A stretch of 64,000 bases of DNA from Luteimonas rhizosphaerae (GTDB lineage: Bacteria > Pseudomonadota > Gammaproteobacteria > Xanthomonadales > Xanthomonadaceae): assembly GCF_002849595.1 (NCBI RefSeq), contig NZ_NRQR01000011.1, positions 1 to 64,000 of the forward strand. Direction: 5' to 3'. The position numbers and the translations under genes are program-made. Below, in pieces: positions 1 to 64,000 of the stretch; position 1 is the stretch's first letter; every line of letters starts with the position of its first letter. A model generated the notes under the pieces. It was not told the DNA's origin and made no database searches. It worked only from the letters and a program-made list of their open reading frames with translations.

Positions 1-830
1 GGCGGCGTCTCGCCGCGGGCCACGGCCTGATCCCGGGCACGTTCGGCCGCCAGCGCACGTTCGCGCTCGCGTGCCGCCGCGGCGCGGCGCTCGGCTTCGG
101 CGCGTCGCGCCGCTTCGCGCAGCTGGGCGAGCACGCGCTCCAGGCCGCGCGCATCGCGCCCCAGGGTTTTCTCGCGCGCGCTGCGATCGGCGAAACGCGA
201 TTCCAGGCCCTTGACCGCCTCGGCACGCTTGCCGCGATCGGCCTCGACCTGGGCCAGCTGCGCGCGCTGCGCCTGCTGCGCGGCCTCGAGCGCGGCGCGC
301 CGGTCGTGGAGCGCGGCCTCGATGCCGTCGAGCTCGGCGACTTCGGCGCGCAGCACCGCGATGCGGTCGCTGCGCTGCTGCTGCAGATAGCGGTGGTAGG
401 TCAGCAGGCGGCTGGCATCGGCGACCCGGTCCTGCGCGAGCATCAGCTTCAAAGGCGCGTCGTCGCCGATCGTGTACGCGGCCCGCAGCAGCGCGGCGAG
501 TTCGGCGCGACGGCTGTCGATGGTGGCGTCGAGTTCCTGGCGCCGCGCCTGCAGGCGTTCCAGCGCAGCCTGTTCCTCGGCGAGCTGGATGCGGGTGTCG
601 CGCAACGCGGTCGTCGACGCGGCGACCGCTTCGTCGGCCTCGCGCAGTTCGCGGGTCGCGGCGCCGCGCTGGGTTTCCAGGCGGCGGCGTTCCGCGGCGA
701 CGTCCTGCAGCTCCTTGCGCACGCGCTCCAGGCGACGCTCGGTGTCGCGGCTGTTCTGCGCCGCGGCGTCGAGCGTCGGCAGCGCGCTGGCCAGCAGCGC
801 GACGAGCAGCAGCGCGCCGGCGCGGGGCAT
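1..830 (-). CDS. envC: Murein hydrolase activator EnvC, N-terminal part (runs off the window)
   Basis: The open frame runs from an ATG at 830 off the left edge, so about 276 residues are visible. It starts with a short hydrophobic export signal (leucine/alanine-rich, ending near ALPTLDAAAQ) and continues as a long Glu/Arg/Ala-rich coiled coil, which is the N-terminal architecture of EnvC. The LytM/M23 domain expected at the C-terminus lies outside the window. EnvC is a periplasmic activator of the division amidases AmiA/AmiB. It follows gpmI with only 2 bases between stop and start, so the two are probably co-transcribed, a linkage common in gammaproteobacteria. The assignment rests on the coiled coil plus the gpmI neighbour, not on the catalytic-fold domain. 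Confidence 0.82.
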   Translation of the reverse strand, partial: MPRAGALLLVALLASALPTLDAAAQNSRDTERRLERVRKELQDVAAERRRLETQRGAATRELREADEAVAASTTALRDTRIQLAEEQAALERLQARRQELDATIDSRRAELAALLRAAYTIGDDAPLKLMLAQDRVADASRLLTYHRYLQQQRSDRIAVLRAEVAELDGIEAALHDRRAALEAAQQAQRAQLAQVEADRGKRAEAVKGLESRFADRSAREKTLGRDARGLERVLAQLREAARRAEAERRAAAARERERALAAERARDQAVARGETP

Positions 831-832
831 GT

Positions 833-2380
833 TCAGCCGTCGGCCTGCAGCAGGCTGCGCCCGGTCATCTCGGCCGGCGGGGCGACGCCGAGCAGGTCGA
901 GGATCGTCGGTGCGAGATCGCGCAGCGCGCCGCCGCGGCGCAGCGGCACGTGGCGGCTGCCGACGTAGACCAGGTCGACCGGCCCGACCGTGTGCGAGGT
1001 GTGCGGCTCGCCGGTTTCCGGGTCGCGCATCATCTCGACGTTGCCGTGGTCGGCGGTGACCAGCAGCTCGCCGCCCTGGGCGCGGACGATCTCGACGATC
1101 TCGCCGACCGCGCGGTCGACGGTCTCGACCGCCGTGATCGCCGCCGACAGCACGCCGGTGTGGCCGACCATGTCGGGATTGGCGAAGTTGCACAGGATCA
1201 CGTCAAAACGCGCGTCGCGGACCGCCTCGACCAGCTTCGCGCAGACCTCGGGCGCACTCATCTCCGGCTGCAGGTCGTAGGTCGCGACCTTCGGGCTCGG
1301 CACCAGGATGCGGTCCTCGCCGGGATAGGGATCCTCGCGGCCGCCGCTGAGGAAGAACGTCACGTGCGCATACTTCTCGGTCTCGGCGATGCGCAGCTGG
1401 GTCAGGCCCTGCGCGCCGAGCACTTCGCCCAGCGTGTTGAGCAGGTGGTCGGGCGCGAACGCCAGCGGCGCAGGCAGGTTGGCGTCGTATTCGGTCAGGC
1501 AGACGAAGCGCGCCAACTGCGGGCGGCGCGCGTCGAAGCCGTCGAATGCCGGACTGACGAACGCAGCGGTCAGCTGGCGGGCACGGTCGGCGCGGAAGTT
1601 CATGAACACCACCGCGTCGCCATCGGCGATCGGCGTGGCGCCGTCGATGACGGTCGGAGTGACGAATTCGTCGTTCTCGTCGCGCGCGTAGGCAGCGCGC
1701 AACGCGGCGAGTGCGTCGGGCGCGGTGGCGCCGCGGGCCTCGACGATCGCATCCCAGGCCTTGCGTACGCGGTCCCAGCGCTGGTCGCGGTCCATGGCGA
1801 AATACCGGCCGCCGACGCTGGCGACATGCGCGTTGCCGAGCGCGGCGCAGCGGTCCTGCAGCGCGCGCAGGCTGGCTTCGGCGGAGCGCGGCGGCATGTC
1901 GCGGCCGTCAGTGAACGCATGCACCGCGATCCGTGGCACGCCGCGGCGCTGCGCGAGTTCAAGCATCGCGAACACGTGCGCCTCGTGGCTGTGCACGCCA
2001 CCCGGCGACAGCAGGCCGAACACGTGCAGGGTGCCGCCGCTGGCGAGCGCGGCATCGCAGGCGGCGTTGAGCTCGGCATTGTCGAAGAAACTGCCGTCCT
2101 CGATCGCCGCGTCGATGCGGGTCAGGTCCTGGTAGACGATGCGGCCGGCGCCGATGTTCATGTGGCCGACTTCCGAATTGCCCATCTGCCCATCGGGCAG
2201 GCCGACGTGGCGGCCTTCGGTGTGGATCAGCGTGGTGGGATGTTCGGCCAGCAGGCGCCGCCACACCGGCAGCTCGGCTTGCGCGATCGCGTTGTCGCGG
2301 GGGTCGTCGCGGTGGCCCCAGCCGTCGAGGATCAGCAGGACGACGGGGCGCGGTCGGGAGGAACGGGCGGCATGCGGCAC
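833..2380 (-). CDS. gpmI: 2,3-bisphosphoglycerate-independent phosphoglycerate mutase
   Basis: This 515-residue protein has the usual GpmI length. It interconverts 3- and 2-phosphoglycerate in glycolysis and gluconeogenesis using two manganese ions and a phosphoserine intermediate, in the cytoplasm. Seen in the sequence: the N-terminal metal site [10 protein letters not shown] (residues 13-22), the nucleophile block [16 protein letters not shown] with Ser69, the substrate loop DGRDMPP (usually DGRDTPP), and the late metal motif [10 protein letters not shown]. The alkaline phosphatase-like core is interrupted by the iPGM insertion domain as expected. envC follows directly, forming a probable two-gene operon. 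The ATG at 2380 leaves about ten residues before the first conserved strand. Confidence 0.97.
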
Positions 2381-2497
2381 GACGTTTGGCCCAGTGACGA
2401 AAGACAGATGCGATTGTAGCGAAGCGGCGGCAAGCTACCGTCGTCGACCGGCCTGCATTCACGCGCCGGTTCCGTCCTTCGCACCGGAGTTGTCGCC

Positions 2498-3202
2498 ATG
2501 TCCCACGCCCCGCGTTCCGCCTTCCGTCCTGCTCCCCTGCTGCTGGCCTTGTCGCTGGCGTTTGGCGCCGGCGTCGCCTCGGCCCAGGACGACGTCTCCA
2601 AGGTCAACGGCGGCATCACCGCCGAGGCCGGCCAAGCCTACGGCGCACGGGTCAAGGACGTGGAAACCGTCAACGGGGGCATCCGTGCCGGCCACGACCT
2701 GCAGTCCGAGGACATCGAGACGGTCAACGGTGGCATCAACGTCGGCGACCGCGCCCGCGTCGACTCGCTGACCACCGTCAACGGCGGCATCCGGGTCGGC
2801 ACCGGCGCGCAGATCGGCGGCAACGTCGAGAGTGTCAGCGGCGGCCTCTTTGTCGACCGCGACGGCCGCGTCGACGGCAATCTGACGACGGTCAATGGCG
2901 CGATCGGCATCGTCGCCACCGAGGTCACCGGCGACATCAAGACCGTCAACGGCGACATCACCGTGGGCGCAGGCTCGCACGTGCGCGGCAAGCTGACGGT
3001 CGAGAAGCCCTCGTCGAACTGGTTGCCGGTCACGATCAACCGCCGCAATCCGCGCGTGATCATCGGCCCCGACGCGGTCGTCGACGGGCCGCTTGAGTTC
3101 AAGCGCGAGGTCACGCTGTACGTGCACGCCACGGCGCGCACCGGCGCGATCACCGGCGCGACCGCGGTGGCCTACGACAGCGCGCGCGCCCCGGAGGAAT
3201 GA
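2498..3202 (+). CDS. Exported VNGGI-repeat protein, predicted beta-solenoid
   Basis: A 234-residue protein of unknown function. It has a Sec signal peptide (hydrophobic residues about 12-28, ending at VASAQ), so the mature protein is periplasmic or beyond. The body holds seven tandem units beginning VNGGI or a variant (KVNGGI, three TVNGGI, SVSGGL, TVNGAI, TVNGDI). Starts are 18-19 residues apart, 22 for the first. One Asn-Gly-Gly turn per rung suggests a right-handed beta-solenoid, as in bactofilin-like or DUF4097-type polymer-forming proteins; this is inference. The C-terminal 60 residues lack the repeat. The ATG at 2498 has a GGAG-like site upstream. It diverges from gpmI and appears monocistronic. 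Confidence 0.72.
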   Translation: MSHAPRSAFRPAPLLLALSLAFGAGVASAQDDVSKVNGGITAEAGQAYGARVKDVETVNGGIRAGHDLQSEDIETVNGGINVGDRARVDSLTTVNGGIRVGTGAQIGGNVESVSGGLFVDRDGRVDGNLTTVNGAIGIVATEVTGDIKTVNGDITVGAGSHVRGKLTVEKPSSNWLPVTINRRNPRVIIGPDAVVDGPLEFKREVTLYVHATARTGAITGATAVAYDSARAPEE

Positions 3203-3315
3203 CCCCGCACCGGAGACGCCCGGCCACGCGCCTTCCGCCGCAACGGTGATCGGGCCGGGAGCGCGGGAGGGCCGCAGGCTATAGTGCGGACCTCGACCGA
3301 ACTGGAGTCTCCCGG

Positions 3316-5016
3316 ATGCGCCAACCTCTTCTTCTGCTGCCACTCGCGCTCGCGCTGGCCGCCTGCGGCAATCAGGACGCGGCGGCGCCCGACGCGGCGG
3401 CAACCGTGCCCGATGCGCAGGAAGCGCACGCGTTCTCGTCCGACATCACCACCGGCGATTTCGACGAGCTGGTGAAGACGCTCGCCTCCGACGGATTCGA
3501 AGGCCGCGCGCCCGGCACCGACGGCGAAGAGAAGACCGTCGAGTACATCAAGGCGCAGTTCGAGCGCATCGGCCTGCAGCCCGGCGGCGACAACAACGAC
3601 TGGTACCAGACGGTGCCGATGGTCGAGACCACCGCCGACGATGCCACCGTGCTCAAGCTGCGCAACGAGGCCGGCACGCGCGATCTCGCCTTCGGCACCG
3701 ACATGGTGATCGGCACCCGCAGCGGCCAGACCGAGATCAACGTCGCCGACAGCGACCTGGTGTTCGTCGGCTACGGCGTCAACGCGCCCGAGCAGGACTG
3801 GAACGATTACGCCGGCCTCGACGTCAAGGGCAAGACCGTCGTCATCCTGGTCAACGACCCGGGCTTCCACGCCGACGACGAGAGCCTGTTCGACGGCAAG
3901 CGCATGACCTACTACGGCCGCTGGACCTACAAGTACGAGGAAGCCGCACGCCAGGGCGCGGCCGCCGCACTGATCGTCCACGACACGCCCGGCGCGTCGT
4001 ACGGCTGGGACGTGGTCAAGAATTCCTGGTCGGGCGCCCAGTTCGACCTGCGCGCCGAGGACGATCCGGAACCGCGCCTGCCGGCGCAGGGGTGGATCAC
4101 CGGCGATGTCGCCAGGCAGTTGTTCGCCGAGGCGGGCCTCGATCTGGACGCGCAGATCCAGGCCGCCAACCAGCGCGGCTTCACGGCGGTGCCGCTGCAG
4201 GCCCAGGTCTCGTTCGACCTCAAGAGCACGATCGCCGAGAAGAGCTCGCGCAACGTCGTCGGCATCCTGCCGGGCACCGAGACGCCGGAGCAGGCCATCC
4301 TGTATCTCGCGCACTGGGACCACCTCGGCAAGCACGAAGGCGAGGGCGACGACCTGATCTACAACGGCGCGATCGACAACGCGACCGGCGTGGCCGGCAT
4401 CATCGAGATCGCCGAGAAGTTCGCGACCAGCGAACCGAAGCCGAAGCGGTCGCTGGTGTTCCTCGCCGTGACGCTCGAGGAGTCTGGGCTGCTCGGCAGC
4501 AAGTACTACGTCGCCCAGCCGAGCTTCGACCTCGCCCAGACGGTCGGCGTCATCAACCTCGACGCGATGAGCGTCGCCGGACCGTCGCGCGACTTCGTCG
4601 TCACCGGCAAGGGCAGCTCGGAGCTCGAGGATCTGCTCAAAACGCAGGCCGACGCGCAGGGCCGCACGCTGGTGGAGGAAGGCAACACCGCCGGCGGCTT
4701 CTACTTCCGCTCCGACCATTTCAACTTCGCCAAGGCCGGCGTGCCGGCGCTGTACGCCAAGGGCGGCAACGACCTCGTCGACGGCGGCGCCGCCGCGGGC
4801 CAGGCCGCGACCGACGACTACGGCACGCGTTACCACCAGCCCAGCGACGAGTACAACCCGGACTGGAACCTCGAGGGCGTGGTGCAGGATCTCGACGCGC
4901 TGTACAACGTCGGCCGCACGCTGGCCGACGACGGCGTGTGGCCCAACTGGTACGAGGGCAACCCGTTCAAGGCCGTGCGCGACGCGCAGCGGACCGAGGC
5001 GGGCGGCAGCCGCTGA
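3316..5016 (+). CDS. M28 family metallopeptidase lipoprotein with PA domain
   Basis: A 566-residue zinc aminopeptidase-type enzyme exported as a lipoprotein: the N-terminus ends in LALAACGN, a lipobox with Cys17. A protease-associated (PA) insert lies around residues 140-260. The M28 zinc ligands follow in order: HWDHLG near residue 333, AIDNATG near 353, the catalytic Glu pair in TLEESGLLG near 388, INLDAM near 412, and RSDHFNF near 466. All ligands are present, so it should be active. M28 peptidases remove N-terminal amino acids from peptides; the substrate here is not predictable. A strong terminator hairpin follows. The gene stands alone between unrelated neighbours. Confidence 0.93.
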   Translation: MRQPLLLLPLALALAACGNQDAAAPDAAATVPDAQEAHAFSSDITTGDFDELVKTLASDGFEGRAPGTDGEEKTVEYIKAQFERIGLQPGGDNNDWYQTVPMVETTADDATVLKLRNEAGTRDLAFGTDMVIGTRSGQTEINVADSDLVFVGYGVNAPEQDWNDYAGLDVKGKTVVILVNDPGFHADDESLFDGKRMTYYGRWTYKYEEAARQGAAAALIVHDTPGASYGWDVVKNSWSGAQFDLRAEDDPEPRLPAQGWITGDVARQLFAEAGLDLDAQIQAANQRGFTAVPLQAQVSFDLKSTIAEKSSRNVVGILPGTETPEQAILYLAHWDHLGKHEGEGDDLIYNGAIDNATGVAGIIEIAEKFATSEPKPKRSLVFLAVTLEESGLLGSKYYVAQPSFDLAQTVGVINLDAMSVAGPSRDFVVTGKGSSELEDLLKTQADAQGRTLVEEGNTAGGFYFRSDHFNFAKAGVPALYAKGGNDLVDGGAAAGQAATDDYGTRYHQPSDEYNPDWNLEGVVQDLDALYNVGRTLADDGVWPNWYEGNPFKAVRDAQRTEAGGSR

Positions 5017-5064
5017 CGCCCACCGTCCCGACGCGTCGCGAGGCGCGCCGCGACGCGACACAGG

Positions 5065-5092
5065 AGCGACGGCTGCGGCCGTCGCTTTTTTT
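5065..5092 (+). terminator. Rho-independent terminator after the M28 peptidase
   Basis: A 9-bp perfect stem, AGCGACGGC paired with GCCGTCGCT around a TGCG loop, is followed directly by a run of T. It lies about 50 bases after the M28 stop codon, so it most likely ends that transcript. Confidence 0.9.
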
Positions 5093-5286
5093 ATGCGCGG
5101 CAGCCACGCGCGCCTGCGCCGTCGACCCCGGCTACGTTCTCGGTCCCGAGCGCAGCGCAGGAAGCCTGGCGATCGCGACGGATGCCGGTCCCGCATCACG
5201 GATGCGGCGCGGCACAGGACGGCACTGAAGCTGCGCCACTGCCGTTGTATCGTCCGACTCACCTGTTCCCCGTCCGGAAATCCGTC

Positions 5287-5682
5287 ATGACCCTCGCCGT
5301 CGCCTACCTCTGCGTGCTGGCCGCTGCGCTGCTGCCGTATCTGTGGGTGGCGATCGCGAAGGCCTCGGCGCCGCGCTACGACAACCGCGACCCGCGCGGC
5401 TGGATCGCGCGCCAGGACAATCCACGCCTGCAGCGCGCGTACCACGCGCACACCAATGCGCTGGAAGCGTTCGCCCCGTTCGCCGCCGGCGTGGCGCTGG
5501 CGCAACTGGGCGGCGTCGCGCCCGCCACGATCGCGGCGCTGGCGCTGGCCTTCGTCGCGTTGCGGCTGGTGCACGGCATCGCCTACATCGCCGACCGGCC
5601 GTTGCTGCGCAGCCTGGCGTGGATCGGCGCGCTCGCCTGCGTGGTCACGCTGTTCGTCCGCGCGGCGTTCGCGGTCGCCTGA
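5287..5682 (+). CDS. MAPEG family membrane protein
   Basis: A 131-residue inner-membrane protein with about four hydrophobic segments (residues 1-24, 60-80, 82-102 and 108-130). The sequence around RQDNPRLQRAYHAHTNALEAFAPF matches the conserved Arg/Asn loop of the MAPEG family (membrane-associated proteins in eicosanoid and glutathione metabolism). Bacterial members of this short type have no assigned reaction. I chose the ATG at 5287 because it begins the first membrane helix; the open frame extends upstream only through non-conserved sequence. The HAD phosphatase starts 3 bases after its stop codon, implying co-transcription. Confidence 0.88.
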   Translation: MTLAVAYLCVLAAALLPYLWVAIAKASAPRYDNRDPRGWIARQDNPRLQRAYHAHTNALEAFAPFAAGVALAQLGGVAPATIAALALAFVALRLVHGIAYIADRPLLRSLAWIGALACVVTLFVRAAFAVA

Positions 5683-5684
5683 GC

Positions 5685-6329
5685 GTGGCCGCGCACGACG
5701 TGGCAGCTGCGGGCAAACGCGGCGATCTCGCGCTGTTCGACTTCGACGGCACGATCACCACGCGCGAGACCTTTCCCGACTTCCTGCACCGCGCGATCCC
5801 GCCGCGGCGCAAGACGCTCGGCCTGCTGCTGTTCGCGCCGCTGGTCGTCGGGTACCGGCTGGGACTGGTCCCGGTCCACGCGCTGCGCGCGGCGCTGGTG
5901 CGCTACGCCTTCCGTGGCGTCGCGCGCGCACACGTCGACGCGGCCGGCGCGGCCTTCGCCAGCGACGTGCTGCCCTCGCTGGTCCGCCCGGAGATGCAGG
6001 CGCGCATCGACTGGCATCGCGCACGCGGCGACACGGTGGTCGTCGTGTCCGGCGGTTTCGACGTCTACGTGGGGCCCTGGTGTGCGGCGCAAGGCGTCGA
6101 CTGGCTGTGCTCGTCGCTGGCCGATCGCGCGGGCCGGCTGACCGGGCGTTATGCCGGCGCGCAATGCGTCGCCGACGAGAAGGTGCGGCGGGTGAGCGCG
6201 CGCTACGATCTCAGCCGGTACGCCGCGGTCCACGCCTACGGCGACACCCACGAGGATCTCGCCCTGCTCGCCCTGGCCGATCACGCCACTTGGCGCGGCA
6301 CGCCGTGGCAGCGTCCGGCGACCGCATGA
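5685..6329 (+). CDS. HAD-IB family phosphatase (SerB/PAP2-like hydrolase)
   Basis: A 214-residue haloacid dehalogenase-type phosphatase. Motif I is ALFDFDGTIT, with nucleophile and acid Asp residues. Motif II is VVVVSGGFD. A lysine follows in VADEKVRRV, and motif IV is GDTHEDLALL (more often GDSxxD). The helical cap between motifs I and II fits subclass IB, which includes phosphoserine phosphatase and the lipid-phosphate-acting PgpC/CicA group; the hydrophobic stretch LGLLLFAPLVVGYRLGL in the cap favours the latter. The start is a GTG, either at 5685 or 5700; 5685 lies just after the MAPEG stop. The stop overlaps the next start as ATGA. Confidence 0.85.
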   Translation: MAAHDVAAAGKRGDLALFDFDGTITTRETFPDFLHRAIPPRRKTLGLLLFAPLVVGYRLGLVPVHALRAALVRYAFRGVARAHVDAAGAAFASDVLPSLVRPEMQARIDWHRARGDTVVVVSGGFDVYVGPWCAAQGVDWLCSSLADRAGRLTGRYAGAQCVADEKVRRVSARYDLSRYAAVHAYGDTHEDLALLALADHATWRGTPWQRPATA

Positions 6330-6625
6330 GCGCGCCCGTGCGCCTGCAGCTGTCGCGGCGCCGCGGGTTCGACCTGCAGGCGCATTCGCGTGCACGCAAC
6401 GGCCTGGAAGCACGCGTGGTCGCGCGACCGTCGCGCTGGGGCAATCCGTTCCGGATCGGCATCGACGGCGACCGGGCGGAATGCGTGGTCCGCTTCGCCC
6501 GGCAACTCGACGCGGATCCCGCGGCGCTGGACCTCGCGCCGCTGCGCGGCTGCAATCTCGCCTGCTGGTGCAGCCTCGACGGGCCCTGCCACGCCGACGT
6601 GCTGCTGGCGCGCGCGAACGCCTGA
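6326..6625 (+). CDS. DUF4326 domain protein
   Basis: A 99-residue protein matching DUF4326 through two signatures: SRWGNPFRIG in the first half and LRGCNLACWC followed by GPCHADVLL near the C-terminus. The conserved Cys/His cluster (CWC, PCH) suggests a metal or nucleotide site, but no function is established for the family to my knowledge. The ATG overlaps the stop of the HAD phosphatase by 4 bases, so it is translationally coupled to it. It converges with tyrS, with 18 bases between the stops. Confidence 0.85.
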   Translation: MSAPVRLQLSRRRGFDLQAHSRARNGLEARVVARPSRWGNPFRIGIDGDRAECVVRFARQLDADPAALDLAPLRGCNLACWCSLDGPCHADVLLARANA

Positions 6626-6643
6626 CGGCGATCGCGGCCGGGC

Positions 6644-7852
6644 TCAGCCGGCGACCAGCCGCACCCGTGCGAAGTTGCGCTTGCCGACCTGCAGCACGCC
6701 CTCGAAGCCCGGCTTGAACTCCCGGCCCGCATCCTCGACCACCGCGCCGTCGCCCTTGACCGCGCGCTCCTCCAACTTGCGCCCGGCTTCCGAATTGCTC
6801 GGCGTGATCCCGGCCGCCGTCAGCAGCGCGCCGATGCGCAGGCCCTCGGCCGGCACCGTCACGTCCTGCAGCGGCAGCAGCGACACGTCGCCTTCGCCGG
6901 AGATCGCGACCTGCCAGCCGCGGATCGCGAGCTCGGCCGCATCGGCGTCGTGGAAGCGCGTCGCGAGTTCGCGCGCCAGGCGCAGCTTCACGTCGCGCGG
7001 GTTCAGCGTGCCGGCCTCGACGTCGGCCTTCAGCGCTTTCGCTTCGTCGATGCCGATGTCGAAGCTCAGCAGTTCGATCCAGTCCCACATCAGTGCGTCG
7101 CCGATCTTCATGGTCTTGTTGACCATGTCGATTGCCGGCTCCGTCACGCCGATGTAGTTGCCGAGCGATTTGCCCATCTTGTTGACGCCGTCGAGCCCGA
7201 CCAGCAGCGGCATCGTCAGCACGATCTGCGGCGCCTGGCCGTGGCTTTCCTGCAGGCCGCGGCCCATCAGCAGGTTGAATTTCTGGTCGGTGCCGCCGCA
7301 CTCGACATCGGCCTGCAGCGCGACGGAGTCGTAGCCCTGCACCAGCGGGTAGAGGAACTCGTGGATCGCGATCGGCTGCTGGCCGGCGTAGCGCTTGGCG
7401 AAGTCGTCGCGCTCGAGCATCCGCGCCACGGTGTGCGAGGAGGCGAGGCGGATCATGTCGGCCGCGCCCATCGCGGCGAACCATTCGGAGTTGAAGCGGA
7501 CCTCGGTCTTCGCCTCGTCCAGCACCTTGAACACCTGCGCCTTGTAGGTCTCGGCGTTGGCCAGCACGTCCTCGCGCGACAGCGACTTGCGGGTCGCGCT
7601 CTTGCCCGAGGGGTCGCCGATCATCCCGGTGAAGTCGCCGATCAGGAAGATCACCTGGTGGCCGAGGTCCTGGAACTGGCGCAGCTTGTTGAGCAGCACC
7701 GTGTGGCCCAGATGCAGGTCCGGCGCGGTCGGGTCGAAACCGGCCTTGATCCGCAGCGGGCGGCCGAGCTTCAGGCGGGTCTCCAGATCCTCGCGCTTGA
7801 GGATCTCGTCGGTACCGCGGGCGATCAGGTCGACAGCGTGCTGCAGGGACAT
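6644..7852 (-). CDS. tyrS: Tyrosine--tRNA ligase
   Basis: A 402-residue class I aminoacyl-tRNA synthetase. It charges tRNA-Tyr with tyrosine in the cytoplasm. The ATP-binding HIGH motif appears as [10 protein letters not shown] near residue 45, and the KMSKS loop as NKMGKSLGN near residue 228. The tyrosine pocket and [17 protein letters not shown] block are typical. The last 60 residues ([14 protein letters not shown] to KRNFARVRL) form the S4-type RNA-binding domain. The length and motif forms fit the TyrRS group common in xanthomonads. It diverges from the M23 peptidase gene, an order shared with related genomes. Confidence 0.97.
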
Positions 7853-8035
7853 CGAAGTGGATCCGGCTGGGGCGCCGCCATGGCTTGCGACTGAATACGG
7901 ACCATGGGTGTTAAGCGCGCGTTATTCGGTGAGCGGAGTGAAAATCCCAATGGCGTCAGGCATTTGACGCATGGACCTCACATCTCTATGTTACCCCGCT
8001 GACACACCTTTCACGCCATCCGGGGTCCCGACACG

Positions 8036-9493
8036 ATGACGAACGCCGCTCCGCCGTCTCCGGACAACGCGCACCACCAGCAGGTGCTTCAAGACAACCT
8101 GCTGGCGGCCACCCGGAACCGGGCCCATGAGCAGGCCGCGTCCACCCGTCTGTTCCCCGGTCGCTGGACGCGTCGCGACTGGGCGCACGCCAGCCTGTTC
8201 GCGACCCTCGGCGCGCTGGTCATCACCCTGGTGCCGGGTTTCTCGCATGCGATGCGCGATGGCCACGACACCCCGCTGGTGACGATGTCGCTGGCGCTGC
8301 CGCCGCTGACAGCCGCCCAGCGCAGCGCGCAGGTCCAGGACAACTGGCAGATCGTCACCGTCGCCCAGGGCCAGACGCTCGGCTCGATCTTCGAAGACCT
8401 CGACCTGCCGGCGACGACGATGCACCGCATCCTCGAGCAGTCCGACGCGAAGGCGCGGCTGACGCGCATGCGGCCGGGCACCGAGCTCGCATTCGACCTC
8501 GCCGCCGACGGCCGCCTCAACAAGCTCCGCTACGACCGCAGCGACACCGAGCGCGTGGAACTGGCCCTGGTCGGCGACCGCGTCGAAGAGCAGGTCATCG
8601 AGCGTCCGGTCGAGCGCCGCAACGTCGTCATCAGCGGCATGGTCGGCCGCTCGCTGTTCCACTCGGCGCGCAAGCTGGGCCTCAGCGGCAGCAGCATCAA
8701 CACGCTGACCGACGAGGTCTTCAAGTACGACATCGACTTCAACACCGACGTGACCCAGAACGACCGCTTCAGCGTCGTCGTCGAACAGATCTGGCGCGAA
8801 GGCGAGCTGATCGGCACCGGTCCGGTGCAGGCCGCGGTGTTCACCGCCAAGGGCAAGCCCTTCAGCGCGTTCCGTTACGAGCAGGACGGCAAGGCCGAGT
8901 ACTACAACGCAGACGGCCGGCCGCTGAAGAAGAGCTTCATCCGCATGCCGATCCAGTACGCGCGCCTGAGCTCGCGCTTCGGCAACCGTCGGCATCCGGT
9001 GCTGGGCACGTCGCGCATGCACAAGGGCGTCGACTACGCCGCGCCGACCGGCACGCCGATCATGGCCGCCGGCGATGCGCGCGTGCAGTTCCGCGGCGTG
9101 CAGGGCGGCTACGGCAACACCGTGGTGCTCGACCACGGCCGCGGCCACACCACGCTGTACGCGCACATGTCGCGCTTCGGCAACATCCGCCAGGGCCAGC
9201 GCGTCGCCCAGGGCACGGTGATCGGCTACGTCGGCACCACCGGCCTGTCGACCGGCCCGCACCTGCACTACGAATTCCGCGTCAACGGCGCGCACCGCAA
9301 CCCGCTGCAGCACACCATGCCCGAGCCCGATCCGCTGACCGGCACGGCGCTGGCGCAGTTCCGCCAGCAGACCGGCCCGGCCCTGGCGCGCATCCGCGAC
9401 GTCGAAGACATCATCTACGCGCAGGTGCCGGCCAAGCCGGACCCCGACCGCCAGGTCGCCAGCGCGCCGCGCAACGGCGCCAACCGCGGATGA
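8036..9493 (+). CDS. M23 family murein DD-endopeptidase, membrane-anchored
   Basis: A 485-residue protein. After about 50 polar residues comes one hydrophobic segment ([21 protein letters not shown]), probably an inner-membrane anchor with the rest in the periplasm. An OapA/LysM-like module follows ([20 protein letters not shown], near residue 103). The C-terminal peptidase domain carries the LytM metal motifs [10 protein letters not shown] near residue 325 and HLHYEF near 415, so the zinc site is intact. Such enzymes (MepM-like) cut peptide cross-links so that new murein can be inserted. It lies between divergent tyrS and co-directional anmK. Confidence 0.93.
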
Positions 9494-9557
9494 CGACGAC
9501 GCCCGGCCCTGCGCCGGGCGTTGCACATCCGGCCTCGCGTCCGACCGGCCTTCGTCC

Positions 9558-10712
9558 ATGCATGACCTGTATCTCGGCCTGATCTCGGGCACCAGCGCCG
9601 ACGGCATCGATGCGGCGCTGGTCGCGTTCGACGATGCGTCGCCGTCCGGCCCGCACGCGCCCGCGCTGCGCGCCCGCCTGGTGTTCGGTCGGACCTATCC
9701 CTGGGAGACCGCGCTGCGCCGGCAGCTGGTCGCCCTCGGCCAGCAGGATGCCGCGCTGACGCTCGACGACCTCGGCGAACTCGACACCCGCATCGCCGAT
9801 GCCTTCGCGCAGGCCGCCTGCCAGTCGCTCGCCGACAGCGGCGTCGACCGCACGCAGGTCGCGGCGATCGGCTCGCACGGGCAGACACTGCGGCATCGCC
9901 CCCTGGGCCGCCACGGCGACGGTCGCTGGCCGTACACGGTGCAGCTCGGCGATCCCTCTCTGATCGCCGAGCGTTCCGGCCTGCGCACGGTCGCGGATTT
10001 CCGTCGCCGCGACGTCGCCGCCGGCGGTCACGGCGCGCCGCTGCTGCCGGCCCTGCACGCGGCGCTGCTGCAACGCTCCGGCGAAGACCGCGCGGTGCTG
10101 AATCTGGGCGGCATCGGCAACCTCACCCTGCTGCCCGGTGACGGCGGCCCGGTGCGCGGGTTCGATACCGGACCGGCGAACGGCCTGATGGATGCCTGGT
10201 GCCTGCGCCACACCGGCGCGGCCTTCGACCGCGATGGCGCACTGGCCGCGCGCGGCCGGGTCGACGCGGCGCTGCTCGCGCGCCTGCGCGCCGATCCCTG
10301 GTTCGCGCTGCCGCCGCCGAAATCCACCGGTCGCGACCAGTTCCATCTCGGCTGGGTGGAGGCGGCGCTCGGGCACGACGCGTCCGCCGCCGACGTCCAG
10401 GCGACGCTGCTGGCATTGAGCGCGGCGACCATCGCCGACGCGCTGCACGCGGCGCAGCCGGCGACCACGCGTCTGATCGCCTGCGGCGGCGGCGTGCACA
10501 ACGGGGCGCTGATGCGCGGCCTGGCCGAGGCGTTGCCCGGCGTCATCGTCGAGTCGACGGCCGCGCACGGCCTCGATCCCGATTACGTCGAAGCGATGGG
10601 CTTCGCCTGGCTGGCGCGGCAGACCGTGTGCGGCCTGCCGGGCAATCTGCCTTCGGTCAGCGGCGCCGCCGGCCCGCGGATCCTCGGCGGCATCTTTCCC
10701 GCGAGCGACTGA
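9558..10712 (+). CDS. anmK: Anhydro-N-acetylmuramic acid kinase
   Basis: A 384-residue sugar kinase of the AnmK family. It converts anhydro-MurNAc from murein turnover to MurNAc-6-phosphate in the cytoplasm. Seen: the N-terminal [15 protein letters not shown] (usually GLMSGTSLDGID), [19 protein letters not shown], and [13 protein letters not shown] with the catalytic Asp. It begins 64 bases after the M23 endopeptidase stop, so release and recycling of cell-wall material are encoded side by side. The muropeptide permease ampG lies just beyond on the opposite strand. Confidence 0.96.
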
Positions 10713-10745
10713 CGGCGTTCTGCCGTCGCGCGATCCACGCCCGTT

Positions 10746-11018
10746 TCAGCGGGCCGGCGCCGCCATGCGGTCGTCGTGGCGACCGATCATCGCGAAACCG
10801 GCGTCGTCGGGCACCTGCTCCATCGCGCGGATGGCCTCGCGCAGCGCGTCGGATTCGGCCGGCGCGAAGTCGCGCGCATCGTCGCCCAGCACCGCGTGCA
10901 GGCCCTTGTCGAGCAGCACGTGCAGCGTGCGCGACTGGCTCCAGCCGTTGGCGGCGGCGACGCGCTCAATGCGCTCCACCAGGGACGGGTCGGGATCGCG
11001 GAGGACGAGTTCGATCAT
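10746..11018 (-). CDS. Small ribbon-helix-helix-like protein downstream of ampG
   Basis: A 90-residue protein of unknown function. Residues 10-45 (PSLVERIERVAAANGWSQ and onward) look like the helical half of a ribbon-helix-helix or antitoxin-type DNA-binding fold: a short strand MIELVLRD followed by two amphipathic helices. No toxin gene adjoins it. The ATG overlaps the ampG stop by 4 bases (ATGA), so it is the third gene of an xthA-ampG operon. A regulatory role is inference only. Confidence 0.68.
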   Translation of the reverse strand: MIELVLRDPDPSLVERIERVAAANGWSQSRTLHVLLDKGLHAVLGDDARDFAPAESDALREAIRAMEQVPDDAGFAMIGRHDDRMAAPAR

Positions 11019-12346
11019 GGGACGGCGTGTTCGCCAGCTTCCTGCTGCGGGGTTTCCTTGATACGCCGCCACAGCCACGCAAGCAAGGCCAGTGTCGGCA
11101 GCACGGTCAGCGCACTCAGCAGGAAGAACGTCGAGTACGAGCTCGCCTGCACCAGGTAACCGGACACGCCCCCGGCGAACTTGCCCGGCAGGTTCGCCAG
11201 CGACACCAGCAGGGCGAACTGGGTCGCGGTGAAGTTGCGATCGGTCAGCGACGACATGAACGCGATCAGCACGACGCCGGCGAAGCCCTGGAACAGGTTG
11301 TCGGCGGAGATCGCGGCGTAGAACGCCCAGATCTGGCCCGGGTACTGCGCCATCAGCAGGAAGGCGAGGTTCGACAGCGCCACGCCGAGCGTCGCGACCA
11401 GCAGCATGCGCCGGAACCCGAACGCCGCGACCGCGAGGCCGCCGGCGAACGCGCCGGCGATGCCCATCCACACGCCGAAGAGTTTCGACACCGTGGCGAT
11501 GTCGGCCTTGCTGTACCCCGAGTCGAGATAGAACGGCCCCGACATCACGCCGATCACCTGGTCGGGGAACTTGAACAGACCGACGAACAGCAGCAGGGCC
11601 AGGCCGAGCGCCACGCCGTTGCCGGTGAAGAAGCTCGAGAACGGCTGCCAGAACGCGCCGATGAAATCGATCCGGCGCACGACCGTCGATTCCGGCGCGA
11701 CCGGCTCGCGGCACAGCAGCGTCGTCGCGATCGGCAGCACCATCAGCGACGCCATCGCCAGATACGCCCATACCCAGTCGCGGTATTCGGCGAGGTACAG
11801 CGCGCCGGCGCCGGCCAGGATCAGGCCGAAGCGGTAGCCCAGCGTGTAGGTCGCCGCGAGCGCCGCCTGCGCGTTCGCCGGTGCCACTTCGATACGGTAG
11901 GCGTCGACGACGGAATCCTGGGTCGCGCCGGCGAACGAGGCCAGCAGCACCCAGCCGACCAGCGGGCCGACACCGAGACCGGGCCGGGTGAACGCCAGCG
12001 CCACCAGCGCCAGCAGCACGACGACCTGCGAGGCCAGCAGCCACGAGCGACGCCGGCCGAGGAACGCGGTCAGCGGAAACGCGTAGCGATCGATCAGCGG
12101 CGCCCACAGGAACTTCAGCAGGTAGAAGAAGCTCGCCAGGCTGATCAGGCCGATGCTGCCGAGATCCAGTCCCACGTCGCGCAGTCGCGTCGACAGGGTC
12201 TGCGACGCGATCAGCAGGAACGGCAGGCCGCTGCCGAAACCGAGGAACAGCATCGTCATCGCCGACGGCGTGGCGAACGCACGGCGGATGCCGCGCCAGC
12301 CCTTGTACGAGACCGGTGCCTCCGCGGCGCCCGCCGGCTGGCTCAT
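11015..12346 (-). CDS. ampG: AmpG-family muropeptide MFS transporter
   Basis: A 443-residue major facilitator with about 12-14 hydrophobic segments. AmpG proteins carry GlcNAc-anhydroMurNAc peptides across the inner membrane for recycling. Family marks include the start of the first helix LGFGSGLPFLLIASQTLSTRL, FLWAPLIDRY in the loop after helix 2, and FLGRRRSWLL. The start at 12346 gives 29 soluble residues before helix 1, and its ATG overlaps the xthA stop (ATGA). Proximity to anmK supports the muropeptide substrate. The stop overlaps the start of the small downstream gene. Confidence 0.92.
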   Translation of the reverse strand: MSQPAGAAEAPVSYKGWRGIRRAFATPSAMTMLFLGFGSGLPFLLIASQTLSTRLRDVGLDLGSIGLISLASFFYLLKFLWAPLIDRYAFPLTAFLGRRRSWLLASQVVVLLALVALAFTRPGLGVGPLVGWVLLASFAGATQDSVVDAYRIEVAPANAQAALAATYTLGYRFGLILAGAGALYLAEYRDWVWAYLAMASLMVLPIATTLLCREPVAPESTVVRRIDFIGAFWQPFSSFFTGNGVALGLALLLFVGLFKFPDQVIGVMSGPFYLDSGYSKADIATVSKLFGVWMGIAGAFAGGLAVAAFGFRRMLLVATLGVALSNLAFLLMAQYPGQIWAFYAAISADNLFQGFAGVVLIAFMSSLTDRNFTATQFALLVSLANLPGKFAGGVSGYLVQASSYSTFFLLSALTVLPTLALLAWLWRRIKETPQQEAGEHAVP

Positions 12347-13161
12347 GCGCGGTAGTCCACGACGAGCGGCGCGTGATCGGAGAACCGCGGCTCGGGATGC
12401 ACCGACACCGCGCGCACGCGGTCGCGCAGCGACGGGGTGATGAACTGGTAGTCGATGCGCCAACCGACATCGTTGGCGCGCGCGGCGCCGCGATTGCTCC
12501 ACCAGGTGTACTCGGGCGCATCGGGACGCAGCACGCGCAGCGCGTCGAGCCAGCCGGTCGCCGGCGGCTCGACCAGTCCGTCGCCGCAGGTGTCGCCGAT
12601 CATGCCGTTGAGCCACGCGCGCTCGGGCGGCGTGCAGCCGGAATTCTTCTGGTTGCTGGTCCAGTTCTTGATGTCGTGGCGCGCGCGCACGATGTTCCAG
12701 TCGCCGCACAGCACGTAGTCGCGACCGCTGGCCAGCCAGTCGTCGAGGATGGGCTTGAGCCAGTCCATGACCTCGAACTTGAAGCCCTGGCGCAGCTCGC
12801 CCGACGACCCCGAGGGAATGTAGAACGACACCACGCTGAGATTGCCGAAGCGCGCTTCGATGTAGCGGCCTTCCTCGTCGAACGGCGCCCAGCCGAGCGC
12901 GGTGCGGATCTCGTCGGGTTCCTGGCGGGCGTAGATCGCCACGCCGCTGTAGCCCTTCTTCGTCGTCGCATCACGGAACCAGGCGCGGTAGCCGGGCGGC
13001 AGGAAATCCGCATGCAGGCCGTCGGTGCCGGCCAGCTGGTGTTCCTGGGCTTTGGTCTCCTGCATGCACAGCACGTCGGCGTCCTGCTGGACGAACCAGT
13101 CGAAGAAGCCCTTCTTCGCGGCGGAGCGCACGCCATTGGCGTTGAAACTGACGATCTTCAT
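12343..13161 (-). CDS. xthA: Exodeoxyribonuclease III
   Basis: A 272-residue AP endonuclease/3'-exonuclease of the ExoIII/APE1 family, acting in base-excision repair. Motifs in order: MKIVSFNANGVR at the N-terminus, CMQETKAQEHQ with the metal Glu, GYSGVAIYAR, CGDWNIVRA with the catalytic Asp-Asn, and the C-terminal SDHAPLVVDY with the Asp-His pair. I chose the start at 13161 because MKIVSFN is the family N-terminus; the open frame continues upstream without conserved sequence. It is the first gene of the overlapping xthA-ampG-small protein operon. Confidence 0.95.
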   Translation of the reverse strand: MKIVSFNANGVRSAAKKGFFDWFVQQDADVLCMQETKAQEHQLAGTDGLHADFLPPGYRAWFRDATTKKGYSGVAIYARQEPDEIRTALGWAPFDEEGRYIEARFGNLSVVSFYIPSGSSGELRQGFKFEVMDWLKPILDDWLASGRDYVLCGDWNIVRARHDIKNWTSNQKNSGCTPPERAWLNGMIGDTCGDGLVEPPATGWLDALRVLRPDAPEYTWWSNRGAARANDVGWRIDYQFITPSLRDRVRAVSVHPEPRFSDHAPLVVDYRA

Positions 13162-13245
13162 GCAGGCCCGGGGGAGCGTGATTCCGGCGCCAAGCCTAAC
13201 GGATTCGTGCCGCGCCCCGCAGCGGCGGCGCCGTATGCTGGACCG

Positions 13246-13758
13246 ATGTCGTCCGCGCCTGCCCTCCTCGTGCGGCCCGCCTCGCCCGGCGACGCCGCGG
13301 CCGCGAAACGCCTCGTGCTGACGCCCGAACAGGTGGTCTACGCCGGCGATCTCGCGTTCCAGATCGACAACGCGCGCGCCGCGCCCGACAGCGATGCGAT
13401 GGTCGTGCGGGTCGGCGACCGCGTGATCGGGTTCTACCGGCTCGACTACCTGCAGACGGTCGACGCCCGGCGCAATGTCGACCGCAGCACGGTCACGTTG
13501 CGCTCGTTCGCGCTCGACCTCGCGTGGCAGGGACGCGGGCTGGGCCGCGCGGCGCTCGCCGCGTGCTGTCTGGATCTCGCGTTGCGGCATCCCGAACGCA
13601 GCCGGCTGGCGCTCAACGTGCACGTGCGCAATACCGTCGCCCGGCGCGTGTACCGGCGCGCCGGTTTCGTCGAGACGGGCACGTCGCTGACCGGCGGCAG
13701 CGCCGGCCCGCAGTGCCTGCTGTTGCGCCCGCTCGGCATGGGACAATGGCCGCCATGA
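13246..13758 (+). CDS. GNAT family N-acetyltransferase
   Basis: A 170-residue Gcn5-related acetyltransferase. The acetyl-CoA site is [15 protein letters not shown] (motif A, Q/RxxGxG/A), followed by [22 protein letters not shown], the usual motif B with the Asn and Tyr. The substrate is unknown. Its stop overlaps the pyrE start (ATGA), so the two genes are translationally linked. It diverges from xthA with about 85 bases between starts. Confidence 0.9.
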
Positions 13759-14414
13759 CCGACCATCGCACCCGTTTTCTGCAGCTGGCCCTGGAGGCCG
13801 ACGCCCTGCGCTTCGGCGAATTCACCCTGAAGTCGGGCCGCGTCAGCCCATATTTCTTCAATGCCGGCCGCTTCGATTCCGGCGCGGCGCTGGCGACGCT
13901 GGCCGGCTGCTACGCCGATGCCGTCGATGCCGCGGGCCTCGACTTCGACCTGCTGTTCGGCCCCGCCTACAAGGGCATCCCGCTGGCGACGGCGCTGGCC
14001 TGCGCCTACGCCGGCCGCGGCCGCGACCTGCCGCTGGCGTTCAACCGCAAGGAGGCCAAGGCGCATGGCGAGGGCGGCACGCTGATCGGCGCGCCACTGG
14101 CCGGCCGCCGCGCCCTGATCGTCGACGACGTGATCACCGCCGGCACCGCGATCCGCGAGGCGCTGGGCATCATCGCGGCCGCCGGCGGCACCGTCGCCGG
14201 CATCGTCATCGCCCTCGACCGCCAGGAGCGCATCGCCGACGACAGCCGGCTGTCGGCCGCGCAGCAGGTCGCGCGCGACCACGGCGTGCCGGTGGTGGCG
14301 ATCGCGAGCCTCTCGGACCTGCTTGCGTTTGCCGGTGAAAGCGCGACACTGGCGGCCGAACGCGACCGGCTGCTGGCCTACCGCGAACGCCATGGCAGCG
14401 ACACGCCGGGCTGA
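13755..14414 (+). CDS. pyrE: Orotate phosphoribosyltransferase
   Basis: A 219-residue type I phosphoribosyltransferase that makes OMP from orotate and PRPP in pyrimidine synthesis. Seen: [14 protein letters not shown] near the N-terminus, [23 protein letters not shown] (catalytic flexible loop) and the PRPP motif [17 protein letters not shown]. An in-frame ATG three codons upstream (13746) is an alternative start. It is coupled to the preceding GNAT gene by a 4-base overlap. Confidence 0.97.
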
Positions 14415-14447
14415 CTTCCACCTTCGGCCGATCAGGGGACGGACGAA

Positions 14448-15056
14448 ATGAAACTGCAGGCACGACTGGCCGGCTGCATGCTGGCAGTGATCGCGACGAC
14501 CGCGATCGCGCAGAAGGAAGAGCGCAAGGTCTACTGCTGGAACGAAGGCGGCCGCCGGGTCTGCGGTGATGCCCTGCCGGCGCGCGCGGTGGACGCCGCC
14601 CGCACCGAAGTGGCGCGCGCACCGACCGCCGACGAGCGCGATGCCGCCGCCGCGGCCGAGCAGCTCGCGCGCAGCGCCGCGGACGAGCGCGCCGCGCAGC
14701 AGCGCCGCGAGCTGGCGATGGTCGAGTCCTACGCCACCGAAGCCGACCTGCGCCGCGCCTATGGCGAACGCATCGTGCTGGTGGAGGAAGGCCTGAAGAC
14801 CTCGCACATGGGCGTCACCGGCCTGCGCACCAGCCTGCTGTCGCTGCTGCGCCAGGCGGGCGACCTCGAACTGCAGACGAAGCCGGTCGGCGCGCCGCTG
14901 CGCGAGAGCATCCGCAGCCAGCGGTCGGACCTGCAGCGCCAGCTGGCGATCCTCGACCAGCAGCTCGGCGAGCAGGCCGAACTCGACAGCGACCTCGAGG
15001 CCGCGCTCGCGCGTTACCGCGAACTCAAGCAGCCGGCGGCCACCACCCGCGACTGA
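14448..15056 (+). CDS. Periplasmic coiled-coil protein, DUF4124-like N-terminus
   Basis: A 202-residue protein of unknown function. A signal peptide covers residues 1-21 (CMLAVIATTAIAQ). The mature start (RKVYCWNEGGRRVCGDALPA) resembles the short DUF4124 motif (tryptophan plus a paired Cys region) seen in many xanthomonad envelope proteins. The rest is Ala/Glu/Arg/Gln-rich and predicted to be a long helical coiled coil, ending in repeated Leu/Gln heptads (LQRQLAILDQQLGEQ). A purine-rich ribosome site (GGGGACGGA) precedes the ATG. It lies between pyrE and uppP on the same strand. Confidence 0.72.
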   Translation: MKLQARLAGCMLAVIATTAIAQKEERKVYCWNEGGRRVCGDALPARAVDAARTEVARAPTADERDAAAAAEQLARSAADERAAQQRRELAMVESYATEADLRRAYGERIVLVEEGLKTSHMGVTGLRTSLLSLLRQAGDLELQTKPVGAPLRESIRSQRSDLQRQLAILDQQLGEQAELDSDLEAALARYRELKQPAATTRD

Positions 15057-15125
15057 CGCCGCGCATCGGACGCGTTACCGGCGCTCGCGTATCCTTGCGC
15101 GTCGTTCGTTTTTCCGCGAGTCGTC

Positions 15126-15920
15126 GTGTCCGATCCGATCTCCGCCCTGCTCCTCGGCATCATCGAGGGACTGACCGAATTCCTGCCGGTCTCGAGCACC
15201 GGCCACCTGCTGATCGCCCAGCACTGGCTCGGCGCCCGCTCCGATTTCTTCAACATCGTCATCCAGGCGGGCGCGATCGTCGCGATCACGCTGGTGTTCC
15301 GCCAGCGCATCTGGGCATTGACCACGGGCCTGCGCGAGCCGGCCAACCGCGACTACGCGATGAAGATCGCCGCGGCGTTCCTGGTCACCGCGCTGCTCGG
15401 CCTGCCGGTGCGGATGGCCGGCTGGGAGTTGCCGGAAACGGTGTCGCCGGTCGCCTGGGCGCTGATCATCGGCGGCATCTGGATGATCGTCGCCGAGCGG
15501 CTGTCGGAGCGTCGCGTCGGCGTCGCCGACGTGACCTGGACCGTGGCGATGCTGGTCGGCGTGGCGCAGGTCGTCGCGGGCGTGTTCCCCGGCACCTCGC
15601 GCTCGGCCGCCGCGATCTTCGTCGCGATGCTCGCCGGCCTCAGCAAGCGCTCGGCCGCGACCGAGTTCGTGTTCCTGGTCGGCATCCCGACGATGTTCGC
15701 CGCCAGCGCCTACGCCTTCCTCGAGCTGTGGCTCGACCAGGGCCTCGGCGAGGAAGTCTGGGGCGACGTCGCGATCGCCTTCGTCGCGGCGATGGTCACC
15801 GGTTTCATCGTCGTGAAATGGCTGCTCGGCTTCATCAAGCAGCACCGTTTCACCGGTTTCGCGGTGTACCGCATCCTGCTCGGCGCCGGCCTGCTGCTGC
15901 TGATGCCGCAGGGCGTCTGA
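15126..15920 (+). CDS. uppP: Undecaprenyl-diphosphate phosphatase
   Basis: A 264-residue integral membrane enzyme of the BacA/UppP family with about eight hydrophobic segments. It regenerates undecaprenyl phosphate for murein and other surface polymer synthesis, and high dosage is known to confer bacitracin resistance. Both catalytic signatures are present: EGLTEFLPVSSTGHLLI near residue 17 and FPGTSRSAAAIFVAML near residue 155. The start is a GTG at 15126; the protein begins one residue before the first conserved Asp. Confidence 0.96.
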   Translation: MSDPISALLLGIIEGLTEFLPVSSTGHLLIAQHWLGARSDFFNIVIQAGAIVAITLVFRQRIWALTTGLREPANRDYAMKIAAAFLVTALLGLPVRMAGWELPETVSPVAWALIIGGIWMIVAERLSERRVGVADVTWTVAMLVGVAQVVAGVFPGTSRSAAAIFVAMLAGLSKRSAATEFVFLVGIPTMFAASAYAFLELWLDQGLGEEVWGDVAIAFVAAMVTGFIVVKWLLGFIKQHRFTGFAVYRILLGAGLLLLMPQGV

Positions 15921-15968
15921 GACGCACGACGTCTCACGCCGGCCACGGCGGCGTCGCGGTCGACCGAC

Positions 15969-17279
15969 CTAGGACGCCTCGCGTCCGGCCGCGCGCCGGC
16001 AGTCGTGCGCGCGTTGCGCCAGCCAGTCGCGTTCGCGCGGATTGCGCGCCAGCGTCGCGGCGTGGTCGAACGCGAGGCCCGCTTCGGCATGCCGCGCGAG
16101 TTTCGCCAGCAGGTCGCCGCGCACGCCGGGCAGCAGGTGATAGCCGGCGAGTGCGGGCGCGTCCTGCAGGGCGTCGACCAGCGGCAGCGCCGCCTGCGGT
16201 CCGAACGCCATGCCGACCGCGACCGCTCGGTTGAGTTCGACGACCGGCGAGCCGGAACGCGCGGCGAGCTCGGCGTACAACGCGGCGATGCGGACCCAGT
16301 CGGTGTCGGCCGCGGTGGCGGCGCGCGCATGACAGGCCGCGATGGCCGCCTGCAGGCGGTAATGGCCCGGCGTCTCCGCAGCGGGCACCTGCAGCGCATC
16401 CGCGCGCGCCAGTGCAGCCAGGCCTTCGTCAATCAGCGCGCGATGCCAGCGACCGCGGTCCTGGTCGGGCAGCAGCACCGGCTGGCCGTCGGCATCGACC
16501 CGCGCGTCGAGCCGCGAGGCCTGCAGCGTCAGCAAGGCGAGCAGGCCGTGGACCTCGGCCTCGCGCGGCAGCAGCGCGGCCAGCAGCCGTGCGAGCCGGA
16601 TCGCCTCGGCGCACAGGTCGGGCCGCGCCCAGTCGTCGCCGCTGCTGGCGGCGTGGCCCTCGTTGAAGATCAGGTACAGCACGTTCGACACCGCGGCCAG
16701 GCGCGCCGGCAGTTCCGCGCGGCGCGGCACCTCGAACGGCGTGCCGGCCTTGGCGATCGTGCGCTTGGCGCGGACGATGCGCTGGGCGATCGTCGCTTCC
16801 GGCACCAGATACGCGCGCGCGATCTCGTCGGTGCGCAGGCCGCCGACCAGGCGCAGGGTCAGCGCGACCTGCGCCTCGGGCGACAGCACCGGATGGCAGG
16901 CGACGCAGATGAGCCGCAGCACGTCGTCGCCGATCTCGTCGTCGAGCGCGTCCTGCCCGCGCGCGTCGGCCTCGCGCTGCGCGTCCTCGATCTCGCGCGC
17001 GAGCTCGGCGTGCTTGGCGTCGAGCAGCGTCGCCCGGCGCAGGCGGTCGATCGCGCGGTGGCGCGCGGTCGTCATCAGCCACGCGCCCGGGTTGTCGGGC
17101 ATGCCGGCCTGCGGCCAGCGTTCCAGCGCGGCGACCAGCGCGTCCTGGGCCAGCTCCTCGGCGAGGTCGAGATCACGGACCAGCCGCATCAGGCCGCCGA
17201 CGATCTTCGCCATCTCGGTGCGGCAGACGTGTTCGATCGTGGCGTGCAGGTCGGGACGCATCGACGCCGATGTCAGCAT
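15969..17279 (-). CDS. ECF-type RNA polymerase sigma factor with C-terminal TPR-like domain (DUF6596)
   Basis: A 436-residue sigma factor. Region 2 lies near residues 15-85 (DLDLAEELAQDALVAALERWP, PGAWLMTTARHRAIDRLRR). Region 4 lies near 130-185 (VALTLRLVGGLRTDEIARAYLVPEATIAQRIVRAKRTI). The long C-terminal extension of about 230 residues contains FNEGHAA and repeated helices, as in the ECF42-like group with DUF6596. No anti-sigma gene is present. An in-frame ATG at 17261 is an equally good start. It follows two VOC genes by 70 bases; ECF42-like factors are usually paired with small YCII/DGPF or VOC proteins, so this looks like their regulator. Confidence 0.9.
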   Translation of the reverse strand: MLTSASMRPDLHATIEHVCRTEMAKIVGGLMRLVRDLDLAEELAQDALVAALERWPQAGMPDNPGAWLMTTARHRAIDRLRRATLLDAKHAELAREIEDAQREADARGQDALDDEIGDDVLRLICVACHPVLSPEAQVALTLRLVGGLRTDEIARAYLVPEATIAQRIVRAKRTIAKAGTPFEVPRRAELPARLAAVSNVLYLIFNEGHAASSGDDWARPDLCAEAIRLARLLAALLPREAEVHGLLALLTLQASRLDARVDADGQPVLLPDQDRGRWHRALIDEGLAALARADALQVPAAETPGHYRLQAAIAACHARAATAADTDWVRIAALYAELAARSGSPVVELNRAVAVGMAFGPQAALPLVDALQDAPALAGYHLLPGVRGDLLAKLARHAEAGLAFDHAATLARNPRERDWLAQRAHDCRRAAGREAS

Positions 17280-17349
17280 CGACGCCGCCCGCGTGCAAGT
17301 CGCGACGCAGCGCGGGAGACCGGCGGCCGGCAGGCTCCATCGGTCGTGC

Positions 17350-17754
17350 TCATGCCGCGGGCGGTGCGCCGGTCATGTGCATCAGCTCCCACAGATGGCC
17401 GTCGAGGTCCTCGAAACCGTGCTGGTACATGAAGCCGTGGTCGATCGCCTGCGCCGGCACGCGGCCTCCCGCAGCGCGGGCGCGGGCGACCATCGCATCG
17501 ACCTCGGCGCGGCTGTCCTGCGACAGGCACAGGATGACTTCGGTGCGGTCGCGTTCGCACAGCGGCCTGTCGGTGAAGGTCTGGAAGAACGGCGCGACGA
17601 GGAGCATCACGAAGATGTCCTCGCCGACGATCATGCAGGTCGCCTGTTCGTTGGTGAACGCCGGGTCGAACGTGAATCCGAGCGCGCCGAAGAAGGCGAC
17701 CGCGCGATCGAGATCGGCGACCGGCAGGTTGACGTAGAGCTGGGGCCTGGCCAT
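17350..17754 (-). CDS. VOC family protein (glyoxalase/extradiol fold)
   Basis: A 134-residue vicinal-oxygen-chelate fold protein. It starts with the typical NLPVADLDRAVAFFGALGF module and ends with GFEDLDGHLWELMHM, whose final Glu is the usual C-terminal metal ligand. This subtype includes uncharacterised lactoylglutathione lyase-like proteins; no substrate can be given. It is the middle gene of a minus-strand set (PhnB-like VOC, this gene, ECF sigma factor), 32 bases after the former. Confidence 0.88.
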   Translation of the reverse strand: MARPQLYVNLPVADLDRAVAFFGALGFTFDPAFTNEQATCMIVGEDIFVMLLVAPFFQTFTDRPLCERDRTEVILCLSQDSRAEVDAMVARARAAGGRVPAQAIDHGFMYQHGFEDLDGHLWELMHMTGAPPAA

Positions 17755-17786
17755 CGGTGTGTCCTGTCGAGAGGGAAGATCGAGGC

Positions 17787-18197
17787 TCAGCACGCCCTGG
17801 CGCGCAGCACCATCCAGCCGGTGCCGTAGCGGTCGACGAGCATGCCGAAGCGATGGGCGAAGAACGACTCGGCCATCGGCACGCGGATCTCGCCGTCCTC
17901 GGCGAGCGCGTCGAAGATGCGCTCGGCCTCGGCATCGCTGTCGACGTCGAGGCTGACGAACGTGTGCGGCGCATCCGGCAGCGGCATGCCGGGCGGCACG
18001 TCGGACCCCATCAGCGCGTGGTCGGCGACCGCGAGATGGGCGTGCATGATGCGCGCGGGATCGTGCGCGGCCGACTCGACGCACGCGGTGTCGTCGCCAT
18101 AGGGCATCAGCGTCGGCGCGCCGCCGAGGATCGCGGCGTAGCGCGAGAACGCGTCCGCACAGCGGCCGTCGAAATAGAGATAGGGGGTGATCTGCAT
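17787..18197 (-). CDS. PhnB-like VOC family protein
   Basis: A 136-residue VOC protein of the PhnB/YdcG type. Family marks are YLYFDGRCADAFSRYAAILGG at the N-terminus, IMHAHLAVADHALMGSD in the middle and FGMLVDRYGTGWMV at the end, which corresponds to the family's D.FG..W.. motif. Homologues are often annotated as 3-demethylubiquinone methyltransferase-like but lack a methyltransferase domain. I place the start at the ATG at 18197 (MQITPYL), preceded by a GGAGA-type site. It is the first gene of the VOC-VOC-sigma unit. Confidence 0.88.
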   Translation of the reverse strand: MQITPYLYFDGRCADAFSRYAAILGGAPTLMPYGDDTACVESAAHDPARIMHAHLAVADHALMGSDVPPGMPLPDAPHTFVSLDVDSDAEAERIFDALAEDGEIRVPMAESFFAHRFGMLVDRYGTGWMVLRARAC

Positions 18198-18378
18198 CGT
18201 GGTGGTCTCCGGATGGACGGGCGCGACCTGCGCCCTCGTCATGACGACGAACGGGACTGCCCGGAATCGACATCACGACCGCGAAGACTGAACGGCGCCG
18301 CGCGCCCACACGGCCTTGCCGACCCCGTCGGTAGGCTCCGCGCGTTCGATCCGAGTCCATTCCACGAGGAGAGCGCCG

Positions 18379-19206
18379 ATGCGCCGCCCCCTGCTGTTGC
18401 TGCTGCCGTTCGCCCTGATCGCCTGTTCGCCCGCGTCGGCGCCTGCCGATGCGCCCCCCGCTGCACCGGCGCCCGCTGCGGCGGCCACGCCGCCCGCCAG
18501 CGCGGCGCCTGCCGATCCCGACGCGACACTCGGTGCCTACCACTGGGATCTGGTCGATGCGGCCGGCGCCGACGGTGCGCGCCTCGACGCCCTGCTCGAC
18601 GATGCCGGCAAGCCACTGCGGCTGGATTTCCGCGCAGGCGGCGTCAGCGTGTCGAACGCCTGCAACCGCATGAGCGCGTCGACGACGCGCACCGGCGACC
18701 GGCTGGAGATCGCCGCGGCGGTCTCGACGCAGATGGCCTGCGTCGACACGCGACTGATGACGCTGGAGCGCGAGATCGGCCAACGTCTTCCCGGCACGCA
18801 CACGCTGGCGATCGCACCCGGCGAGGCGCCGCGGCTGACGCTGACCGGCGCGGATGGCGACGTGCTGACGTTCGCCGGTACGCCGACGCCGGCCACGCGC
18901 TACGGCAGCGACGGCACACAGGTGTTTCTCGAGGTCGCGCCGCAGCGCGTGGCCTGCAACCACCCGCTGATTCCCGACCACCGGTGCCTGCAGGTCCGCG
19001 AGGTCGCGTACGGCGACGACGGCGTGCAGACCACGACCGGCGACTGGGAACCGCTCTACCAGGACATCGACGGCTACACCCACGAGCCCGGCGTGCGCAA
19101 CGTGCTGCGGCTGCAGCGCTTCGAGGTGCGGGATCCGCCGGCCGATGCGCCGTCGGTGGCCTACGTGCTCGACACCGTCATCGAATCGGAAACCGTCGCG
19201 CCCTGA
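18379..19206 (+). CDS. META and DUF4377 domain lipoprotein
   Basis: A 275-residue lipoprotein: the N-terminus ends PFALIACSPASA, a lipobox with the Cys at residue 16. A 35-residue Ala/Pro-rich linker leads to a META-like domain (LDFRAGGVSVSNACNRMSA, residues about 80-170) related to HslJ. The end is a DUF4377 domain (FLEVAPQRVACNHPLIPDHR and LYQDIDGYTHEPGVRNVLRL, about 180-270). HslJ-type domains are linked to outer-membrane stress and novobiocin tolerance in E. coli; the role here is inferred only by domain. The ATG at 18379 has a CGAGGAGAG ribosome site. Confidence 0.84.
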   Translation: MRRPLLLLLPFALIACSPASAPADAPPAAPAPAAAATPPASAAPADPDATLGAYHWDLVDAAGADGARLDALLDDAGKPLRLDFRAGGVSVSNACNRMSASTTRTGDRLEIAAAVSTQMACVDTRLMTLEREIGQRLPGTHTLAIAPGEAPRLTLTGADGDVLTFAGTPTPATRYGSDGTQVFLEVAPQRVACNHPLIPDHRCLQVREVAYGDDGVQTTTGDWEPLYQDIDGYTHEPGVRNVLRLQRFEVRDPPADAPSVAYVLDTVIESETVAP

Positions 19207-19220
19207 GCGCGCGCGCCACC

Positions 19221-19247
19221 GCCGGCCGCTCGGAGGACGCGAGCGGC
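19221..19247 (+). terminator. Hairpin after the META/DUF4377 gene
   Basis: A 10-bp perfect stem (CGGCCGCTCG with CGAGCGGCCG, 7-base loop) lies 15 bases after the stop codon. There is no T run, so it may stabilise the 3' end or assist termination rather than act alone. The rest of the gap to 19461 shows nothing I can name. Confidence 0.4.
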
Positions 19248-19461
19248 CGTCCGGGTGTCACGCATGCCGCCACGTGTCCCGTCGGAAAGACAGCCCGTAC
19301 GTGCCGGGGTCACGTCGTCGTTGCCGCGGAGACGTGCGCGTCGGCGTGCGGTGCCCGGTCCGGACCGCCGTCTCCGGCATCCGCAGCTGGCCTGCGCCAC
19401 GGCGATGCCGCGTCGCTCGGGCACCGCGCGCCAGCCCGCAACGCAACGCCAGGCGGCGTGC

Positions 19462-20079
19462 CTAGGCCGGTCGCGCGTGCGGATGCAGGGCGTAGCTGCC
19501 CCAGACCGTGGCTTCGGCCAGCACGTGGCCCTGGATCGCGCGCAGCAGTGCGGCGGCGTCGAAGCCGTCGGGCAGGTCGAGCGTCGCCACGTCGAGCGCG
19601 AACAGCCGGAAGAAATAGCGGTGCGTGCGCAGGTCGTTCGGCGGCGGATAGGGGCCGTCATAACCGCGCCAGTCGCCGGCGAGCTCCGGATGGCCGGCGA
19701 ACCAGCCGGTGTAGTCGTTGCGGCCCTGGCGTGCACCGGCCGGCCCCGGCGGCATGCGCTTGCCGCCCTTGGTCACGCCGTCGCTGGCGCTGCCTTCCGG
19801 GATCGCCCGGCACGTGGCCGGCAGATCGGCGACGGTCCAGTGGTGGAAGGCGCCACGGGGATGCTCGACCGGGATCTCGACGCCGTCCTTGCCCGCCAGC
19901 GACGGATCGGTCGGCGCGTCGGGATCGATGCACAGCAGCGCGAACGAGCGCGTGCCCGCGGGCACGTCGTCCCACGCCAGGTGCGGATTGCGGTTGCCGC
20001 CGAAGCCGTCGGGCGCGCCGACCGCGTAGGTCGCGGGGATCGGCTGGCCGGGTTCGAAACTGTCGCTGCGGATGCGCAT
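19462..20079 (-). CDS. YbhB/YbcL-type phosphatidylethanolamine-binding protein (PEBP)
   Basis: A 205-residue cytoplasmic protein of the bacterial PEBP/Raf-kinase-inhibitor-like family. The ligand-pocket motifs are NPHLAWDDVPAGTRSFAL, CIDPDAPT (the DPD-P signature), GAFHHWTVADLP, and GYDGPYPPPNDLRTHRYFF. No signal peptide is seen. Known bacterial members have no clear enzymatic role. The gene is last in a minus-strand series starting at the hotdog thioesterase, 25 bases after the TPR protein. Confidence 0.92.
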   Translation of the reverse strand: MRIRSDSFEPGQPIPATYAVGAPDGFGGNRNPHLAWDDVPAGTRSFALLCIDPDAPTDPSLAGKDGVEIPVEHPRGAFHHWTVADLPATCRAIPEGSASDGVTKGGKRMPPGPAGARQGRNDYTGWFAGHPELAGDWRGYDGPYPPPNDLRTHRYFFRLFALDVATLDLPDGFDAAALLRAIQGHVLAEATVWGSYALHPHARPA

Positions 20080-20104
20080 GGAACCTCCTATCGTGGCGTC
20101 GGAA

Positions 20105-22174
20105 TCAGTCCTGCGGATAGCCCAGTCGCACGGCGACCGGCGTCAGGCTGGCGAACGCGGTGCCGAGCACGCCGGCATAGGCGCGCCAGTGTCCCGCCGG
20201 CATGCGGTCGGGACCGAGCACCTGGGCGGGCGGCACCGGGAACCCGTCGATGCCGAGCGCGCGGCCGATCGTCGCGGCGATGGTGTCGGCGTCGCCGACC
20301 GGATCGTCGTTGCGCAGCAGCACGTGCGGATACAGGTCCTGCTCGACGAGGTCCGCCAGCTGCGCGAGATGCGCGGCCAGCCAGGTCGCGGCGGCATCGA
20401 CGTCGTCGAGGCGCACCGTCAGCTGGGTGCCGAAGGCCAGCCAGTCGAGCAGCATGTCGCGCGGATCCCGCAGCACCAGCAGCAGCCGCCCTTCCGGCAG
20501 TCGGGGGCGCAGGGCCAGCAGCATCGCGTTGTCCCACCACGGCAGCCAGTCGACGACGGCGCCGCCATCGATGGCGCGCGTGGACAGCTGCTGTCGCCAG
20601 CTGTCCACGACCTGCGCGGCGGTGAAACGGCCCGCGGCCAGCTGCGCCGGCACCGTCGTGTCCTGGAAGGGATCGCGGATATTCGTGGTGAGGCGGTCGC
20701 TGCGGAACATCGGCAGCGTGCGCTGCAGCACCGACGCGATCCGGTCGACGCGCGCACCGGGCGGACCGTAGAGGAACACGGCCGGCGGCTGCGCCGCATC
20801 GATCGCACCGGGCTCGGGCCACTGCGCGGGCGCCGCGGTCGGCGGCGGCGGCGGGCCGGCGTGGCGGGTCGCGGCGGTGTTGAGCGCATGCCACGTCGCG
20901 ACGGCATCGGCCGGCTGTCCGGCGGCGTCCTGGGCGATCCCGACCCAGCGCTGCAGCAGCAGCCTGGCGTCGTCGGTCGCGGGCGCCAGCAGCCCCTGCG
21001 CGAAGGCGACGGCCTGGGCCGGGTCGCGCGCCAGCAGACGCGAGAACAGATAGTCGTTGGCGCCCAGGTGCCCGGGCTGCACGTCGGCGATCGCACGCGC
21101 CACGGTTTCCGCGGCGTCGAAGTCACCGGCGCCCGTCTCGAGTGCGAGCTGCGCCTGCAACGCCGGCACGTGGGCCGGCATCGCCGCCACCCAGCGCGTC
21201 ACGACCTCGCGCGCCTGCGCGCTGGCGAAGGGCTCGAACGCCAGCCGCGCCAGCCACAGATGATCGAGGCCGGCGTGGGTCGCCAGGGCCGCATCCAGCA
21301 CGTCGCGCGCTTCGTCGGCGGCGTTTGTCGCGCCCCACAGCTGCACCAGCGCATTGGTCGCGCGGCGCGATTCGGGATGCGCGTCGAACGCGGCGCGCAG
21401 CAGCGGCGCCGCCCGTTCGGGCCGGCCGGCCTGCAGTTCCAGCTCGCCGCCGAGCGTCTGCCACGCCGGCGTCACCTGGGCGGGATCGGCGACCAGCTCG
21501 GCGATGATGTCGGCCGCATCGGCGGGCCGTCCCTGCTGCAACACGATCTGCGCGAGCACGCCGCGCAACGGGCCATTGCCGGTGGACTCGATGACGCGCC
21601 GGAAGGTCTGCTCGGCGAAGGCCAGATGGCCCCTCGCGAGATAGGCGAAGCCCAGTGCATAGAGCACCTGCAGATCGTCCGGCGCCTGCTTGTTCGCATG
21701 CGAGAGCAGGGACAGCGCCCGGTCGTGGTCGCCGCGGCGCGAGGCGAGCGTCCCGGCGAGCATCGTGGTCCACGGATGCTCCGGCGCGACCCGCGCGGCC
21801 AGCTTCTGCTGGCGATCGGCCTCGTCGAAATCGCTGCGGCCGATCGCCAGCTGGCCCTGCAGGATGTAGGCGCCGAACTGGTTCGGATCCAGGCTCACGC
21901 TCTGCGACAGTGACGTAGCGGCCGCCTCGATATCGCGCACGTTGAGCAGCATGCCGGCGCGCTGGAAATGCAGGTCGGCGTCATCGGGAGCGAGCGCGAT
22001 CGCACGGTCGATGCTGTCGACCGCCGCCGCCGCGTCACCGCTGCCGCGCAGGGCCAGCGCCAGCAGGCGGTGGGCGTTCGCCGACTGCGGCTCGGCCGCG
22101 ACGGCATCGCGGGCCAGCGCCAGCGCGTCGTCATGGGCGCCGCGGCGCAGTGCGTCGAGAATCTGTTCCTGCAT
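20105..22174 (-). CDS. TPR protein with sulfotransferase-like C-terminal domain
   Basis: A 689-residue protein. Residues 1 to about 430 are tandem tetratricopeptide helices (for example NAHRLLALALRGSGDAAAAV and PDDLQVLYALGFAYLARGHL). The C-terminal 230 residues resemble a sulfotransferase fold: a degenerate 5'-phosphosulfate loop VFLYGPPGARVDRIAS and the 3'-phosphate-type motif LVLRDPRDMLLDWL. No membrane or export signal is seen. TPR-sulfotransferase fusions occur in proteobacteria but their acceptors are mostly unknown, and the weak first loop leaves activity uncertain. The start at 22174 (MQEQIL) is preferred over 22222, where the extra 16 residues look non-conserved. Confidence 0.78.
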   Translation of the reverse strand: MQEQILDALRRGAHDDALALARDAVAAEPQSANAHRLLALALRGSGDAAAAVDSIDRAIALAPDDADLHFQRAGMLLNVRDIEAAATSLSQSVSLDPNQFGAYILQGQLAIGRSDFDEADRQQKLAARVAPEHPWTTMLAGTLASRRGDHDRALSLLSHANKQAPDDLQVLYALGFAYLARGHLAFAEQTFRRVIESTGNGPLRGVLAQIVLQQGRPADAADIIAELVADPAQVTPAWQTLGGELELQAGRPERAAPLLRAAFDAHPESRRATNALVQLWGATNAADEARDVLDAALATHAGLDHLWLARLAFEPFASAQAREVVTRWVAAMPAHVPALQAQLALETGAGDFDAAETVARAIADVQPGHLGANDYLFSRLLARDPAQAVAFAQGLLAPATDDARLLLQRWVGIAQDAAGQPADAVATWHALNTAATRHAGPPPPPTAAPAQWPEPGAIDAAQPPAVFLYGPPGARVDRIASVLQRTLPMFRSDRLTTNIRDPFQDTTVPAQLAAGRFTAAQVVDSWRQQLSTRAIDGGAVVDWLPWWDNAMLLALRPRLPEGRLLLVLRDPRDMLLDWLAFGTQLTVRLDDVDAAATWLAAHLAQLADLVEQDLYPHVLLRNDDPVGDADTIAATIGRALGIDGFPVPPAQVLGPDRMPAGHWRAYAGVLGTAFASLTPVAVRLGYPQD

Positions 22175-22234
22175 ATCGTGATATTCCGGGCGCAATGCCG
22201 GCCGGTCGGAAGGGCCGGCCATTGTAGCGGGCGC

Positions 22235-23356
22235 TCAGCGGCCGCCCGCGTCGGCCCCGACCCCGGCATGCACGGCCGCGGCCAGCCGGGTCGGCGCGAT
22301 CGCGTCGCGCGCCGCATCGGCATGGGCGGCCAGGCGCGCGGCGACCCAGCGCTCGGCGAAACCGTCGAGCCGCAGGCCCGTCAGGAAGCCGCAATGCCCG
22401 CCCCAGCGGCTGATCTCGACGCGCGCGTGCGCCGGCAGCGACAGGGCGTGGAATTCGTCGAGCGGGATCACCGGGTCGTCGGCCGACATCAGGATGTGCG
22501 CCGGCACTTCTAGGCCCGCGAGCCGGTCGCCGGCGACCGAATACCCGTCGAAGTAGTTCTCGATCGTGCCGAAGTCGGTGTGGGTCTGCACCAGCCATTC
22601 GGTCAGTTCGCGCATGCCCAGTTGCAGGGTCGCGTCGTCGAAGGCGTGCTGGTCGGGAAACAGCGCGCGCTTGCGTCGCAGCGAGCCGCGCCAGGTGCGC
22701 TCGAAATGCCGCAGGTAGAACCGCAGGCCGCGTTCCATATAGGCCATCGTCCGCGCCGGATCGATGACCGGGCAGACCGAGGCGACACCGGCCAGCTGCA
22801 GGCCGGCCGCCGGCGCGCGCAGCGCCATGCGCAGGGCGAAGTTGCCGCCCAGCGAATAGCCGGCCGCGACCATCGGCCGCGCGGGGAACCGGCGGGCGAC
22901 GTCGCGCGCGGCGTGCACGACCTCGTCGATGCGGTTGGAATGGAAGATCGCCGGATTCAGATGGTGGCTGCCGCCGTGGTCGCGGAAGTTCAGCCGGAAC
23001 ACCTCGAAGCCCAGCGCCAGCAGCTGCACCGCGGTCAGGCGCATGTAGCTCGATTCGGTGCTGCCTTCCCAGCCGTGCAGCAGCAGCGCGAGGCCGCGCG
23101 ACTCGCGCCCCGGCACGACGCTGTGCAGCCCGTGCAGGCGCACGCCGTCACCGCCGTCGACGAGGTGTTCCGTGGTCACCGCACCGGTTGCCGCCAGCGC
23201 GCGGGCGCCATGGCGACGGCGCCAGGGGCTGCTGGCCAAAACCGTCTGCAGGTGCGGGCTGCGCAGCCAGCGCGGCGGCGCGTAATCGGCGCCGCCGACG
23301 AGCGGGTGCGCCGACGCGTCGGCCTCCTCCCGTCCGGACGGCGGCGACCAGGTCAC
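22235..23356 (-). CDS. YheT-family alpha/beta hydrolase
   Basis: A 373-residue hydrolase. It opens with the family signature PRWLRSPHLQTVLAS. The oxyanion region is LALLLHGWEGSTESSY, the nucleophile elbow GYSLGGNFALRMAL (Ser), the acid in ILMSADDPVIPL, and the His in SRWGGHCGFLTGL. All members of the triad are visible. YheT enzymes are esterases with unknown physiological substrates. The start is a GTG at 23356 overlapping the plsC stop (GTGA), so translation is coupled; coupling to an acyltransferase and thioesterase suggests a lipid context. Confidence 0.88.
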   Translation of the reverse strand: MTWSPPSGREEADASAHPLVGGADYAPPRWLRSPHLQTVLASSPWRRRHGARALAATGAVTTEHLVDGGDGVRLHGLHSVVPGRESRGLALLLHGWEGSTESSYMRLTAVQLLALGFEVFRLNFRDHGGSHHLNPAIFHSNRIDEVVHAARDVARRFPARPMVAAGYSLGGNFALRMALRAPAAGLQLAGVASVCPVIDPARTMAYMERGLRFYLRHFERTWRGSLRRKRALFPDQHAFDDATLQLGMRELTEWLVQTHTDFGTIENYFDGYSVAGDRLAGLEVPAHILMSADDPVIPLDEFHALSLPAHARVEISRWGGHCGFLTGLRLDGFAERWVAARLAAHADAARDAIAPTRLAAAVHAGVGADAGGR

Positions 23357-24153
23357 CGCGTCGGACCCACCGCGGCGACGATGCGCTCGCGCGCGACCTC
23401 GGCGATGCGCCGGCGGCCGTCGCCGTTGCCCGGCAGGATCGGCGCCAGGAAGATCACGTCCGCGTCGCGGGCCGGTTCGCCGAGCAGGCGCAGGAAGTTC
23501 GCGAGGAAGGTTTCGCGCGGGCCGAACGCCACGATCGCCTGCGCGCCGGCATCGGCGCCGTAACGCAACGCGACCGGCTGCACCGCGACGCCGGCCTCGA
23601 CCGCGGCCAGGAAGATGCGCGCGTGGAACGGGCCGATCTCGTAGCCGTCGCGGGTCCGGCCTTCGGGAAACACGCCGACCGAACCGCCGGTGCGCAGGCG
23701 CCCGAGCATCGCCTGCAGCACGCCGCCCAGCGATTCCTGGCTGCCGCGCTGGTGGAAGATCGTCTCGCCGCGACCGGCGAGCCAGCCGACCACCGGCCAG
23801 GACGCGATCTCGCGCTTGGCGACGAACCCCATCATCCGCTGGCTGTGCAGCGCCGAGATGTCGATCCAGCTGACGTGGTTGGAGACGAACATCGTCGGCC
23901 CCGGCAGCGGCGTCCCGACGCGGCGCATGCGGAAGCCGAACAGCCGCATCAATCCGCCCTGCCACCAGCGGATGGCGCGGTGTCCGATCGGTTCGTCGCC
24001 GATCCGCACGTCGCGGGTCAGCGGCGTGCCGAGCAGCAGCACGATCGGCAGATGCAGAAACAGATGCCACAGCAGCAGGGGCACGCGGATCGCGTAGCGC
24101 AACGCGCGCGCGGCTGCGCCGCCCGGGTCGACGGAAGTGGGGGGGGACCTCAT
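23353..24153 (-). CDS. 1-acyl-sn-glycerol-3-phosphate acyltransferase (PlsC family)
   Basis: A 266-residue membrane-associated acyltransferase. A hydrophobic N-terminal segment (VPLLLWHLFLHLPIVLLL) precedes the catalytic NHX4D motif FVSNHVSWIDISAL near residue 92 and the phosphate-binding FPEGRTRDG near 165. LPAATs acylate lysophosphatidic acid to phosphatidic acid; some members acylate ornithine lipids instead, so the exact acceptor is inferred. It lies 52 bases after the hotdog thioesterase gene and overlaps the YheT hydrolase gene. Confidence 0.9.
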   Translation of the reverse strand: MRSPPTSVDPGGAAARALRYAIRVPLLLWHLFLHLPIVLLLGTPLTRDVRIGDEPIGHRAIRWWQGGLMRLFGFRMRRVGTPLPGPTMFVSNHVSWIDISALHSQRMMGFVAKREIASWPVVGWLAGRGETIFHQRGSQESLGGVLQAMLGRLRTGGSVGVFPEGRTRDGYEIGPFHARIFLAAVEAGVAVQPVALRYGADAGAQAIVAFGPRETFLANFLRLLGEPARDADVIFLAPILPGNGDGRRRIAEVARERIVAAVGPTR

Positions 24154-24205
24154 CCGCGCACGATACCGAACCGCGGCAGCCTGCCGCCACTGCGGTCGCG
24201 CGGGG

Positions 24206-24622
24206 TCACGGTTTCGGAATCACCGCGAGCGTCAGTCGCGACACGCAGACCGGCTTGCCGGCCGCGTCCTCGATGTGGATTTCCCAGACCTGGGTGCTGC
24301 GGCCGACGTGCAACGGGCGCGTCGTGCCGGTGACGAGGCCACTGCGCACGCCGCGCAGATGGTTGGCATTGATCTCGATGCCGACGACACCGCACCCCTC
24401 GGGCGCGGCGAGTCCGCCGGCGGTGCTGCCGAGCGTTTCGGCGAGCAGCACCGAAGCGCCGCCGTGCAGCAGGCCGAAGGGCTGATGGGTGCGGCCATCC
24501 ACGGGCATCGTCGCGCGGATGAAATCGGCGCCGATCTCGGTGAACACGATGCCCAGCGCATCGATCGCGGTGTCGCGTGACATGGCGTTGAGCGAATCGA
24601 CGGTGGTGTCGCTGCGGAACAT
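24206..24622 (-). CDS. Hotdog-fold acyl-CoA thioesterase (PaaI/MenI type)
   Basis: A 138-residue single hotdog domain. The helix-capping signature GLLHGGASVLLAETLGS holds the family Glu; VVGIEINANHLRGVRSG follows and VWEIHIEDAAGKPVCVSRLT ends the fold. This matches PaaI/EntH/MenI-type thioesterases that act as tetramers or dimers on aromatic or 1,4-dihydroxy-2-naphthoyl CoA. Substrate is not determinable; no menaquinone genes are nearby. It heads the minus-strand series thioesterase-PlsC-YheT-TPR-PEBP. Confidence 0.9.
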   Translation of the reverse strand: MFRSDTTVDSLNAMSRDTAIDALGIVFTEIGADFIRATMPVDGRTHQPFGLLHGGASVLLAETLGSTAGGLAAPEGCGVVGIEINANHLRGVRSGLVTGTTRPLHVGRSTQVWEIHIEDAAGKPVCVSRLTLAVIPKP

Positions 24623-24933
24623 GGATGCATCCGGGCACGGGGAAGCGACGGAGCCTAGGTGGCGCCTGCGGAGGCGTCAAACCCGGAGCGGGGCTGCGCC
24701 GGTGCGGTTGCGATGGGGTCGGCGGCCCTGCGCGCGACGCGCGGCGGGCGCTCGAGTGACGACTGCGCGTCGCCGGACTCCGGGGCTGCCCGGTCCGCGT
24801 CGCCACCGCGATCTCGCAGCGCCGGCAGCGGCTGCGTCGTGCGGCCTGCCGCCCTGCCCGGTGACGCCGGCTTCCGCGCTCTGAAGCAGCGCGCGCCGTG
24901 CGGTCCCGGGCGGGATCGCGGTCGTGCGGCGGA
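24623..24933. other. Intergenic stretch without recognised content
   Basis: About 310 bases between the thioesterase start and the end of the short peptide gene A. It must contain the promoter of the thioesterase series, but I see no clear -35/-10 pair, repeat or conserved short frame. Confidence 0.5.
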
Positions 24934-25113
24934 TCAGGCGATGCGGAAGCGCGACGGCATCGACGCCGGGGGCGTGCAGCGCAGGCGGACATAGCCCTGG
25001 CTGGTGCCGTAGCCGGTGCCGGCGATGCGCGGCAGGCGCGCTGCGGCAGAACGGACGGCCGCAGGGACGGGCGCGGAAGGCATGGCGGCGGGACGGGGGA
25101 ACAGACGGTTCAT
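24934..25113 (-). CDS. Short tandem peptide A (GTGYG / FRI family), unknown
   Basis: A 59-residue frame from the ATG at 25113 to TGA at 24934. It is accepted because its C-terminal half clearly resembles the frame just upstream (25144-25314): both have PAAVR followed by GTGYGxSxGY and both end RFRI plus one residue (Ala here, Val there). This copy has one cysteine (RLRCTPP). There is no signal peptide, transmembrane segment or recognised domain. A GGAGAT-type ribosome site precedes the start. It lies 30 bases after gene B on the same strand, probably in one transcript. Function unknown. Confidence 0.62.
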   Translation of the reverse strand: MNRLFPRPAAMPSAPVPAAVRSAAARLPRIAGTGYGTSQGYVRLRCTPPASMPSRFRIA

Positions 25114-25143
25114 GGCGGGATCTCCGGGGGAAGACGAGAGGGA

Positions 25144-25314
25144 TCAGACGATGCGGAAGCGCACCGGCGTGCTGGTCTGGCTGTAGCGGCGCGGGCTTGC
25201 GTAGCCGCTGCTGCGGCCATAGCCGGTGCCGAAATCGCGGCTCGCGTAGCGGACGGCGGCCGGGGCGGCAGCGCGGGCGGTGGCGGTCTGGGCGGTGGTG
25301 GTCTGGGTCTGCAT
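25144..25314 (-). CDS. Short tandem peptide B (GTGYG / FRI family), unknown
   Basis: A 56-residue frame from the ATG at 25314. The N-terminal 16 residues are Thr/Ala/Gln-rich (MQTQTTTAQTATARAAA). Then come PAAVRYASRD, GTGYGRSSGY and the terminal VRFRIV. It shares the PAAVR, GTGYG and RFRI positions with the downstream gene A, so the pair looks like a tandem duplication. The start is preceded by GGAGAA, a good ribosome site. Upstream is an inverted repeat that may be an operator. The leader/core layout recalls small modified-peptide precursors, but no modifying enzyme is adjacent. Function unknown. Confidence 0.65.
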   Translation of the reverse strand: MQTQTTTAQTATARAAAPAAVRYASRDFGTGYGRSSGYASPRRYSQTSTPVRFRIV

Positions 25315-25344
25315 GGTCGTTCTCCGGTGTGGTTGTGATCTGGT

Positions 25345-25364
25345 GTGTTGGTAGACTACAACAC
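25345..25364 (-). promoter_or_regulatory. Inverted repeat upstream of the short peptide genes
   Basis: GTGTTG and CAACAC form perfect 6-bp arms around an 8-base centre. A 9-base dyad GTAGACTAC lies inside it. It sits 31 bases upstream of the gene B start codon, and the hexamer AACACC recurs 16 bases further upstream. The position fits an operator; the binding protein is unknown. Confidence 0.45.
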
Positions 25365-25540
25365 CGCTGTTCGATAACACCACGTGCCGAAGGTCATGCT
25401 CGGCAGATTTCCTGATCACGTTCAGCCATAGTTCACTTTCGGCCACGACCTCGCCGAATCCGGAAGGGCCGCCCACAGCGCCACCGCCCTGTGCGGGCGG
25501 CCGGGTGTGCAGGCGAGCTGTCTCGACGCGCGCGGCGCCG

Positions 25541-27444
25541 CTAGAGGATCGGCACCAGCCCCGCGCCAAAGGCGGTGAAGATGCGCGTCAGCAGGCTGCG
25601 GAAGCCCAGGCTGACTTCGGGGAAATCGCCGACCGGCGTGTAGCAGGCCCGGAACCCGGGATCGTCCGGCGGCAGCGGTGCGGGGCAGTCCGGGCCCGGC
25701 ACGAATTCGTAACTGGTCGCATAGCGCGTCGGCCACAGGTCGAACAGCGGCAGGCGCTCGGAAATCTTCGCCATCGAATAGTCGACCCCCGACAGCACCA
25801 CCGGCGAATCGCGCCGCGCGATCGTCCAGGCGTTCTCGGGCGCGATGTCGCGGCGGATGCTCGCCGCCAGCTGGCCGGCGAAGCGCGGGTCGGCGATGAC
25901 GACCGCACTCTCGGTGTTGAGGTTGTCGCCGCGCGGATCGAAGTTGTGGGTGCCGACCACGCCGATGCGTTCGTCGATGACCATCGACTTCGCGTGCAGG
26001 CCGACGCGCACGCCGGCGCGCTGCAGCGGGACGCGCCGGTTCACGCCGATGCCGGCGTAGCGCAGCGCCGAATACTCGCGCGTCAAAGGCGCGGCGGTCT
26101 CGGGCCGCGTCGCCAGGACCTCCTCGCGCGTGCTCGCGACGCCGTCGCCGGGCTCGTCGATGTTGACGCTGCCGTCCGCGTTCCACGAGATGCCGACCGC
26201 GCCGGTCACCTCCAGGTCGATCGGCGCGTCCTGCGGAAAGGGTTTGTACTCGTAGATGTCGAAACCGAAATCGCGCAGGTGCCGGCGCTTGTACTTGTAC
26301 GACAGCGCGTAGGTGATGAAGGAATCGGTCGCCGCCAGGCTGTTCGTCGACACCGTGACCTGGGGCGCGTCGGGCCGCGCGTGCAGGCCGGCGAACATCT
26401 GCTCGGCCGGTTTCGACAGCACCAAGTACGGGGTCTGCAGCAGCAGTTCGTCCTGCGTGGATTCGATCAGCTCGCGCAGCCGCGGCGTCGCCGTCGACGC
26501 CGCCGACGCCGATTCCGCATCGCGCCGGTGCTTGCCGGGCAGATCGGCGATGAACTCGATCGCCCCGACCTCGAGCGCGGCATCGGCGAGACGTTCGCGC
26601 ACCAGGGTGGCGTCGGCGGCATCGGCCGACATCGCGGCGACCCGCGCCGGCCGCTCGTAATCCTGGAACGACACGTCGGGCACGCCGCTGCGCAGCAGAT
26701 GCCGGCCGACGTCGCCAAGCTGCTCGACCGAGCGGCTCAGCGGCGCATGCCAGAACGCGATGAAGTTGTCCTCCATGGCGGCGACCATTCCGCGTTCCAG
26801 TCGAAATAGTCGTCCTGGTAGTTGCGGCCGCCGGTGATCGCGACGACGCTGTCGACGATCAGCGCCTTGCTGTGCATCCGCTGGTTGAGGCGCCGCCAGC
26901 AGCACGCCGCGGCCAGCGCGTACTGCGGATAGCTGATGCGCGCCAGGCCCAGCACCGGGTTGTAGACCCGCAGTTCGAAATTGGTGTGCGCGCCGGCCAG
27001 CGCGGTGACGGTTTCGACCGTGCGCATCGCCGCCAGCTGGTCGACCAGCAGCCGCACCTGCACGCCGCGCCGCGCGGCGGCCAGCAGTTCCTCGAGCACC
27101 AGATGGCCGGCGTCGTCCTCGTCGAAGATGTAGGTCTGCACGTCGATCGTGCGCTGCGCGCCGCGGATCAGGTCCAGCCGCGCAAGCAGCGCGTCCTGGC
27201 CGTAGTCGATCATCAGCGCGTAGTGGCGCGGCGCGCCCGGCGCGCTGGCGGCGAACGCGCGCTGGCCGAGATCACGCAGCGGCGACGGTGTGGCGCAGGC
27301 ATCGGCGCGGTCGCAGACCAGCTCGGTCGAGCGCGCCGCGACGGCGATGTGCGCGGCCTCTTCGCGCTTGGCCTGCGACAGCGTCGTGCAGGCGGTCGTG
27401 GCCAGCGCCAGGACCAGCACCAGCGCGCGCATCGGACCGCGCAT
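25541..27444 (-). pseudogene. Phospholipase D family lipoprotein, frameshifted
   Basis: The gene starts at 27444 with a lipoprotein signal (LALATTAC, Cys at about residue 19). The first part carries the first HKD motif MHSKALIVDSVVAITGGRNY and ends in frame at 26737. The continuation, with the second HKD motif HAKSMVIDERIGVVGTHNFDPR, is in another frame ending at 25541. The break is near 26785, between FDWNAE and VAAMEDNFIAFW. In homologues about a dozen residues (the RDRD..VAGP block) lie between these points, so a small deletion that is not a multiple of three fits better than a single-base error. Intact relatives are cardiolipin synthase-like phosphatidyltransferases/PLDs. It overlaps the yceI stop (TGATG). 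Confidence 0.8.
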
Positions 27445-28067
27445 CAGCCGGGATCCGGAACCGCGCGCATGCGCAGGGTGAAGCGGACATCGTCCGACAG
27501 CGCATAGCCCCAGCGGTCCATCGCATAGCGGCTGCGGCGCACGTCGCCCTGGCCGATCACGTCGCAGTCCAGTCCCGGCCGTTCGCACGTCGACGGCGCG
27601 ACACTGAACACCTCGCGCTGGCGCACGCCGCGGATCGCCAGCACGCCGGTCATCTCGCCGCCGTCGCGCGGCAGCGTGGCGGGATAGGGATCCGACAGGA
27701 ACACGACTTCCGGATAGCGCTCGGCATCGAAGAACCCGGCGCCGCGGGTGATGCGGGTGTAGTTGCGCGAACCGACGATCTCGACATCGCGCGTCAGCAG
27801 CGTCAGCCGCACCTGGTGGCGGCCGTCGTCGAGCACGCGGATCTCGCCGTGCCAGTCGGCGAACCGCCCGTCCAGCACCTGGCCCCATCGCGTCTTCAGG
27901 CTGAAGCTGATCCGGGACGCGTCGGTATCGAGCACGATCCGCTTGCTCGCCGCCGCGCCGGTGGCGCAGGCGAGCAGCAGCAGGGCGCACGCCGCGCGGC
28001 CGAACCCGCGCCCGGCACGCGCGCGCCAGGCGCGGGCGGCGTCGAGACCGGAGGCGGGCAGCGACAT
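27444..28067 (-). CDS. YceI family periplasmic protein
   Basis: A 207-residue protein with an N-terminal hydrophobic export signal (ACALLLLACATGAAA) after a rather long basic stretch. The YceI lipocalin-like barrel follows: FSLKTRWGQVLDGRFADWHG, LLTRDVEIVGSRNYTRITRG, FFDAERYPEVVFLSD, and MDRWGYALSDDVRFTLRMRA at the end. Family members bind isoprenoid-type lipids in the periplasm; no ligand can be assigned. The Cys in the signal may make it a lipoprotein. It lies between sixA and the broken phospholipase D gene and overlaps the latter by one base. Confidence 0.84.
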   Translation of the reverse strand: MSLPASGLDAARAWRARAGRGFGRAACALLLLACATGAAASKRIVLDTDASRISFSLKTRWGQVLDGRFADWHGEIRVLDDGRHQVRLTLLTRDVEIVGSRNYTRITRGAGFFDAERYPEVVFLSDPYPATLPRDGGEMTGVLAIRGVRQREVFSVAPSTCERPGLDCDVIGQGDVRRSRYAMDRWGYALSDDVRFTLRMRAVPDPG

Positions 28068-28111
28068 GCGGGCGGGAGGCCCGGAGGCCGGGCGCCGGGA
28101 CGCGACGGCCG

Positions 28112-28588
28112 CTACGGCCACCAGAAGGCCGACAAGTCGGCGCTGGCCGGTTCGATCAGAGCTTCGTCGCGCAGGCTCAGCACCGCGATGCCGCCGGGCG
28201 GCATGCCGCGGTAGTCGCCCGACTGGCCGCTGTGCATCAGCGCCGCGAGGCGTTCGAGCCCGGGATTGTGGCCGACCAGCAGCAGCCGGCCGACGTCGCG
28301 GTGTTCGTCGGCGACCGCCGCCAGGGTGCCGGAGGTCGCTTCGTAGATGCGCTCGTCGAGGCGCTGGTCGACGTACCCGATGACGCCGAGCACGGCTTCG
28401 AGGGTTTCGCGCGTGCGTCGCGACGGCGAACACACCACGCAATCCGGCACCAGGGCCTGTTCTCGCAGCCAGTGGCCGGCACGCTCGGCTTCGGCCAGGC
28501 CTTCGGCGGACAGGGGACGGTCGATGTCCGACTGGCCCGGCAGCGCGGCGTCGGCATGGGCGTGGCGGAGCAGGATCAGTTCGCGCAT
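28112..28588 (-). CDS. sixA: Phosphohistidine phosphatase SixA
   Basis: A 158-residue histidine phosphatase. The catalytic RHG motif appears as LILLRHAHADAAL at the N-terminus (SixA proteins have RHA/RHG). The second conserved His is in LLLVGHNPGLERLAALM, and SPSRRTRETLEAV carries the second active-site Arg. SixA removes phosphate from histidine in Hpt domains or in NPr of the nitrogen PTS. I chose the ATG at 28588 (MRELILLRH) rather than the frame's first ATG at 28621, since the extra residues precede the catalytic strand without homology. Confidence 0.92.
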   Translation of the reverse strand: MRELILLRHAHADAALPGQSDIDRPLSAEGLAEAERAGHWLREQALVPDCVVCSPSRRTRETLEAVLGVIGYVDQRLDERIYEATSGTLAAVADEHRDVGRLLLVGHNPGLERLAALMHSGQSGDYRGMPPGGIAVLSLRDEALIEPASADLSAFWWP

Positions 28589-28700
28589 GGGATCGGAGGG
28601 GCCTGAAGTGGACGGAGACACAGGCGCGCGCGAGGCGCGGTCGGATCGTGCGGCGTGCGCGGGTGATGCAGGCGTGAGCCCGTCGCCCCGAGGCCGCGGC

Positions 28701-29333
28701 TCACTTCTTCAGCCACTTCAGCAGCGGCTGCCAGTCGTCCTGGTGGTCGCGGACCTGGGCCGAGTGGTAATCGAACAGGCTCTTGCCGAGCCCGACGAGC
28801 ATCACGTAGGCCTGGCTGTCGCGCAGTTGCGCGACGACCGGATACGGCCACTGCTGCAGCAGGTCCACGGCCTGCTGCGAGGCGTTGGTCCACGGCCGCA
28901 GGCGGTTGGCGACCAGGCCGATGCGCAGCTGGCCGCGGCGCACGCGCTCGACCTTGGCCAGCGAATTGAGGAAGCCCACGGTCGCGTCGATGTCGAGCGC
29001 CGACGGCAGCACCGGCACGACGACGGCGTCGGCATGTTCCAGATAGACGGCCAGATCGTCGGCCATCGCGCCGGCGGGCCCGTCGACGACCACGCGGGTC
29101 GCGCCTTCGGGGATCGCGCTCCAGACCTTGCGGTGGCGGGCGCTGCCGTCGATCGGCAGCACGGCGCTTTCGAGTCCGGCGCGGCGCTCGGCCCAGCGCG
29201 TCGACGAGCCTTGCGGATCGGCGTCGATCAGTACCGTGGATTCGCCCGCCAGCGCGGACTGCGCGGCCAGGTGCGTCGCGATCGTGGTCTTGCCGACGCC
29301 GCCCTTGGAACTGGCCACCAGCACCGTTTTCAT
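28701..29333 (-). CDS. ParA family ATPase
   Basis: A 210-residue deviant Walker ATPase: MKTVLVASSKGGVGKTTIATHLA (residues 1-23) with the signature lysine, the Walker A' Asp in LIDADPQGSSTRWAERR, and the Walker B strand VVVDGPAG. It lacks the N-terminal HTH of chromosomal ParA and no parB is adjacent, so it is an orphan ParA/MipZ-type protein that may position another cargo. The start at 29333 gives the canonical MKTVLVASSKGG beginning. It diverges from the AAA ATPase gene at 29444. Confidence 0.9.
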   Translation of the reverse strand: MKTVLVASSKGGVGKTTIATHLAAQSALAGESTVLIDADPQGSSTRWAERRAGLESAVLPIDGSARHRKVWSAIPEGATRVVVDGPAGAMADDLAVYLEHADAVVVPVLPSALDIDATVGFLNSLAKVERVRRGQLRIGLVANRLRPWTNASQQAVDLLQQWPYPVVAQLRDSQAYVMLVGLGKSLFDYHSAQVRDHQDDWQPLLKWLKK

Positions 29334-29443
29334 CGAAGCCTCCCGCATCCGCGTCAGGGGCCGAGCGTACACCGGCCCCGGGCCGACCGCGACCGACGGC
29401 ACGCGCGCCGTTTACCATCGCCGCTCCCTCCGTCGAGCCGCGC

Positions 29444-30949
29444 GTGTCCATGAGCGAACTGCAGGATCTGGCCGCGCTGATCCGCGCCAACACGCCGTTG
29501 ATCGTCATCGAGACGCCCGACGAACCCCGGGTCGTCGCGCTGTTCCGGCAATCGCTGCTGCAGGTCTGGCGTGCGCTGTACCGCTGGACGATCACCGAGG
29601 GCCTGCGCCGGCTCGATCTCGACCGCGAGGAGGCCGTCGACATCGCGCCAGATGCCAGCAACACGCTGGCCGCGATCCGCGATGCCGACCAGCGCGGCAT
29701 CTACCTGCTGCTCGATTTCCATCCCTATCTCGGTTACGCCGGCACCCAGCGCCAGCTGCGCGACCTGGTGCAGCGGCGTCACTGCCTGCCGCACGTGCTG
29801 GTGCTGGTCGGCCACAAGGTCGAGCTGCCGGACGATCTCGAGGCGCTGGCGGTGCGCTTCCGCCCGCGCCTGCCCGATGCCGACGCGCTGCTGAAGCTGG
29901 TCCGCGACGAGGCGGTGGCCTACCAGCAGGAACACGGCGGCAAACGCGTCGAGGCCGATGCCGACGCCGTGCGCCAGATCGTGCGCAACCTGCAGGGCCT
30001 GTCGGAGACCGACGCCCGCCGCATCGCGCGCCAGCTGATCCACGCCGACGGCGTGCTGTGCGCCAACGACCTGCCCGCGCTGCAGACGCTGAAGTTCGAG
30101 CTGCTCAACAAGAGCGGCCACCTGCACTACGAATACGACACGGCGCGCTTCGCCGACGTCGCCGGCGCGCGCCGGCTCAAGCGCTGGATCGAGCAGCGCC
30201 GGCGCGTGTTCACCGGCGACGACGTGCCGGCCGGTCCGGCCGGATTCACGCTGGACCCGCCGAAGGGCGTGCTGCTGCTCGGCGTGCAGGGTTGCGGCAA
30301 GTCGCTGCTGGCGAAGTCGATCGCCGGCGGCTTCGGCGTGCCGCTGGTGCGGCTGGATTTCGGCACCCTGTACGACAAGTACCACGGCGACACGGAGCGC
30401 AACCTGCGCGAGGCACTGGCGTCGACCGAACAGCTGGCGCCGTGCGTGCTGTGGATCGACGAGATCGAGAAGGGCTTGGCGTCGAGCGGCGACAGCGACG
30501 GCGGCGTGTCGCGCCGCGTGCTCGGCTACCTGCTGACCTGGATGGCGGAGCGCAGGTCGAGGGTGTTCCTCGTCGCGACCGCGAACCAGGTCCACGACCT
30601 GCCGCCGGAACTGCTGCGCAAGGGCCGCTTCGACGAGATCTTCTTCGTCGACCTGCCCGATGCGGGCGTCCGCGCCGAAGTGTTCGCCGTGCATCTGGCG
30701 CGCCGCGGGTTCGATGCCATGGCGTTCGATGTCGCGCAGCTGGCGGCGGCGTCCGACGGATTCTCGGGCGCCGAGATCGAACAGGCGATCGTCGCCGGCC
30801 TGTACGCCGCGCACGCGGCCGGGCGACCGCTCGACGACGCCCTGCTGCGCGACGAACTCGAAGCGACCCGTCCCCTGTCGGTGCTGATGCGCGAACAGGT
30901 TGATGCCCTGCGCCACTGGGCGCGCGAGCGCACGGTCCCGGCGGACTAG
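29444..30949 (+). CDS. AAA family ATPase (Ycf46-like)
   Basis: A 501-residue AAA protein. Residues 1-240 form an N-terminal domain conserved in Ycf46-type ATPases (LIRANTPLIVIETPDEPRVV). The AAA core has Walker A LGVQGCGKSLLAKSIA near residue 283, Walker B CVLWIDEIEKG near 340, sensor 1 FLVATANQ, and the arginine finger LLRKGRFDEIFFVDLP. The C-terminal lid GFSGAEIEQAIVAGL is FtsH-like, but no protease domain follows. Bacterial members have been tied to carbon-dioxide uptake in cyanobacteria; the role here is unknown. A second ATG lies two codons downstream. Confidence 0.9.
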   Translation: MSMSELQDLAALIRANTPLIVIETPDEPRVVALFRQSLLQVWRALYRWTITEGLRRLDLDREEAVDIAPDASNTLAAIRDADQRGIYLLLDFHPYLGYAGTQRQLRDLVQRRHCLPHVLVLVGHKVELPDDLEALAVRFRPRLPDADALLKLVRDEAVAYQQEHGGKRVEADADAVRQIVRNLQGLSETDARRIARQLIHADGVLCANDLPALQTLKFELLNKSGHLHYEYDTARFADVAGARRLKRWIEQRRRVFTGDDVPAGPAGFTLDPPKGVLLLGVQGCGKSLLAKSIAGGFGVPLVRLDFGTLYDKYHGDTERNLREALASTEQLAPCVLWIDEIEKGLASSGDSDGGVSRRVLGYLLTWMAERRSRVFLVATANQVHDLPPELLRKGRFDEIFFVDLPDAGVRAEVFAVHLARRGFDAMAFDVAQLAAASDGFSGAEIEQAIVAGLYAAHAAGRPLDDALLRDELEATRPLSVLMREQVDALRHWARERTVPAD

Positions 30950-31125
30950 CGCCCCCGCGACCGGGTTGCAGCGCCTGACGGATGTGCGAGGTGCGTGCTG
31001 CGGCGGGCGCCCGCGTGTCGACGGCACGAGGCAGACGAGGCCGCGTGCGGAGATGCCCGACCCGGGTGACCACCACGCGGCCCGCGCTGCTAGTCTCGGA
31101 CGTCCCCGGACGACACGGACGTCCC

Positions 31126-31884
31126 ATGAAGCACCGACTGCTCTGCCTCGCGCTGCTGGTCCTGGCGTCGCCTGCCGTCGCCAGCGAGCGCCCCCTGCCG
31201 TCCGCCCACTGTCTCGACGGACGCGCGATCGTCGACGCCCACCAGTCCGATCCCCGGACGCTGGCGCTGCGCGGCGCCAGCGGCGAGCGGCGGCGCGTGA
31301 CGCTGGCCCAGGCCTGCCCCGGGATCCTCGATGACGCGGACCTGCAGTTCGTCGGCTGGAACGGGTTCCTTTGCGGCGGCGCCGACGATGCGGTGCGCAC
31401 GGCGGCACGCACCTGTCCGATCGCGGACGTCGCGGTCGCAGAGCCACGGGAGTACGCAGTGCTCGTCCGCACGTCGCGCGAGACGCTGCCCACGCTCGAC
31501 CGGGTGGTCGTCCGCGGCCAGCGTGCGCGCGGTTTTCGCGGCACGCCGGATTACTGCGTCGCCAACCGCTGGATCCGCAGCTGGCACGAAGACCCCGACG
31601 GGCTGATGGTCGAGGTCTCGCCGCGACGCGCCGCCGGCCACCGGTACTACCGGATCGAGACGGCGGGCCACTGCACGGGCCAGGTCAATGCCGACACGCT
31701 GTCGCTGGTGTCGGGCGTGGGCACCGGCGTGATCTGCGGGCATGCCGGCGATCACATCGTCTTTTCCAAGAGCACGGCGCCCGGTCCGGTCGCGCCCGAC
31801 ACGTTCATGCGCTCGCTGGCGCAGACGAGCAAGGCCGGCATGTCGCGGTGTCGCGTGTCGAGCGTCTATCCGGTCGAGCGCTGA
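31126..31884 (+). CDS. Exported protein with two DUF6491-like halves
   Basis: A 252-residue protein with a signal peptide (LLCLALLVLASPAVASE). Each half of the mature protein follows the same plan. First half: CLDGRAIVDAH, LRGASGERRRVTLAQACPGI, FLCGGADDAV, then CPIADVAV. Second half: YCVANRWIRSWH, VSPRRAAGHRYYRIETAGHC, VICGHAGDHIVF, then CRVSSVYPVE. This matches an internally duplicated DUF6491-type domain, with Cys pairs that could be disulfide-bonded in the periplasm. Function unknown. I chose the ATG at 31126 because it begins the signal peptide. Confidence 0.75.
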   Translation: MKHRLLCLALLVLASPAVASERPLPSAHCLDGRAIVDAHQSDPRTLALRGASGERRRVTLAQACPGILDDADLQFVGWNGFLCGGADDAVRTAARTCPIADVAVAEPREYAVLVRTSRETLPTLDRVVVRGQRARGFRGTPDYCVANRWIRSWHEDPDGLMVEVSPRRAAGHRYYRIETAGHCTGQVNADTLSLVSGVGTGVICGHAGDHIVFSKSTAPGPVAPDTFMRSLAQTSKAGMSRCRVSSVYPVER

Positions 31885-31903
31885 GCGGACCGGCCCGCCG
31901 GCC

Positions 31904-32980
31904 TCAGCGCGGCGGCTGCCAACCGGCGGGCGGCGTCGGCGCGATGCCCGCGTCCTGCAGCACCCGCAGGATCAGGTCCGGCTCGCTGCGCACCGAAGGA
32001 TCGGCCAGCAGGCGGACGAACTGCGGGGCGCCATCGCGCGGCTGGGCCTGTACCGCGCGCCCCCATTCGAGCATCTGCCAGTCGAGCGTGCGACGCGCGG
32101 CCTGGGCCCGGGCGCGCTCGTCGGCCGTGCCCGCGGTCTGATCGAGCAGCATCAGGCCCAGGCCGCGACCCAGTTGCGTGTCGGACGCATCCGCCAGCAG
32201 CGTGGCGACATGGCGGCAGTCCTGCAGCCGCGTCGCATCGCGCAGCCGGGCCGGATCGCAGGCCTGGGTCAGCAGTTGCAGCGATGGAATCGCGACCGCG
32301 CTCCACAATCCGGCCGCGGTCATCGCCGCCTGCTCCGCCGCGTCGCCGCCCGACGCATCGCCCAGGGCGTCGCGCTCGGCGGCGGTCGGCGGATGACGCA
32401 GCAGGGCCGCCTGCATGACGCGGATCTGCGGCAGCATCTGCAGGTCGAACCGCCGGCTCGCGCGGGCGTCGCGCAACAGGGTGTCGGCGGTGCCGCCGCG
32501 GAACAGCAGCGGCGCGAGATTGTCCGGATCGGCCGCGAGCCAGCGCGCCGCAAGACGCAGCTGCCGATCGGCATCGGGTTCGCCCTGGGTCGCCAGCGCG
32601 AGTGCCACGACGTCGCTGCCCGCGGTATCGGCCGCACGGCGGCGCCACGCCGCGGCCTGGGCGTCGTCCGGCGCGGCGGACGACGGCGTTTCGCTGGAGG
32701 GATCGCCGTCATCGGGCGGGGCGAGCGCGAGGCGGCGCAGGGTCGCGGCGAAGGCGAGCTCGCGGCTGTCGCCACCATCCGCCAGGGCGGCTGCCGTGCG
32801 CTGCAGATAGGCCTGCGACGCGCGCGACGCCGCGCCGTCCGGATCGGGCGAAGGCTCGGCCTCGAGCGGCGCCTCGTCGAAGCGGCTGTACGGCGCCTGC
32901 GCCTGCGCGGCGGGCGTCAGCAGTGCGGCGAGCAACGTCGCCACGCAGGCGGCGGTCGGGAATCGCGATCGGCTAGTCAT
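31904..32980 (-). CDS. Exported alpha-helical protein, unknown
   Basis: A 358-residue protein with a clear signal peptide (CVATLLAALLTPAAQAQ). The body is Ala/Asp/Arg-rich and almost wholly helical, with short repeated segments such as LALATQGEPDADRQLRLAAR and LLTQACDPARLRDATRLQDC, which could be Sel1/TPR-like helical repeats. I recognise no domain. It converges with the exported protein at 31126 (20 bases between stops) and reads away from ggt upstream. The coding call rests on the signal peptide and on its reading frame having the local codon bias. Confidence 0.68.
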   Translation of the reverse strand: MTSRSRFPTAACVATLLAALLTPAAQAQAPYSRFDEAPLEAEPSPDPDGAASRASQAYLQRTAAALADGGDSRELAFAATLRRLALAPPDDGDPSSETPSSAAPDDAQAAAWRRRAADTAGSDVVALALATQGEPDADRQLRLAARWLAADPDNLAPLLFRGGTADTLLRDARASRRFDLQMLPQIRVMQAALLRHPPTAAERDALGDASGGDAAEQAAMTAAGLWSAVAIPSLQLLTQACDPARLRDATRLQDCRHVATLLADASDTQLGRGLGLMLLDQTAGTADERARAQAARRTLDWQMLEWGRAVQAQPRDGAPQFVRLLADPSVRSEPDLILRVLQDAGIAPTPPAGWQPPR

Positions 32981-33036
32981 CGACCCAGCATAGCCGCAGA
33001 CCTGCGCGGCACGGGCGGCCCCGCGCCGCGGGTGCG

Positions 33037-34767
33037 TCAGTAGCCCGCGGCCTGCCCGTCCTTGCGCGATTCGCTGGCGCCGACCCAGCCGCCCTCCGGA
33101 TTGACCATGATTGCCTGGTAGCCGCCGTAAGGGCCGTGGGCGAAGCGCACCGAATGGCCCTTCTGCATCAGCGCGCGCACGGTCTCATACGGGAAGCCGG
33201 TTTCCAGATCCAGCTCGCCGCCGTCGGACATCGCGGTGTTCTGGCCGGTGGGTTCGGTGGAACCGTCGTGCTGGATGCGCGGGGCGTCGCCGGCTTCCTG
33301 CAGGTTCATGCCGAAATCGAGCATGTTGATCAGGATCTGCACATGGCCCTGCGGCTGCATCGCGCCGCCCATCACGCCGAACGCCAGCCAGGGCTTGCCG
33401 TCTTTCGTCGCGAACGCGGGAATGATGGTGTGGAAGGGCCGCTTGCCCGGTTCGAACGTATTGGGATGGCCGGGCTTGAGCACGAACTGCTCGCCGCGGT
33501 CCTGCAGGATGAAGCCGAGGCCCGGCGGTGCCATGCCGCTGCCCATGCCGCGGTAGTTGGACTGGATCAGCGAGACCATCATGCCGTCGGCGTCCGCGGT
33601 GGTCAGGTAGATCGTGTCGCCCTCGTCGAGCTGCGCCGGCGTGCCCGGCTGTACTTCGCGCAGCGCGGTGTCCATCGAGATCAGCGCGCCGCGCTCGCGG
33701 GCGTAGTCCTTGGAGATCAGGCGTTCGACAGGCGCGGGATGGAACGCCGGATCGGCGTACCAGCGCGCGCGGTCGGCGAACGCGAGCTTCTTGGCCTCGG
33801 TGAACAGGTGTACGTGCTCGGGGCTGCCGAAGCCGTAGGACGCGAGGTCGTAGGGTTCGAGCAGGTTGAGGATCTGCAGCGCGGCGATGCCCTGTCCGCT
33901 CGGCGGCAGTTCCCACAGCTCGACGCCGCGATACTTCGTCGACACCGGTTCGACCCAGTTGCCTGTGTGCGCGGCCATGTCCTCGTAGGCGAGGAAGCCG
34001 TCGTTGGCGGCGAAGTAGTCGCCGATCACCCGGGCGATGTCGCCCTTGTAGAACGCGTCGCGGCCGCCGTCGGCGATCGCCTGCAGCGTGTTGGCGAGAT
34101 TCGGGTTGCGCCAGGTCTCGCCGGTGCGCGGCGCGCGACCGCCGTCGAGCGTGAACTGCTCGGTGAAGCCCGGCCACTTCGACAGGCGCGGCACCGAGCG
34201 GTCCCAGTAGTAGGCGATCACTTCGGGCACCGGGTGGCCGTCGCGCGCATAGCGGATCGCCGGCGCGAGGTTCTCGGCCATCGTGCGCGTGCCGAAGCGG
34301 CCGTGGAGCGCGAACCAGCCGTCGACGGTGCCGGGCACGGTGACCGGCAGCGGGCCGTGCGGCGGAATGTCGGTCAGGCCACGACGCTGGAACTCGGCGA
34401 GCGTCAGGGATTTCGGCGAGCGCCCGGAGCCGTCGTAGCCGTGCAGTTTCTGCGTCTTCGGATCCCAGACGATCGCGAACAGATCGCCGCCGATACCGTT
34501 GCCGGTCGGCTCCATCAGGCCCAGCGCCGCGTTCGCCGCGATCGCCGCGTCGACCGCGCTGCCGCCGGCCTTCATCACGTCGAGCGCGATCTGGGTCGCC
34601 AACGGGTGCGAGGTCGCGGCCATCGCGTGCGGCGCATAGACCTCGCTGCGAGTCGCGAACGGCTGGCCGGTGATGCGGTCGGCAGCGTGCGCGGACAGGC
34701 CCGGCGCCGCGACCAGCAGCAGGACGGACAGCAGGCGGGCACTGCCACCCAGGACGGATCGGGACAT
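33037..34767 (-). CDS. ggt: Gamma-glutamyltransferase, exported
   Basis: A 576-residue Ntn-hydrolase of the gamma-glutamyltranspeptidase family. A signal peptide covers residues 1-28 (VLLLVAAPGLSAHAA). The large-subunit region contains NGIGGDLFAIVWDPKT. Autocleavage and catalysis are expected at the Thr in EGDTIYLTTADADGMMVSL (usual form TTxxxxxD). The small subunit ends with GVMGGAMQPQGHVQILINML and the PRIQHDG motif. These enzymes remove gamma-glutamyl groups from peptides such as glutathione in the periplasm. It lies 212 bases beyond the cupin regulator on the same strand, so it may belong to the peptide-use locus. I chose the start at 34767 for the signal peptide. Confidence 0.92.
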   Translation of the reverse strand: MSRSVLGGSARLLSVLLLVAAPGLSAHAADRITGQPFATRSEVYAPHAMAATSHPLATQIALDVMKAGGSAVDAAIAANAALGLMEPTGNGIGGDLFAIVWDPKTQKLHGYDGSGRSPKSLTLAEFQRRGLTDIPPHGPLPVTVPGTVDGWFALHGRFGTRTMAENLAPAIRYARDGHPVPEVIAYYWDRSVPRLSKWPGFTEQFTLDGGRAPRTGETWRNPNLANTLQAIADGGRDAFYKGDIARVIGDYFAANDGFLAYEDMAAHTGNWVEPVSTKYRGVELWELPPSGQGIAALQILNLLEPYDLASYGFGSPEHVHLFTEAKKLAFADRARWYADPAFHPAPVERLISKDYARERGALISMDTALREVQPGTPAQLDEGDTIYLTTADADGMMVSLIQSNYRGMGSGMAPPGLGFILQDRGEQFVLKPGHPNTFEPGKRPFHTIIPAFATKDGKPWLAFGVMGGAMQPQGHVQILINMLDFGMNLQEAGDAPRIQHDGSTEPTGQNTAMSDGGELDLETGFPYETVRALMQKGHSVRFAHGPYGGYQAIMVNPEGGWVGASESRKDGQAAGY

Positions 34768-34979
34768 CGGCACTCTCGAATCTGGACGAACGCACACCAT
34801 ACCGTCAGGCCGGGCCGGCGGAACCCGTCGTCGCAGCGAAGATCGTCGCTCGGGGGAATGCCGTTGCCCGGACGGCAAGGATCGGGATGCCTGCAGGGGC
34901 GCGCTTGCGGTCGAGGGCGTTGCCGGCAACGTCGATCGCGCGAACGCGTGCCTCAGGCGGCCGTCGGCATGGCGACGGC

Positions 34980-35687
34980 CTAGCGCTTGGCAGGCTTCTT
35001 CGCGGCGCGCTTCGGGGGCGGCGCGGCGGGCGCGGCGAGCCGGGTGGTTTTGCCCTGGGCGGCGCTCTCCTCGCCGTGCAGGGTGAGCAGCGAGGCCATC
35101 AGCTGTTCGTCCGCGCTCGAGCAGACGCCGAGCAGCAGCACCTCGTCGCACCCTTCGGCTGCGATGTAGGCGTGGCCCATGTTCGAGTCGATGTACACGC
35201 CTTCGCCGGTCTCGAGCACCAGGGGATCGTAGAACTCGGTGTGCACCTCCATGCGGCCTTCGAGCACGTGGATGTATTCCTCGCCGGAATGCCGCACCAG
35301 CGCGCCGAACTCGGCGATGGTCTTGGCGCGCACCCGGGTGAGTACGGGAATCATGCGTTTGCGCCGCAGTTCCGGGCACAAGTAGTAGTAGTCGTAGTTG
35401 GGCGTGGTGACGCGGATCGCGTCGTCGACGCGGCCGACGCTGCGGCGCGCGGTGACCGGGGGATCCGGCGCCTCGGCCTGCTCGGCGAACAGCTCGGACA
35501 TGCGCAGGTTGAGGCGCTGGCTGAGCTGCAGCAGCTTGTCGTAGGTCAGCGTCAGCCGGTCGTGTTCGACCTTCGACAGGGTCGACAGGGGAATGCCGGA
35601 ATGCGCGCTCATCTGCTTGAGCGTCCAGCCCTTGCGGGCGCGCAGCGCGCGCAGCAGGCCGCCGATGGTGGGGTGTGGCGCTGTCAT
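34980..35687 (-). CDS. XRE family regulator with C-terminal cupin
   Basis: A 235-residue transcription factor. The N-terminal helix-turn-helix is IGGLLRALRARKGWTLKQMS followed by GIPLSTLSKVEHDRLTLTYD (residues 8-50). The cupin sensor is at about 110-200 (HSGEEYIHVLEGRMEVHTEF, YIDSNMGHAYIAAEGCDEVL). The C-terminus is a Lys/Ala/Pro-rich tail resembling a nucleic-acid-binding tail. HTH-cupin regulators usually sense amino acids or small metabolites. It is transcribed divergently from the serine hydrolase operon, whose promoter carries the CTGATTGG inverted repeat, so it is the obvious candidate controller of both operons; this is inference. Confidence 0.88.
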   Translation of the reverse strand: MTAPHPTIGGLLRALRARKGWTLKQMSAHSGIPLSTLSKVEHDRLTLTYDKLLQLSQRLNLRMSELFAEQAEAPDPPVTARRSVGRVDDAIRVTTPNYDYYYLCPELRRKRMIPVLTRVRAKTIAEFGALVRHSGEEYIHVLEGRMEVHTEFYDPLVLETGEGVYIDSNMGHAYIAAEGCDEVLLLGVCSSADEQLMASLLTLHGEESAAQGKTTRLAAPAAPPPKRAAKKPAKR

Positions 35688-35808
35688 CCTTCTCGGGTCC
35701 GTTCGTGTTCTCTACGGGATCATCATCGCCGCAGCAGGCGACGGGTGGGAAGGCGCGGTGCCGGTCCCGGCACTGCGCACGGGCTCGACATGGGGACTTC
35801 CGGCACGG

Positions 35809-35848
35809 TTGACAATTCTCTGATTGGGATCACTATCGCCAATCAGGA
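35809..35848 (+). promoter_or_regulatory. Promoter with overlapping inverted repeat, operon 1
   Basis: A consensus TTGACA (35809-35814) is followed five bases later by CTGATTGG (35820-35827), an 11-base spacer, and its perfect complement CCAATCAG (35839-35846). The -10 region must lie within this dyad, so a bound protein would block RNA polymerase. The first 24 bases are identical to those upstream of the TonB receptor gene (42015-42038). It precedes the serine hydrolase start by 18 bases. Confidence 0.82.
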
Positions 35849-35865
35849 CAAATCGGGGCGGTGCC

Positions 35866-37893
35866 ATGCGCGTGAAACCACTATGCCTGTTCGCCGGACT
35901 GCTCGCGGCCGGCCTGGCCCTTGCGGCGCCACAGGAAGCGGCGATCCCACCCGCGCCCGCGACCGCGCCCCTGCCGACATCGGATCAACCCTCGGCGCCG
36001 CCCGCCGCGGTGACGACGGCACCCGGGGCGCCGGACGGCGCGCCGGTCCTGACGCGCGCCGATGCCGAAGCCTGGCTGGATGGTTTCTTCCCTTACGCGC
36101 TGGCGGCGGGCGACATCGCCGGCGCCGTCGTCGTGGTGGTCAAGGACGGCGAGGTGCTGCTGCAGAAGGGCTACGGCCACGCCGACATCGCCAAGGGCAC
36201 GCCGGTCGACCCCGCGGCTACGCTGTTCCGGCCGGGCTCGGTGTCCAAGCTGTTCACCTGGACGGCGGTGATGCAGCTGGTCGAGCAGGGCAAACTCGAT
36301 CTCGACGCCGACGTCAACCAGTACCTCGATTTCGAGATCCCGGCGCGCGACGGCACGCCGCTCACGCTGCGCCAGGCGATGACCCACACCACCGGCTTCG
36401 AGGAGCAGGTCCGCGCGCTGATCACCGCCGACGTCGACGAAGTGACGCCGCTCGGCGTCGCGCTGAAGCACTGGGTGCCCGAGCGCATCCATGTGCCGGG
36501 CGCCACGCCGGCCTATTCGAACTACGCGACCGCGCTGGCCGGCTACATCGTCGAGCGCGTGTCGGGCGAGTCCTTCGACGACTACGTCGAGCGCCACATC
36601 TTCCAGCCGCTGGGCATGGCGCATTCGAGCTTCCGCCAACCGCTGCCGGCACCGCTGCTGGCGGCCATGTCCGCGGGCTACGCCCAGGCATCCGACGGCG
36701 AGGCCAAGCCCTACGAATTCATCAGTCTCGCACCGGCCGGCAGTCTCGCCGCGACCGGCAGCGACATGGGCCGCTTCATGATCGCGCACCTGCAGGACGG
36801 CGCGTTCGGCGATGCGCGCATCCTCAGCGCGGACACCGCGCGGCAGATGCACGCGACCGGCCAGGCATCGGTCGGCCCGCTCAACCGGATGATGCTCGGC
36901 TTCTACGAAACCTCGGTCAACGGCCATCGCGCGATCTCGCACGGCGGCGACACGCAGTGGTTCCACAGCGACCTGCAGCTGTTCCTCGACGACGGCATCG
37001 GCCTGTTCGTGTCGATGAACAGCGCCGGGCGCGACGGCGCCACCGGCCACATCCGTTACGCCCTGTCGCGCGGCTTCGCCGACCGCTATCTGCCCGGACC
37101 GCCGGCCGCGACAGCGGGCGTGCCGGAGGCCGATGCCAAGGCGCATGCACAGCAGCTCGCCGGCACCTACACCAGCAGCCGGCGGCCCGACAGCAATTTC
37201 CTCTCGCTGGCCAACATGATCGGACCGGTCAAGGTGGCGGCGAACGACGACGGCACGATCAGCGTGGCGATGGCGACCACTGCGGGCGGCGCGCCGAAGC
37301 GCTGGCGCGAAGTCGCGCCCTACGTGTGGCAGGACACCGCCAGCACCGACCGGCTGGCGGCGGACGTCGTCGACGGCGAGGTGCTGCGTTTCAGCATGGA
37401 ACCCTATGCCCCGATCATGGTGTTCGAGCGCGTGGCGGCGTGGCGGGGGGTGGCGATGCCGCTGCTGGTCGCGAGCCTCGTCGTGCTGCTCCTGACCGTC
37501 GTCGCGTGGCCGGTGTCGGCCCTGGTCCGGCGCTACTACGGCGCGCCCTACCGGCTGACCGGCACCGACGCGCGCGCGCATCGCCTGGTGCGCATCGCCG
37601 CGCTGCTGGTGTTGCTGGCGATGGGCGCGGCGCTGGCGCTCGTCGTCGGCATGCTGAGCAAGCTGGAGATGACCAGCCCGGATACCGATGGCCTGATCAT
37701 CGCCATGCGCCTGTTCGCCACCGTGGTGCTGCCGCTCGGCGCGGCGGTCGCGGTCTGGAACGCCTGGCAGGCGCTGCGCGGCAGGCGCCGGGTGCTGGCC
37801 AAGCTGTGGGCGGTGGTGCTCGCGCTGGCCTGCCTGTTCGTGCTGTGGATCGGCGTCACCCATCACGTGATCGGCTTCGGCGCGAACTACTGA
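35866..37893 (+). CDS. Serine hydrolase (class C beta-lactamase fold) with C-terminal membrane domain
   Basis: A 675-residue protein. A signal peptide (residues 1-21) precedes a Pro/Ala-rich linker and a penicillin-binding-protein-like domain: SxxK at GSVSK (Ser125), YxN at AYSNYA (Tyr216), and an HGG triad near residue 358 (SHGGDTQWF). After residue 510 come four hydrophobic segments, an inner-membrane domain. The fold is shared by DD-peptidases, D-aminopeptidases, esterases and beta-lactamases; its operon partners (epimerase, peptide permease, D-amino-acid deacylase) favour a D-amino-acid peptidase. It is first in operon 1. The start at 35866 begins the signal peptide. Confidence 0.88.
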   Translation: MRVKPLCLFAGLLAAGLALAAPQEAAIPPAPATAPLPTSDQPSAPPAAVTTAPGAPDGAPVLTRADAEAWLDGFFPYALAAGDIAGAVVVVVKDGEVLLQKGYGHADIAKGTPVDPAATLFRPGSVSKLFTWTAVMQLVEQGKLDLDADVNQYLDFEIPARDGTPLTLRQAMTHTTGFEEQVRALITADVDEVTPLGVALKHWVPERIHVPGATPAYSNYATALAGYIVERVSGESFDDYVERHIFQPLGMAHSSFRQPLPAPLLAAMSAGYAQASDGEAKPYEFISLAPAGSLAATGSDMGRFMIAHLQDGAFGDARILSADTARQMHATGQASVGPLNRMMLGFYETSVNGHRAISHGGDTQWFHSDLQLFLDDGIGLFVSMNSAGRDGATGHIRYALSRGFADRYLPGPPAATAGVPEADAKAHAQQLAGTYTSSRRPDSNFLSLANMIGPVKVAANDDGTISVAMATTAGGAPKRWREVAPYVWQDTASTDRLAADVVDGEVLRFSMEPYAPIMVFERVAAWRGVAMPLLVASLVVLLLTVVAWPVSALVRRYYGAPYRLTGTDARAHRLVRIAALLVLLAMGAALALVVGMLSKLEMTSPDTDGLIIAMRLFATVVLPLGAAVAVWNAWQALRGRRRVLAKLWAVVLALACLFVLWIGVTHHVIGFGANY

Positions 37894-37904
37894 CGCTCCC
37901 GCGT

Positions 37905-37926
37905 GCCGGCGGCGTTGGCCGCCGGC
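37905..37926 (+). terminator. Hairpin between serine hydrolase and epimerase genes
   Basis: GCCGGCGGC pairs with GCCGCCGGC around a GTTG loop, in the 63-base gap of operon 1. No T run follows, so it is more likely an RNA stability or attenuation element than a full terminator. Confidence 0.4.
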
Positions 37927-37956
37927 GCTCCGCCCATGTCCTGACGAGGTGCGCGC

Positions 37957-38967
37957 GTGACTGCCGAGCCGGTCGAACTCGAGTTGCACAACGAACCCCT
38001 GCCGATGTCCGCGCCGTTCCGGATCGCCGGGCACGTGTTCGAGGCGATGCCGGCCACCGTGGTGACCCTGCGCGCCGGCGAGCATGTCGGACGCGGCGAA
38101 GGCGCCGGTGTGTACTACACGGGCGATCAACCGGACACGATGCTGGCCACGCTGGAGGCGATGCGGCCCCGCATCGAGGCGGGGCTCGATCGCGCGACGC
38201 TGCGCACGCTGCTGCCCGCCGGCGGCGCCCGCAATGCGCTCGACGCGGCGTTGTGGGAACTCGAAGCGCAGCGCAGCGGCGTGCCGGTCTGGCGGCTCGC
38301 CGGGCTCGAACGCGTGCGGCCGCTGCTCACCACCTTCACCGTCGGCGCCGACGCCCCCGACGTCATGGCCGATCGCGCCGCGGCCTACACGCAGGCGCGT
38401 GCGCTGAAGCTGAAGCTGACCGGCGACGCGGACCTCGACGCGGCGCGCGTCCGCGCGGTGCGCGCGCGCTGCCCGGCGGCGTGGATCGGCGTCGATGCCA
38501 ACCAGGGCTACGACGGCGCATCGCTGCCGGCCCTGCTGCCGGCGCTGCTGGAAGCGGGCGTGGCGCTGCTGGAGCAGCCCTGCGTCCGCGACCGCGAACA
38601 CGAACTCGACGGCATCGCGCGCGCACTGCCGTTCGCCGCCGACGAAAGCATCCTCGATCTCGCCGAACTCGAAGCGCGCCACCACCACTTCGACGTCATC
38701 AACATCAAGCTCGACAAGTGCGGCGGCCTGACCGAAGGGCTGCTGATGGCGCACCGCGCGCGCGCGCTCGGCAAGCAGGTCATGGTCGGCAACATGTGCG
38801 GCACCAGTCTGGCGGCGGCGCCCGCGTTCGTGCTCGGCCAGTTCTGCGACGTGGTGGATCTGGACGGCCCGATCTTCCTCAAACAGGACCGCACGCCGTC
38901 GGTGCGTTACAGCGACGGCCACATCTGGTGCGGCGACGAGGTCTGGGGGCCGTCGGCGACGGCATGA
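37957..38967 (+). CDS. Enolase-superfamily epimerase (dipeptide epimerase or DgcA-like N-acyl-Glu racemase)
   Basis: A 336-residue enolase-superfamily enzyme of the MLE subgroup. The catalytic lysine is in ALKLKLTGD (KxK), the metal ligands in IGVDANQGY, LLEQPC and AADESI, and the second lysine in INIKLDKCGG. The end has VMVGNMCGTSLAAAPA and VDLDGPIFLKQD, where the DxD motif is used by L-Ala-D/L-Glu epimerases to hold the substrate amino group. DgcA, which racemises N-acetyl-D-Glu, belongs to the same group; a DUF1611 (DgcN-like) gene in operon 2 makes that reading attractive. Start is GTG at 37957. Its stop overlaps the POT permease start. Confidence 0.88.
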   Translation: MTAEPVELELHNEPLPMSAPFRIAGHVFEAMPATVVTLRAGEHVGRGEGAGVYYTGDQPDTMLATLEAMRPRIEAGLDRATLRTLLPAGGARNALDAALWELEAQRSGVPVWRLAGLERVRPLLTTFTVGADAPDVMADRAAAYTQARALKLKLTGDADLDAARVRAVRARCPAAWIGVDANQGYDGASLPALLPALLEAGVALLEQPCVRDREHELDGIARALPFAADESILDLAELEARHHHFDVINIKLDKCGGLTEGLLMAHRARALGKQVMVGNMCGTSLAAAPAFVLGQFCDVVDLDGPIFLKQDRTPSVRYSDGHIWCGDEVWGPSATA

Positions 38968-40226
38968 GCAGCGTCGCCGACAAGACCTGGTTCGGTCAGC
39001 CACGCGGGCTGACGATCCTGTTCTTGACCAACATGTGGGAGCTGTTCTCCTACTACGGCATGCGCACGCTGCTGGTCTATTACATGACCAAGCAGTTGCT
39101 GTTCGCGCAGGAAAAGGCGTCCTTCATCTACGGCGCGTACACGGCGATGGCGTACTTCACGCCGATCCTCGGCGGCGCCATCGCCGACCGCTGGCTGGGC
39201 AAGCGCAACGCGGTGATCATCGGCGGCAGCATCATGGCCTTCGGCCATTTCGTAATGGCGTTCGAGCCGACGTTCTACATCGCGCTGGCGACCATCGCGC
39301 TCGGCAACGGCCTGTTCCTGCCCAGCCTGCCGAGCCAGATCAACGATCTCTACGCCGCCGACGATCCCCGCCGCGGCCGCGCCTACAACGTCTACTACGT
39401 CGGCCTGAACATCGGCGGCTTCATGGCGCCGCTGGTGTGCGGCACGCTGGGCGAGGTCTACGGCTGGCACTACGGCTTCGGCGCCGCCGGCATCGGCATG
39501 TTCATCGGTCTGCTGATCTACGTGTTCGGCCGCCGCTACCTGCCGCCCGAGCCGGCGCGCGGCGTGGCGCGCGTCGTGGATGCGCAGGCGGTGCGCGGCA
39601 ACCATCGCAAGGTGTGGCTGCTGCTGCTCGGCGTCGGGATCGCGGCGACCATCTTCCGCGGTGCCTACGAGCAGGTCGGCAACACGCTGCCGCTGCTGAT
39701 CGACACCGGTGTGGACCGGGTGGTCGCAGGCTTCACCATTCCGATGACGTGGTTCCAGTCGCTCAATCCGCTGCTGGTGATCAGCATGACGCCGTTGCTG
39801 CTGCTGCACTGGCGGCGCCGCGCCGAGGCCGGACAGGAAACCGCGCCTGCGCTGCGCATGGCGATCGGCGCGCTGATCGTGGCGGGTGCCTACGTGCTGC
39901 TGGCCGCGGTGACGGCCGTCGCTGGCGACACCCGCATCGGCTGGCTGTGGCTGGTCGCGTTCTTCGTGATCCTGACGCTCGGCGAGCTCTACATCCTGCC
40001 GACCGGCCTCGGCCTGTTCGCCAGGCTCGCGCCGCCGCGACTGGGCGCGACCACGGTGGCCTCGTGGTTCCTCGCGGTCTTCAGCGGCAGTCTGCTGGCG
40101 GGCCTGGTCGGCACGCTGTGGTCGAAAGCCAGCCATTCCGGCTTCTTCCTGCTGCTCGCCGGCCTGGCCGTCGTGGCCGCCGCCTTGCTGTGGCGCCTGG
40201 ATCGCCCGATCCGCGCGCTGCGATGA
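38964..40226 (+). CDS. POT/PTR2 family proton-coupled peptide transporter
   Basis: A 420-residue major facilitator of the POT family, with about 12 hydrophobic segments. Family signatures are MWELFSYYGMRTLLVYYM in helix 1 (the E-x-x-F-Y-Y/R proton and peptide site), ILGGAIADRWLGKRNAVIIGG in the helix 2-3 loop, and GLNIGGFMAPLVCGTLGEVYG. POT proteins import di- and tripeptides with protons across the inner membrane. The start at 38964 overlaps the epimerase stop (ATGA). It would deliver dipeptides to that enzyme. Confidence 0.93.
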   Translation: MSSVADKTWFGQPRGLTILFLTNMWELFSYYGMRTLLVYYMTKQLLFAQEKASFIYGAYTAMAYFTPILGGAIADRWLGKRNAVIIGGSIMAFGHFVMAFEPTFYIALATIALGNGLFLPSLPSQINDLYAADDPRRGRAYNVYYVGLNIGGFMAPLVCGTLGEVYGWHYGFGAAGIGMFIGLLIYVFGRRYLPPEPARGVARVVDAQAVRGNHRKVWLLLLGVGIAATIFRGAYEQVGNTLPLLIDTGVDRVVAGFTIPMTWFQSLNPLLVISMTPLLLLHWRRRAEAGQETAPALRMAIGALIVAGAYVLLAAVTAVAGDTRIGWLWLVAFFVILTLGELYILPTGLGLFARLAPPRLGATTVASWFLAVFSGSLLAGLVGTLWSKASHSGFFLLLAGLAVVAAALLWRLDRPIRALR

Positions 40227-40257
40227 TCTGCTTCATCCCGCACAGGAGTTTTCCGCC

Positions 40258-41970
40258 ATGCCGCGTCTAACGCTCGCCCTGCTGCCGCTCGCCCTCGCCG
40301 CCTGCAGCACCGCGCCGGTGGTCGACAAGCCCGCGCAGTACGACCTGCTGATCCGCAACGGCCTGGTCTACGACGGCAGTGGCGCGCCGCCGCAGCGCGT
40401 CGACGTGGCCGTGCGTGGCGACCGCATCGCGGCGTTGCTGCCGCCGGGCAGCGGCGCGGCCGCCGACAAGACGCTCGACGCGCAGGGTCGCGCGGTCTCC
40501 CCGGGCTTCATCAACACCCTGAGCTGGGCGACCGAATCGCTGATCGTCGACGGCCGCGGCATCAGCGATACCAAGCAGGGCATCACCCTGGAAATGTTCG
40601 GCGAAGGCTGGTCGATGGGCCCGGTCAACGCGCGCATGAAGGCCGATGCACTCAAGCAGCAGGGCGACCTCCGCTACGACATCCCGTGGACCTCGTTCGG
40701 CGGCTACCTCGAGTTCCTCGAGCAGCGCGGCATCACGCCGAACGTCGCCTCGTTCGTCGGTGCGACCACGGTGCGCATCCACGAACTCGGCGAAGACGAC
40801 GTCACCCCGACGCCCGTGCAGCTCGCTGGCATGCAGGACGTGGTGCGCCAGGCGATGCGCGAAGGTGCGCTCGGCGTCGGCAGCTCGCTGATCTATCCGC
40901 CGGCGACGTTCGCCGACACCGCCGAACTCATTGCGCTGGCGCAGGCGGCCGCGGAATCGGGCGGGGGTTATGTCTCGCACATGCGCAGCGAGGCCGACCG
41001 CTTTCTCGAGGCGCTCGACGAGACCATCGCCATCGCCCGCGCCACCGGCCAGCGCGCCGGCGTGTACCACCTCAAGGCCGCGGGCGAGCAGAACTGGCCG
41101 AAGATGGCGCAGGCCATCGCCCGGATCGAAGCCGCGCGCGCCGAAGGCCTGCAGGTCAGCGCCGACATGTACGCCTACACCGCCGGCGGCACCGGCCTGA
41201 CCGCGAGCCTGCCGCCGTGGGTCCAGGCCGGCGGCCACGACGCGATGATCGCGCGGCTGCGCGACCCCGCCATCCGCGCGCGCGTGCTGGCGGACATGCG
41301 CGCGCCCGGCGTCGACTGGGAAAACCTGCGGCTGCTGGCGGGCTCCGACGAACGCCTGCTGCTGCTCGACTTCCGCAGCGCGGCGCTCAAGCCGCTCAGC
41401 GGCCGTACCCTGGCCGACGTCGCGCGCGAACGCGGCACCTCGCCGGAAGACACCGCGATCGACCTGATCGTCGAGGACGATTCCCGGATCGGCACCGCGT
41501 ACTTCCTGATGAGCGAAGCGAACGTCGAGCTCGGGCTGAAACAGCCGTGGGTCAGCCTGGGATCGGACGCGGAATCGTCGGCGCCCGAAGGCGTATTCCT
41601 CACGTCCAGCACGCATCCGCGCGGCTACGGCAACGTCGCGCGCTTCCTCGGGCACTACGTGCGCGACCGCAAGCTGATGCCGCTGGAGGAGGGCATCCAT
41701 CGCCTGACCGGACTGCCGGCCGCGAACTGGAAACTCGCCGATCGCGGCTGCCTGCGCCCCGGCTGCTACGCCGACATCGTGGTGTTCGACCCGGCCACGA
41801 TCATCGACCACGCGACCTACGACGCTCCCCGGCAGTACGCGGCCGGCGTCGGCGAAGTTTTCGTCAACGGCGTCCAGGTGCTGCGCGATGGCGAACACAC
41901 CGGCGCCACACCGGGGCGCGTGGTGCGCGGCCCGGGCTGGCAACCGTCGACGGCTGCCGCTGGCGAGTGA
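40258..41970 (+). CDS. N-acyl-D-amino-acid deacylase family lipoprotein
   Basis: A 570-residue amidohydrolase. The N-terminus is a lipoprotein signal (ALLPLALAACST, Cys15), so it works in the periplasm. Family marks: YDLLIRNGLVYDGSG, GRAVSPGFINTLSWATESL, EGALGVGSSLIYPPATFA, GGYVSHMRSEADRFLEALDE, VYHLKAAGEQNW, and SLGSDAESSAPEG. The usual metal HxH after PGFI reads NTL here; related exported members share this, so it need not mean loss of activity. D-aminoacylases release D-amino acids from N-acyl forms. It is last in operon 1; the conserved promoter of operon 2 follows 44 bases after its stop. Confidence 0.88.
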   Translation: MPRLTLALLPLALAACSTAPVVDKPAQYDLLIRNGLVYDGSGAPPQRVDVAVRGDRIAALLPPGSGAAADKTLDAQGRAVSPGFINTLSWATESLIVDGRGISDTKQGITLEMFGEGWSMGPVNARMKADALKQQGDLRYDIPWTSFGGYLEFLEQRGITPNVASFVGATTVRIHELGEDDVTPTPVQLAGMQDVVRQAMREGALGVGSSLIYPPATFADTAELIALAQAAAESGGGYVSHMRSEADRFLEALDETIAIARATGQRAGVYHLKAAGEQNWPKMAQAIARIEAARAEGLQVSADMYAYTAGGTGLTASLPPWVQAGGHDAMIARLRDPAIRARVLADMRAPGVDWENLRLLAGSDERLLLLDFRSAALKPLSGRTLADVARERGTSPEDTAIDLIVEDDSRIGTAYFLMSEANVELGLKQPWVSLGSDAESSAPEGVFLTSSTHPRGYGNVARFLGHYVRDRKLMPLEEGIHRLTGLPAANWKLADRGCLRPGCYADIVVFDPATIIDHATYDAPRQYAAGVGEVFVNGVQVLRDGEHTGATPGRVVRGPGWQPSTAAAGE

Positions 41971-42014
41971 CGGCACGCCTGCGGGCCACGCCTGCCGCTT
42001 ATTTTCCGGACGTG

Positions 42015-42054
42015 TTGACAATTCTCTGATTGGGATCATGATCCCTGATCAGGA
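42015..42054 (+). promoter_or_regulatory. Promoter with overlapping inverted repeat, operon 2
   Basis: TTGACA (42015-42020), then CTGATTGG (42026-42033) and, in the same register as operon 1, CTGATCAG (42045-42052). A 14-base perfect palindrome GGGATCATGATCCC lies inside. The first 24 bases equal those at 35809-35832 and ATCAGGA is also kept at the same offset. This strongly implies one regulator for both operons. It precedes the TonB receptor start by 22 bases. Confidence 0.82.
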
Positions 42055-42076
42055 TAATCGTCTGGGGAGACAACCG

Positions 42077-44419
42077 ATGCACGCGTTCCGGTCCACACGT
42101 CCTTGGTTCCGTTCACCGTTGTCCCTCGCCATCGCCAGCACCCTGGCATGCGCTGCCGGATCGCCCGTCCTGGCGCAGGACACCACCGACAGCACGCCGC
42201 CGCCGCAGGCCGTCGATGCGGTGACCCTCGATTCGGTTGTCGTCACCGCCAACAAGCGCGTCGAGAACGTCCGCGACGTCGGCGCCTCGATCAGCGTGAT
42301 CAACGAACGCCAGCTGGAGAACATGGGCGCGAGTTCGCTGTCCGACTACGCGGCGCTCATTCCTGGCCTGCAGGTGCAGAGCAGCGGCACGCCCGGCTTG
42401 ACCTCGGTCTCGCTGCGCGGCATCTCGGCGCTGTCGTCGGGCGCCACCGTGGCCACGTACATCGACGAGGTGCCCGTCGGCTCGAGCGGCATCTACCAGA
42501 GCGCGGGTTCGCTGATGCTGGACCTGCTGCCCTACGACATCAGCCGCGTCGAAGTGCTGCGCGGCCCGCAGGGCACGCTGTACGGCGCCGGCGCGATCGG
42601 CGGCCTGCTCAAGTACGTGACGCGATCCCCGGACCTGGTCCACGACGAGTTCCGCATCGGCTTCGGCGGGCGTTCGGTCGCCGACGGCGGCCAGGACTGG
42701 AACGGCCGCATCGGCGCCAGCGTGCCCCTGCAGGAAGACCGCCTGGGCCTGCGCATGAGCTTCGCGCGCAACGGTCTGCCGGGCTATACCGACAATGCCA
42801 TCGACGGCCGCCGCGACATCAACGACAGCGAACAGGTCGGCGGGCGCGCGGCGCTGTCCTGGGACGGCGACACGGTCGACGCCGATCTGGCGGTCCTGCA
42901 CCAGCGCATCAACGCCGGCGACCGGGCCGTGGTCGCACTCGATGCCGACACCTACGCCCCGCTCGGCGGCGAATTCGAGGGCAGGAGCTGGCAGCGGCAG
43001 CCGTTCTCGAAGGAGCTGACGCTGACCTCGCTCAGCGTGACCTGGGACCTCGGCTGGGCGGACCTGGTGTCCGCGACCGGCTGGTCGGAAACCGAGACCC
43101 TGGACCAGATCGATGCCACGGTGCAGTTCGGCGAAGTCGCCGACCTGCTGCTGGGCCTGCCGGCGCCCGGCAGCTCGAACGTGCGCTACACCTTCGACCT
43201 CGACAAGATCACCCAGGAAGTGCGCCTGAGCTCCCGGACCGGCGGTCGCTTCGAGTGGATGGCGGGCGTGTTCTACACCAAGGAGGACGCGCTGCAGAGC
43301 CAGGTCGCGTGGCTGGGCCAGCGTGACGGCTCGCCGCTGCCGGCGCCGTTCGACACGATGTTCGGCACCCTCGCGGTGATCGACCTGCCGAGCACCTACG
43401 AGGAAGTCGCCGTGTTCGCGAACGCCTCGTGGCGGTTCGGCGAGCGCTTCAAGCTCGACGCCGGCCTGCGCCAGGCGCGCAACGACCAGTGGTTCAGCCA
43501 GAACGTCAGCGAGGGCATCCTCGCGCCGATCGGCGATGCGCCCGGCGAATCGACCGAAGACGTGTTCACCTGGAGTTTGAGCCCGCAGTTCAAGCTGGCC
43601 GAGGACACGCTGCTGTACGCACGCGTCGCCACCGGCTACCAGCCCGGCGGCCCCAACGTCGCCCTGCCGGGCATTCCGCCGAGCGTGGACTCCTCGATGC
43701 TGGCGAGCTACGAGGCCGGCCTGAAATCGCAGTTTGCCGATCGCCGGGTGCAGGTCGACGTGTCCGCGTTCCGCATCGAATGGGACGACATCCAGGTGGC
43801 GTCGTCGTTCAACGGCATCGGCGGCCTGGTCAACGGCGGCGAGGCGAGCAGCGAGGGCCTGGAGCTGGCCTCGCAGTTCCGCGCCACTGAGGCGCTGTCG
43901 CTCGGCGTCAACGCGGCCTACACCCGGGCGCGGGTGAAGAACGATTTCGAAGCCACGGTCATTCCGCAGGGCGATTTCGACGTGGTCCTCAACACCGGCC
44001 TGGCCGGCGACCGCATGCCCTACGTGCCGACGCTGTCGTGGGCCACGACCGCCGAATACGCGTTCATCACCCCCGGGGGACTCGCGGGCCAGGTCGGCGC
44101 GGTATTGCGCTGGACCGGCGAGCGGCTCAACGGCACGACCGAACGCCAGCGGGTCACCGCGCCCGGCGATCCGTCGACCGTGCTGCAGGAAGACGTGACG
44201 GCGCCGCTGCGGCTCGACAGCTACCGCGCGCTCGACCTCTACGCCGGCATCGGCGGCGAGCACTGGGAACTGCGCGGCTACGTCAGCAATGCCACCGGCG
44301 AAACGGGCTGGTCGTCGCTGGAACCGGCCGAGGGCGCGCTCAGCGGCGCGGTGTCGTACCTGGCCGCGGTGCCGATCCTGCCGCGCACCTTCGGCGTCGA
44401 ATTCGACGTCCGGTTCTGA
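42077..44419 (+). CDS. TonB-dependent outer-membrane receptor
   Basis: A 780-residue receptor. A signal peptide (residues 1-34, ending SPVLAQ) leads to a TonB box-like DSVVVTANK, then the plug domain (RDVGASISVINERQLENMGA, RVEVLRGPQGTLYGAGAIGG) and a 22-strand barrel ending in the C-terminal Phe (GVEFDVRF). It would carry the system's substrate across the outer membrane using TonB energy. By context that is a peptide or murein fragment rather than a siderophore. It is first in operon 2. The start at 42077 lies after a GGGGAGA ribosome site. Confidence 0.94.
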   Translation: MHAFRSTRPWFRSPLSLAIASTLACAAGSPVLAQDTTDSTPPPQAVDAVTLDSVVVTANKRVENVRDVGASISVINERQLENMGASSLSDYAALIPGLQVQSSGTPGLTSVSLRGISALSSGATVATYIDEVPVGSSGIYQSAGSLMLDLLPYDISRVEVLRGPQGTLYGAGAIGGLLKYVTRSPDLVHDEFRIGFGGRSVADGGQDWNGRIGASVPLQEDRLGLRMSFARNGLPGYTDNAIDGRRDINDSEQVGGRAALSWDGDTVDADLAVLHQRINAGDRAVVALDADTYAPLGGEFEGRSWQRQPFSKELTLTSLSVTWDLGWADLVSATGWSETETLDQIDATVQFGEVADLLLGLPAPGSSNVRYTFDLDKITQEVRLSSRTGGRFEWMAGVFYTKEDALQSQVAWLGQRDGSPLPAPFDTMFGTLAVIDLPSTYEEVAVFANASWRFGERFKLDAGLRQARNDQWFSQNVSEGILAPIGDAPGESTEDVFTWSLSPQFKLAEDTLLYARVATGYQPGGPNVALPGIPPSVDSSMLASYEAGLKSQFADRRVQVDVSAFRIEWDDIQVASSFNGIGGLVNGGEASSEGLELASQFRATEALSLGVNAAYTRARVKNDFEATVIPQGDFDVVLNTGLAGDRMPYVPTLSWATTAEYAFITPGGLAGQVGAVLRWTGERLNGTTERQRVTAPGDPSTVLQEDVTAPLRLDSYRALDLYAGIGGEHWELRGYVSNATGETGWSSLEPAEGALSGAVSYLAAVPILPRTFGVEFDVRF

Positions 44420-44439
44420 GCCGAGCGGACCCCAGCCCG

Positions 44440-45480
44440 ATGTCGACTGCCGCTCCGCTGCCGCGGGATTCCGACGCGTTGCCGCAACCGTATCTGCTGT
44501 TCCTCGGCGACACCGTCGAGCCCGGTTATGCGAAGACCGCGTTCGGTCTGCGCGACTGGGCGCCCGAGCGGTGCCTCGGCGAGTTCGCCTGCGACGGCGC
44601 GACCGTCAGCACCGGCTTGCCGCGCCTCACGCCCGTCCAGGCGCGCGCGCTCGGCGCACGCGCGATGGTCATCGGCGTCGCCAATCCGGGCGGGCGGATC
44701 CCGCCGGCCTGGGTGCCGGCCCTGCTCGAAGCGCTGCAGGCGGGGCTGGATCTGGTCGGCGGCATGCACGCCCGGCTCGCCGGTATCGACGTGCTGCGCC
44801 ACGCGGCGGTCGTGCACGGACGCCGCCTCATCGACGTGCGCGAGCCGCCGTCGGACCTGCCGGTCGCCACCGGCCGCAAGCGTACCGGCCGGCGCCTGCT
44901 GACCGTCGGCACCGACTGCGCACTGGGCAAGAAGTACACCGCGCTGGCGCTGGCGCGCGCGTTCCGCGAGCGCGGGCACGACGCGACGTTCCGCGCCAGC
45001 GGTCAGACCGGCATCCTGATCGCCGGCGCCGGCGTGCCGATGGACGCGGTGGTCGCGGACTTCGCGGCCGGCGCCGCGGAACTGCTGTCGCCGGATGCCG
45101 ACGCCGCGCACTGGGACGTCATCGAAGGCCAGGGCTCGCTGTCGCATCCGGCCTATGCCGGGGTGTCGCTGTCGCTGCTGCACGGCAGCCAGCCCGACAT
45201 CATCGTGGTCTGCCACGCGCACGGGCGCGAGCGCATGCTCGGGCACGCGCACTTTCCGGTGCCGTCGCTCGAGGACACCATCGACCTCGCGTTGCGGCTC
45301 GGCGCCCGCACCAACCCCGGCATCCGCTGCGCGGGCATCAGCCTCAACACCGCCGCCCTCGACGCCGACGCGGCGCAGGCGGCGATCGATGCGACCGCCG
45401 CCCGCCTGGGCCTGCCGGTGGCCGATCCGATCCGCGGCGGCGACGCGTTCGCCCGTCTGGTCGACGCCTGCCTGGCATGA
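44440..45480 (+). CDS. DUF1611 family protein, DgcN-like (putative D-glutamate N-acetyltransferase)
   Basis: A 346-residue cytoplasmic protein with the two DUF1611 parts. An N-terminal Rossmann-like half contains YLLFLGDTVEPGYAKTAFGL and VIGVANPGGRIPPAW. A C-terminal P-loop half contains LTVGTDCALGKKYTALALAR near residue 157, FRASGQTGILIAGAGVPMDA, and WDVIEGQGSLSHPAYAGVSL. DgcN, characterised in marine proteobacteria as D-glutamate N-acetyltransferase working with the racemase DgcA, belongs to this family; by homology this is a fair candidate. It follows the TonB receptor by 20 bases and overlaps the next start (ATGA). Confidence 0.85.
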   Translation: MSTAAPLPRDSDALPQPYLLFLGDTVEPGYAKTAFGLRDWAPERCLGEFACDGATVSTGLPRLTPVQARALGARAMVIGVANPGGRIPPAWVPALLEALQAGLDLVGGMHARLAGIDVLRHAAVVHGRRLIDVREPPSDLPVATGRKRTGRRLLTVGTDCALGKKYTALALARAFRERGHDATFRASGQTGILIAGAGVPMDAVVADFAAGAAELLSPDADAAHWDVIEGQGSLSHPAYAGVSLSLLHGSQPDIIVVCHAHGRERMLGHAHFPVPSLEDTIDLALRLGARTNPGIRCAGISLNTAALDADAAQAAIDATAARLGLPVADPIRGGDAFARLVDACLA

Positions 45481-46592
45481 CCTCGACGTCCTCCTGGTTC
45501 CAGCGCTACCTGCTGCCGGGCTTCGTGTTCCAGGCGGCGGTGATCGCCGGCGGCTATGCGACCGGGCGCGAACTGGTCGAGTTCTTCCTGCCGGCCGGTC
45601 CCTGGGGCGGCCTGCTCGGCATGGCGGTCAGCATGCTGGTGTGGAGCGCGGTGCTGATGGTCAGCTTCGAGCTGGCCCGGGTCGCGCGCGCCTTGGACTA
45701 CCGCACGTTCTTCAAACTGTTGCTGGGCCGCGGCTGGTTCGCGTTCGAGATCGGCTACGTGCTGCTCATGCTCGTGATCCTGGCGGTCATGGGCGCGGCC
45801 GCCGGCGAGATCGCCTTCAGCCTGTTCGGCCTGCCGAAGCTGGCGGGTTCGCTGGCGATGATCATCGCGACCGGCGCGCTGCTGTTCTGCAGCAGCGCCG
45901 CGATCGAGAAGTTCCTGGTCGCCTCGGTCGGCTATCTGTATCTGGTCTACGTGGTGTTCGTGGTCTGGGCAGTGGTCGCGTTCGGCGACCGCATCGCCGA
46001 CAACTTCGCCGCAGTGCCGGTCGACGGCGGCTGGTTCAAGGCCGGCGTGACCTACGCCGGCTACAACGTCGCCACCATTCCGGCGGTGCTGTTCTGCGTG
46101 CGTCACTTCGGCCGTCGCCGCGAGGCGTTCGCCGCCGGCGCGCTCGCCGGGCCGCTGGGCATGCTGCCGGGCGTGGTGTTCTACATCGCGATGGTCGGTT
46201 ACTACGACGAGATCGCGGCCGAGGCGCTGCCGTCGGCGTTCCTGCTGGCCAAGCTGCAGGCGCCGTGGTTCGAGTGGGTGTTCCAGCTGGCGGTGATGCT
46301 GACCCTGGTCGACACCGGCGTCGCGCTGCTGCACGCGATCAACGAACGGGTCGCGAATGCGTGGGCCGAGCGGCAACGCCCGATGCCGCGCGCGCTGCGT
46401 CCGGCGCTCGCCGTCGGGGTGATGCTGGTCGCGGTGTATGCCGCCACGGCGGTCGGTCTGGTCGACCTGATCGCCACGGGCTACGGCACGCTCACCTGGT
46501 ATTTCCTGGCGATCTACGTATTGCCGCTGATGACCTGGGGCGTGTGGCTGCTGTGGCGCCGCAGGCCGGTCGAAGCGACCCCCCTGCCTTGA
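45477..46592 (+). CDS. YkvI-like membrane transporter
   Basis: A 371-residue membrane protein with about ten hydrophobic segments. The N-terminal GFVFQAAVIAGGYATGRELVEFF is the signature of YkvI-type permeases, distantly related to the amino-acid/sodium symporters of the APC superfamily. The substrate is unknown; an acidic amino acid or N-acyl amino acid fits the operon. The start overlaps the DUF1611 stop by 4 bases, implying that the two act on the same compound. Confidence 0.85.
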   Translation: MTSTSSWFQRYLLPGFVFQAAVIAGGYATGRELVEFFLPAGPWGGLLGMAVSMLVWSAVLMVSFELARVARALDYRTFFKLLLGRGWFAFEIGYVLLMLVILAVMGAAAGEIAFSLFGLPKLAGSLAMIIATGALLFCSSAAIEKFLVASVGYLYLVYVVFVVWAVVAFGDRIADNFAAVPVDGGWFKAGVTYAGYNVATIPAVLFCVRHFGRRREAFAAGALAGPLGMLPGVVFYIAMVGYYDEIAAEALPSAFLLAKLQAPWFEWVFQLAVMLTLVDTGVALLHAINERVANAWAERQRPMPRALRPALAVGVMLVAVYAATAVGLVDLIATGYGTLTWYFLAIYVLPLMTWGVWLLWRRRPVEATPLP

Positions 46593-46624
46593 ACGACGCG
46601 TCCGCGAGGACGGGAGAAGCGGTC

Positions 46625-48208
46625 ATGTCGAAGTCCCTGCCGACCCTCGTTGCGGCGCTCGCCTCGCTGCTGGCCCTCACCGCCGCCGCCGCGCCGCCCG
46701 CCGGTTTCGATGCGCGGGTCGAGGCCGCGATGCGCAGCCGCGACGTGCCGGGCATGGCGATCGCGATCGTCGAGGACGGCGAGATCGTGCACGCCAAGGG
46801 CTATGGCGTCCGCCGGCTCGGCGCGCCCGAGCGCGTCGACGCCGACACGATCTTCCCGACCGGTTCCACCGGCAAGGCGGTGACGGCGGCGGCGCTCGCT
46901 CTCCTCGTCGACGACGGCAAGCTCGACTGGGACGACCCGGTCATCGACCACCTGCCCGACTTCCGCATGTACGACCCGTGGGTCACGCGCGAGATGACCG
47001 TGCGCGACCTGCTGCTGCATCGCAGTGGCCTGGGTCTCGGCGCGGGCGATCTGCTGTTCATCCCGCGCACGTCGCGCAGCCGCGCGGACATCGTGCGCGC
47101 GCTGCGGCATCTGCGCCCGGCGACGAGTTTCCGCAGCGGCTACGCCTACGACAACATCCTCTACATCGTCGCCGGCGAGCTGGTGACCGTGGTGAGCGGG
47201 CAACCCTGGGAAACCTTCGTGCGCGATCGCATCTTCGCGCCGCTGCAGATGCGCACCGCGACCAGCGACGAGCAGGACCGCTTCGCCACCGCGAACCGGG
47301 CGCAGCCACACGCGCGACTGGACGCGCGCCTGCGCGGCCTCGGCCCGCAACAGGTGCTGCCGGAACTTGAAGGCCTCGGCCAGGTGGGCGCGCCCGCCGG
47401 CGGCCTGTCGTGGAGCGCACACGATTTCGCGCGCTGGCTGCAGGTGCAGCTCGCGCTCGGCGCGCTGCCGGACGACCGTGGCCGCCTCTACAGCGAGGCG
47501 GTGGCGCATGCGATGTGGACGCCGCAGGTGCCGGTGCCGATCCACCCGTATCCGGCGCCGATCACCGACATCACGCCGCAGTTCTCCGGCTACGCGCTGG
47601 GCTGGAACGTGCAGGACTACCGCGGCGTCAAGGTGGTGCAGCACGGCGGCGCGGTGTTCGGCGTGCTGGCCTTCACCGTGCTGGTGCCCGAACGCAATCT
47701 GGGCATCTCGCTGCAGATCAACGCCGAGGATGTCGAAGTCCTGCGCGGCCTGGGGTTCGAACTGCTCGACCATTACCTCGGCTTCGAACCCCGCGACTGG
47801 GTGGCGGCGTTCACGACCTGGAACCGGACGCGTCTCGCCGACGGCCTCGCCGCGCTGGACGCGGCGGGCGCGCAGGCGCGCACGACGTCGCGCCCGTCGC
47901 TGCCGACCGGCGGCTATGCCGGCGCCTACACCGACGCGTGGTACGGCCCGATCGCCGTCACCGAGGCGGACGGCACGTTGCGGATCGACTTCCGCCAGAC
48001 GCCCGGCATGCAGGGCACGCTGACCCACTGGCAGTTCGACACCTTCCGCGTCGACTGGGACGACGCCGCGATCGAACCGGCCTATGCCGCGTTCGCGCTG
48101 GACGCCGAGGGCAAGGTCGCGCAGATCCGCATGCAGGCGGTCTCGCCGACGGCGGATTTCAGCTACGACTATCACGACCTGCTGTTCGAACCGCAGGCGG
48201 CGGACTGA
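46625..48208 (+). CDS. Serine hydrolase (beta-lactamase fold), exported
   Basis: A 527-residue protein with a signal peptide (ALASLLALTAAAA). The catalytic core has GSTGKAVTAAALALL (Ser81, SxxK), GYAYDNILYIVAGE (YxN near residue 177) and VVQHGGAVFGVLAF (HGG). The C-terminal 120 residues form a DUF3471-like beta domain (YAGAYTDAWYGPIAVTEADG). It differs from the first serine hydrolase in lacking membrane helices. By context it is probably a D-stereospecific peptidase or amidase; esterase activity is the alternative. It ends operon 2. Confidence 0.9.
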   Translation: MSKSLPTLVAALASLLALTAAAAPPAGFDARVEAAMRSRDVPGMAIAIVEDGEIVHAKGYGVRRLGAPERVDADTIFPTGSTGKAVTAAALALLVDDGKLDWDDPVIDHLPDFRMYDPWVTREMTVRDLLLHRSGLGLGAGDLLFIPRTSRSRADIVRALRHLRPATSFRSGYAYDNILYIVAGELVTVVSGQPWETFVRDRIFAPLQMRTATSDEQDRFATANRAQPHARLDARLRGLGPQQVLPELEGLGQVGAPAGGLSWSAHDFARWLQVQLALGALPDDRGRLYSEAVAHAMWTPQVPVPIHPYPAPITDITPQFSGYALGWNVQDYRGVKVVQHGGAVFGVLAFTVLVPERNLGISLQINAEDVEVLRGLGFELLDHYLGFEPRDWVAAFTTWNRTRLADGLAALDAAGAQARTTSRPSLPTGGYAGAYTDAWYGPIAVTEADGTLRIDFRQTPGMQGTLTHWQFDTFRVDWDDAAIEPAYAAFALDAEGKVAQIRMQAVSPTADFSYDYHDLLFEPQAAD

Positions 48209-48404
48209 CCCGCCGGGAGTCGCGCCAGCGTCGATCCACGCCTCCGCCCCGCGACGGCCCACGCGCGGCCGCGGGCACCTGCACATTCCGTCCGATGCGT
48301 AAGATGAACGGGGCTTCCGGCGCGCCAGCTCCATCGACAGCTCCGTCACGCCGGCGCGGTCAACGTGAACGCGACTGCTGTCCGGCACCTACGGAATCCC
48401 CGCG

Positions 48405-49673
48405 ATGACCCTGCTCCGCACCCTCTTGATCTGGATCGTGCTCGCCCTTGTCGGCGCACTCGCCGCGCAGCTGCTGCTCGCCCACGATCCCGGCTACGTC
48501 CTCGTCCGCTACGGTGGGCAGGACCGCACGACCACCCTCGTCAACGCGATCGCGATGCTGCTCGGCGCGCTGGTCCTGCTGTGGCTGGTCTTCAGCCTGC
48601 TGGCGCTGCCGTTCCGCAGCTGGGGCCGCTACCGGCAGACGAAGGCGCAGAGCCGCATCGGCGAAGGTCTCGACGCGCTGCACCAGGGCCATTACACCCG
48701 CGCCGAGAAACTGCTGGTGACCTCGGCCGACGAGAATCCCTATTACGAGCCCGCCGCGCGCGTGGCCGCGACCCAGGCCGCGGCGCAACGCGGCGACGTC
48801 GTCGCTGCACGCGGCTATCTCGACGGCTTCGCCGATCGTCATCCGGCGACGCGCGCGATCGCGCTCGCGGAACTGGCGATGCTCGAAGAGCGCCCGATCG
48901 ATGCGCTGGCCGCCCTCGAAGCCCCGGCGGCGCAACCGCTGCCGCCGCGTGGCCTGGTGCTGCGCGCCGACGCCTGGGCGATGACCGGCCATGCATCGGA
49001 GGCCTACGGCCTGCTCGGCGCACTGCGGCAGCAGCGCGCACTGTCGGACGCACAGCTCGCCCACCGCGAAGTGCGCTGGGCGACCGCGTCGCTGCGGGAA
49101 GCGGCCGACGCCAACGTCCTGGCCGAACGCTGGGATGCGATGCCGAAGGCGCTGAAGTCGGAGACCGCGGTGGTGCTCGCCTATGCCAATCGCGCGTCGG
49201 CACTCGGCTGGCATGACGCCACGCTGCGCAGCCTCGAGCAGGCGCTCGATGCGCGCTGGGACGAGACGCTGGTGTCGCGTTACGGCGCGCTCGAAATGGG
49301 CGATCCCGAACACCGCCGCTCACGCCTGCAGCGCTGGCTGCAGTCGCATCCGTCCAGTCCCGGCGTACTGCTGGGCCTGGCGCGGATCTACCAGACGGAA
49401 CGTCGCTGGCCGGAAGCCCGCGATCATCTGCAGCGCGCGATCGACCAGGGCGCCGGCAGCGAGGCCTGGGTCGGCATGGGCGACGGCTTCGCCGACGCCG
49501 GCGACGACCGCAATGCGCGACTGTGCTACGCGAACGCGCTGCGCGCCACGCGCGGCGACCCCGTCATCGCGCTGGCGGCGGCCGCCGCACCGATCGATGC
49601 GATCGCCCCCGATCACCGGGACGCGCACGGTTTGCCGCGTCTGCACGACGACGACAGCCTGCCGCCGCGCTAA
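48405..49673 (+). CDS. hemY: HemY-like TPR membrane protein
   Basis: A 422-residue protein with two N-terminal membrane helices (TLLIWIVLALVGALAAQLLL and NAIAMLLGALVLLWLVFSLL) followed by TPR helices in the periplasm or cytoplasm (ALHQGHYTRAEKLLV, GLARIYQTERRWPEARDHL, GDGFADAGDDRNARLCYANA). This matches the HemY family linked to late protoporphyrin synthesis in proteobacteria, where it is usually encoded after hemD and hemX. Neither is present here: the neighbour upstream is the serine hydrolase, 196 bases away. No heme-binding residues can be assigned. Confidence 0.88.
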   Translation: MTLLRTLLIWIVLALVGALAAQLLLAHDPGYVLVRYGGQDRTTTLVNAIAMLLGALVLLWLVFSLLALPFRSWGRYRQTKAQSRIGEGLDALHQGHYTRAEKLLVTSADENPYYEPAARVAATQAAAQRGDVVAARGYLDGFADRHPATRAIALAELAMLEERPIDALAALEAPAAQPLPPRGLVLRADAWAMTGHASEAYGLLGALRQQRALSDAQLAHREVRWATASLREAADANVLAERWDAMPKALKSETAVVLAYANRASALGWHDATLRSLEQALDARWDETLVSRYGALEMGDPEHRRSRLQRWLQSHPSSPGVLLGLARIYQTERRWPEARDHLQRAIDQGAGSEAWVGMGDGFADAGDDRNARLCYANALRATRGDPVIALAAAAAPIDAIAPDHRDAHGLPRLHDDDSLPPR

Positions 49674-50274
49674 CCGCCACCACGCTGCGCCATTTGTTGC
49701 AGTCTCGATGCGCGATGCGTCGGCCTGCGGCGACTGTGCTTTAGCTGCAGGGTCGGAACCGGCGATGAGATGAGACGCGCGGCAGCAAGAGATAGGCCGG
49801 GCGTCGTCGGTGTGTTGTCACGTCGATGCCGGCATTGGATGTGGCACGCGCGCCTTCCAGCATCCCGTCTCGCGCGCCGCCTCGGCATGACGCGCCTGGC
49901 TGGCGTTGCGCAGGCGACGCGGACTGTGCGTTCTCGGGCGACCCCGCTCGTTCGGCAGCCGGGTGGTCCGGTCGCGCGCAAGCGTGCTCCTACAGCGCTG
50001 GAACAGTCCGATCGCGTCGCAAGCTTTGCGTGCACCTTAGGAGCGCGCTAGCGCGCGAAAAAAGCCCGCAGGGCGGCCTGATCACGGGTCGATCCGACCC
50101 GCGGATGGATCGCATCGTAAGCGCTCGACCCGCTCCGTCGCGCAACTCCGCACGGCCGGCGACGCGCACGCCTCGCATGCGATGCCGGCTTCAAAGAGCG
50201 ACGACTCGGCAGGCCTGTCCGGACGCAGTGCGTGCCGTCGCACGCTACCGACGCACACGACGCGAACCCGACGC
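49674..50274. other. Non-coding stretch between hemY and a lipoprotein gene
   Basis: About 600 bases with no convincing gene on either strand; the open frames here have no homology-like motifs. It contains a REP-type inverted pair (listed separately) and, beyond it, further GC-rich sequence with no feature I can name. Confidence 0.6.
49971..50058. repeat. REP-type inverted pair (REPIN-like)
   Basis: Two copies of a REP-like unit face each other. The left copy on the minus strand reads TGTAGGAGCACGCTTGCGCG and the right copy on the plus strand begins CTTAGGAGCGCGCTAGCGCG. Each contains its own GCGCGC hairpin, and about 40 bases separate them. GTAGGAGC-headed REPs are abundant in Pseudomonas and Xanthomonadaceae genomes and are mobilised by RAYT transposases; no RAYT gene is in the window. 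Confidence 0.75.
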
Positions 50275-50838
50275 TCAGCGCAGCAGGCGATGCACCGCGA
50301 CGGCGCCGTCGACGGCGCGATCCAGCGTCGTCGAGGCGATCGCGCCCTGGCCGTTCGTCGCCAGCGTCACCGTGACCGCGCCGACGATGACCTGCGGGCC
50401 GACCGGACCGAGCGCCTCGCTTCCTTCGAAGCGCGCGTCGGGCACCGCGATGAACCCGTCGAGCGCTGCGAGGCGCGGATCGGCGACGTACATGCCGGCG
50501 CGCTGCATGTCGGTCGCGGTCAGCGGTTCGCGATCGACGATGACGATGACGCCGAGCGCGCCGCCGTCGGCAGACGCACGCCAGGCGCAACTGAGACCGT
50601 AGGACTCGGGCGTGTTCTGGCGGCTGCCGTCCGCATCGACGACGTCGAGGCCGGTCACGAGATCACCGAGCACCGTGGCGATGGCCTGGCAGTTCGGCAG
50701 GGCCTCGGGCGGCGGCGGCGCGCTGACGCGCTGCGGGCCACGCGCGGTCGCCTCCGGCGCCGGCGCATCGCATGCGACCAGGGCGAACAGGGCAGCGGCC
50801 AGCAGGCCGACGCGGCGCAGGCCACGGAATTCGGACAT
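50275..50838 (-). CDS. Small exported lipoprotein, unknown
   Basis: A 187-residue protein. The N-terminus is a lipoprotein signal (VGLLAAALFALVACDA, Cys about residue 23), then a Pro/Ala linker and a compact domain with two cysteines (ALPNCQAIATVLGD and GLSCAWRASADG) and the run LGVIVIVDREPLTATDMQ. It resembles DUF3558-type lipoproteins only in layout. AAGGATGG upstream fits the ATG at 50838. It lies 34 bases downstream of the thiolase gene on the same strand. Function unknown. Confidence 0.72.
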   Translation of the reverse strand: MSEFRGLRRVGLLAAALFALVACDAPAPEATARGPQRVSAPPPPEALPNCQAIATVLGDLVTGLDVVDADGSRQNTPESYGLSCAWRASADGGALGVIVIVDREPLTATDMQRAGMYVADPRLAALDGFIAVPDARFEGSEALGPVGPQVIVGAVTVTLATNGQGAIASTTLDRAVDGAVAVHRLLR

Positions 50839-50872
50839 CGCAACCATCCTTGCAGGCATCGGAACGCGCCGG

Positions 50873-52150
50873 TCAGCGCTCGAGGATCGCCACCACGCCC
50901 ATGCCGCCGGCGGTGCAGATCGACACTAGCGCGCGGCCACCGCCGCGTTCGGCGAGCTGCTTGGCGGCAGTCGCGACGACGCGCGCGCCGGTCGCGGCGA
51001 ACGGGTGGCCGGTCGCCAGCGACGACCCCAGCGGATTGAGCTTGGCCGGATCGATGCGGCCCATCGGCGCGTCGAGGCCGAGGCGCGTGCGGCAGTAGTC
51101 CTCGCTCTCCCACGCGCGCAGCGTGCACAGCACCTGCGCGGCGAAGGCTTCGTGGATTTCGTAGAGATCGAAGTCCTGCAGCGTCAGTCCGTTGCGCGCG
51201 AGCATTTCCGCGACCGCGACGGTCGGCGCCATCAGCAGGCCTTCGCCGTGCACGAAATCGACCGCCGACACGTGCACGTCGCGGATGTGGCACAGCACCT
51301 CGTGCCCGTGCGCGGCGGCCCATGCGTCGCTGGCCAGCAGGCAGGCCGACGCGCCGTCGGTCAGCGGCGTGGAATTGGCAGCCGTCAGCGTGCCGCGGCC
51401 CGAGACGCGATCGAACGCCGGCTTCAGCGTCGCGAGCTTTTCGATCGAGGTGTCCGGCCGCAGGATGTTGTCGCGCGCGACGCCGCGGAAGCTGACGACC
51501 AGATCGTCGAAGAACCCGCGCTCGTAGGCAGCGGCGAGTTTGTGGTGCGAGGCGACGGCCAGCTCGTCCTGCGAATCGCGCGAGATGTTCCACTGCTTGG
51601 CCATGTCCTCGCAGTGCTCGCCCATCGACTTGCCGGTGCGCGGCTCGGCGACGCCGGGAAAATCGGGCTTCAGTTCGCGAAACCGGAATCCCTTGAACGC
51701 CGCCAGCTTGTCCTGCGTGGTCTTGGCCGCATTCGCGCGCAGCAGGCGCCGGCGGAACTGCTGGCCGTAGACGATCGGCACGTCGGAGGTCGTGTCCGAG
51801 CCACCGCCGATGCCCGATTCGATCTGGCCGGCCGCGATCTTGTTGCCGATGGTGATGATCGAATCGAGCGACGTGCCGCAGGCGCGCTGCAAGGTGATGC
51901 CCGGCGTCAGCGCCGACAGGCCCGACGACAGCGCCGCTTCGCGGCCCAGGTTCCAGTCGCTGGAATGCTTGATCACCGCGCCCATCGCCACTTCGCCGAG
52001 CTGCTGTCCGTGCAGGCCGAATTTCTCGACCAGTGCACCGAGCGTCCGCACCGACATTCCCAGGTTGCCGACGTCCGCATAGGCCGTGTTCTGGCGGCAG
52101 AACGGAATGCGAACGCCACCGAGCACGGCGACGGGACGACCTTGCAGCAT
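50873..52150 (-). CDS. Acetyl-CoA C-acyltransferase (thiolase, FadI-like)
   Basis: A 425-residue thiolase. The acyl-accepting Cys is in TLQRACGTSLDSI near residue 88, the His in DLYEIHEAFAAQV, and the second catalytic Cys in ALVSICTAGGMGVVAILE at the C-terminus. GHPFAATGAR is the usual GHPxGxxGxR block. The length and sequence resemble the FadI type, the beta-oxidation thiolase working with FadJ, but no partner gene is nearby. I chose the ATG at 52150, preceded by GAGGAAA. Confidence 0.94.
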   Translation of the reverse strand: MLQGRPVAVLGGVRIPFCRQNTAYADVGNLGMSVRTLGALVEKFGLHGQQLGEVAMGAVIKHSSDWNLGREAALSSGLSALTPGITLQRACGTSLDSIITIGNKIAAGQIESGIGGGSDTTSDVPIVYGQQFRRRLLRANAAKTTQDKLAAFKGFRFRELKPDFPGVAEPRTGKSMGEHCEDMAKQWNISRDSQDELAVASHHKLAAAYERGFFDDLVVSFRGVARDNILRPDTSIEKLATLKPAFDRVSGRGTLTAANSTPLTDGASACLLASDAWAAAHGHEVLCHIRDVHVSAVDFVHGEGLLMAPTVAVAEMLARNGLTLQDFDLYEIHEAFAAQVLCTLRAWESEDYCRTRLGLDAPMGRIDPAKLNPLGSSLATGHPFAATGARVVATAAKQLAERGGGRALVSICTAGGMGVVAILER

Positions 52151-52254
52151 GGGATTTCCTCGCAGGAGTGATGCGTGATGTCGACGGAAACACGGGCCCA
52201 CCGCGCGGACGGGCATAATGTGAACGAGTTTAACGCTGCCCGTGTGCACGGCCA

Positions 52255-53151
52255 ATGACCGCATTTCCCGCGTTTCCTTCCGATTCGACGCCGCTGGTTC
52301 TCGGCGTGTTCGCGCTCGAACTCTCGGGCGGCGATCCGCCCGAACGTGCCGCGCTGGCCCAGCACGCGGCCGGCCAGTTGGCGACGCTGCTCGGGCGTGA
52401 TCTCGGGGCGCTGGTGCCCGGTGTCCGCGAGCTCGACCTGTGTGTCGCGGCCGCGCATTTCGATCCCGCCGAGCTGCTGCGTCCGGGTTGGCCGTTGCAT
52501 CGCCGGCTCGACGAACTGCGTGCGCGCGCACCGCAACGCGGCGAGGGGCCGCGGATCATCGCCTTCGGCGCCGATGCGAACGGCGCGGTGCCGCTGCCTT
52601 TCCAGGCCGACGCCCAGCTCGCCGGCGGCGGCCTGCGGGTGCTGCCTTATCTGTTCGTGGGCGAGGCCGGTGCGACCCGCGCGGTCGCCGCGCATCTCGA
52701 ATCGATGCTGTTCGACCTCGGGATGGCCCAGGCCGATACGGCGCTGTGCGCGCAGGACGGTTTCGGCGCGCGCATCGAGCACGCGCGCTACCTCACCCTG
52801 CACGACCTGCTGGCGATGACGGCCATGCAGTACCGCAACCAGGGCCTCGAGCCGCTGCGGCCGATCCTGGAAACCGCCTTGCTCGCGCCGGGCGAAGACG
52901 CCTGGCTGGACGCCGCGCCCGAACCCTTGCTGCGCTACGTCGACGGCGAGGTCCGCATGGCCCTGCTGGCGCCCGACGACTGGCGCGCCTGGTCCGCCGC
53001 TGGTGAGACGGACGAAACCCGCCTCGCGCGCGGGCTCGCGATGTTCGAGGCGCGCCAGCGGCAGATCGCCGCAGTGCTGCAGGCCCATGGCATTCCCGTG
53101 GTCTACGTGCACTGCACGCCCGGACGCGACCCGCGCGCCGAGCTGGGCTGA
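52255..53151 (+). CDS. Conserved cytoplasmic protein, unknown
   Basis: A 298-residue soluble protein without export signal or recognisable domain. It is accepted because its frame has the local codon bias, an ATG directly after the divergent thiolase promoter region, and an ordered alternation of hydrophobic and polar segments (PRIIAFGADANGAVPLPFQA, GLRVLPYLFVGEAGATRAVA). It may be one of the xanthomonad-specific families. A stem-loop terminator lies just after it, but oriented for the opposite gene. Function unknown. Confidence 0.72.
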   Translation: MTAFPAFPSDSTPLVLGVFALELSGGDPPERAALAQHAAGQLATLLGRDLGALVPGVRELDLCVAAAHFDPAELLRPGWPLHRRLDELRARAPQRGEGPRIIAFGADANGAVPLPFQADAQLAGGGLRVLPYLFVGEAGATRAVAAHLESMLFDLGMAQADTALCAQDGFGARIEHARYLTLHDLLAMTAMQYRNQGLEPLRPILETALLAPGEDAWLDAAPEPLLRYVDGEVRMALLAPDDWRAWSAAGETDETRLARGLAMFEARQRQIAAVLQAHGIPVVYVHCTPGRDPRAELG

Positions 53152-53155
53152 CATG

Positions 53156-53184
53156 AAAACGGCGCGGCATTCATGCCGCGCCGT
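53156..53184 (-). terminator. Terminator between the 52255 gene and sodC
   Basis: ACGGCGCGGCAT and ATGCCGCGCCGT form a 12-bp perfect stem with a two-base loop, next to AAAA on the left. Read on the minus strand this is a stem followed by TTTT, so it ends the sodC transcript. It may also serve the convergent gene. Confidence 0.82.
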
Positions 53185-53247
53185 CCAGGCGGGTTTGCGT
53201 GCGGCCACGCGGTCGCGAATGACGACCGCATGCCACAACGGGCGCGC

Positions 53248-53820
53248 TTACTGCGCGGCGATCACGCCACAGGCGAGACGGTCGCCGGCGTCGCCGGTCG
53301 GCTGCGTGGTGTAGTCGTCCGCTTTGGCGTGGACGATGACGCCCTTGCCGACGATGTCGGTCGGTGCGCCGTCGCCGATGGTGGCGCCTTCGAGCCAGGT
53401 CCGCACCTGGGCGACGCCGTCGTCGCCGGCGGTGATGTTGTCGCTGTCGCCGGCGTGGTGGTCGCCGCCGGCGCTGGTGCCGTCGGGCGCGCTGCAATCG
53501 CCGGTCTCGTGCACGTGGAAGCCGTGCTCGCTGCCGGCAGGCAGGCCGGTGACCGAGCCGGTGACCTCGATGCGGCCGTCGACGGTCGCGAACGCGAGAT
53601 TGCCGGCGGTCTGGTTGCCGGCAGTCGGCTGCAGCTCGACCATCGCGGTCGCGCCCGTGGCCATCGGCGCGGCGGCCGGCGCCGCAGGCGCGGCCGGGGT
53701 CTCGGCTGCGCGGTCGGCCTCGGCCGCCGGATTCGCGGCGTCGTCGTTCATGTCATTGGCGCCGCAGGCGGCGAGCGCCAGCAGGGCCGGGGTCAGCAGC
53801 GCGAGTCGGGTCTTGATCAT
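53248..53820 (-). CDS. sodC: SodC-family lipoprotein with shortened zinc loop
   Basis: A 190-residue Cu/Zn superoxide dismutase family protein. It is a lipoprotein (ALLALAACGAN, Cys19) with an Ala/Pro linker. The copper-ligand region is intact (EHGFHVHETGDCSAPDGTSAGG) and the distal ligand is in GVIVHAKADDY. In typical SodC, SAGGHFNP and an HGAPD segment follow; here SAGG runs straight into DHHAGDSDNITAG. About 16 residues of the zinc loop, including the bridging His, are absent. LACGVIAA closes the disulfide. Superoxide activity is therefore doubtful. It lies 48 bases after a degenerate paralogue. Confidence 0.85.
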   Translation of the reverse strand: MIKTRLALLTPALLALAACGANDMNDDAANPAAEADRAAETPAAPAAPAAAPMATGATAMVELQPTAGNQTAGNLAFATVDGRIEVTGSVTGLPAGSEHGFHVHETGDCSAPDGTSAGGDHHAGDSDNITAGDDGVAQVRTWLEGATIGDGAPTDIVGKGVIVHAKADDYTTQPTGDAGDRLACGVIAAQ

Positions 53821-53868
53821 GGGAAATCTCCTAGAAACCGGGGGAAAAAACGCGAGCGGCGGTGCCGG

Positions 53869-54498
53869 TCACGGTGTGGAGCGGGGCGCGGACGCCGCCG
53901 CCTGTTCGGATGCGATCACGCCGCAAGCCACGCGTGCGCCGATCGCACCGGGCGTCGCGCCCAGCACGAGCAAGGCGCGACCGGCGATGTCGTTGGCGGC
54001 GCCGCCGCCGAGCACGGCGCCCGGCAACAGCAGATCGACGGTGGCGACGCCGCGCGGATCGGCGACGATGCGTCCCCGCTCGCCGGCATCCGGCACCTGC
54101 GCGATGACGCCGCGTTCGGTGTCGAACTCGGCGCCCGCGCTGACCGCATCGACCGCGCTGCAGTCGCCCCGCACGTGCACGCGCAGATTGTGCGTGCCGT
54201 TGCGGACCAGCCCGCCGATCTCGCCACGGGCGCGGACGCCGCCGGCGTCCGGATGCAGCATCACGCGGCCGCTGACCAGGGTGCCGGACGCGGACGCGAG
54301 ATTCGCGACCGCGCTGCGCACGGTGCCCGCCTGCGCGAGCGTGACCGGCGGCGGGGCCGCCGTCTGCGCGGGCGCCGCAGGCCGCGGCGTGCTGGCGCAA
54401 CCGGCCAGCAACGTGAGCGCGACCAGTGCCGCCAGCGACGCACCGGACCGGGCGATATGGGACGGGGCAGGCAACGGGTGTGGCATCGACATGGACAT
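53869..54498 (-). CDS. SodC-like lipoprotein lacking metal ligands
   Basis: A 209-residue lipoprotein (ALVALTLLAGCAST, lipobox Cys). The C-terminal 140 residues align with Cu/Zn superoxide dismutase: THNLRVHVRGDCSAVDAVSA corresponds to HGFHVHxxGDCS, and VACGVIAS to the disulfide strand. The copper His before VH is Arg, the bridging His is Glu (SAGAEF) and the last copper His is Leu (ALLVLG). So it keeps the fold but should not bind copper. It precedes sodC in a likely two-gene unit. Several ATGs lie within 12 bases; 54498 has an AAGG site. Confidence 0.8.
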   Translation of the reverse strand: MSMSMPHPLPAPSHIARSGASLAALVALTLLAGCASTPRPAAPAQTAAPPPVTLAQAGTVRSAVANLASASGTLVSGRVMLHPDAGGVRARGEIGGLVRNGTHNLRVHVRGDCSAVDAVSAGAEFDTERGVIAQVPDAGERGRIVADPRGVATVDLLLPGAVLGGGAANDIAGRALLVLGATPGAIGARVACGVIASEQAAASAPRSTP

Positions 54499-54545
54499 CA
54501 CCTTAGCGGCGGGCACTTCAGTCCCGGATGAAGGCGCGCGGCGCA

Positions 54546-55954
<1,409 letters not shown>

Positions 55955-55958
<4 letters not shown>

Positions 55959-57022
55959 CGCGGGGTCTCCGGGGCGACGGCACCCGGCGCGTCCGGCGGA
56001 AACGGCAGCTGCAGGGTGAACACGGTGTGGCCGCTGCGCGAGCGGTAGACCAGCGCGCCGCGATGTTCGCGGGCGACCTGCTGCGCGAGCGCGAGGCCGA
56101 GGCCGCTGCCGTCGGCGCGACCCGACACCAGCGGCAGGAAGATCTGGTCGATCATGTCTTCGGGCACGCCGCGACCGTCGTCGACGACCTCGAGCCGCAG
56201 CGCCATCGGATGCACCGCATCGCCGATGCGCACGTTGAGCGCGGCGCGCGTGCGCAGGGTCACGTTCGCCGCGCCGGCCTGAATCGCGTTGCGCACCAGG
56301 TTCCAGATCGCCTGCACCAGGCGGTCGGGATCGCCGGACAGCTCCGGCAGGCTGGGATCGTAGTCGCGCACCATGCGCACCGCCCAGCCGGCATCGGCCT
56401 CCGCGAGCCGCAGCACCTGCTCCAGCACGACATGGATGTTGGCCGGACGATGCGGCTGCGGCGGCTGCGGCGACAGCAGGTGGTCGACCAGGGTGCCGAG
56501 CCGGCCGACCTCGGCATCGATCAGGGCGACGAGCTCACGCGATTCGCCATCCGTCACCCGCCGCGCCAGCAACTGGGCGGCGCCCTTGAGCCCCGCCATC
56601 GGATTGCGCAGTTCGTGGGCGAGCCCGCGGAACGCCGCCGACAGCGCCAGCGGCATCGCGTGCGAGGGATCGGCGCCGGGAAACTCGTCGACCGGATGCG
56701 CCTCCAGCAGCACCTGGCCGTCGGCATCGCGCGACAGCCAGGCGTCGGCGAAGCGCGGCTCGCCGCCGAGGAATGCCAGCGCGATCCGGCGCACGCGCAG
56801 CGGCGCGTCGCTGGCGTCGCCGAGATGGCGCAGCACCAGGCGCAAGGCCTCGCCGTCGACTTCCAGCGCGGCCAGCGGCTGTTCGAGCAGCCGCTTGCGG
56901 CTGACCCCGAGCCAGCGCGCGAAGGCCAGGTTGCAGTCGGCCACGCGGCCGTCGGCGCGGGCCCACACCAGCGGCGTGGTCAGGCCATCGAAGGGGCGGC
57001 TGGAAGCGGATGCATCGGACAT
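55955..57022 (-). CDS. ntrB: Nitrogen regulation sensor kinase NtrB
   Basis: A 355-residue cytoplasmic histidine kinase. A PAS-like sensor (DGLTTPLVWARADGRVADCN) spans residues 1-125. The H-box is GLAHELRNPMAGLKGAAQLL with the phospho-His; the N-box is QAIWNLVRNAIQAGA, and the G-boxes include VVDDGRGVPEDM and GSGLGLALAQQVAREH. It phosphorylates NtrC in response to PII signalling. The start at 57022 (MSDASAS) is directly next to an NtrC-type box; an ATG at 57040 would put that box inside the coding region. The stop overlaps ntrC (ATGA). Confidence 0.93.
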
Positions 57023-57039
57023 TGCACCAATGTAGTGCA
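57023..57039 (-). promoter_or_regulatory. NtrC-type binding site at the ntrB start
   Basis: TGCACCAATGTAGTGCA differs from the classical NtrC consensus TGCACCA-N3-TGGTGCA at one position. It abuts the ntrB ATG at 57022. In enteric bacteria an NtrC site over the ntrBC promoter lets NtrC repress its own synthesis, and this site could do the same. No sigma-54 promoter is seen beside it. Confidence 0.7.
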
Positions 57040-57086
57040 TCGAAGACGGTCGGCCCAGCAGGTCCGGGCGCGGAAACCCGCGCGCC

Positions 57087-58055
57087 TCAGCGGCCGATCC
57101 GGCTCTGGTTTCCGCCGCTGCGCTTGACCCGGAACAGGGCCTCGTCGGCCTGGGCGAACCAGTCCTGCCAGTCGACCTCGTCGTCGAGCATCGCGCCGCC
57201 GATCGACACCGTGACCGGACCGCCGGGGCTGGCGACTCCGGTTTCCACCGCCTGGCGGATGCGCTCGGCCGTCGCGCCGAGCAGGTCCGGCGACGGCGAG
57301 GCCAGCAGCATGACGAACTCCTCGCCGCCGAAACGGAACACCGCATCGTCGCGGCGCAAGCCGTCGTCGAGCACGCGCGCCAGCTGCGACAGCACCGCGT
57401 CGCCGGTGGCGTGGCCCCAGGTGTCGTTGACCCGCTTGAACTTGTCGATGTCGAGGATCAGCAGCCCCACGCGGCCGCGATTGCCGGCGTGCATCGCGCG
57501 GCGCAGCGCGGTCTCCATCGCACGGCGGTTCGGGATCTGGGTCAGCGCGTCGACGCTCGCCAGCCGTTCCAGCCGGCCGCTGTGCGCGTGCACGCGCGAG
57601 GAGAACGAATAACTGAAGGCGAACACCAGCGACCACGTCACCAGCGTGCCGAACGCATGCAGCTCGATGCCGCGCGCGAACAGCCACGCCCCGCTGCAGA
57701 GGATCAGCAGCATGCCGCAGATCGCCGCGACCCGCGGCGCGGCGATATAGAAGTTGCTCATCAGCGCGAGATAGATCCAGCCGTTGACCTCGGGCCCGAT
57801 GACCGCGCCGGCGACGACGCAGAACGCGCTGTTGAATCCGCACATCAGATTGCCGGCGAGGACCAGCCGGCCGGGCGACCAGGCCAGGCGCACGAGGGCG
57901 AGGATGCCGACGACGACGCTCGCATCCAGCAGCGCCTGCGGCCAGGCCTGCACCAGCACGCGATAGAGCGCGAACGCCGACAGCGCCAGCGCGGTCGACA
58001 GCCCGAGCAGGGTGATGATCGCGAGGCGGTAATCGCTGCGCAGACGCTGGAGCAT
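57087..58055 (-). CDS. Membrane diguanylate cyclase (GGDEF)
   Basis: A 322-residue protein. The N-terminal 155 residues contain about five or six membrane segments (LAIITLLGLSTALALSAFAL, ASVVVGILALVRLAW, VAAICGMLLILCSGAWLFA and others). The C-terminal GGDEF domain has the DALTQIPNRRAMETAL start, LLILDIDKFKRVNDTWGHATGD, the active FRFGGEEFVMLL, and an I-site RxxD (RRDD) five residues before GGEEF. It should make cyclic di-GMP and be product-inhibited. No sensor domain beyond the membrane helices is visible. It lies 47 bases upstream of the ntrB region, with its stop at 57087. The start at 58055 begins just before helix 1. Confidence 0.9.
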   Translation of the reverse strand: MLQRLRSDYRLAIITLLGLSTALALSAFALYRVLVQAWPQALLDASVVVGILALVRLAWSPGRLVLAGNLMCGFNSAFCVVAGAVIGPEVNGWIYLALMSNFYIAAPRVAAICGMLLILCSGAWLFARGIELHAFGTLVTWSLVFAFSYSFSSRVHAHSGRLERLASVDALTQIPNRRAMETALRRAMHAGNRGRVGLLILDIDKFKRVNDTWGHATGDAVLSQLARVLDDGLRRDDAVFRFGGEEFVMLLASPSPDLLGATAERIRQAVETGVASPGGPVTVSIGGAMLDDEVDWQDWFAQADEALFRVKRSGGNQSRIGR

Positions 58056-58316
58056 GGGCGTGGACGGACCCTGACGCCGGACTTCCCCTCGCCGCGGTCG
58101 GCGGCGCTTTCCCCTGCTGGCCGGCTTGGCGATGGGGTGGCACCGGTGCAGTGTCCGCCGGTGTGCAAGGCCATGACGTGACGGCGGTCGCTGCATCGCA
58201 GCGCGATGCGGACAGGTGCAGACGTGCGCCGGCGCGTCCTCCGATACAGACATCGCGCAGCCGGTATGGCAGCGTGTGCGGTCGTCCACGCGCGATGCAG
58301 ATCCGGGCGATCGCCC

Positions 58317-58345
58317 TATAATCCTCGCGTGTAACCGTTTTCACA
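58317..58345 (+). promoter_or_regulatory. bglX promoter and LacI-type operator candidate
   Basis: A perfect TATAAT (58317-58322) is followed by TGTAACCGTTTTCACA (58330-58345), placed over the expected transcription start. That imperfect dyad resembles LacI-family operators with a central CG. The -35 element is weak. CAGGAACA before the ATG at 58355 is the ribosome site. No LacI gene lies in the window, so the regulator would be elsewhere. Confidence 0.5.
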
Positions 58346-58354
58346 GGAACAAGA

Positions 58355-60499
58355 ATGCGCCTCGACGATCGACTGGAAGCCCTGCTGGCCGACATGACCG
58401 TGGACGAGAAGGTCGGCCAGCTCGGCATCTTCGCCGACATGCTGCGGCCGTTCGCCGCGGACGAGCTGCGCGAGCAGATCCGCGCCGGCCGGGTGGGCGC
58501 GATCTTCAACGGCGTCGGCGCGGCGCAGGGCCGCGAGGCGCAACGCATCGCCGTCGAGGAGAGCCGGCTCGGCATTCCCCTGTTGATGGGCGCCGACGTG
58601 ATCCACGGCATGCGCACGGTGTTTCCGATTCCGCTGGGCGAAGCGGCCAGCTTCGAGCCCGCGCTCGCGCAGCGCACCGCGCGCGCGGCGGCGATCGAAG
58701 CGACCGCCTGCGGCCTGCACTGGACTTTCGCGCCGACGCTCGACATCGCCCGCGACCAGCGCTGGGGCCGCGTGGCCGAGGCCTCGGGCGAGGACGTGGT
58801 GCTCGGCAATGCGTTCGCCGCCGCGCGCGTGCGCGGGTTCCAGGGCGACGACCTGACCGCGAACGACGCCCTGCTGGCGACGCCGAAGCATTTCGTCGGC
58901 TACGGCGCGGTCATGGGCGGGCTGGACTACAACAGCGTCGAGATGTCCGAAGGCACCTTGCGCGACGTGCACCTGCCGCCGTTCAAGGCCGCGCTCGACG
59001 CCGGCGCGCTGACGGTGATGAGCGCCTTCAACGACATCAACGGCATTCCCGCGTCCGCGCACGACGGCCTGCTGACCGACCTGCTGCGCGGCGAGTGGGG
59101 CTTCGGCGGCTTCGTCGTGTCCGACTACACCGCCGATTTCGAGCTGGTCGCGCACGGCTTCGCCGGCGACGAGCGCGAGGCGACGAAGCTGTCGTTCGTC
59201 GCCGGCGTCGACATGAGCATGCAGAGCGGCCTGTATGCCGCGCACCTGCCGGCGCTCGTCGCCAGCGGCGAGGTGCCGATGGCGACGCTCGACGAGGGCG
59301 TGCGGCGCGTGCTCGCGGTCAAGCAGGCGATCGGCCTGTTCGACAATCCCTACCGGTCGCTCGATGCCGAGGTCGAAGCGGCGCTGGATCCGGCCGCGCT
59401 GCACGGCGCACTGGCGCGCGAGGCCGCGCGCCGTTCGATCGTGCTGCTGAAGAACAACGGCGGTGTGCTGCCGCTGCGGAAATCCGGACAGAAGATCGCG
59501 TTGATCGGCCCGTACGCGCGCGATCGGGACAACCTCGAAGGCTGCTGGACGCTGTTCGGCGACGGCCGGCTGCACGTCAACCTGGAGGACGGCCTGCGCG
59601 CCGCGCTCGACGATGGCGACGCGCTGGACGTCGTCGACGGCAGCGGCATGGAGGACGGCATCGACGGTGGCCTCGACGCTGCAGTGGACGCTGCGCGCAA
59701 TGCCGACGTCGTGCTGCTGGCGATCGGCGAGCCGCAGGGCTACAGCGGCGAGGCGCAGTCGCGCACGCAGATCGTCCTGCCGCCCGCGCAGCAGGCACTG
59801 GCCGACGCCGTCGCCGCGACCGGGACACCGGTCGTCGTGCTGCTGCGCCACGGGCGCGCACTGGCGCTGCACGGCGCGGTGCGCGATGCCGACGCGATCC
59901 TCGCGACCTGGTTCCTCGGCAGCCAGACCGGGCCGGCGGTCGCCGATGTCGTATTCGGCGACTACAACCCGTCGGCGCGGCTGCCGGTGAGTTTCCCGAT
60001 CGATTCCGGCCAGCAGCCGCTGTACTACAACCGCCAGCGCACCGGCCGGCCGGAACTGCCGGACATGCAGGAGTTCAAGAGCCGCTGGCGCGAGATGCCG
60101 CATCGTCCGCTGTATCCGTTCGGCCACGGCCTGTCGTACACGGCGTTCGAGTACGGCGCGGTCACGCTGTCGGCCGACACGCTGGCCTGGGACGGCACGC
60201 TGACGGCGTCGGCGACGCTGCGCAACGCCGGCGAGCGCGCCGGCGAGGAAGTCGTGCAGCTCTACATCCACGACCGCGTTGGCAGTCGCGTGCGGCCGAT
60301 GCGCGAGCTCAAGGATTTCCGCAAGGTCGCGCTGGCGCCCGGCGAGTCGACGACGGTGACGTTCGAACTGCGTCGCGAGCAACTGGCCTTCACCACCCGC
60401 AGCGGCGCGTTCACCGCCGAGCCCGGTCTGTTCGACGTGTGGATCACCGCGAACGCGGAAAGCGGCGACGCCGCGCAGTTCACGCTGCAGGCGGGCTGA
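58355..60499 (+). CDS. bglX: Glycoside hydrolase family 3 beta-glucosidase, BglX-like
   Basis: A 714-residue family 3 glycosidase. It contains the N-terminal barrel (LGIPLLMGADVIHGMRTVFP, ATPKHFVGYGAVMGGLDYN), the nucleophile Asp in FGGFVVSDYTADFEL, the sandwich domain beginning ARRSIVLLKNNGGVLPLR, and the C-terminal fibronectin type III-like domain (YPFGHGLSYTAFEYG, RPMRELKDFRKVALAPGES). Unlike E. coli BglX it has no signal peptide, so it is predicted cytoplasmic and would cleave imported beta-glucosides. The start is fixed by the ribosome site and by beginning at the fold. Confidence 0.93.
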   Translation: MRLDDRLEALLADMTVDEKVGQLGIFADMLRPFAADELREQIRAGRVGAIFNGVGAAQGREAQRIAVEESRLGIPLLMGADVIHGMRTVFPIPLGEAASFEPALAQRTARAAAIEATACGLHWTFAPTLDIARDQRWGRVAEASGEDVVLGNAFAAARVRGFQGDDLTANDALLATPKHFVGYGAVMGGLDYNSVEMSEGTLRDVHLPPFKAALDAGALTVMSAFNDINGIPASAHDGLLTDLLRGEWGFGGFVVSDYTADFELVAHGFAGDEREATKLSFVAGVDMSMQSGLYAAHLPALVASGEVPMATLDEGVRRVLAVKQAIGLFDNPYRSLDAEVEAALDPAALHGALAREAARRSIVLLKNNGGVLPLRKSGQKIALIGPYARDRDNLEGCWTLFGDGRLHVNLEDGLRAALDDGDALDVVDGSGMEDGIDGGLDAAVDAARNADVVLLAIGEPQGYSGEAQSRTQIVLPPAQQALADAVAATGTPVVVLLRHGRALALHGAVRDADAILATWFLGSQTGPAVADVVFGDYNPSARLPVSFPIDSGQQPLYYNRQRTGRPELPDMQEFKSRWREMPHRPLYPFGHGLSYTAFEYGAVTLSADTLAWDGTLTASATLRNAGERAGEEVVQLYIHDRVGSRVRPMRELKDFRKVALAPGESTTVTFELRREQLAFTTRSGAFTAEPGLFDVWITANAESGDAAQFTLQAG

Positions 60500-60619
60500 T
60501 CGCACCGGGCGCACGGTCCGCGCCACGAGCGGGCCGCGGCGCTCGCACGCGACGCGACGCGGACGAACCGCGAGCGACGCGGAACGCCGGTTCGCGGCCA
60601 ACGCACGCGACCGCGTGGG

Positions 60620-62686
60620 TCACGCCGGCTTCTGCGCCCAGACGAAGAACATGCGCTCGAACGTCGCCGGATGCAGGGCCTCGAAGCGGTCCCAGGCGGC
60701 GAAATCGTCGGGGCGCGCGCCGGGCATCTCGCGCGCGAACGCCTGTTGCACGGGCTCGGGCACCTCGAGGCCGAGCGGCCGCAGCCCCTGCCGCGCCAGC
60801 ATGCCTTGGAGTTCGACCAGGTCGACCTGGCGCTCTTGCGCGGGCAGCAGCAGGTCGCGACATGCGCGGGTCGAATAGAAGTCGCCGAAGCGGACCACGT
60901 CGCGTCGCGGATCCTCGGGCGGCAGGTCGAGCACTTGCCGACGGGCATCGCGGATCCCGGTCGCGGTCGCGCCCTGCGCCTGCAACCAGCGGCGGCATTG
61001 CGCGAGACCTGCACGTCCGCGGCGGCTGTGGAGCGCGATCCGCAACAGCCCCTGCGGCGCGAGGCAGTCGGCGAGCGCAGCCAGACCTGCTTCGGCGTCG
61101 TCCATGCAGTGGAGTCCACCGGCGGCGTCGATCAGATGGAAGTCCTGGTCCAGCGCGCGCGCCTGCAACAGATCGGCCTGGCCGAAGCGGATCCGGTCGA
61201 CGCCGAGCCGCTCCGCCATTACCGCCCCGTATCCCAGCGTCGCCCGGTCCGGATCGACCGCCAGCAGGCGCAGATCCTCGAGGCGCAGGGCCAGGTCGAT
61301 GGCGTGCTCGCCGGTGCCGCAGCCGGCGACCAGCGCATGCATGCCGTCGGGCGCGTCGGGCAGCGTCAGCACGGGCGCGCCGGCGATGCAGTGGCGCGCG
61401 AACGTCGCCAGCGGAATGCGGGCCGGCTGCGGCGGAAGCGACGTCCAGCGCGGCGACGGGCCGTCTTCGTCCTGGGGCGGCGTGCGTTGCGACGTCGCCT
61501 CGTCGATCGGCGTCAGCTGCGGCATCGCCGCAGCAGCGGCACGCGTCTGCGCACGCAGCGTCAGCTGCACCGACACCAGCCGGGCCACCGCATCGGGCAG
61601 CGGGGACACCGCGGGCGGCGGTACGTCGTCGAGCACGCGCTCGACCGGGGCGTACATCGCGAAGGCGAGCAGCGCGAACGGATCGCCGTCGCCGCCCTGG
61701 ACGCGCGCTTCGAGCGCAAGGACGTCGGCCATCTCCGCGTCCGACACGTCCCAGCAGTACGCATTGCGCCAGCACTGCATCGCCACGGCGACCGCGAGGC
61801 GCACGACCGGGTCCAGCGCCGCGACCCGGTCGACGGCCGCGAGCTGCGCCAGCAGGCGCTGCCGCGTCCGGGTCAGCAGGATTTCGTAGGCCGGCGTCGT
61901 GATCCGTGCATGGGTGAGCAACTGCAGCAGCAGGGGCTTGCCCGCAAGCACATCCAGCGGCAGTTCCGCGCCGCCGTCCCGCGGCGCCAGTTCCGGCCAC
62001 AGGCGCGCCATGACCAGCGGCGCCAGCAACTGCGGCATCACCAGCGGCGCCTCCAGCCCGTCGCCCAGCAGCCGGTCCACGCGCGGATCGCCCGCCACCG
62101 CGGCCAGCGCCGGGCCGTGATCGATCAGCAGGGCGAGCGCCGCCTGGGAGATGACCAGCGAGCCGCGCGCGTGCCCGAGGCAATCGAGGTAGGCGCGCAC
62201 TGCATCGACCGGGCGATCCAGCGCCAGCAGCGCCTGCGCCCGGTGCACGCCGGCCGACGTATCGCCGGGCGCCAGGCGCAGCGCGGTGTCGAAACACGCC
62301 AGCGCACGCGTCGCGTTGTGCTCGGCGAGCCAGGCGCTGCCCAGGCGGTCGTGCGCGCCGGCATCGTCGGGACGTGCGGCGACCGCCTGTTCCAGCTGCA
62401 TCCATCGCTGGCGCGTCGGCGCGCCCGCGTGCCGGCAGGCGTCGAGATGCGCGCGGCATTCGGTATTGCCCGGTTCGATGACCAGCGCACGCCGGCACAG
62501 CATTGCCGCTTCGTCGAATTTCGACTGGGCGATCAGCACGGCGCTGAGGTTGACGAGGACCGACACCCGGTCCGGCGTCAGCGCCAGCGCCCGGCGATAG
62601 CACGCCTCGGCCGTCTGGAAGCGGTGCCGGTTGTGGTGCTCGAGCCCTTCGAAGAACAGCGCCTTCGCCTGCGCCAGATCGCTCAT
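60620..62686 (-). CDS. TPR protein with SAM methyltransferase domain
   Basis: A 688-residue protein. Residues 1-160 are TPR helices (ALFFEGLEHHNRHRFQTAEA, LVNLSAVLIAQSKFDEAAML). A helical middle of about 200 residues follows. The methyltransferase part has motif I ALVAGCGTGEHAIDLAL near residue 455, the acidic LLAVDPDRATLGYGAVMAER, and FHLIDAAGGLHCMDDAEAGL. This TPR-methyltransferase layout resembles proteins that modify cell-envelope or peptide targets, but no substrate can be named. Start at 62686 overlaps the amidase stop (ATGA), so the two are made together. Confidence 0.83.
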   Translation of the reverse strand: MSDLAQAKALFFEGLEHHNRHRFQTAEACYRRALALTPDRVSVLVNLSAVLIAQSKFDEAAMLCRRALVIEPGNTECRAHLDACRHAGAPTRQRWMQLEQAVAARPDDAGAHDRLGSAWLAEHNATRALACFDTALRLAPGDTSAGVHRAQALLALDRPVDAVRAYLDCLGHARGSLVISQAALALLIDHGPALAAVAGDPRVDRLLGDGLEAPLVMPQLLAPLVMARLWPELAPRDGGAELPLDVLAGKPLLLQLLTHARITTPAYEILLTRTRQRLLAQLAAVDRVAALDPVVRLAVAVAMQCWRNAYCWDVSDAEMADVLALEARVQGGDGDPFALLAFAMYAPVERVLDDVPPPAVSPLPDAVARLVSVQLTLRAQTRAAAAAMPQLTPIDEATSQRTPPQDEDGPSPRWTSLPPQPARIPLATFARHCIAGAPVLTLPDAPDGMHALVAGCGTGEHAIDLALRLEDLRLLAVDPDRATLGYGAVMAERLGVDRIRFGQADLLQARALDQDFHLIDAAGGLHCMDDAEAGLAALADCLAPQGLLRIALHSRRGRAGLAQCRRWLQAQGATATGIRDARRQVLDLPPEDPRRDVVRFGDFYSTRACRDLLLPAQERQVDLVELQGMLARQGLRPLGLEVPEPVQQAFAREMPGARPDDFAAWDRFEALHPATFERMFFVWAQKPA

Positions 62687-63459
62687 CGGGCCTCCGCCGA
62701 CGCGCGCACCGGCATCGTCCAGCCCTGCTGCAGCGCATGGAGGATGCGCCGGTCCTCGTCGTCGAGGCCGCCGGTCGCCACGCCGCGGTAGCGCGTGCGG
62801 AACGCGCGTGTCGTCGCGTCGAGGTCGTCGACCGGATAGCCGATCGCGCGCAACGCCTGCACGGCATCGAAGCCGGGCGGCGCGGGTGCGGTGCCGGCCT
62901 GCGGCCAACGGCCGTAGCCGTGTTCGGCGAGCCGCTTCCACGGGAAGTGCACGCCGGGATCGATCTTGCGCGACGGCGCGAGATCGGAGTGGCCGATGAT
63001 GTTCTCGGCCGGAATGCGCCAGCGCGTGACCAGGTCGTCGAGCAGCACCAGCAGGCTCTCGATCAGCGGTTCCGGAAACGGCACGCGCCCGTTGTTGTCG
63101 AGCTCGATGCCGATCGAGGCGGAATTGACGTCGCTGATCGCACCCCAGCCGCCGGCGCCGGCATGCCAGGCGCGGTCGAGATCGGACACGAGCTGGTAGC
63201 GCGTGCCGTCCTGGCCGATCAGATAGTGCGAACTCACGCGGCCGCCGCTGTTGGCGGTGCGCAGCGTGTCGAGGCTGCGTGCCACCGATTCCTGCTCGGT
63301 GTAATGCAGCACCACGAGCACCGGGCGACGCGCGTCGTGGTTGGACGACGGCACCCAGGTGGCCAGCGGATTGCGCGGCGACTGGTGGGCGCACGCGGAC
63401 AGCAGCAGCGCGGCGACCACGACGAGGGCGTGGCGGCGCCGGAATGGAAATTTCGACAT
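62683..63459 (-). CDS. N-acetylmuramoyl-L-alanine amidase, AmiD-type lipoprotein
   Basis: A 258-residue lipoprotein (VVVAALLLSACAHQ, Cys about residue 23). The amidase_2 zinc site is seen in VVLHYTEQESVARSLDT (first His), AWHAGAGGWG, and the C-terminal ligand block IIGHSDLAPSRKIDPG. SIGIELDNNG is the usual strand carrying the catalytic Glu. AmiD cleaves the MurNAc-L-Ala bond of murein fragments at the outer membrane. A C-terminal extension of about 70 residues is helical. It is the first gene of a pair with the TPR-methyltransferase. The start at 63459 begins the signal. Confidence 0.9.
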   Translation of the reverse strand: MSKFPFRRRHALVVVAALLLSACAHQSPRNPLATWVPSSNHDARRPVLVVLHYTEQESVARSLDTLRTANSGGRVSSHYLIGQDGTRYQLVSDLDRAWHAGAGGWGAISDVNSASIGIELDNNGRVPFPEPLIESLLVLLDDLVTRWRIPAENIIGHSDLAPSRKIDPGVHFPWKRLAEHGYGRWPQAGTAPAPPGFDAVQALRAIGYPVDDLDATTRAFRTRYRGVATGGLDDEDRRILHALQQGWTMPVRASAEAR

Positions 63460-63694
63460 GCCGCATTGCACGTCATGCACGCGCCCGATTGCAAGCGCGC
63501 GATGCGCGGACCGGGACTGCCGTCGCGGGTGTGCGAAGAAGACGCATGACGTCTGCACGTCCCCCGCGGCCCGGTGCCACCGGCATGGTGCTGATGTCGC
63601 GCGGACGCACGCTGCACGATGGCCATCGCACGCGGCAGCATCGCCCTCGGTGTCGCGCGGGGGCCTGTCGTCGCCTTGCCGCGCCGCCGGCACG
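63460..63694. other. Gap between the amidase start and the amtB terminator
   Basis: About 235 bases that must contain the promoter of the amiD-type amidase; together with the terminator the gene-free stretch is about 305 bases. I see no clear promoter boxes, repeats or short conserved frame. Confidence 0.45.
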
Positions 63695-63732
63695 AAAAAG
63701 GCGGGCAGCGGCCTTCCCCGCCGCTGCCCGCC
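63695..63732 (-). terminator. Rho-independent terminator of amtB
   Basis: GGCGGGCAGCGGC and GCCGCTGCCCGCC form a 13-bp perfect stem with a 7-base loop. On the minus strand the stem is followed by TTTTT. It lies 33 bases after the amtB stop codon. Confidence 0.92.
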
Positions 63733-63765
63733 CCACCCTGTCCTGCCGCGTCGCGTCGGACGCGC

Positions 63766-64000
63766 TTACTTCTCGTACGCGGATTCGCCGTGCGACACGA
63801 TGTCCAGCCCTTCGCGCTCTTCGTCTTCGGTGACCCGCAGGCCGATCGCGAGCTTGGTGATCAGGATCGCCGCGGCGGTCACGACCGCGCACCACAGAAT
63901 GGTGAACAGCACGCTGACCAGCTGCACCCAGACCTGTGCACCGATCGCCAGGTCGGCCTCGGTGCCGCCCAGCGACTGCGCGCTGAAGACGCCCGTCAGC
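63766..64000 (-). CDS. amtB: Ammonium transporter AmtB, C-terminal end (runs off the window)
   Basis: The last 78 codons are visible, ending in TAA at 63766. The hydrophobic VSVLFTILWCAVVTAAAILI is the final membrane helix. It is followed by the conserved cytoplasmic tail GLRVTEDEEREGLDIVSHGE, which contacts the PII protein GlnK in the Amt family. The gene moves ammonium into the cell when nitrogen is scarce. It lies about 6 kb from ntrBC, whose product should control it. Confidence 0.9.
   Translation of the reverse strand, partial: LTGVFSAQSLGGTEADLAIGAQVWVQLVSVLFTILWCAVVTAAAILITKLAIGLRVTEDEEREGLDIVSHGESAYEK

What the first reader, a model, noticed from the sequence alone, without database searches (positions are those of the whole stretch)
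33037..48208. Probable D-glutamate / murein-peptide catabolic locus combining DgcN-like, epimerase and D-acylase genes
Seen: eight genes in two operons, plus a regulator and ggt, encode a TonB receptor, two exported serine hydrolases, an exported N-acyl-D-amino-acid deacylase, a POT permease, an enolase-superfamily epimerase with DxD motif, a DUF1611 protein and a YkvI-like permease. Known: DUF1611 DgcN and enolase-superfamily DgcA make N-acetyl-D-Glu and racemise it; Ala-Glu epimerases act on murein dipeptides. Inference: a complete uptake, hydrolysis and D-to-L conversion pathway for murein or other D-Glu peptides. The combination of outer-membrane receptor, D-peptidases and DgcN/DgcA-like enzymes in one regulon is not one I know described.
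Basis: partly seen in the sequence, partly recalled or inferred. Interest (0 to 1): 0.82.

Follow-up and report, generated by a model that had tools for sequence, protein, structure and literature searches.

The report
Conserved D-peptide catabolic cassette, DgcN/DgcA paralogs
A bacterial gene set that probably imports and digests peptides containing mirror-image (D-) amino acids, using relatives of the two enzymes known to convert D-glutamate but with a changed binding pocket, so its true substrate is probably a different D-amino acid.

Summary
Eight genes in two operons lie beside an XRE-cupin regulator, and both operons carry the same 24-bp promoter element. A shorter pattern for it has no other exact match in the genome. 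ggt is present but not part of the conserved cassette (0 of 38 family loci).

The D-Glu/murein reading is only partly right. In this bacterial family DgcN/DgcA form three paralogous types. Type I, over NCBI's cut-offs, sits with gltS (9 of 11 loci); the window's type II does not (0 of 38). Seven genomes carry both. Type II keeps the catalytic residues checked, but an Arg shared by type I, type III and E. coli L-Ala-D/L-Glu epimerase is Gly, a second type I Arg is Tyr, and a DgcN Arg is Leu. Both window proteins fall below the cut-offs.

Cassette and promoter-operator recur in sphingomonads, Caulobacter, Massilia, Stenotrophomonas and others. Its transporter, hydrolase, dipeptidase and D-aminoacylase families recur in the microcystin mlr cluster.

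Best reading: uptake and hydrolysis of D-residue peptides, then N-acylation and racemisation of a probably non-acidic D-amino acid. All function is inferred.

The parts
34980..35687 (-). XRE HTH + cupin regulator, probable ligand-responsive repressor of the regulon
   Evidence: HTH_3 and Cupin_2 over cut-off; present, and divergent from the cassette, in 31 of 38 family loci
35809..35844 (+). promoter-operator 1 (TTGACA box plus overlapping TCTGATTGGGA / CCAATCAGGA boxes)
   Evidence: exact 24-bp copy shared with operon 2; matrix score 55.3; regular expression met in 60 of 77 distinct regulator/SH1 intergenic regions
35866..37893 (+). exported S12 serine hydrolase SH1 with about four C-terminal TM helices
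   Evidence: PF00144 E 3.4e-62; S125xxK, Y217xN, H359GG and hydropathy
37957..38967 (+). type II DgcA: enolase-superfamily racemase/epimerase with altered substrate loops
   Evidence: NCBIfam DgcA 338.5 bits, cut-off 400; tree and fixed differences
38964..40226 (+). POT/PTR2 peptide symporter overlapping dgcA by 4 bases
   Evidence: PF00854; dgcA-pot overlap in 53 of 62 adjacent pairs, three genomes counted twice; clade with MlrD
40258..41970 (+). lipoprotein of the D-aminoacylase family, HxH lost, Glu at the Cys ligand position
   Evidence: PF07969; closest PDB 1m7j/1rjp D-aminoacylase; alignment; lipobox read by eye
42015..42050 (+). promoter-operator 2
   Evidence: exact 24-bp repeat; matrix score 44.9
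42077..44419 (+). TonB-dependent receptor
   Evidence: PF00593 + PF07715
44440..45480 (+). type II DgcN (DUF1611): predicted D-amino-acid N-acyltransferase
   Evidence: NCBIfam DgcN 438.7 bits, cut-off 480; 48% identical to 7xrj over 306 columns
45477..46592 (+). YkvI-like transporter, APC-type fold, overlapping dgcN by 4 bases
   Evidence: AF2 mean pLDDT 87; Foldseek to BasC, AdiC, LAT1, but also Nramp and LeuT, so the substrate class is not settled
46625..48208 (+). exported S12 hydrolase SH2 with DUF3471 domain
   Evidence: PF00144, PF11954; S81xxK, Y175xN, H340GG
33037..34767 (-). ggt, adjacent but not part of the conserved cassette
   Evidence: PF01019; not found in any of 38 family type II loci

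Best explanation
A regulated cassette for eating peptides or N-acyl compounds that contain D-amino acids. Inferred flow: the TonB receptor brings the peptide into the periplasm; two S12 hydrolases cut it; a D-aminoacylase-like lipoprotein (or, in relatives, an M19 dipeptidase) frees the D-residue; POT imports small peptides and the YkvI-like carrier imports the amino acid; DgcN-II N-acylates the D-amino acid; DgcA-II racemises the N-acyl-amino acid by two-base proton transfer; a deacylase outside the cassette returns the L-amino acid. The XRE-cupin protein represses both operons until a ligand is sensed. Shown: gene content, order, conservation, shared promoter-operator, paralogy, residue changes. 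Inferred: every biochemical step, and that the side chain is probably non-acidic.
For: DgcN and DgcA split into the same three types. gltS in 9 of 11 type I and 0 of 38 type II loci; LysR 7 of 11 against 0 of 38. Seven genomes with both types. In type II the DgcA 20s-loop Arg is G (37 of 38, one gap), position 54 is Y in 38 of 38, DgcN 267 is L in 39 of 39; in named loci DgcA 25 is G in 65 of 69, 54 is Y or F in 69 of 69, DgcN 267 is L in 49 of 54; the Lys, Asp and Glu positions checked are kept in every row counted. Enzyme families that free D-residues recur: M19 or D-aminoacylase homologue in 42 of 54 full-length named loci, S12 in 52 of 54 (family-level hits, three of the 54 repeat family genomes). 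Regulon motif in 35 of 38 family type II loci and 54 of 77 further named loci, 0 of 11 type I, 0 of 5 type III, 0 in the reversed control. Of the hits in distinct loci, 82 were not training sequences, 41 of them upstream of TonB receptors and 13 upstream of M19 genes. Five alphaproteobacterial loci carry a Leu/Phe/Val/Trp-type dehydrogenase next door.
Against: No substrate is shown. The role of the Arg is recalled from the AEE literature, not read here; type II has His or Tyr at the next position, which is the one that aligns with B. subtilis YkfB R24, and Arg there in 1 of 38 family and 3 of 69 named rows. Type III keeps the DgcA 20s-loop Arg but has no Arg at DgcA 54 or DgcN 267, so the changes are not tied together. 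No N-acyl-L-amino-acid deacylase was recognised in the cassette, though not every neighbour was identified. The D-aminoacylase-like protein may be inactive: mutating the equivalent His residues abolished activity in PpOngB (PMC12017989, passages and section 10). The dehydrogenase neighbour is in only 5 of 80 named loci (3 of 54 full-length). 23 of 77 distinct named loci, some of them short, have no motif hit. Genes were called by a home-made script.
Confidence: 0.5

Rival explanations
1. One reading: the pair converts D-Glu (or L-Ala-D-Glu) released from murein, as canonical DgcN/DgcA or AEE do.
For: NCBIfam's best model for each protein is DgcN / DgcA; closest structures are 4gfi and E. coli AEE; ggt adjacent in this genome; [quoted passage not shown]
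Against: Below both curated cut-offs; separate clade (98/92) from the type I + 4gfi + E. coli AEE clade (90/94, short of the tree tool's strong-support mark); Arg residues lost; no gltS and no ggt found in the 38 family type II loci; 7 genomes keep a separate type I set.
Confidence: 0.2
2. DgcA-II is a dipeptide epimerase acting on imported L-Xaa-D-Xaa dipeptides delivered by the overlapping POT gene, and DgcN-II handles free D-amino acids separately.
For: dgcA-pot overlap in 53 of 62 adjacent pairs; DxD motif kept; the 50s loop resembles the 'GIFITGET' of the E. faecalis dipeptide epimerase 3jva, whose 20s loop also lacks the Arg.
Against: The two genes travel together: family loci, which were found by their dgcN, have dgcA in 38 of 38; full-length named loci, found by their dgcA, have dgcN in 44 of 54; both genes split into the same types; 7 of 38 family loci carry an M19 dipeptidase, one of which looks exported and would destroy such dipeptides outside.
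Confidence: 0.2
3. The cassette is specialised for one class of non-ribosomal peptide or beta-lactam compounds, mlr-like, rather than D-peptides in general.
For: Same four families as MlrB/D/E/F; MlrD groups with cassette POTs at 100/97; class A beta-lactamase-family gene between dgcN and ykvI in some Stenotrophomonas and Caulobacter.
Against: The spread over many genera of several proteobacterial orders argues for a common substrate (inference); MlrD sits on a very long branch, so its place is unsure.
Confidence: 0.1

Closest known systems
DgcN-DgcA D-glutamate pathway (Yu et al. 2023, ISME J 17:537; not held, seen as a reference in PMC12363236, in passages of PMC10845958, and as NCBIfam models)
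   Same: Both enzyme families, paired; type I loci of this family also have D-aminoacylase homologues (6 of 11) and TonB receptors (6 of 11)
   Different: Paralogous clade below both NCBIfam cut-offs, Arg residues lost, no gltS/LysR, XRE-cupin regulator, POT, YkvI and S12 pair
E. coli/B. subtilis L-Ala-D/L-Glu epimerases YcjG, YkfB (PMC5808125, passages)
   Same: Fold, two catalytic Lys, DxD-type motif
   Different: Different clade, 20s and 50s loops changed; no murein endopeptidase was recognised among the cassette genes
mlr microcystin-degradation cluster (PMC4520899, PMC6563193, passages)
   Same: S12-type hydrolase, POT-type transporter, dipeptidase, D-aminoacylase homologue; a TonB receptor nearby in L209
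   Different: Has MlrA and MlrC; no DgcN, DgcA, YkvI or XRE hit in the 19.9-kb stretch searched; no operator hit

Membership tests
DgcA, N-acetyl-D-Glu racemase (NF042940) | score over the curated cut-off of 400 bits | tested here: not met
   338.5 bits; two type I proteins 434 and 436, one type III 407
DgcA, N-acetyl-D-Glu racemase (NF042940) | 20s-loop Arg of type I DgcA/AEE (its role is recalled) | tested here: not met
   G in 37 of 38 (one gap); R in 5 of 5 type I with residues, 4 of 4 type III
DgcA, N-acetyl-D-Glu racemase (NF042940) | catalytic Lys and metal ligands | tested here: met
   K151, K153, D180, E206, D229, E230, K251, K254 invariant in the 119 rows aligned; that K162 and K268 of YkfB are catalytic is from PMC5808125, the mapping and the metal ligands are recalled
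DgcN, D-Glu N-acetyltransferase (NF041892) | score over the curated cut-off of 480 bits | tested here: not met
   438.7 bits
DgcN, D-Glu N-acetyltransferase (NF041892) | acetyl-CoA-dependent acetylation of D-Glu | not testable with these tools
   needs an assay; primary paper not held
L-Ala-D/L-Glu epimerase (NF011708) | score over the curated cut-off of 343 bits | tested here: not met
   208 bits
subtype V D-aminoacylase | HxH plus Cys/His/His and catalytic Asp | tested here: not met
   HxH and Cys replaced; His, His and Asp kept (definition from PMC12017989)
S12 serine hydrolase | SxxK and YxN motifs | tested here: met
   both proteins
mlr cluster | MlrA and MlrC present | not tested
   the window and relatives were not searched for MlrA or MlrC; in L209 the mlr genes were assigned from published gene sizes, the mlrA primer match and the mlrB start

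The most novel reading that the evidence does not exclude
N-acylation followed by racemisation is not a D-Glu speciality but a general bacterial route: a sister DgcN/DgcA lineage, spread over alpha-, beta- and gammaproteobacteria with its own XRE-cupin regulon, inverts non-acidic (perhaps hydrophobic or aromatic) D-amino acids released from D-peptides, and the microcystin mlr operon was assembled from the same gene families.
Probability: 0.42. Interest if true: 0.78.

Novelty: new variant of a known kind. Interest (0 to 1): 0.66.

Why it matters
How bacteria recycle D-amino acids other than D-Ala and D-Glu, and D-residue peptides in general, is poorly known (general knowledge). This cassette occurs in many proteobacterial genera, has a clear regulon and a short list of enzymes, and predicts testable activities. 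It also warns that calling every DgcN/DgcA relative 'D-glutamate catabolism' in surveys may mix at least three paralogous types, and it suggests where the microcystin-degradation genes may have come from.

Tried and rejected
Rejected: DxD motif as evidence for a dipeptide epimerase (present in types I, II and III). Rejected: ggt as a cassette member. Inconclusive: D-aminoacylase specificity (hydrophobic or D-Glu type), because the reference numbering could not be mapped; A. faecalis D-aminoacylase ranks first for both the type II protein and the one type I homologue searched. The primary DgcN paper could not be read by DOI or PMC id, nor two enolase papers. Fishing mlrA with a primer in five Sphingomonadales genomes found nothing; 397 genomes gave one hit, with one mismatch. 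Paper searches; no listed paper describes this cassette in its title or the start of its abstract, which is what I saw of most of them.

Rows dropped or repeated: 2 of 58 DgcN places were not fetched (G141:C297, G176:C328); 4 of 11 type I loci had no called DgcA; the L091 DgcA fusion was left out of the tree; 11 of 80 named DgcA and 5 of 59 named DgcN were dropped for length; 26 of 80 named loci were too short for the co-occurrence table; L106 gave no gene calls. Three named loci (L101, L102, L103) repeat family genomes (L095, L074, L061), found only; counts that join both sets count them twice, and the distinct numbers are. The POT tree used 30 sampled cassette POTs. Co-occurrence is by family-level BLAST hits; of 48 M19 hits, 24 are 20-29% identical to the reference.
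Full report
What is there. The window is contig C11 of an unnamed 3.64-Mb genome. The four closest named relatives of its dgcA (80-85%) are three Luteimonas and one Pseudoxanthomonas MAG, so it is probably a Luteimonas-like bacterium (inference). The ten genes are real and placed as described. dgcA and pot overlap by four bases, as do dgcN and the YkvI-like gene (coordinates). Both operons start behind TTGACAATTCTCTGATTGGGATCA, exact at 35809 and 42015, with none expected. An 18-base pattern for it finds 19 places in the genome at up to two mismatches, only these two at zero.

A conserved regulon. I fetched 55 of the 58 DgcN places found in 247 genomes of the family (two were left out, one is the window itself) and called genes with a simple codon-bias script. 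Thirty-eight are type II loci like the window, 11 type I, 5 type III, one an outlier (L054). In the 38, the TonB receptor, DgcN, SH1 and DgcA are in 38, SH2 in 32, the regulator in 31, YkvI in 30, POT in 28 and the D-aminoacylase-like gene in 16. The transporter next to dgcA is a DUF819 protein in some loci, and an M19 membrane dipeptidase is found in 7 of 38. Sixty of 77 distinct regulator-SH1 intergenic regions hold the promoter-operator (63 of 80 with three genomes counted twice), consensus TTGACAATTcTCtaATcAGGATCATTAT. A matrix trained on 62 of them hits 35 of 38 type II family loci (30 with two or more sites), 54 of 77 further named loci, 0 of 11 type I, 0 of 5 type III, not L054, and nothing in the reversed sequences of 2.54 Mb. 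In distinct loci, 82 hits were not training sequences: 41 upstream of TonB receptors, 17 of SH1-type genes, 13 of M19, the rest of others. Some other loci show the full palindrome TCCTGATCAGGA. That the XRE-cupin protein binds it is inference from position.

Three paralogous pairs. DgcN (56 rows) and DgcA (50 rows) both split into the same groups; the outlier L054 falls beside type I in the DgcN tree and beside type II in the DgcA tree. The type I proteins tested score over the NCBIfam cut-offs (DgcA 434 and 436 against 400; DgcN 520 against 480). Type I loci sit with the sodium/glutamate symporter gltS (9 of 11), a LysR regulator (7 of 11), GGT (6 of 11) and an HxH-bearing D-aminoacylase homologue (6 of 11). 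Type III sits with a LuxR-type gene (5 of 5) and an S58 peptidase (4 of 5). The window's type II scores below both cut-offs (338.5/400; 438.7/480) and has no gltS or LysR (0 of 38). Seven genomes carry I and II together (G032, G072, G244, G097, G063, G194, G191). Two enzymes of one function in one genome are possible, but with different transporters and regulators a different substrate is more likely.

What changed in the enzymes. In DgcA, types I and III, the Agrobacterium protein 4gfi and E. coli AEE read I-[AS]-R-G in the 20s loop; type II mostly reads I-[AST]-G-[HY]. At window position 54 type I has Arg in 7 of 7, type III Tyr in 4 of 4, type II Tyr in 38 of 38. Position 279 is Cys in types I and III and Asn in 38 of 38 type II. 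In the 69 of 80 named DgcA rows long enough to use, position 25 is G in 65, 54 is Y or F in 69, 279 is N in 60. The Lys, Asp and Glu positions taken from memory as catalytic or metal-binding are unchanged in all 119 rows aligned. In DgcN, an Arg present in 11 of 11 type I and in 7xrj is Leu in 39 of 39 type II and 49 of 54 named rows; type III has Val or Ile. From memory, not from a call, Arg24 of the AEEs binds the glutamate gamma-carboxylate. Against this: in the pairwise alignment YkfB R24 falls opposite type II His26, not Gly25, and type III kept the 20s-loop Arg while lacking the other two. So 'not acidic' is likely, not shown. On a tree with references, type I groups with 4gfi and E. coli AEE (90/94, short of the strong-support mark), type II with L054 apart (98/92). 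The AlphaFold model of DgcA-II still matches 4gfi and E. coli AEE best.

The other parts. SH1 and SH2 have the S12 motifs and export signals by eye; SH1 adds about four TM helices. Their PDB relatives include 2qmi and alkaline D-peptidase 4y7p for both and ClbP for SH2, but also many class C beta-lactamases (that 2qmi is Pab87 and the D-residue preference of these are recalled). The D-aminoacylase-like lipoprotein is closest to A. faecalis D-aminoacylase, but in it and its window-type relatives (56% identity and up) the HxH and metal Cys are replaced, while two His and the Asp remain, with a conserved Glu at the Cys position; most more distant cassette homologues (36-39%) show a similar loss. 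In PpOngB, mutating either HxH His abolished activity (PMC12017989, passages), so this protein may be inactive, or work like E. coli NagA, which from memory also lacks HxH and uses Glu/His/His. The YkvI-like protein models with an APC-type fold: BasC, AdiC and LAT1 score, but so do Nramp metal and LeuT-type transporters.

How widespread. The one genome-contig scan with 17 DgcA rows gave 563 related stretches (limit reached; one of its two patterns is general, so this is not a type II count) and 80 best loci: Luteimonas, Lysobacter, Stenotrophomonas, Sphingopyxis, Sphingomonas, Novosphingobium, Caulobacter, Massilia, Roseateles, Steroidobacter, Dyella, MAGs and others. In the 54 full-length ones, three of which repeat family genomes: S12 hydrolase 52, any TonB receptor 48, regulator 44, DgcN 44, M19 or D-aminoacylase homologue 42, YkvI 41, POT or DUF819 28, GGT 1, by family-level hits. 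In an even sample of the class, 42 of 369 genomes had any match to the DgcA alignment; 12 of these were strong (E below 1e-70), the rest weaker and probably other enolase relatives.

Link to microcystin breakdown. Papers describe the mlr cluster as MlrA, MlrB, MlrC, the oligopeptide transporter-like MlrD, and MlrE/MlrF named dipeptidase and D-aminoacylase (PMC6563193, PMC4520899, passages). A sphingomonad stretch (L209) found with a published mlrA primer holds genes of the published sizes: a POT 46% identical to the window's, an S12-type gene (32% over 165 residues), an M19 hit at 25%, a D-aminoacylase homologue at 32% and a TonB receptor. In a tree of 43 POTs, MlrD and 32 cassette POTs form one clade (100/97) apart from ten other POTs of these genomes, but MlrD is on a very long branch. 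The same genome also carries a type II-like dgcA next to a POT. This supports a shared gene pool, not yet direct descent.

Hints on substrate. In 5 of 80 named loci a Glu/Leu/Phe/Val dehydrogenase-type gene lies beside the cassette; the two tested score best with a tryptophan dehydrogenase model, below its cut-off. This is suggestive of a neutral amino acid but weak. The release enzymes (D-aminoacylase homologue, M19) would both free a residue at the carboxyl side of an amide; M19 preference for D-residues there is recalled.

Verdict. A real, conserved, co-regulated cassette; a variant of the DgcN-DgcA route. Ten paper searches of an open-licence library listed no paper whose title or abstract start describes it; most subscription papers are not in that library.

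Noticed in passing
L118:18317-19276; L130:15765-16799; L132:18135-19139; L147:17947-18954: A class A beta-lactamase-family gene lies between dgcN and ykvI in Stenotrophomonas and Caulobacter cassettes; the L118 protein scores 244 bits, over the general class A cut-off of 200.
   Followed up: partly
window 40258-41970 and relatives: D-aminoacylase-family proteins of the window type have lost the HxH motif and the metal Cys, with a conserved Glu instead; the six type I homologues keep HxH.
   Followed up: partly
L091:14870-16990: DgcA and the DUF819 transporter are one 706-aa open frame, a possible enzyme-transporter fusion or a lost stop.
   Followed up: no
L209:2855-11216: Apparent complete mlr microcystin cluster in a sphingomonad genome (G994) that also carries a type II-like dgcA-POT pair elsewhere.
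   Followed up: partly
L133, L141, L160, L164, L177: Glu/Leu/Phe/Val-type dehydrogenase gene beside the cassette in four sphingomonads and one alphaproteobacterial MAG, with an Lrp/AsnC regulator in four of these five loci.
   Followed up: partly
L058, L063, L069, L071, L072: A third DgcN/DgcA type with a LuxR-type regulator and, in 4 of 5, an S58 peptidase; function unknown.
   Followed up: no
L054:4566-10206: dgcA and dgcN not adjacent and on opposite strands; DgcN scores over the curated cut-off but DgcA has type II loop residues.
   Followed up: no
L106: A close relative of the query dgcA (64%) on a contig labelled Verrucomicrobia MAG; may be a binning error.
   Followed up: no
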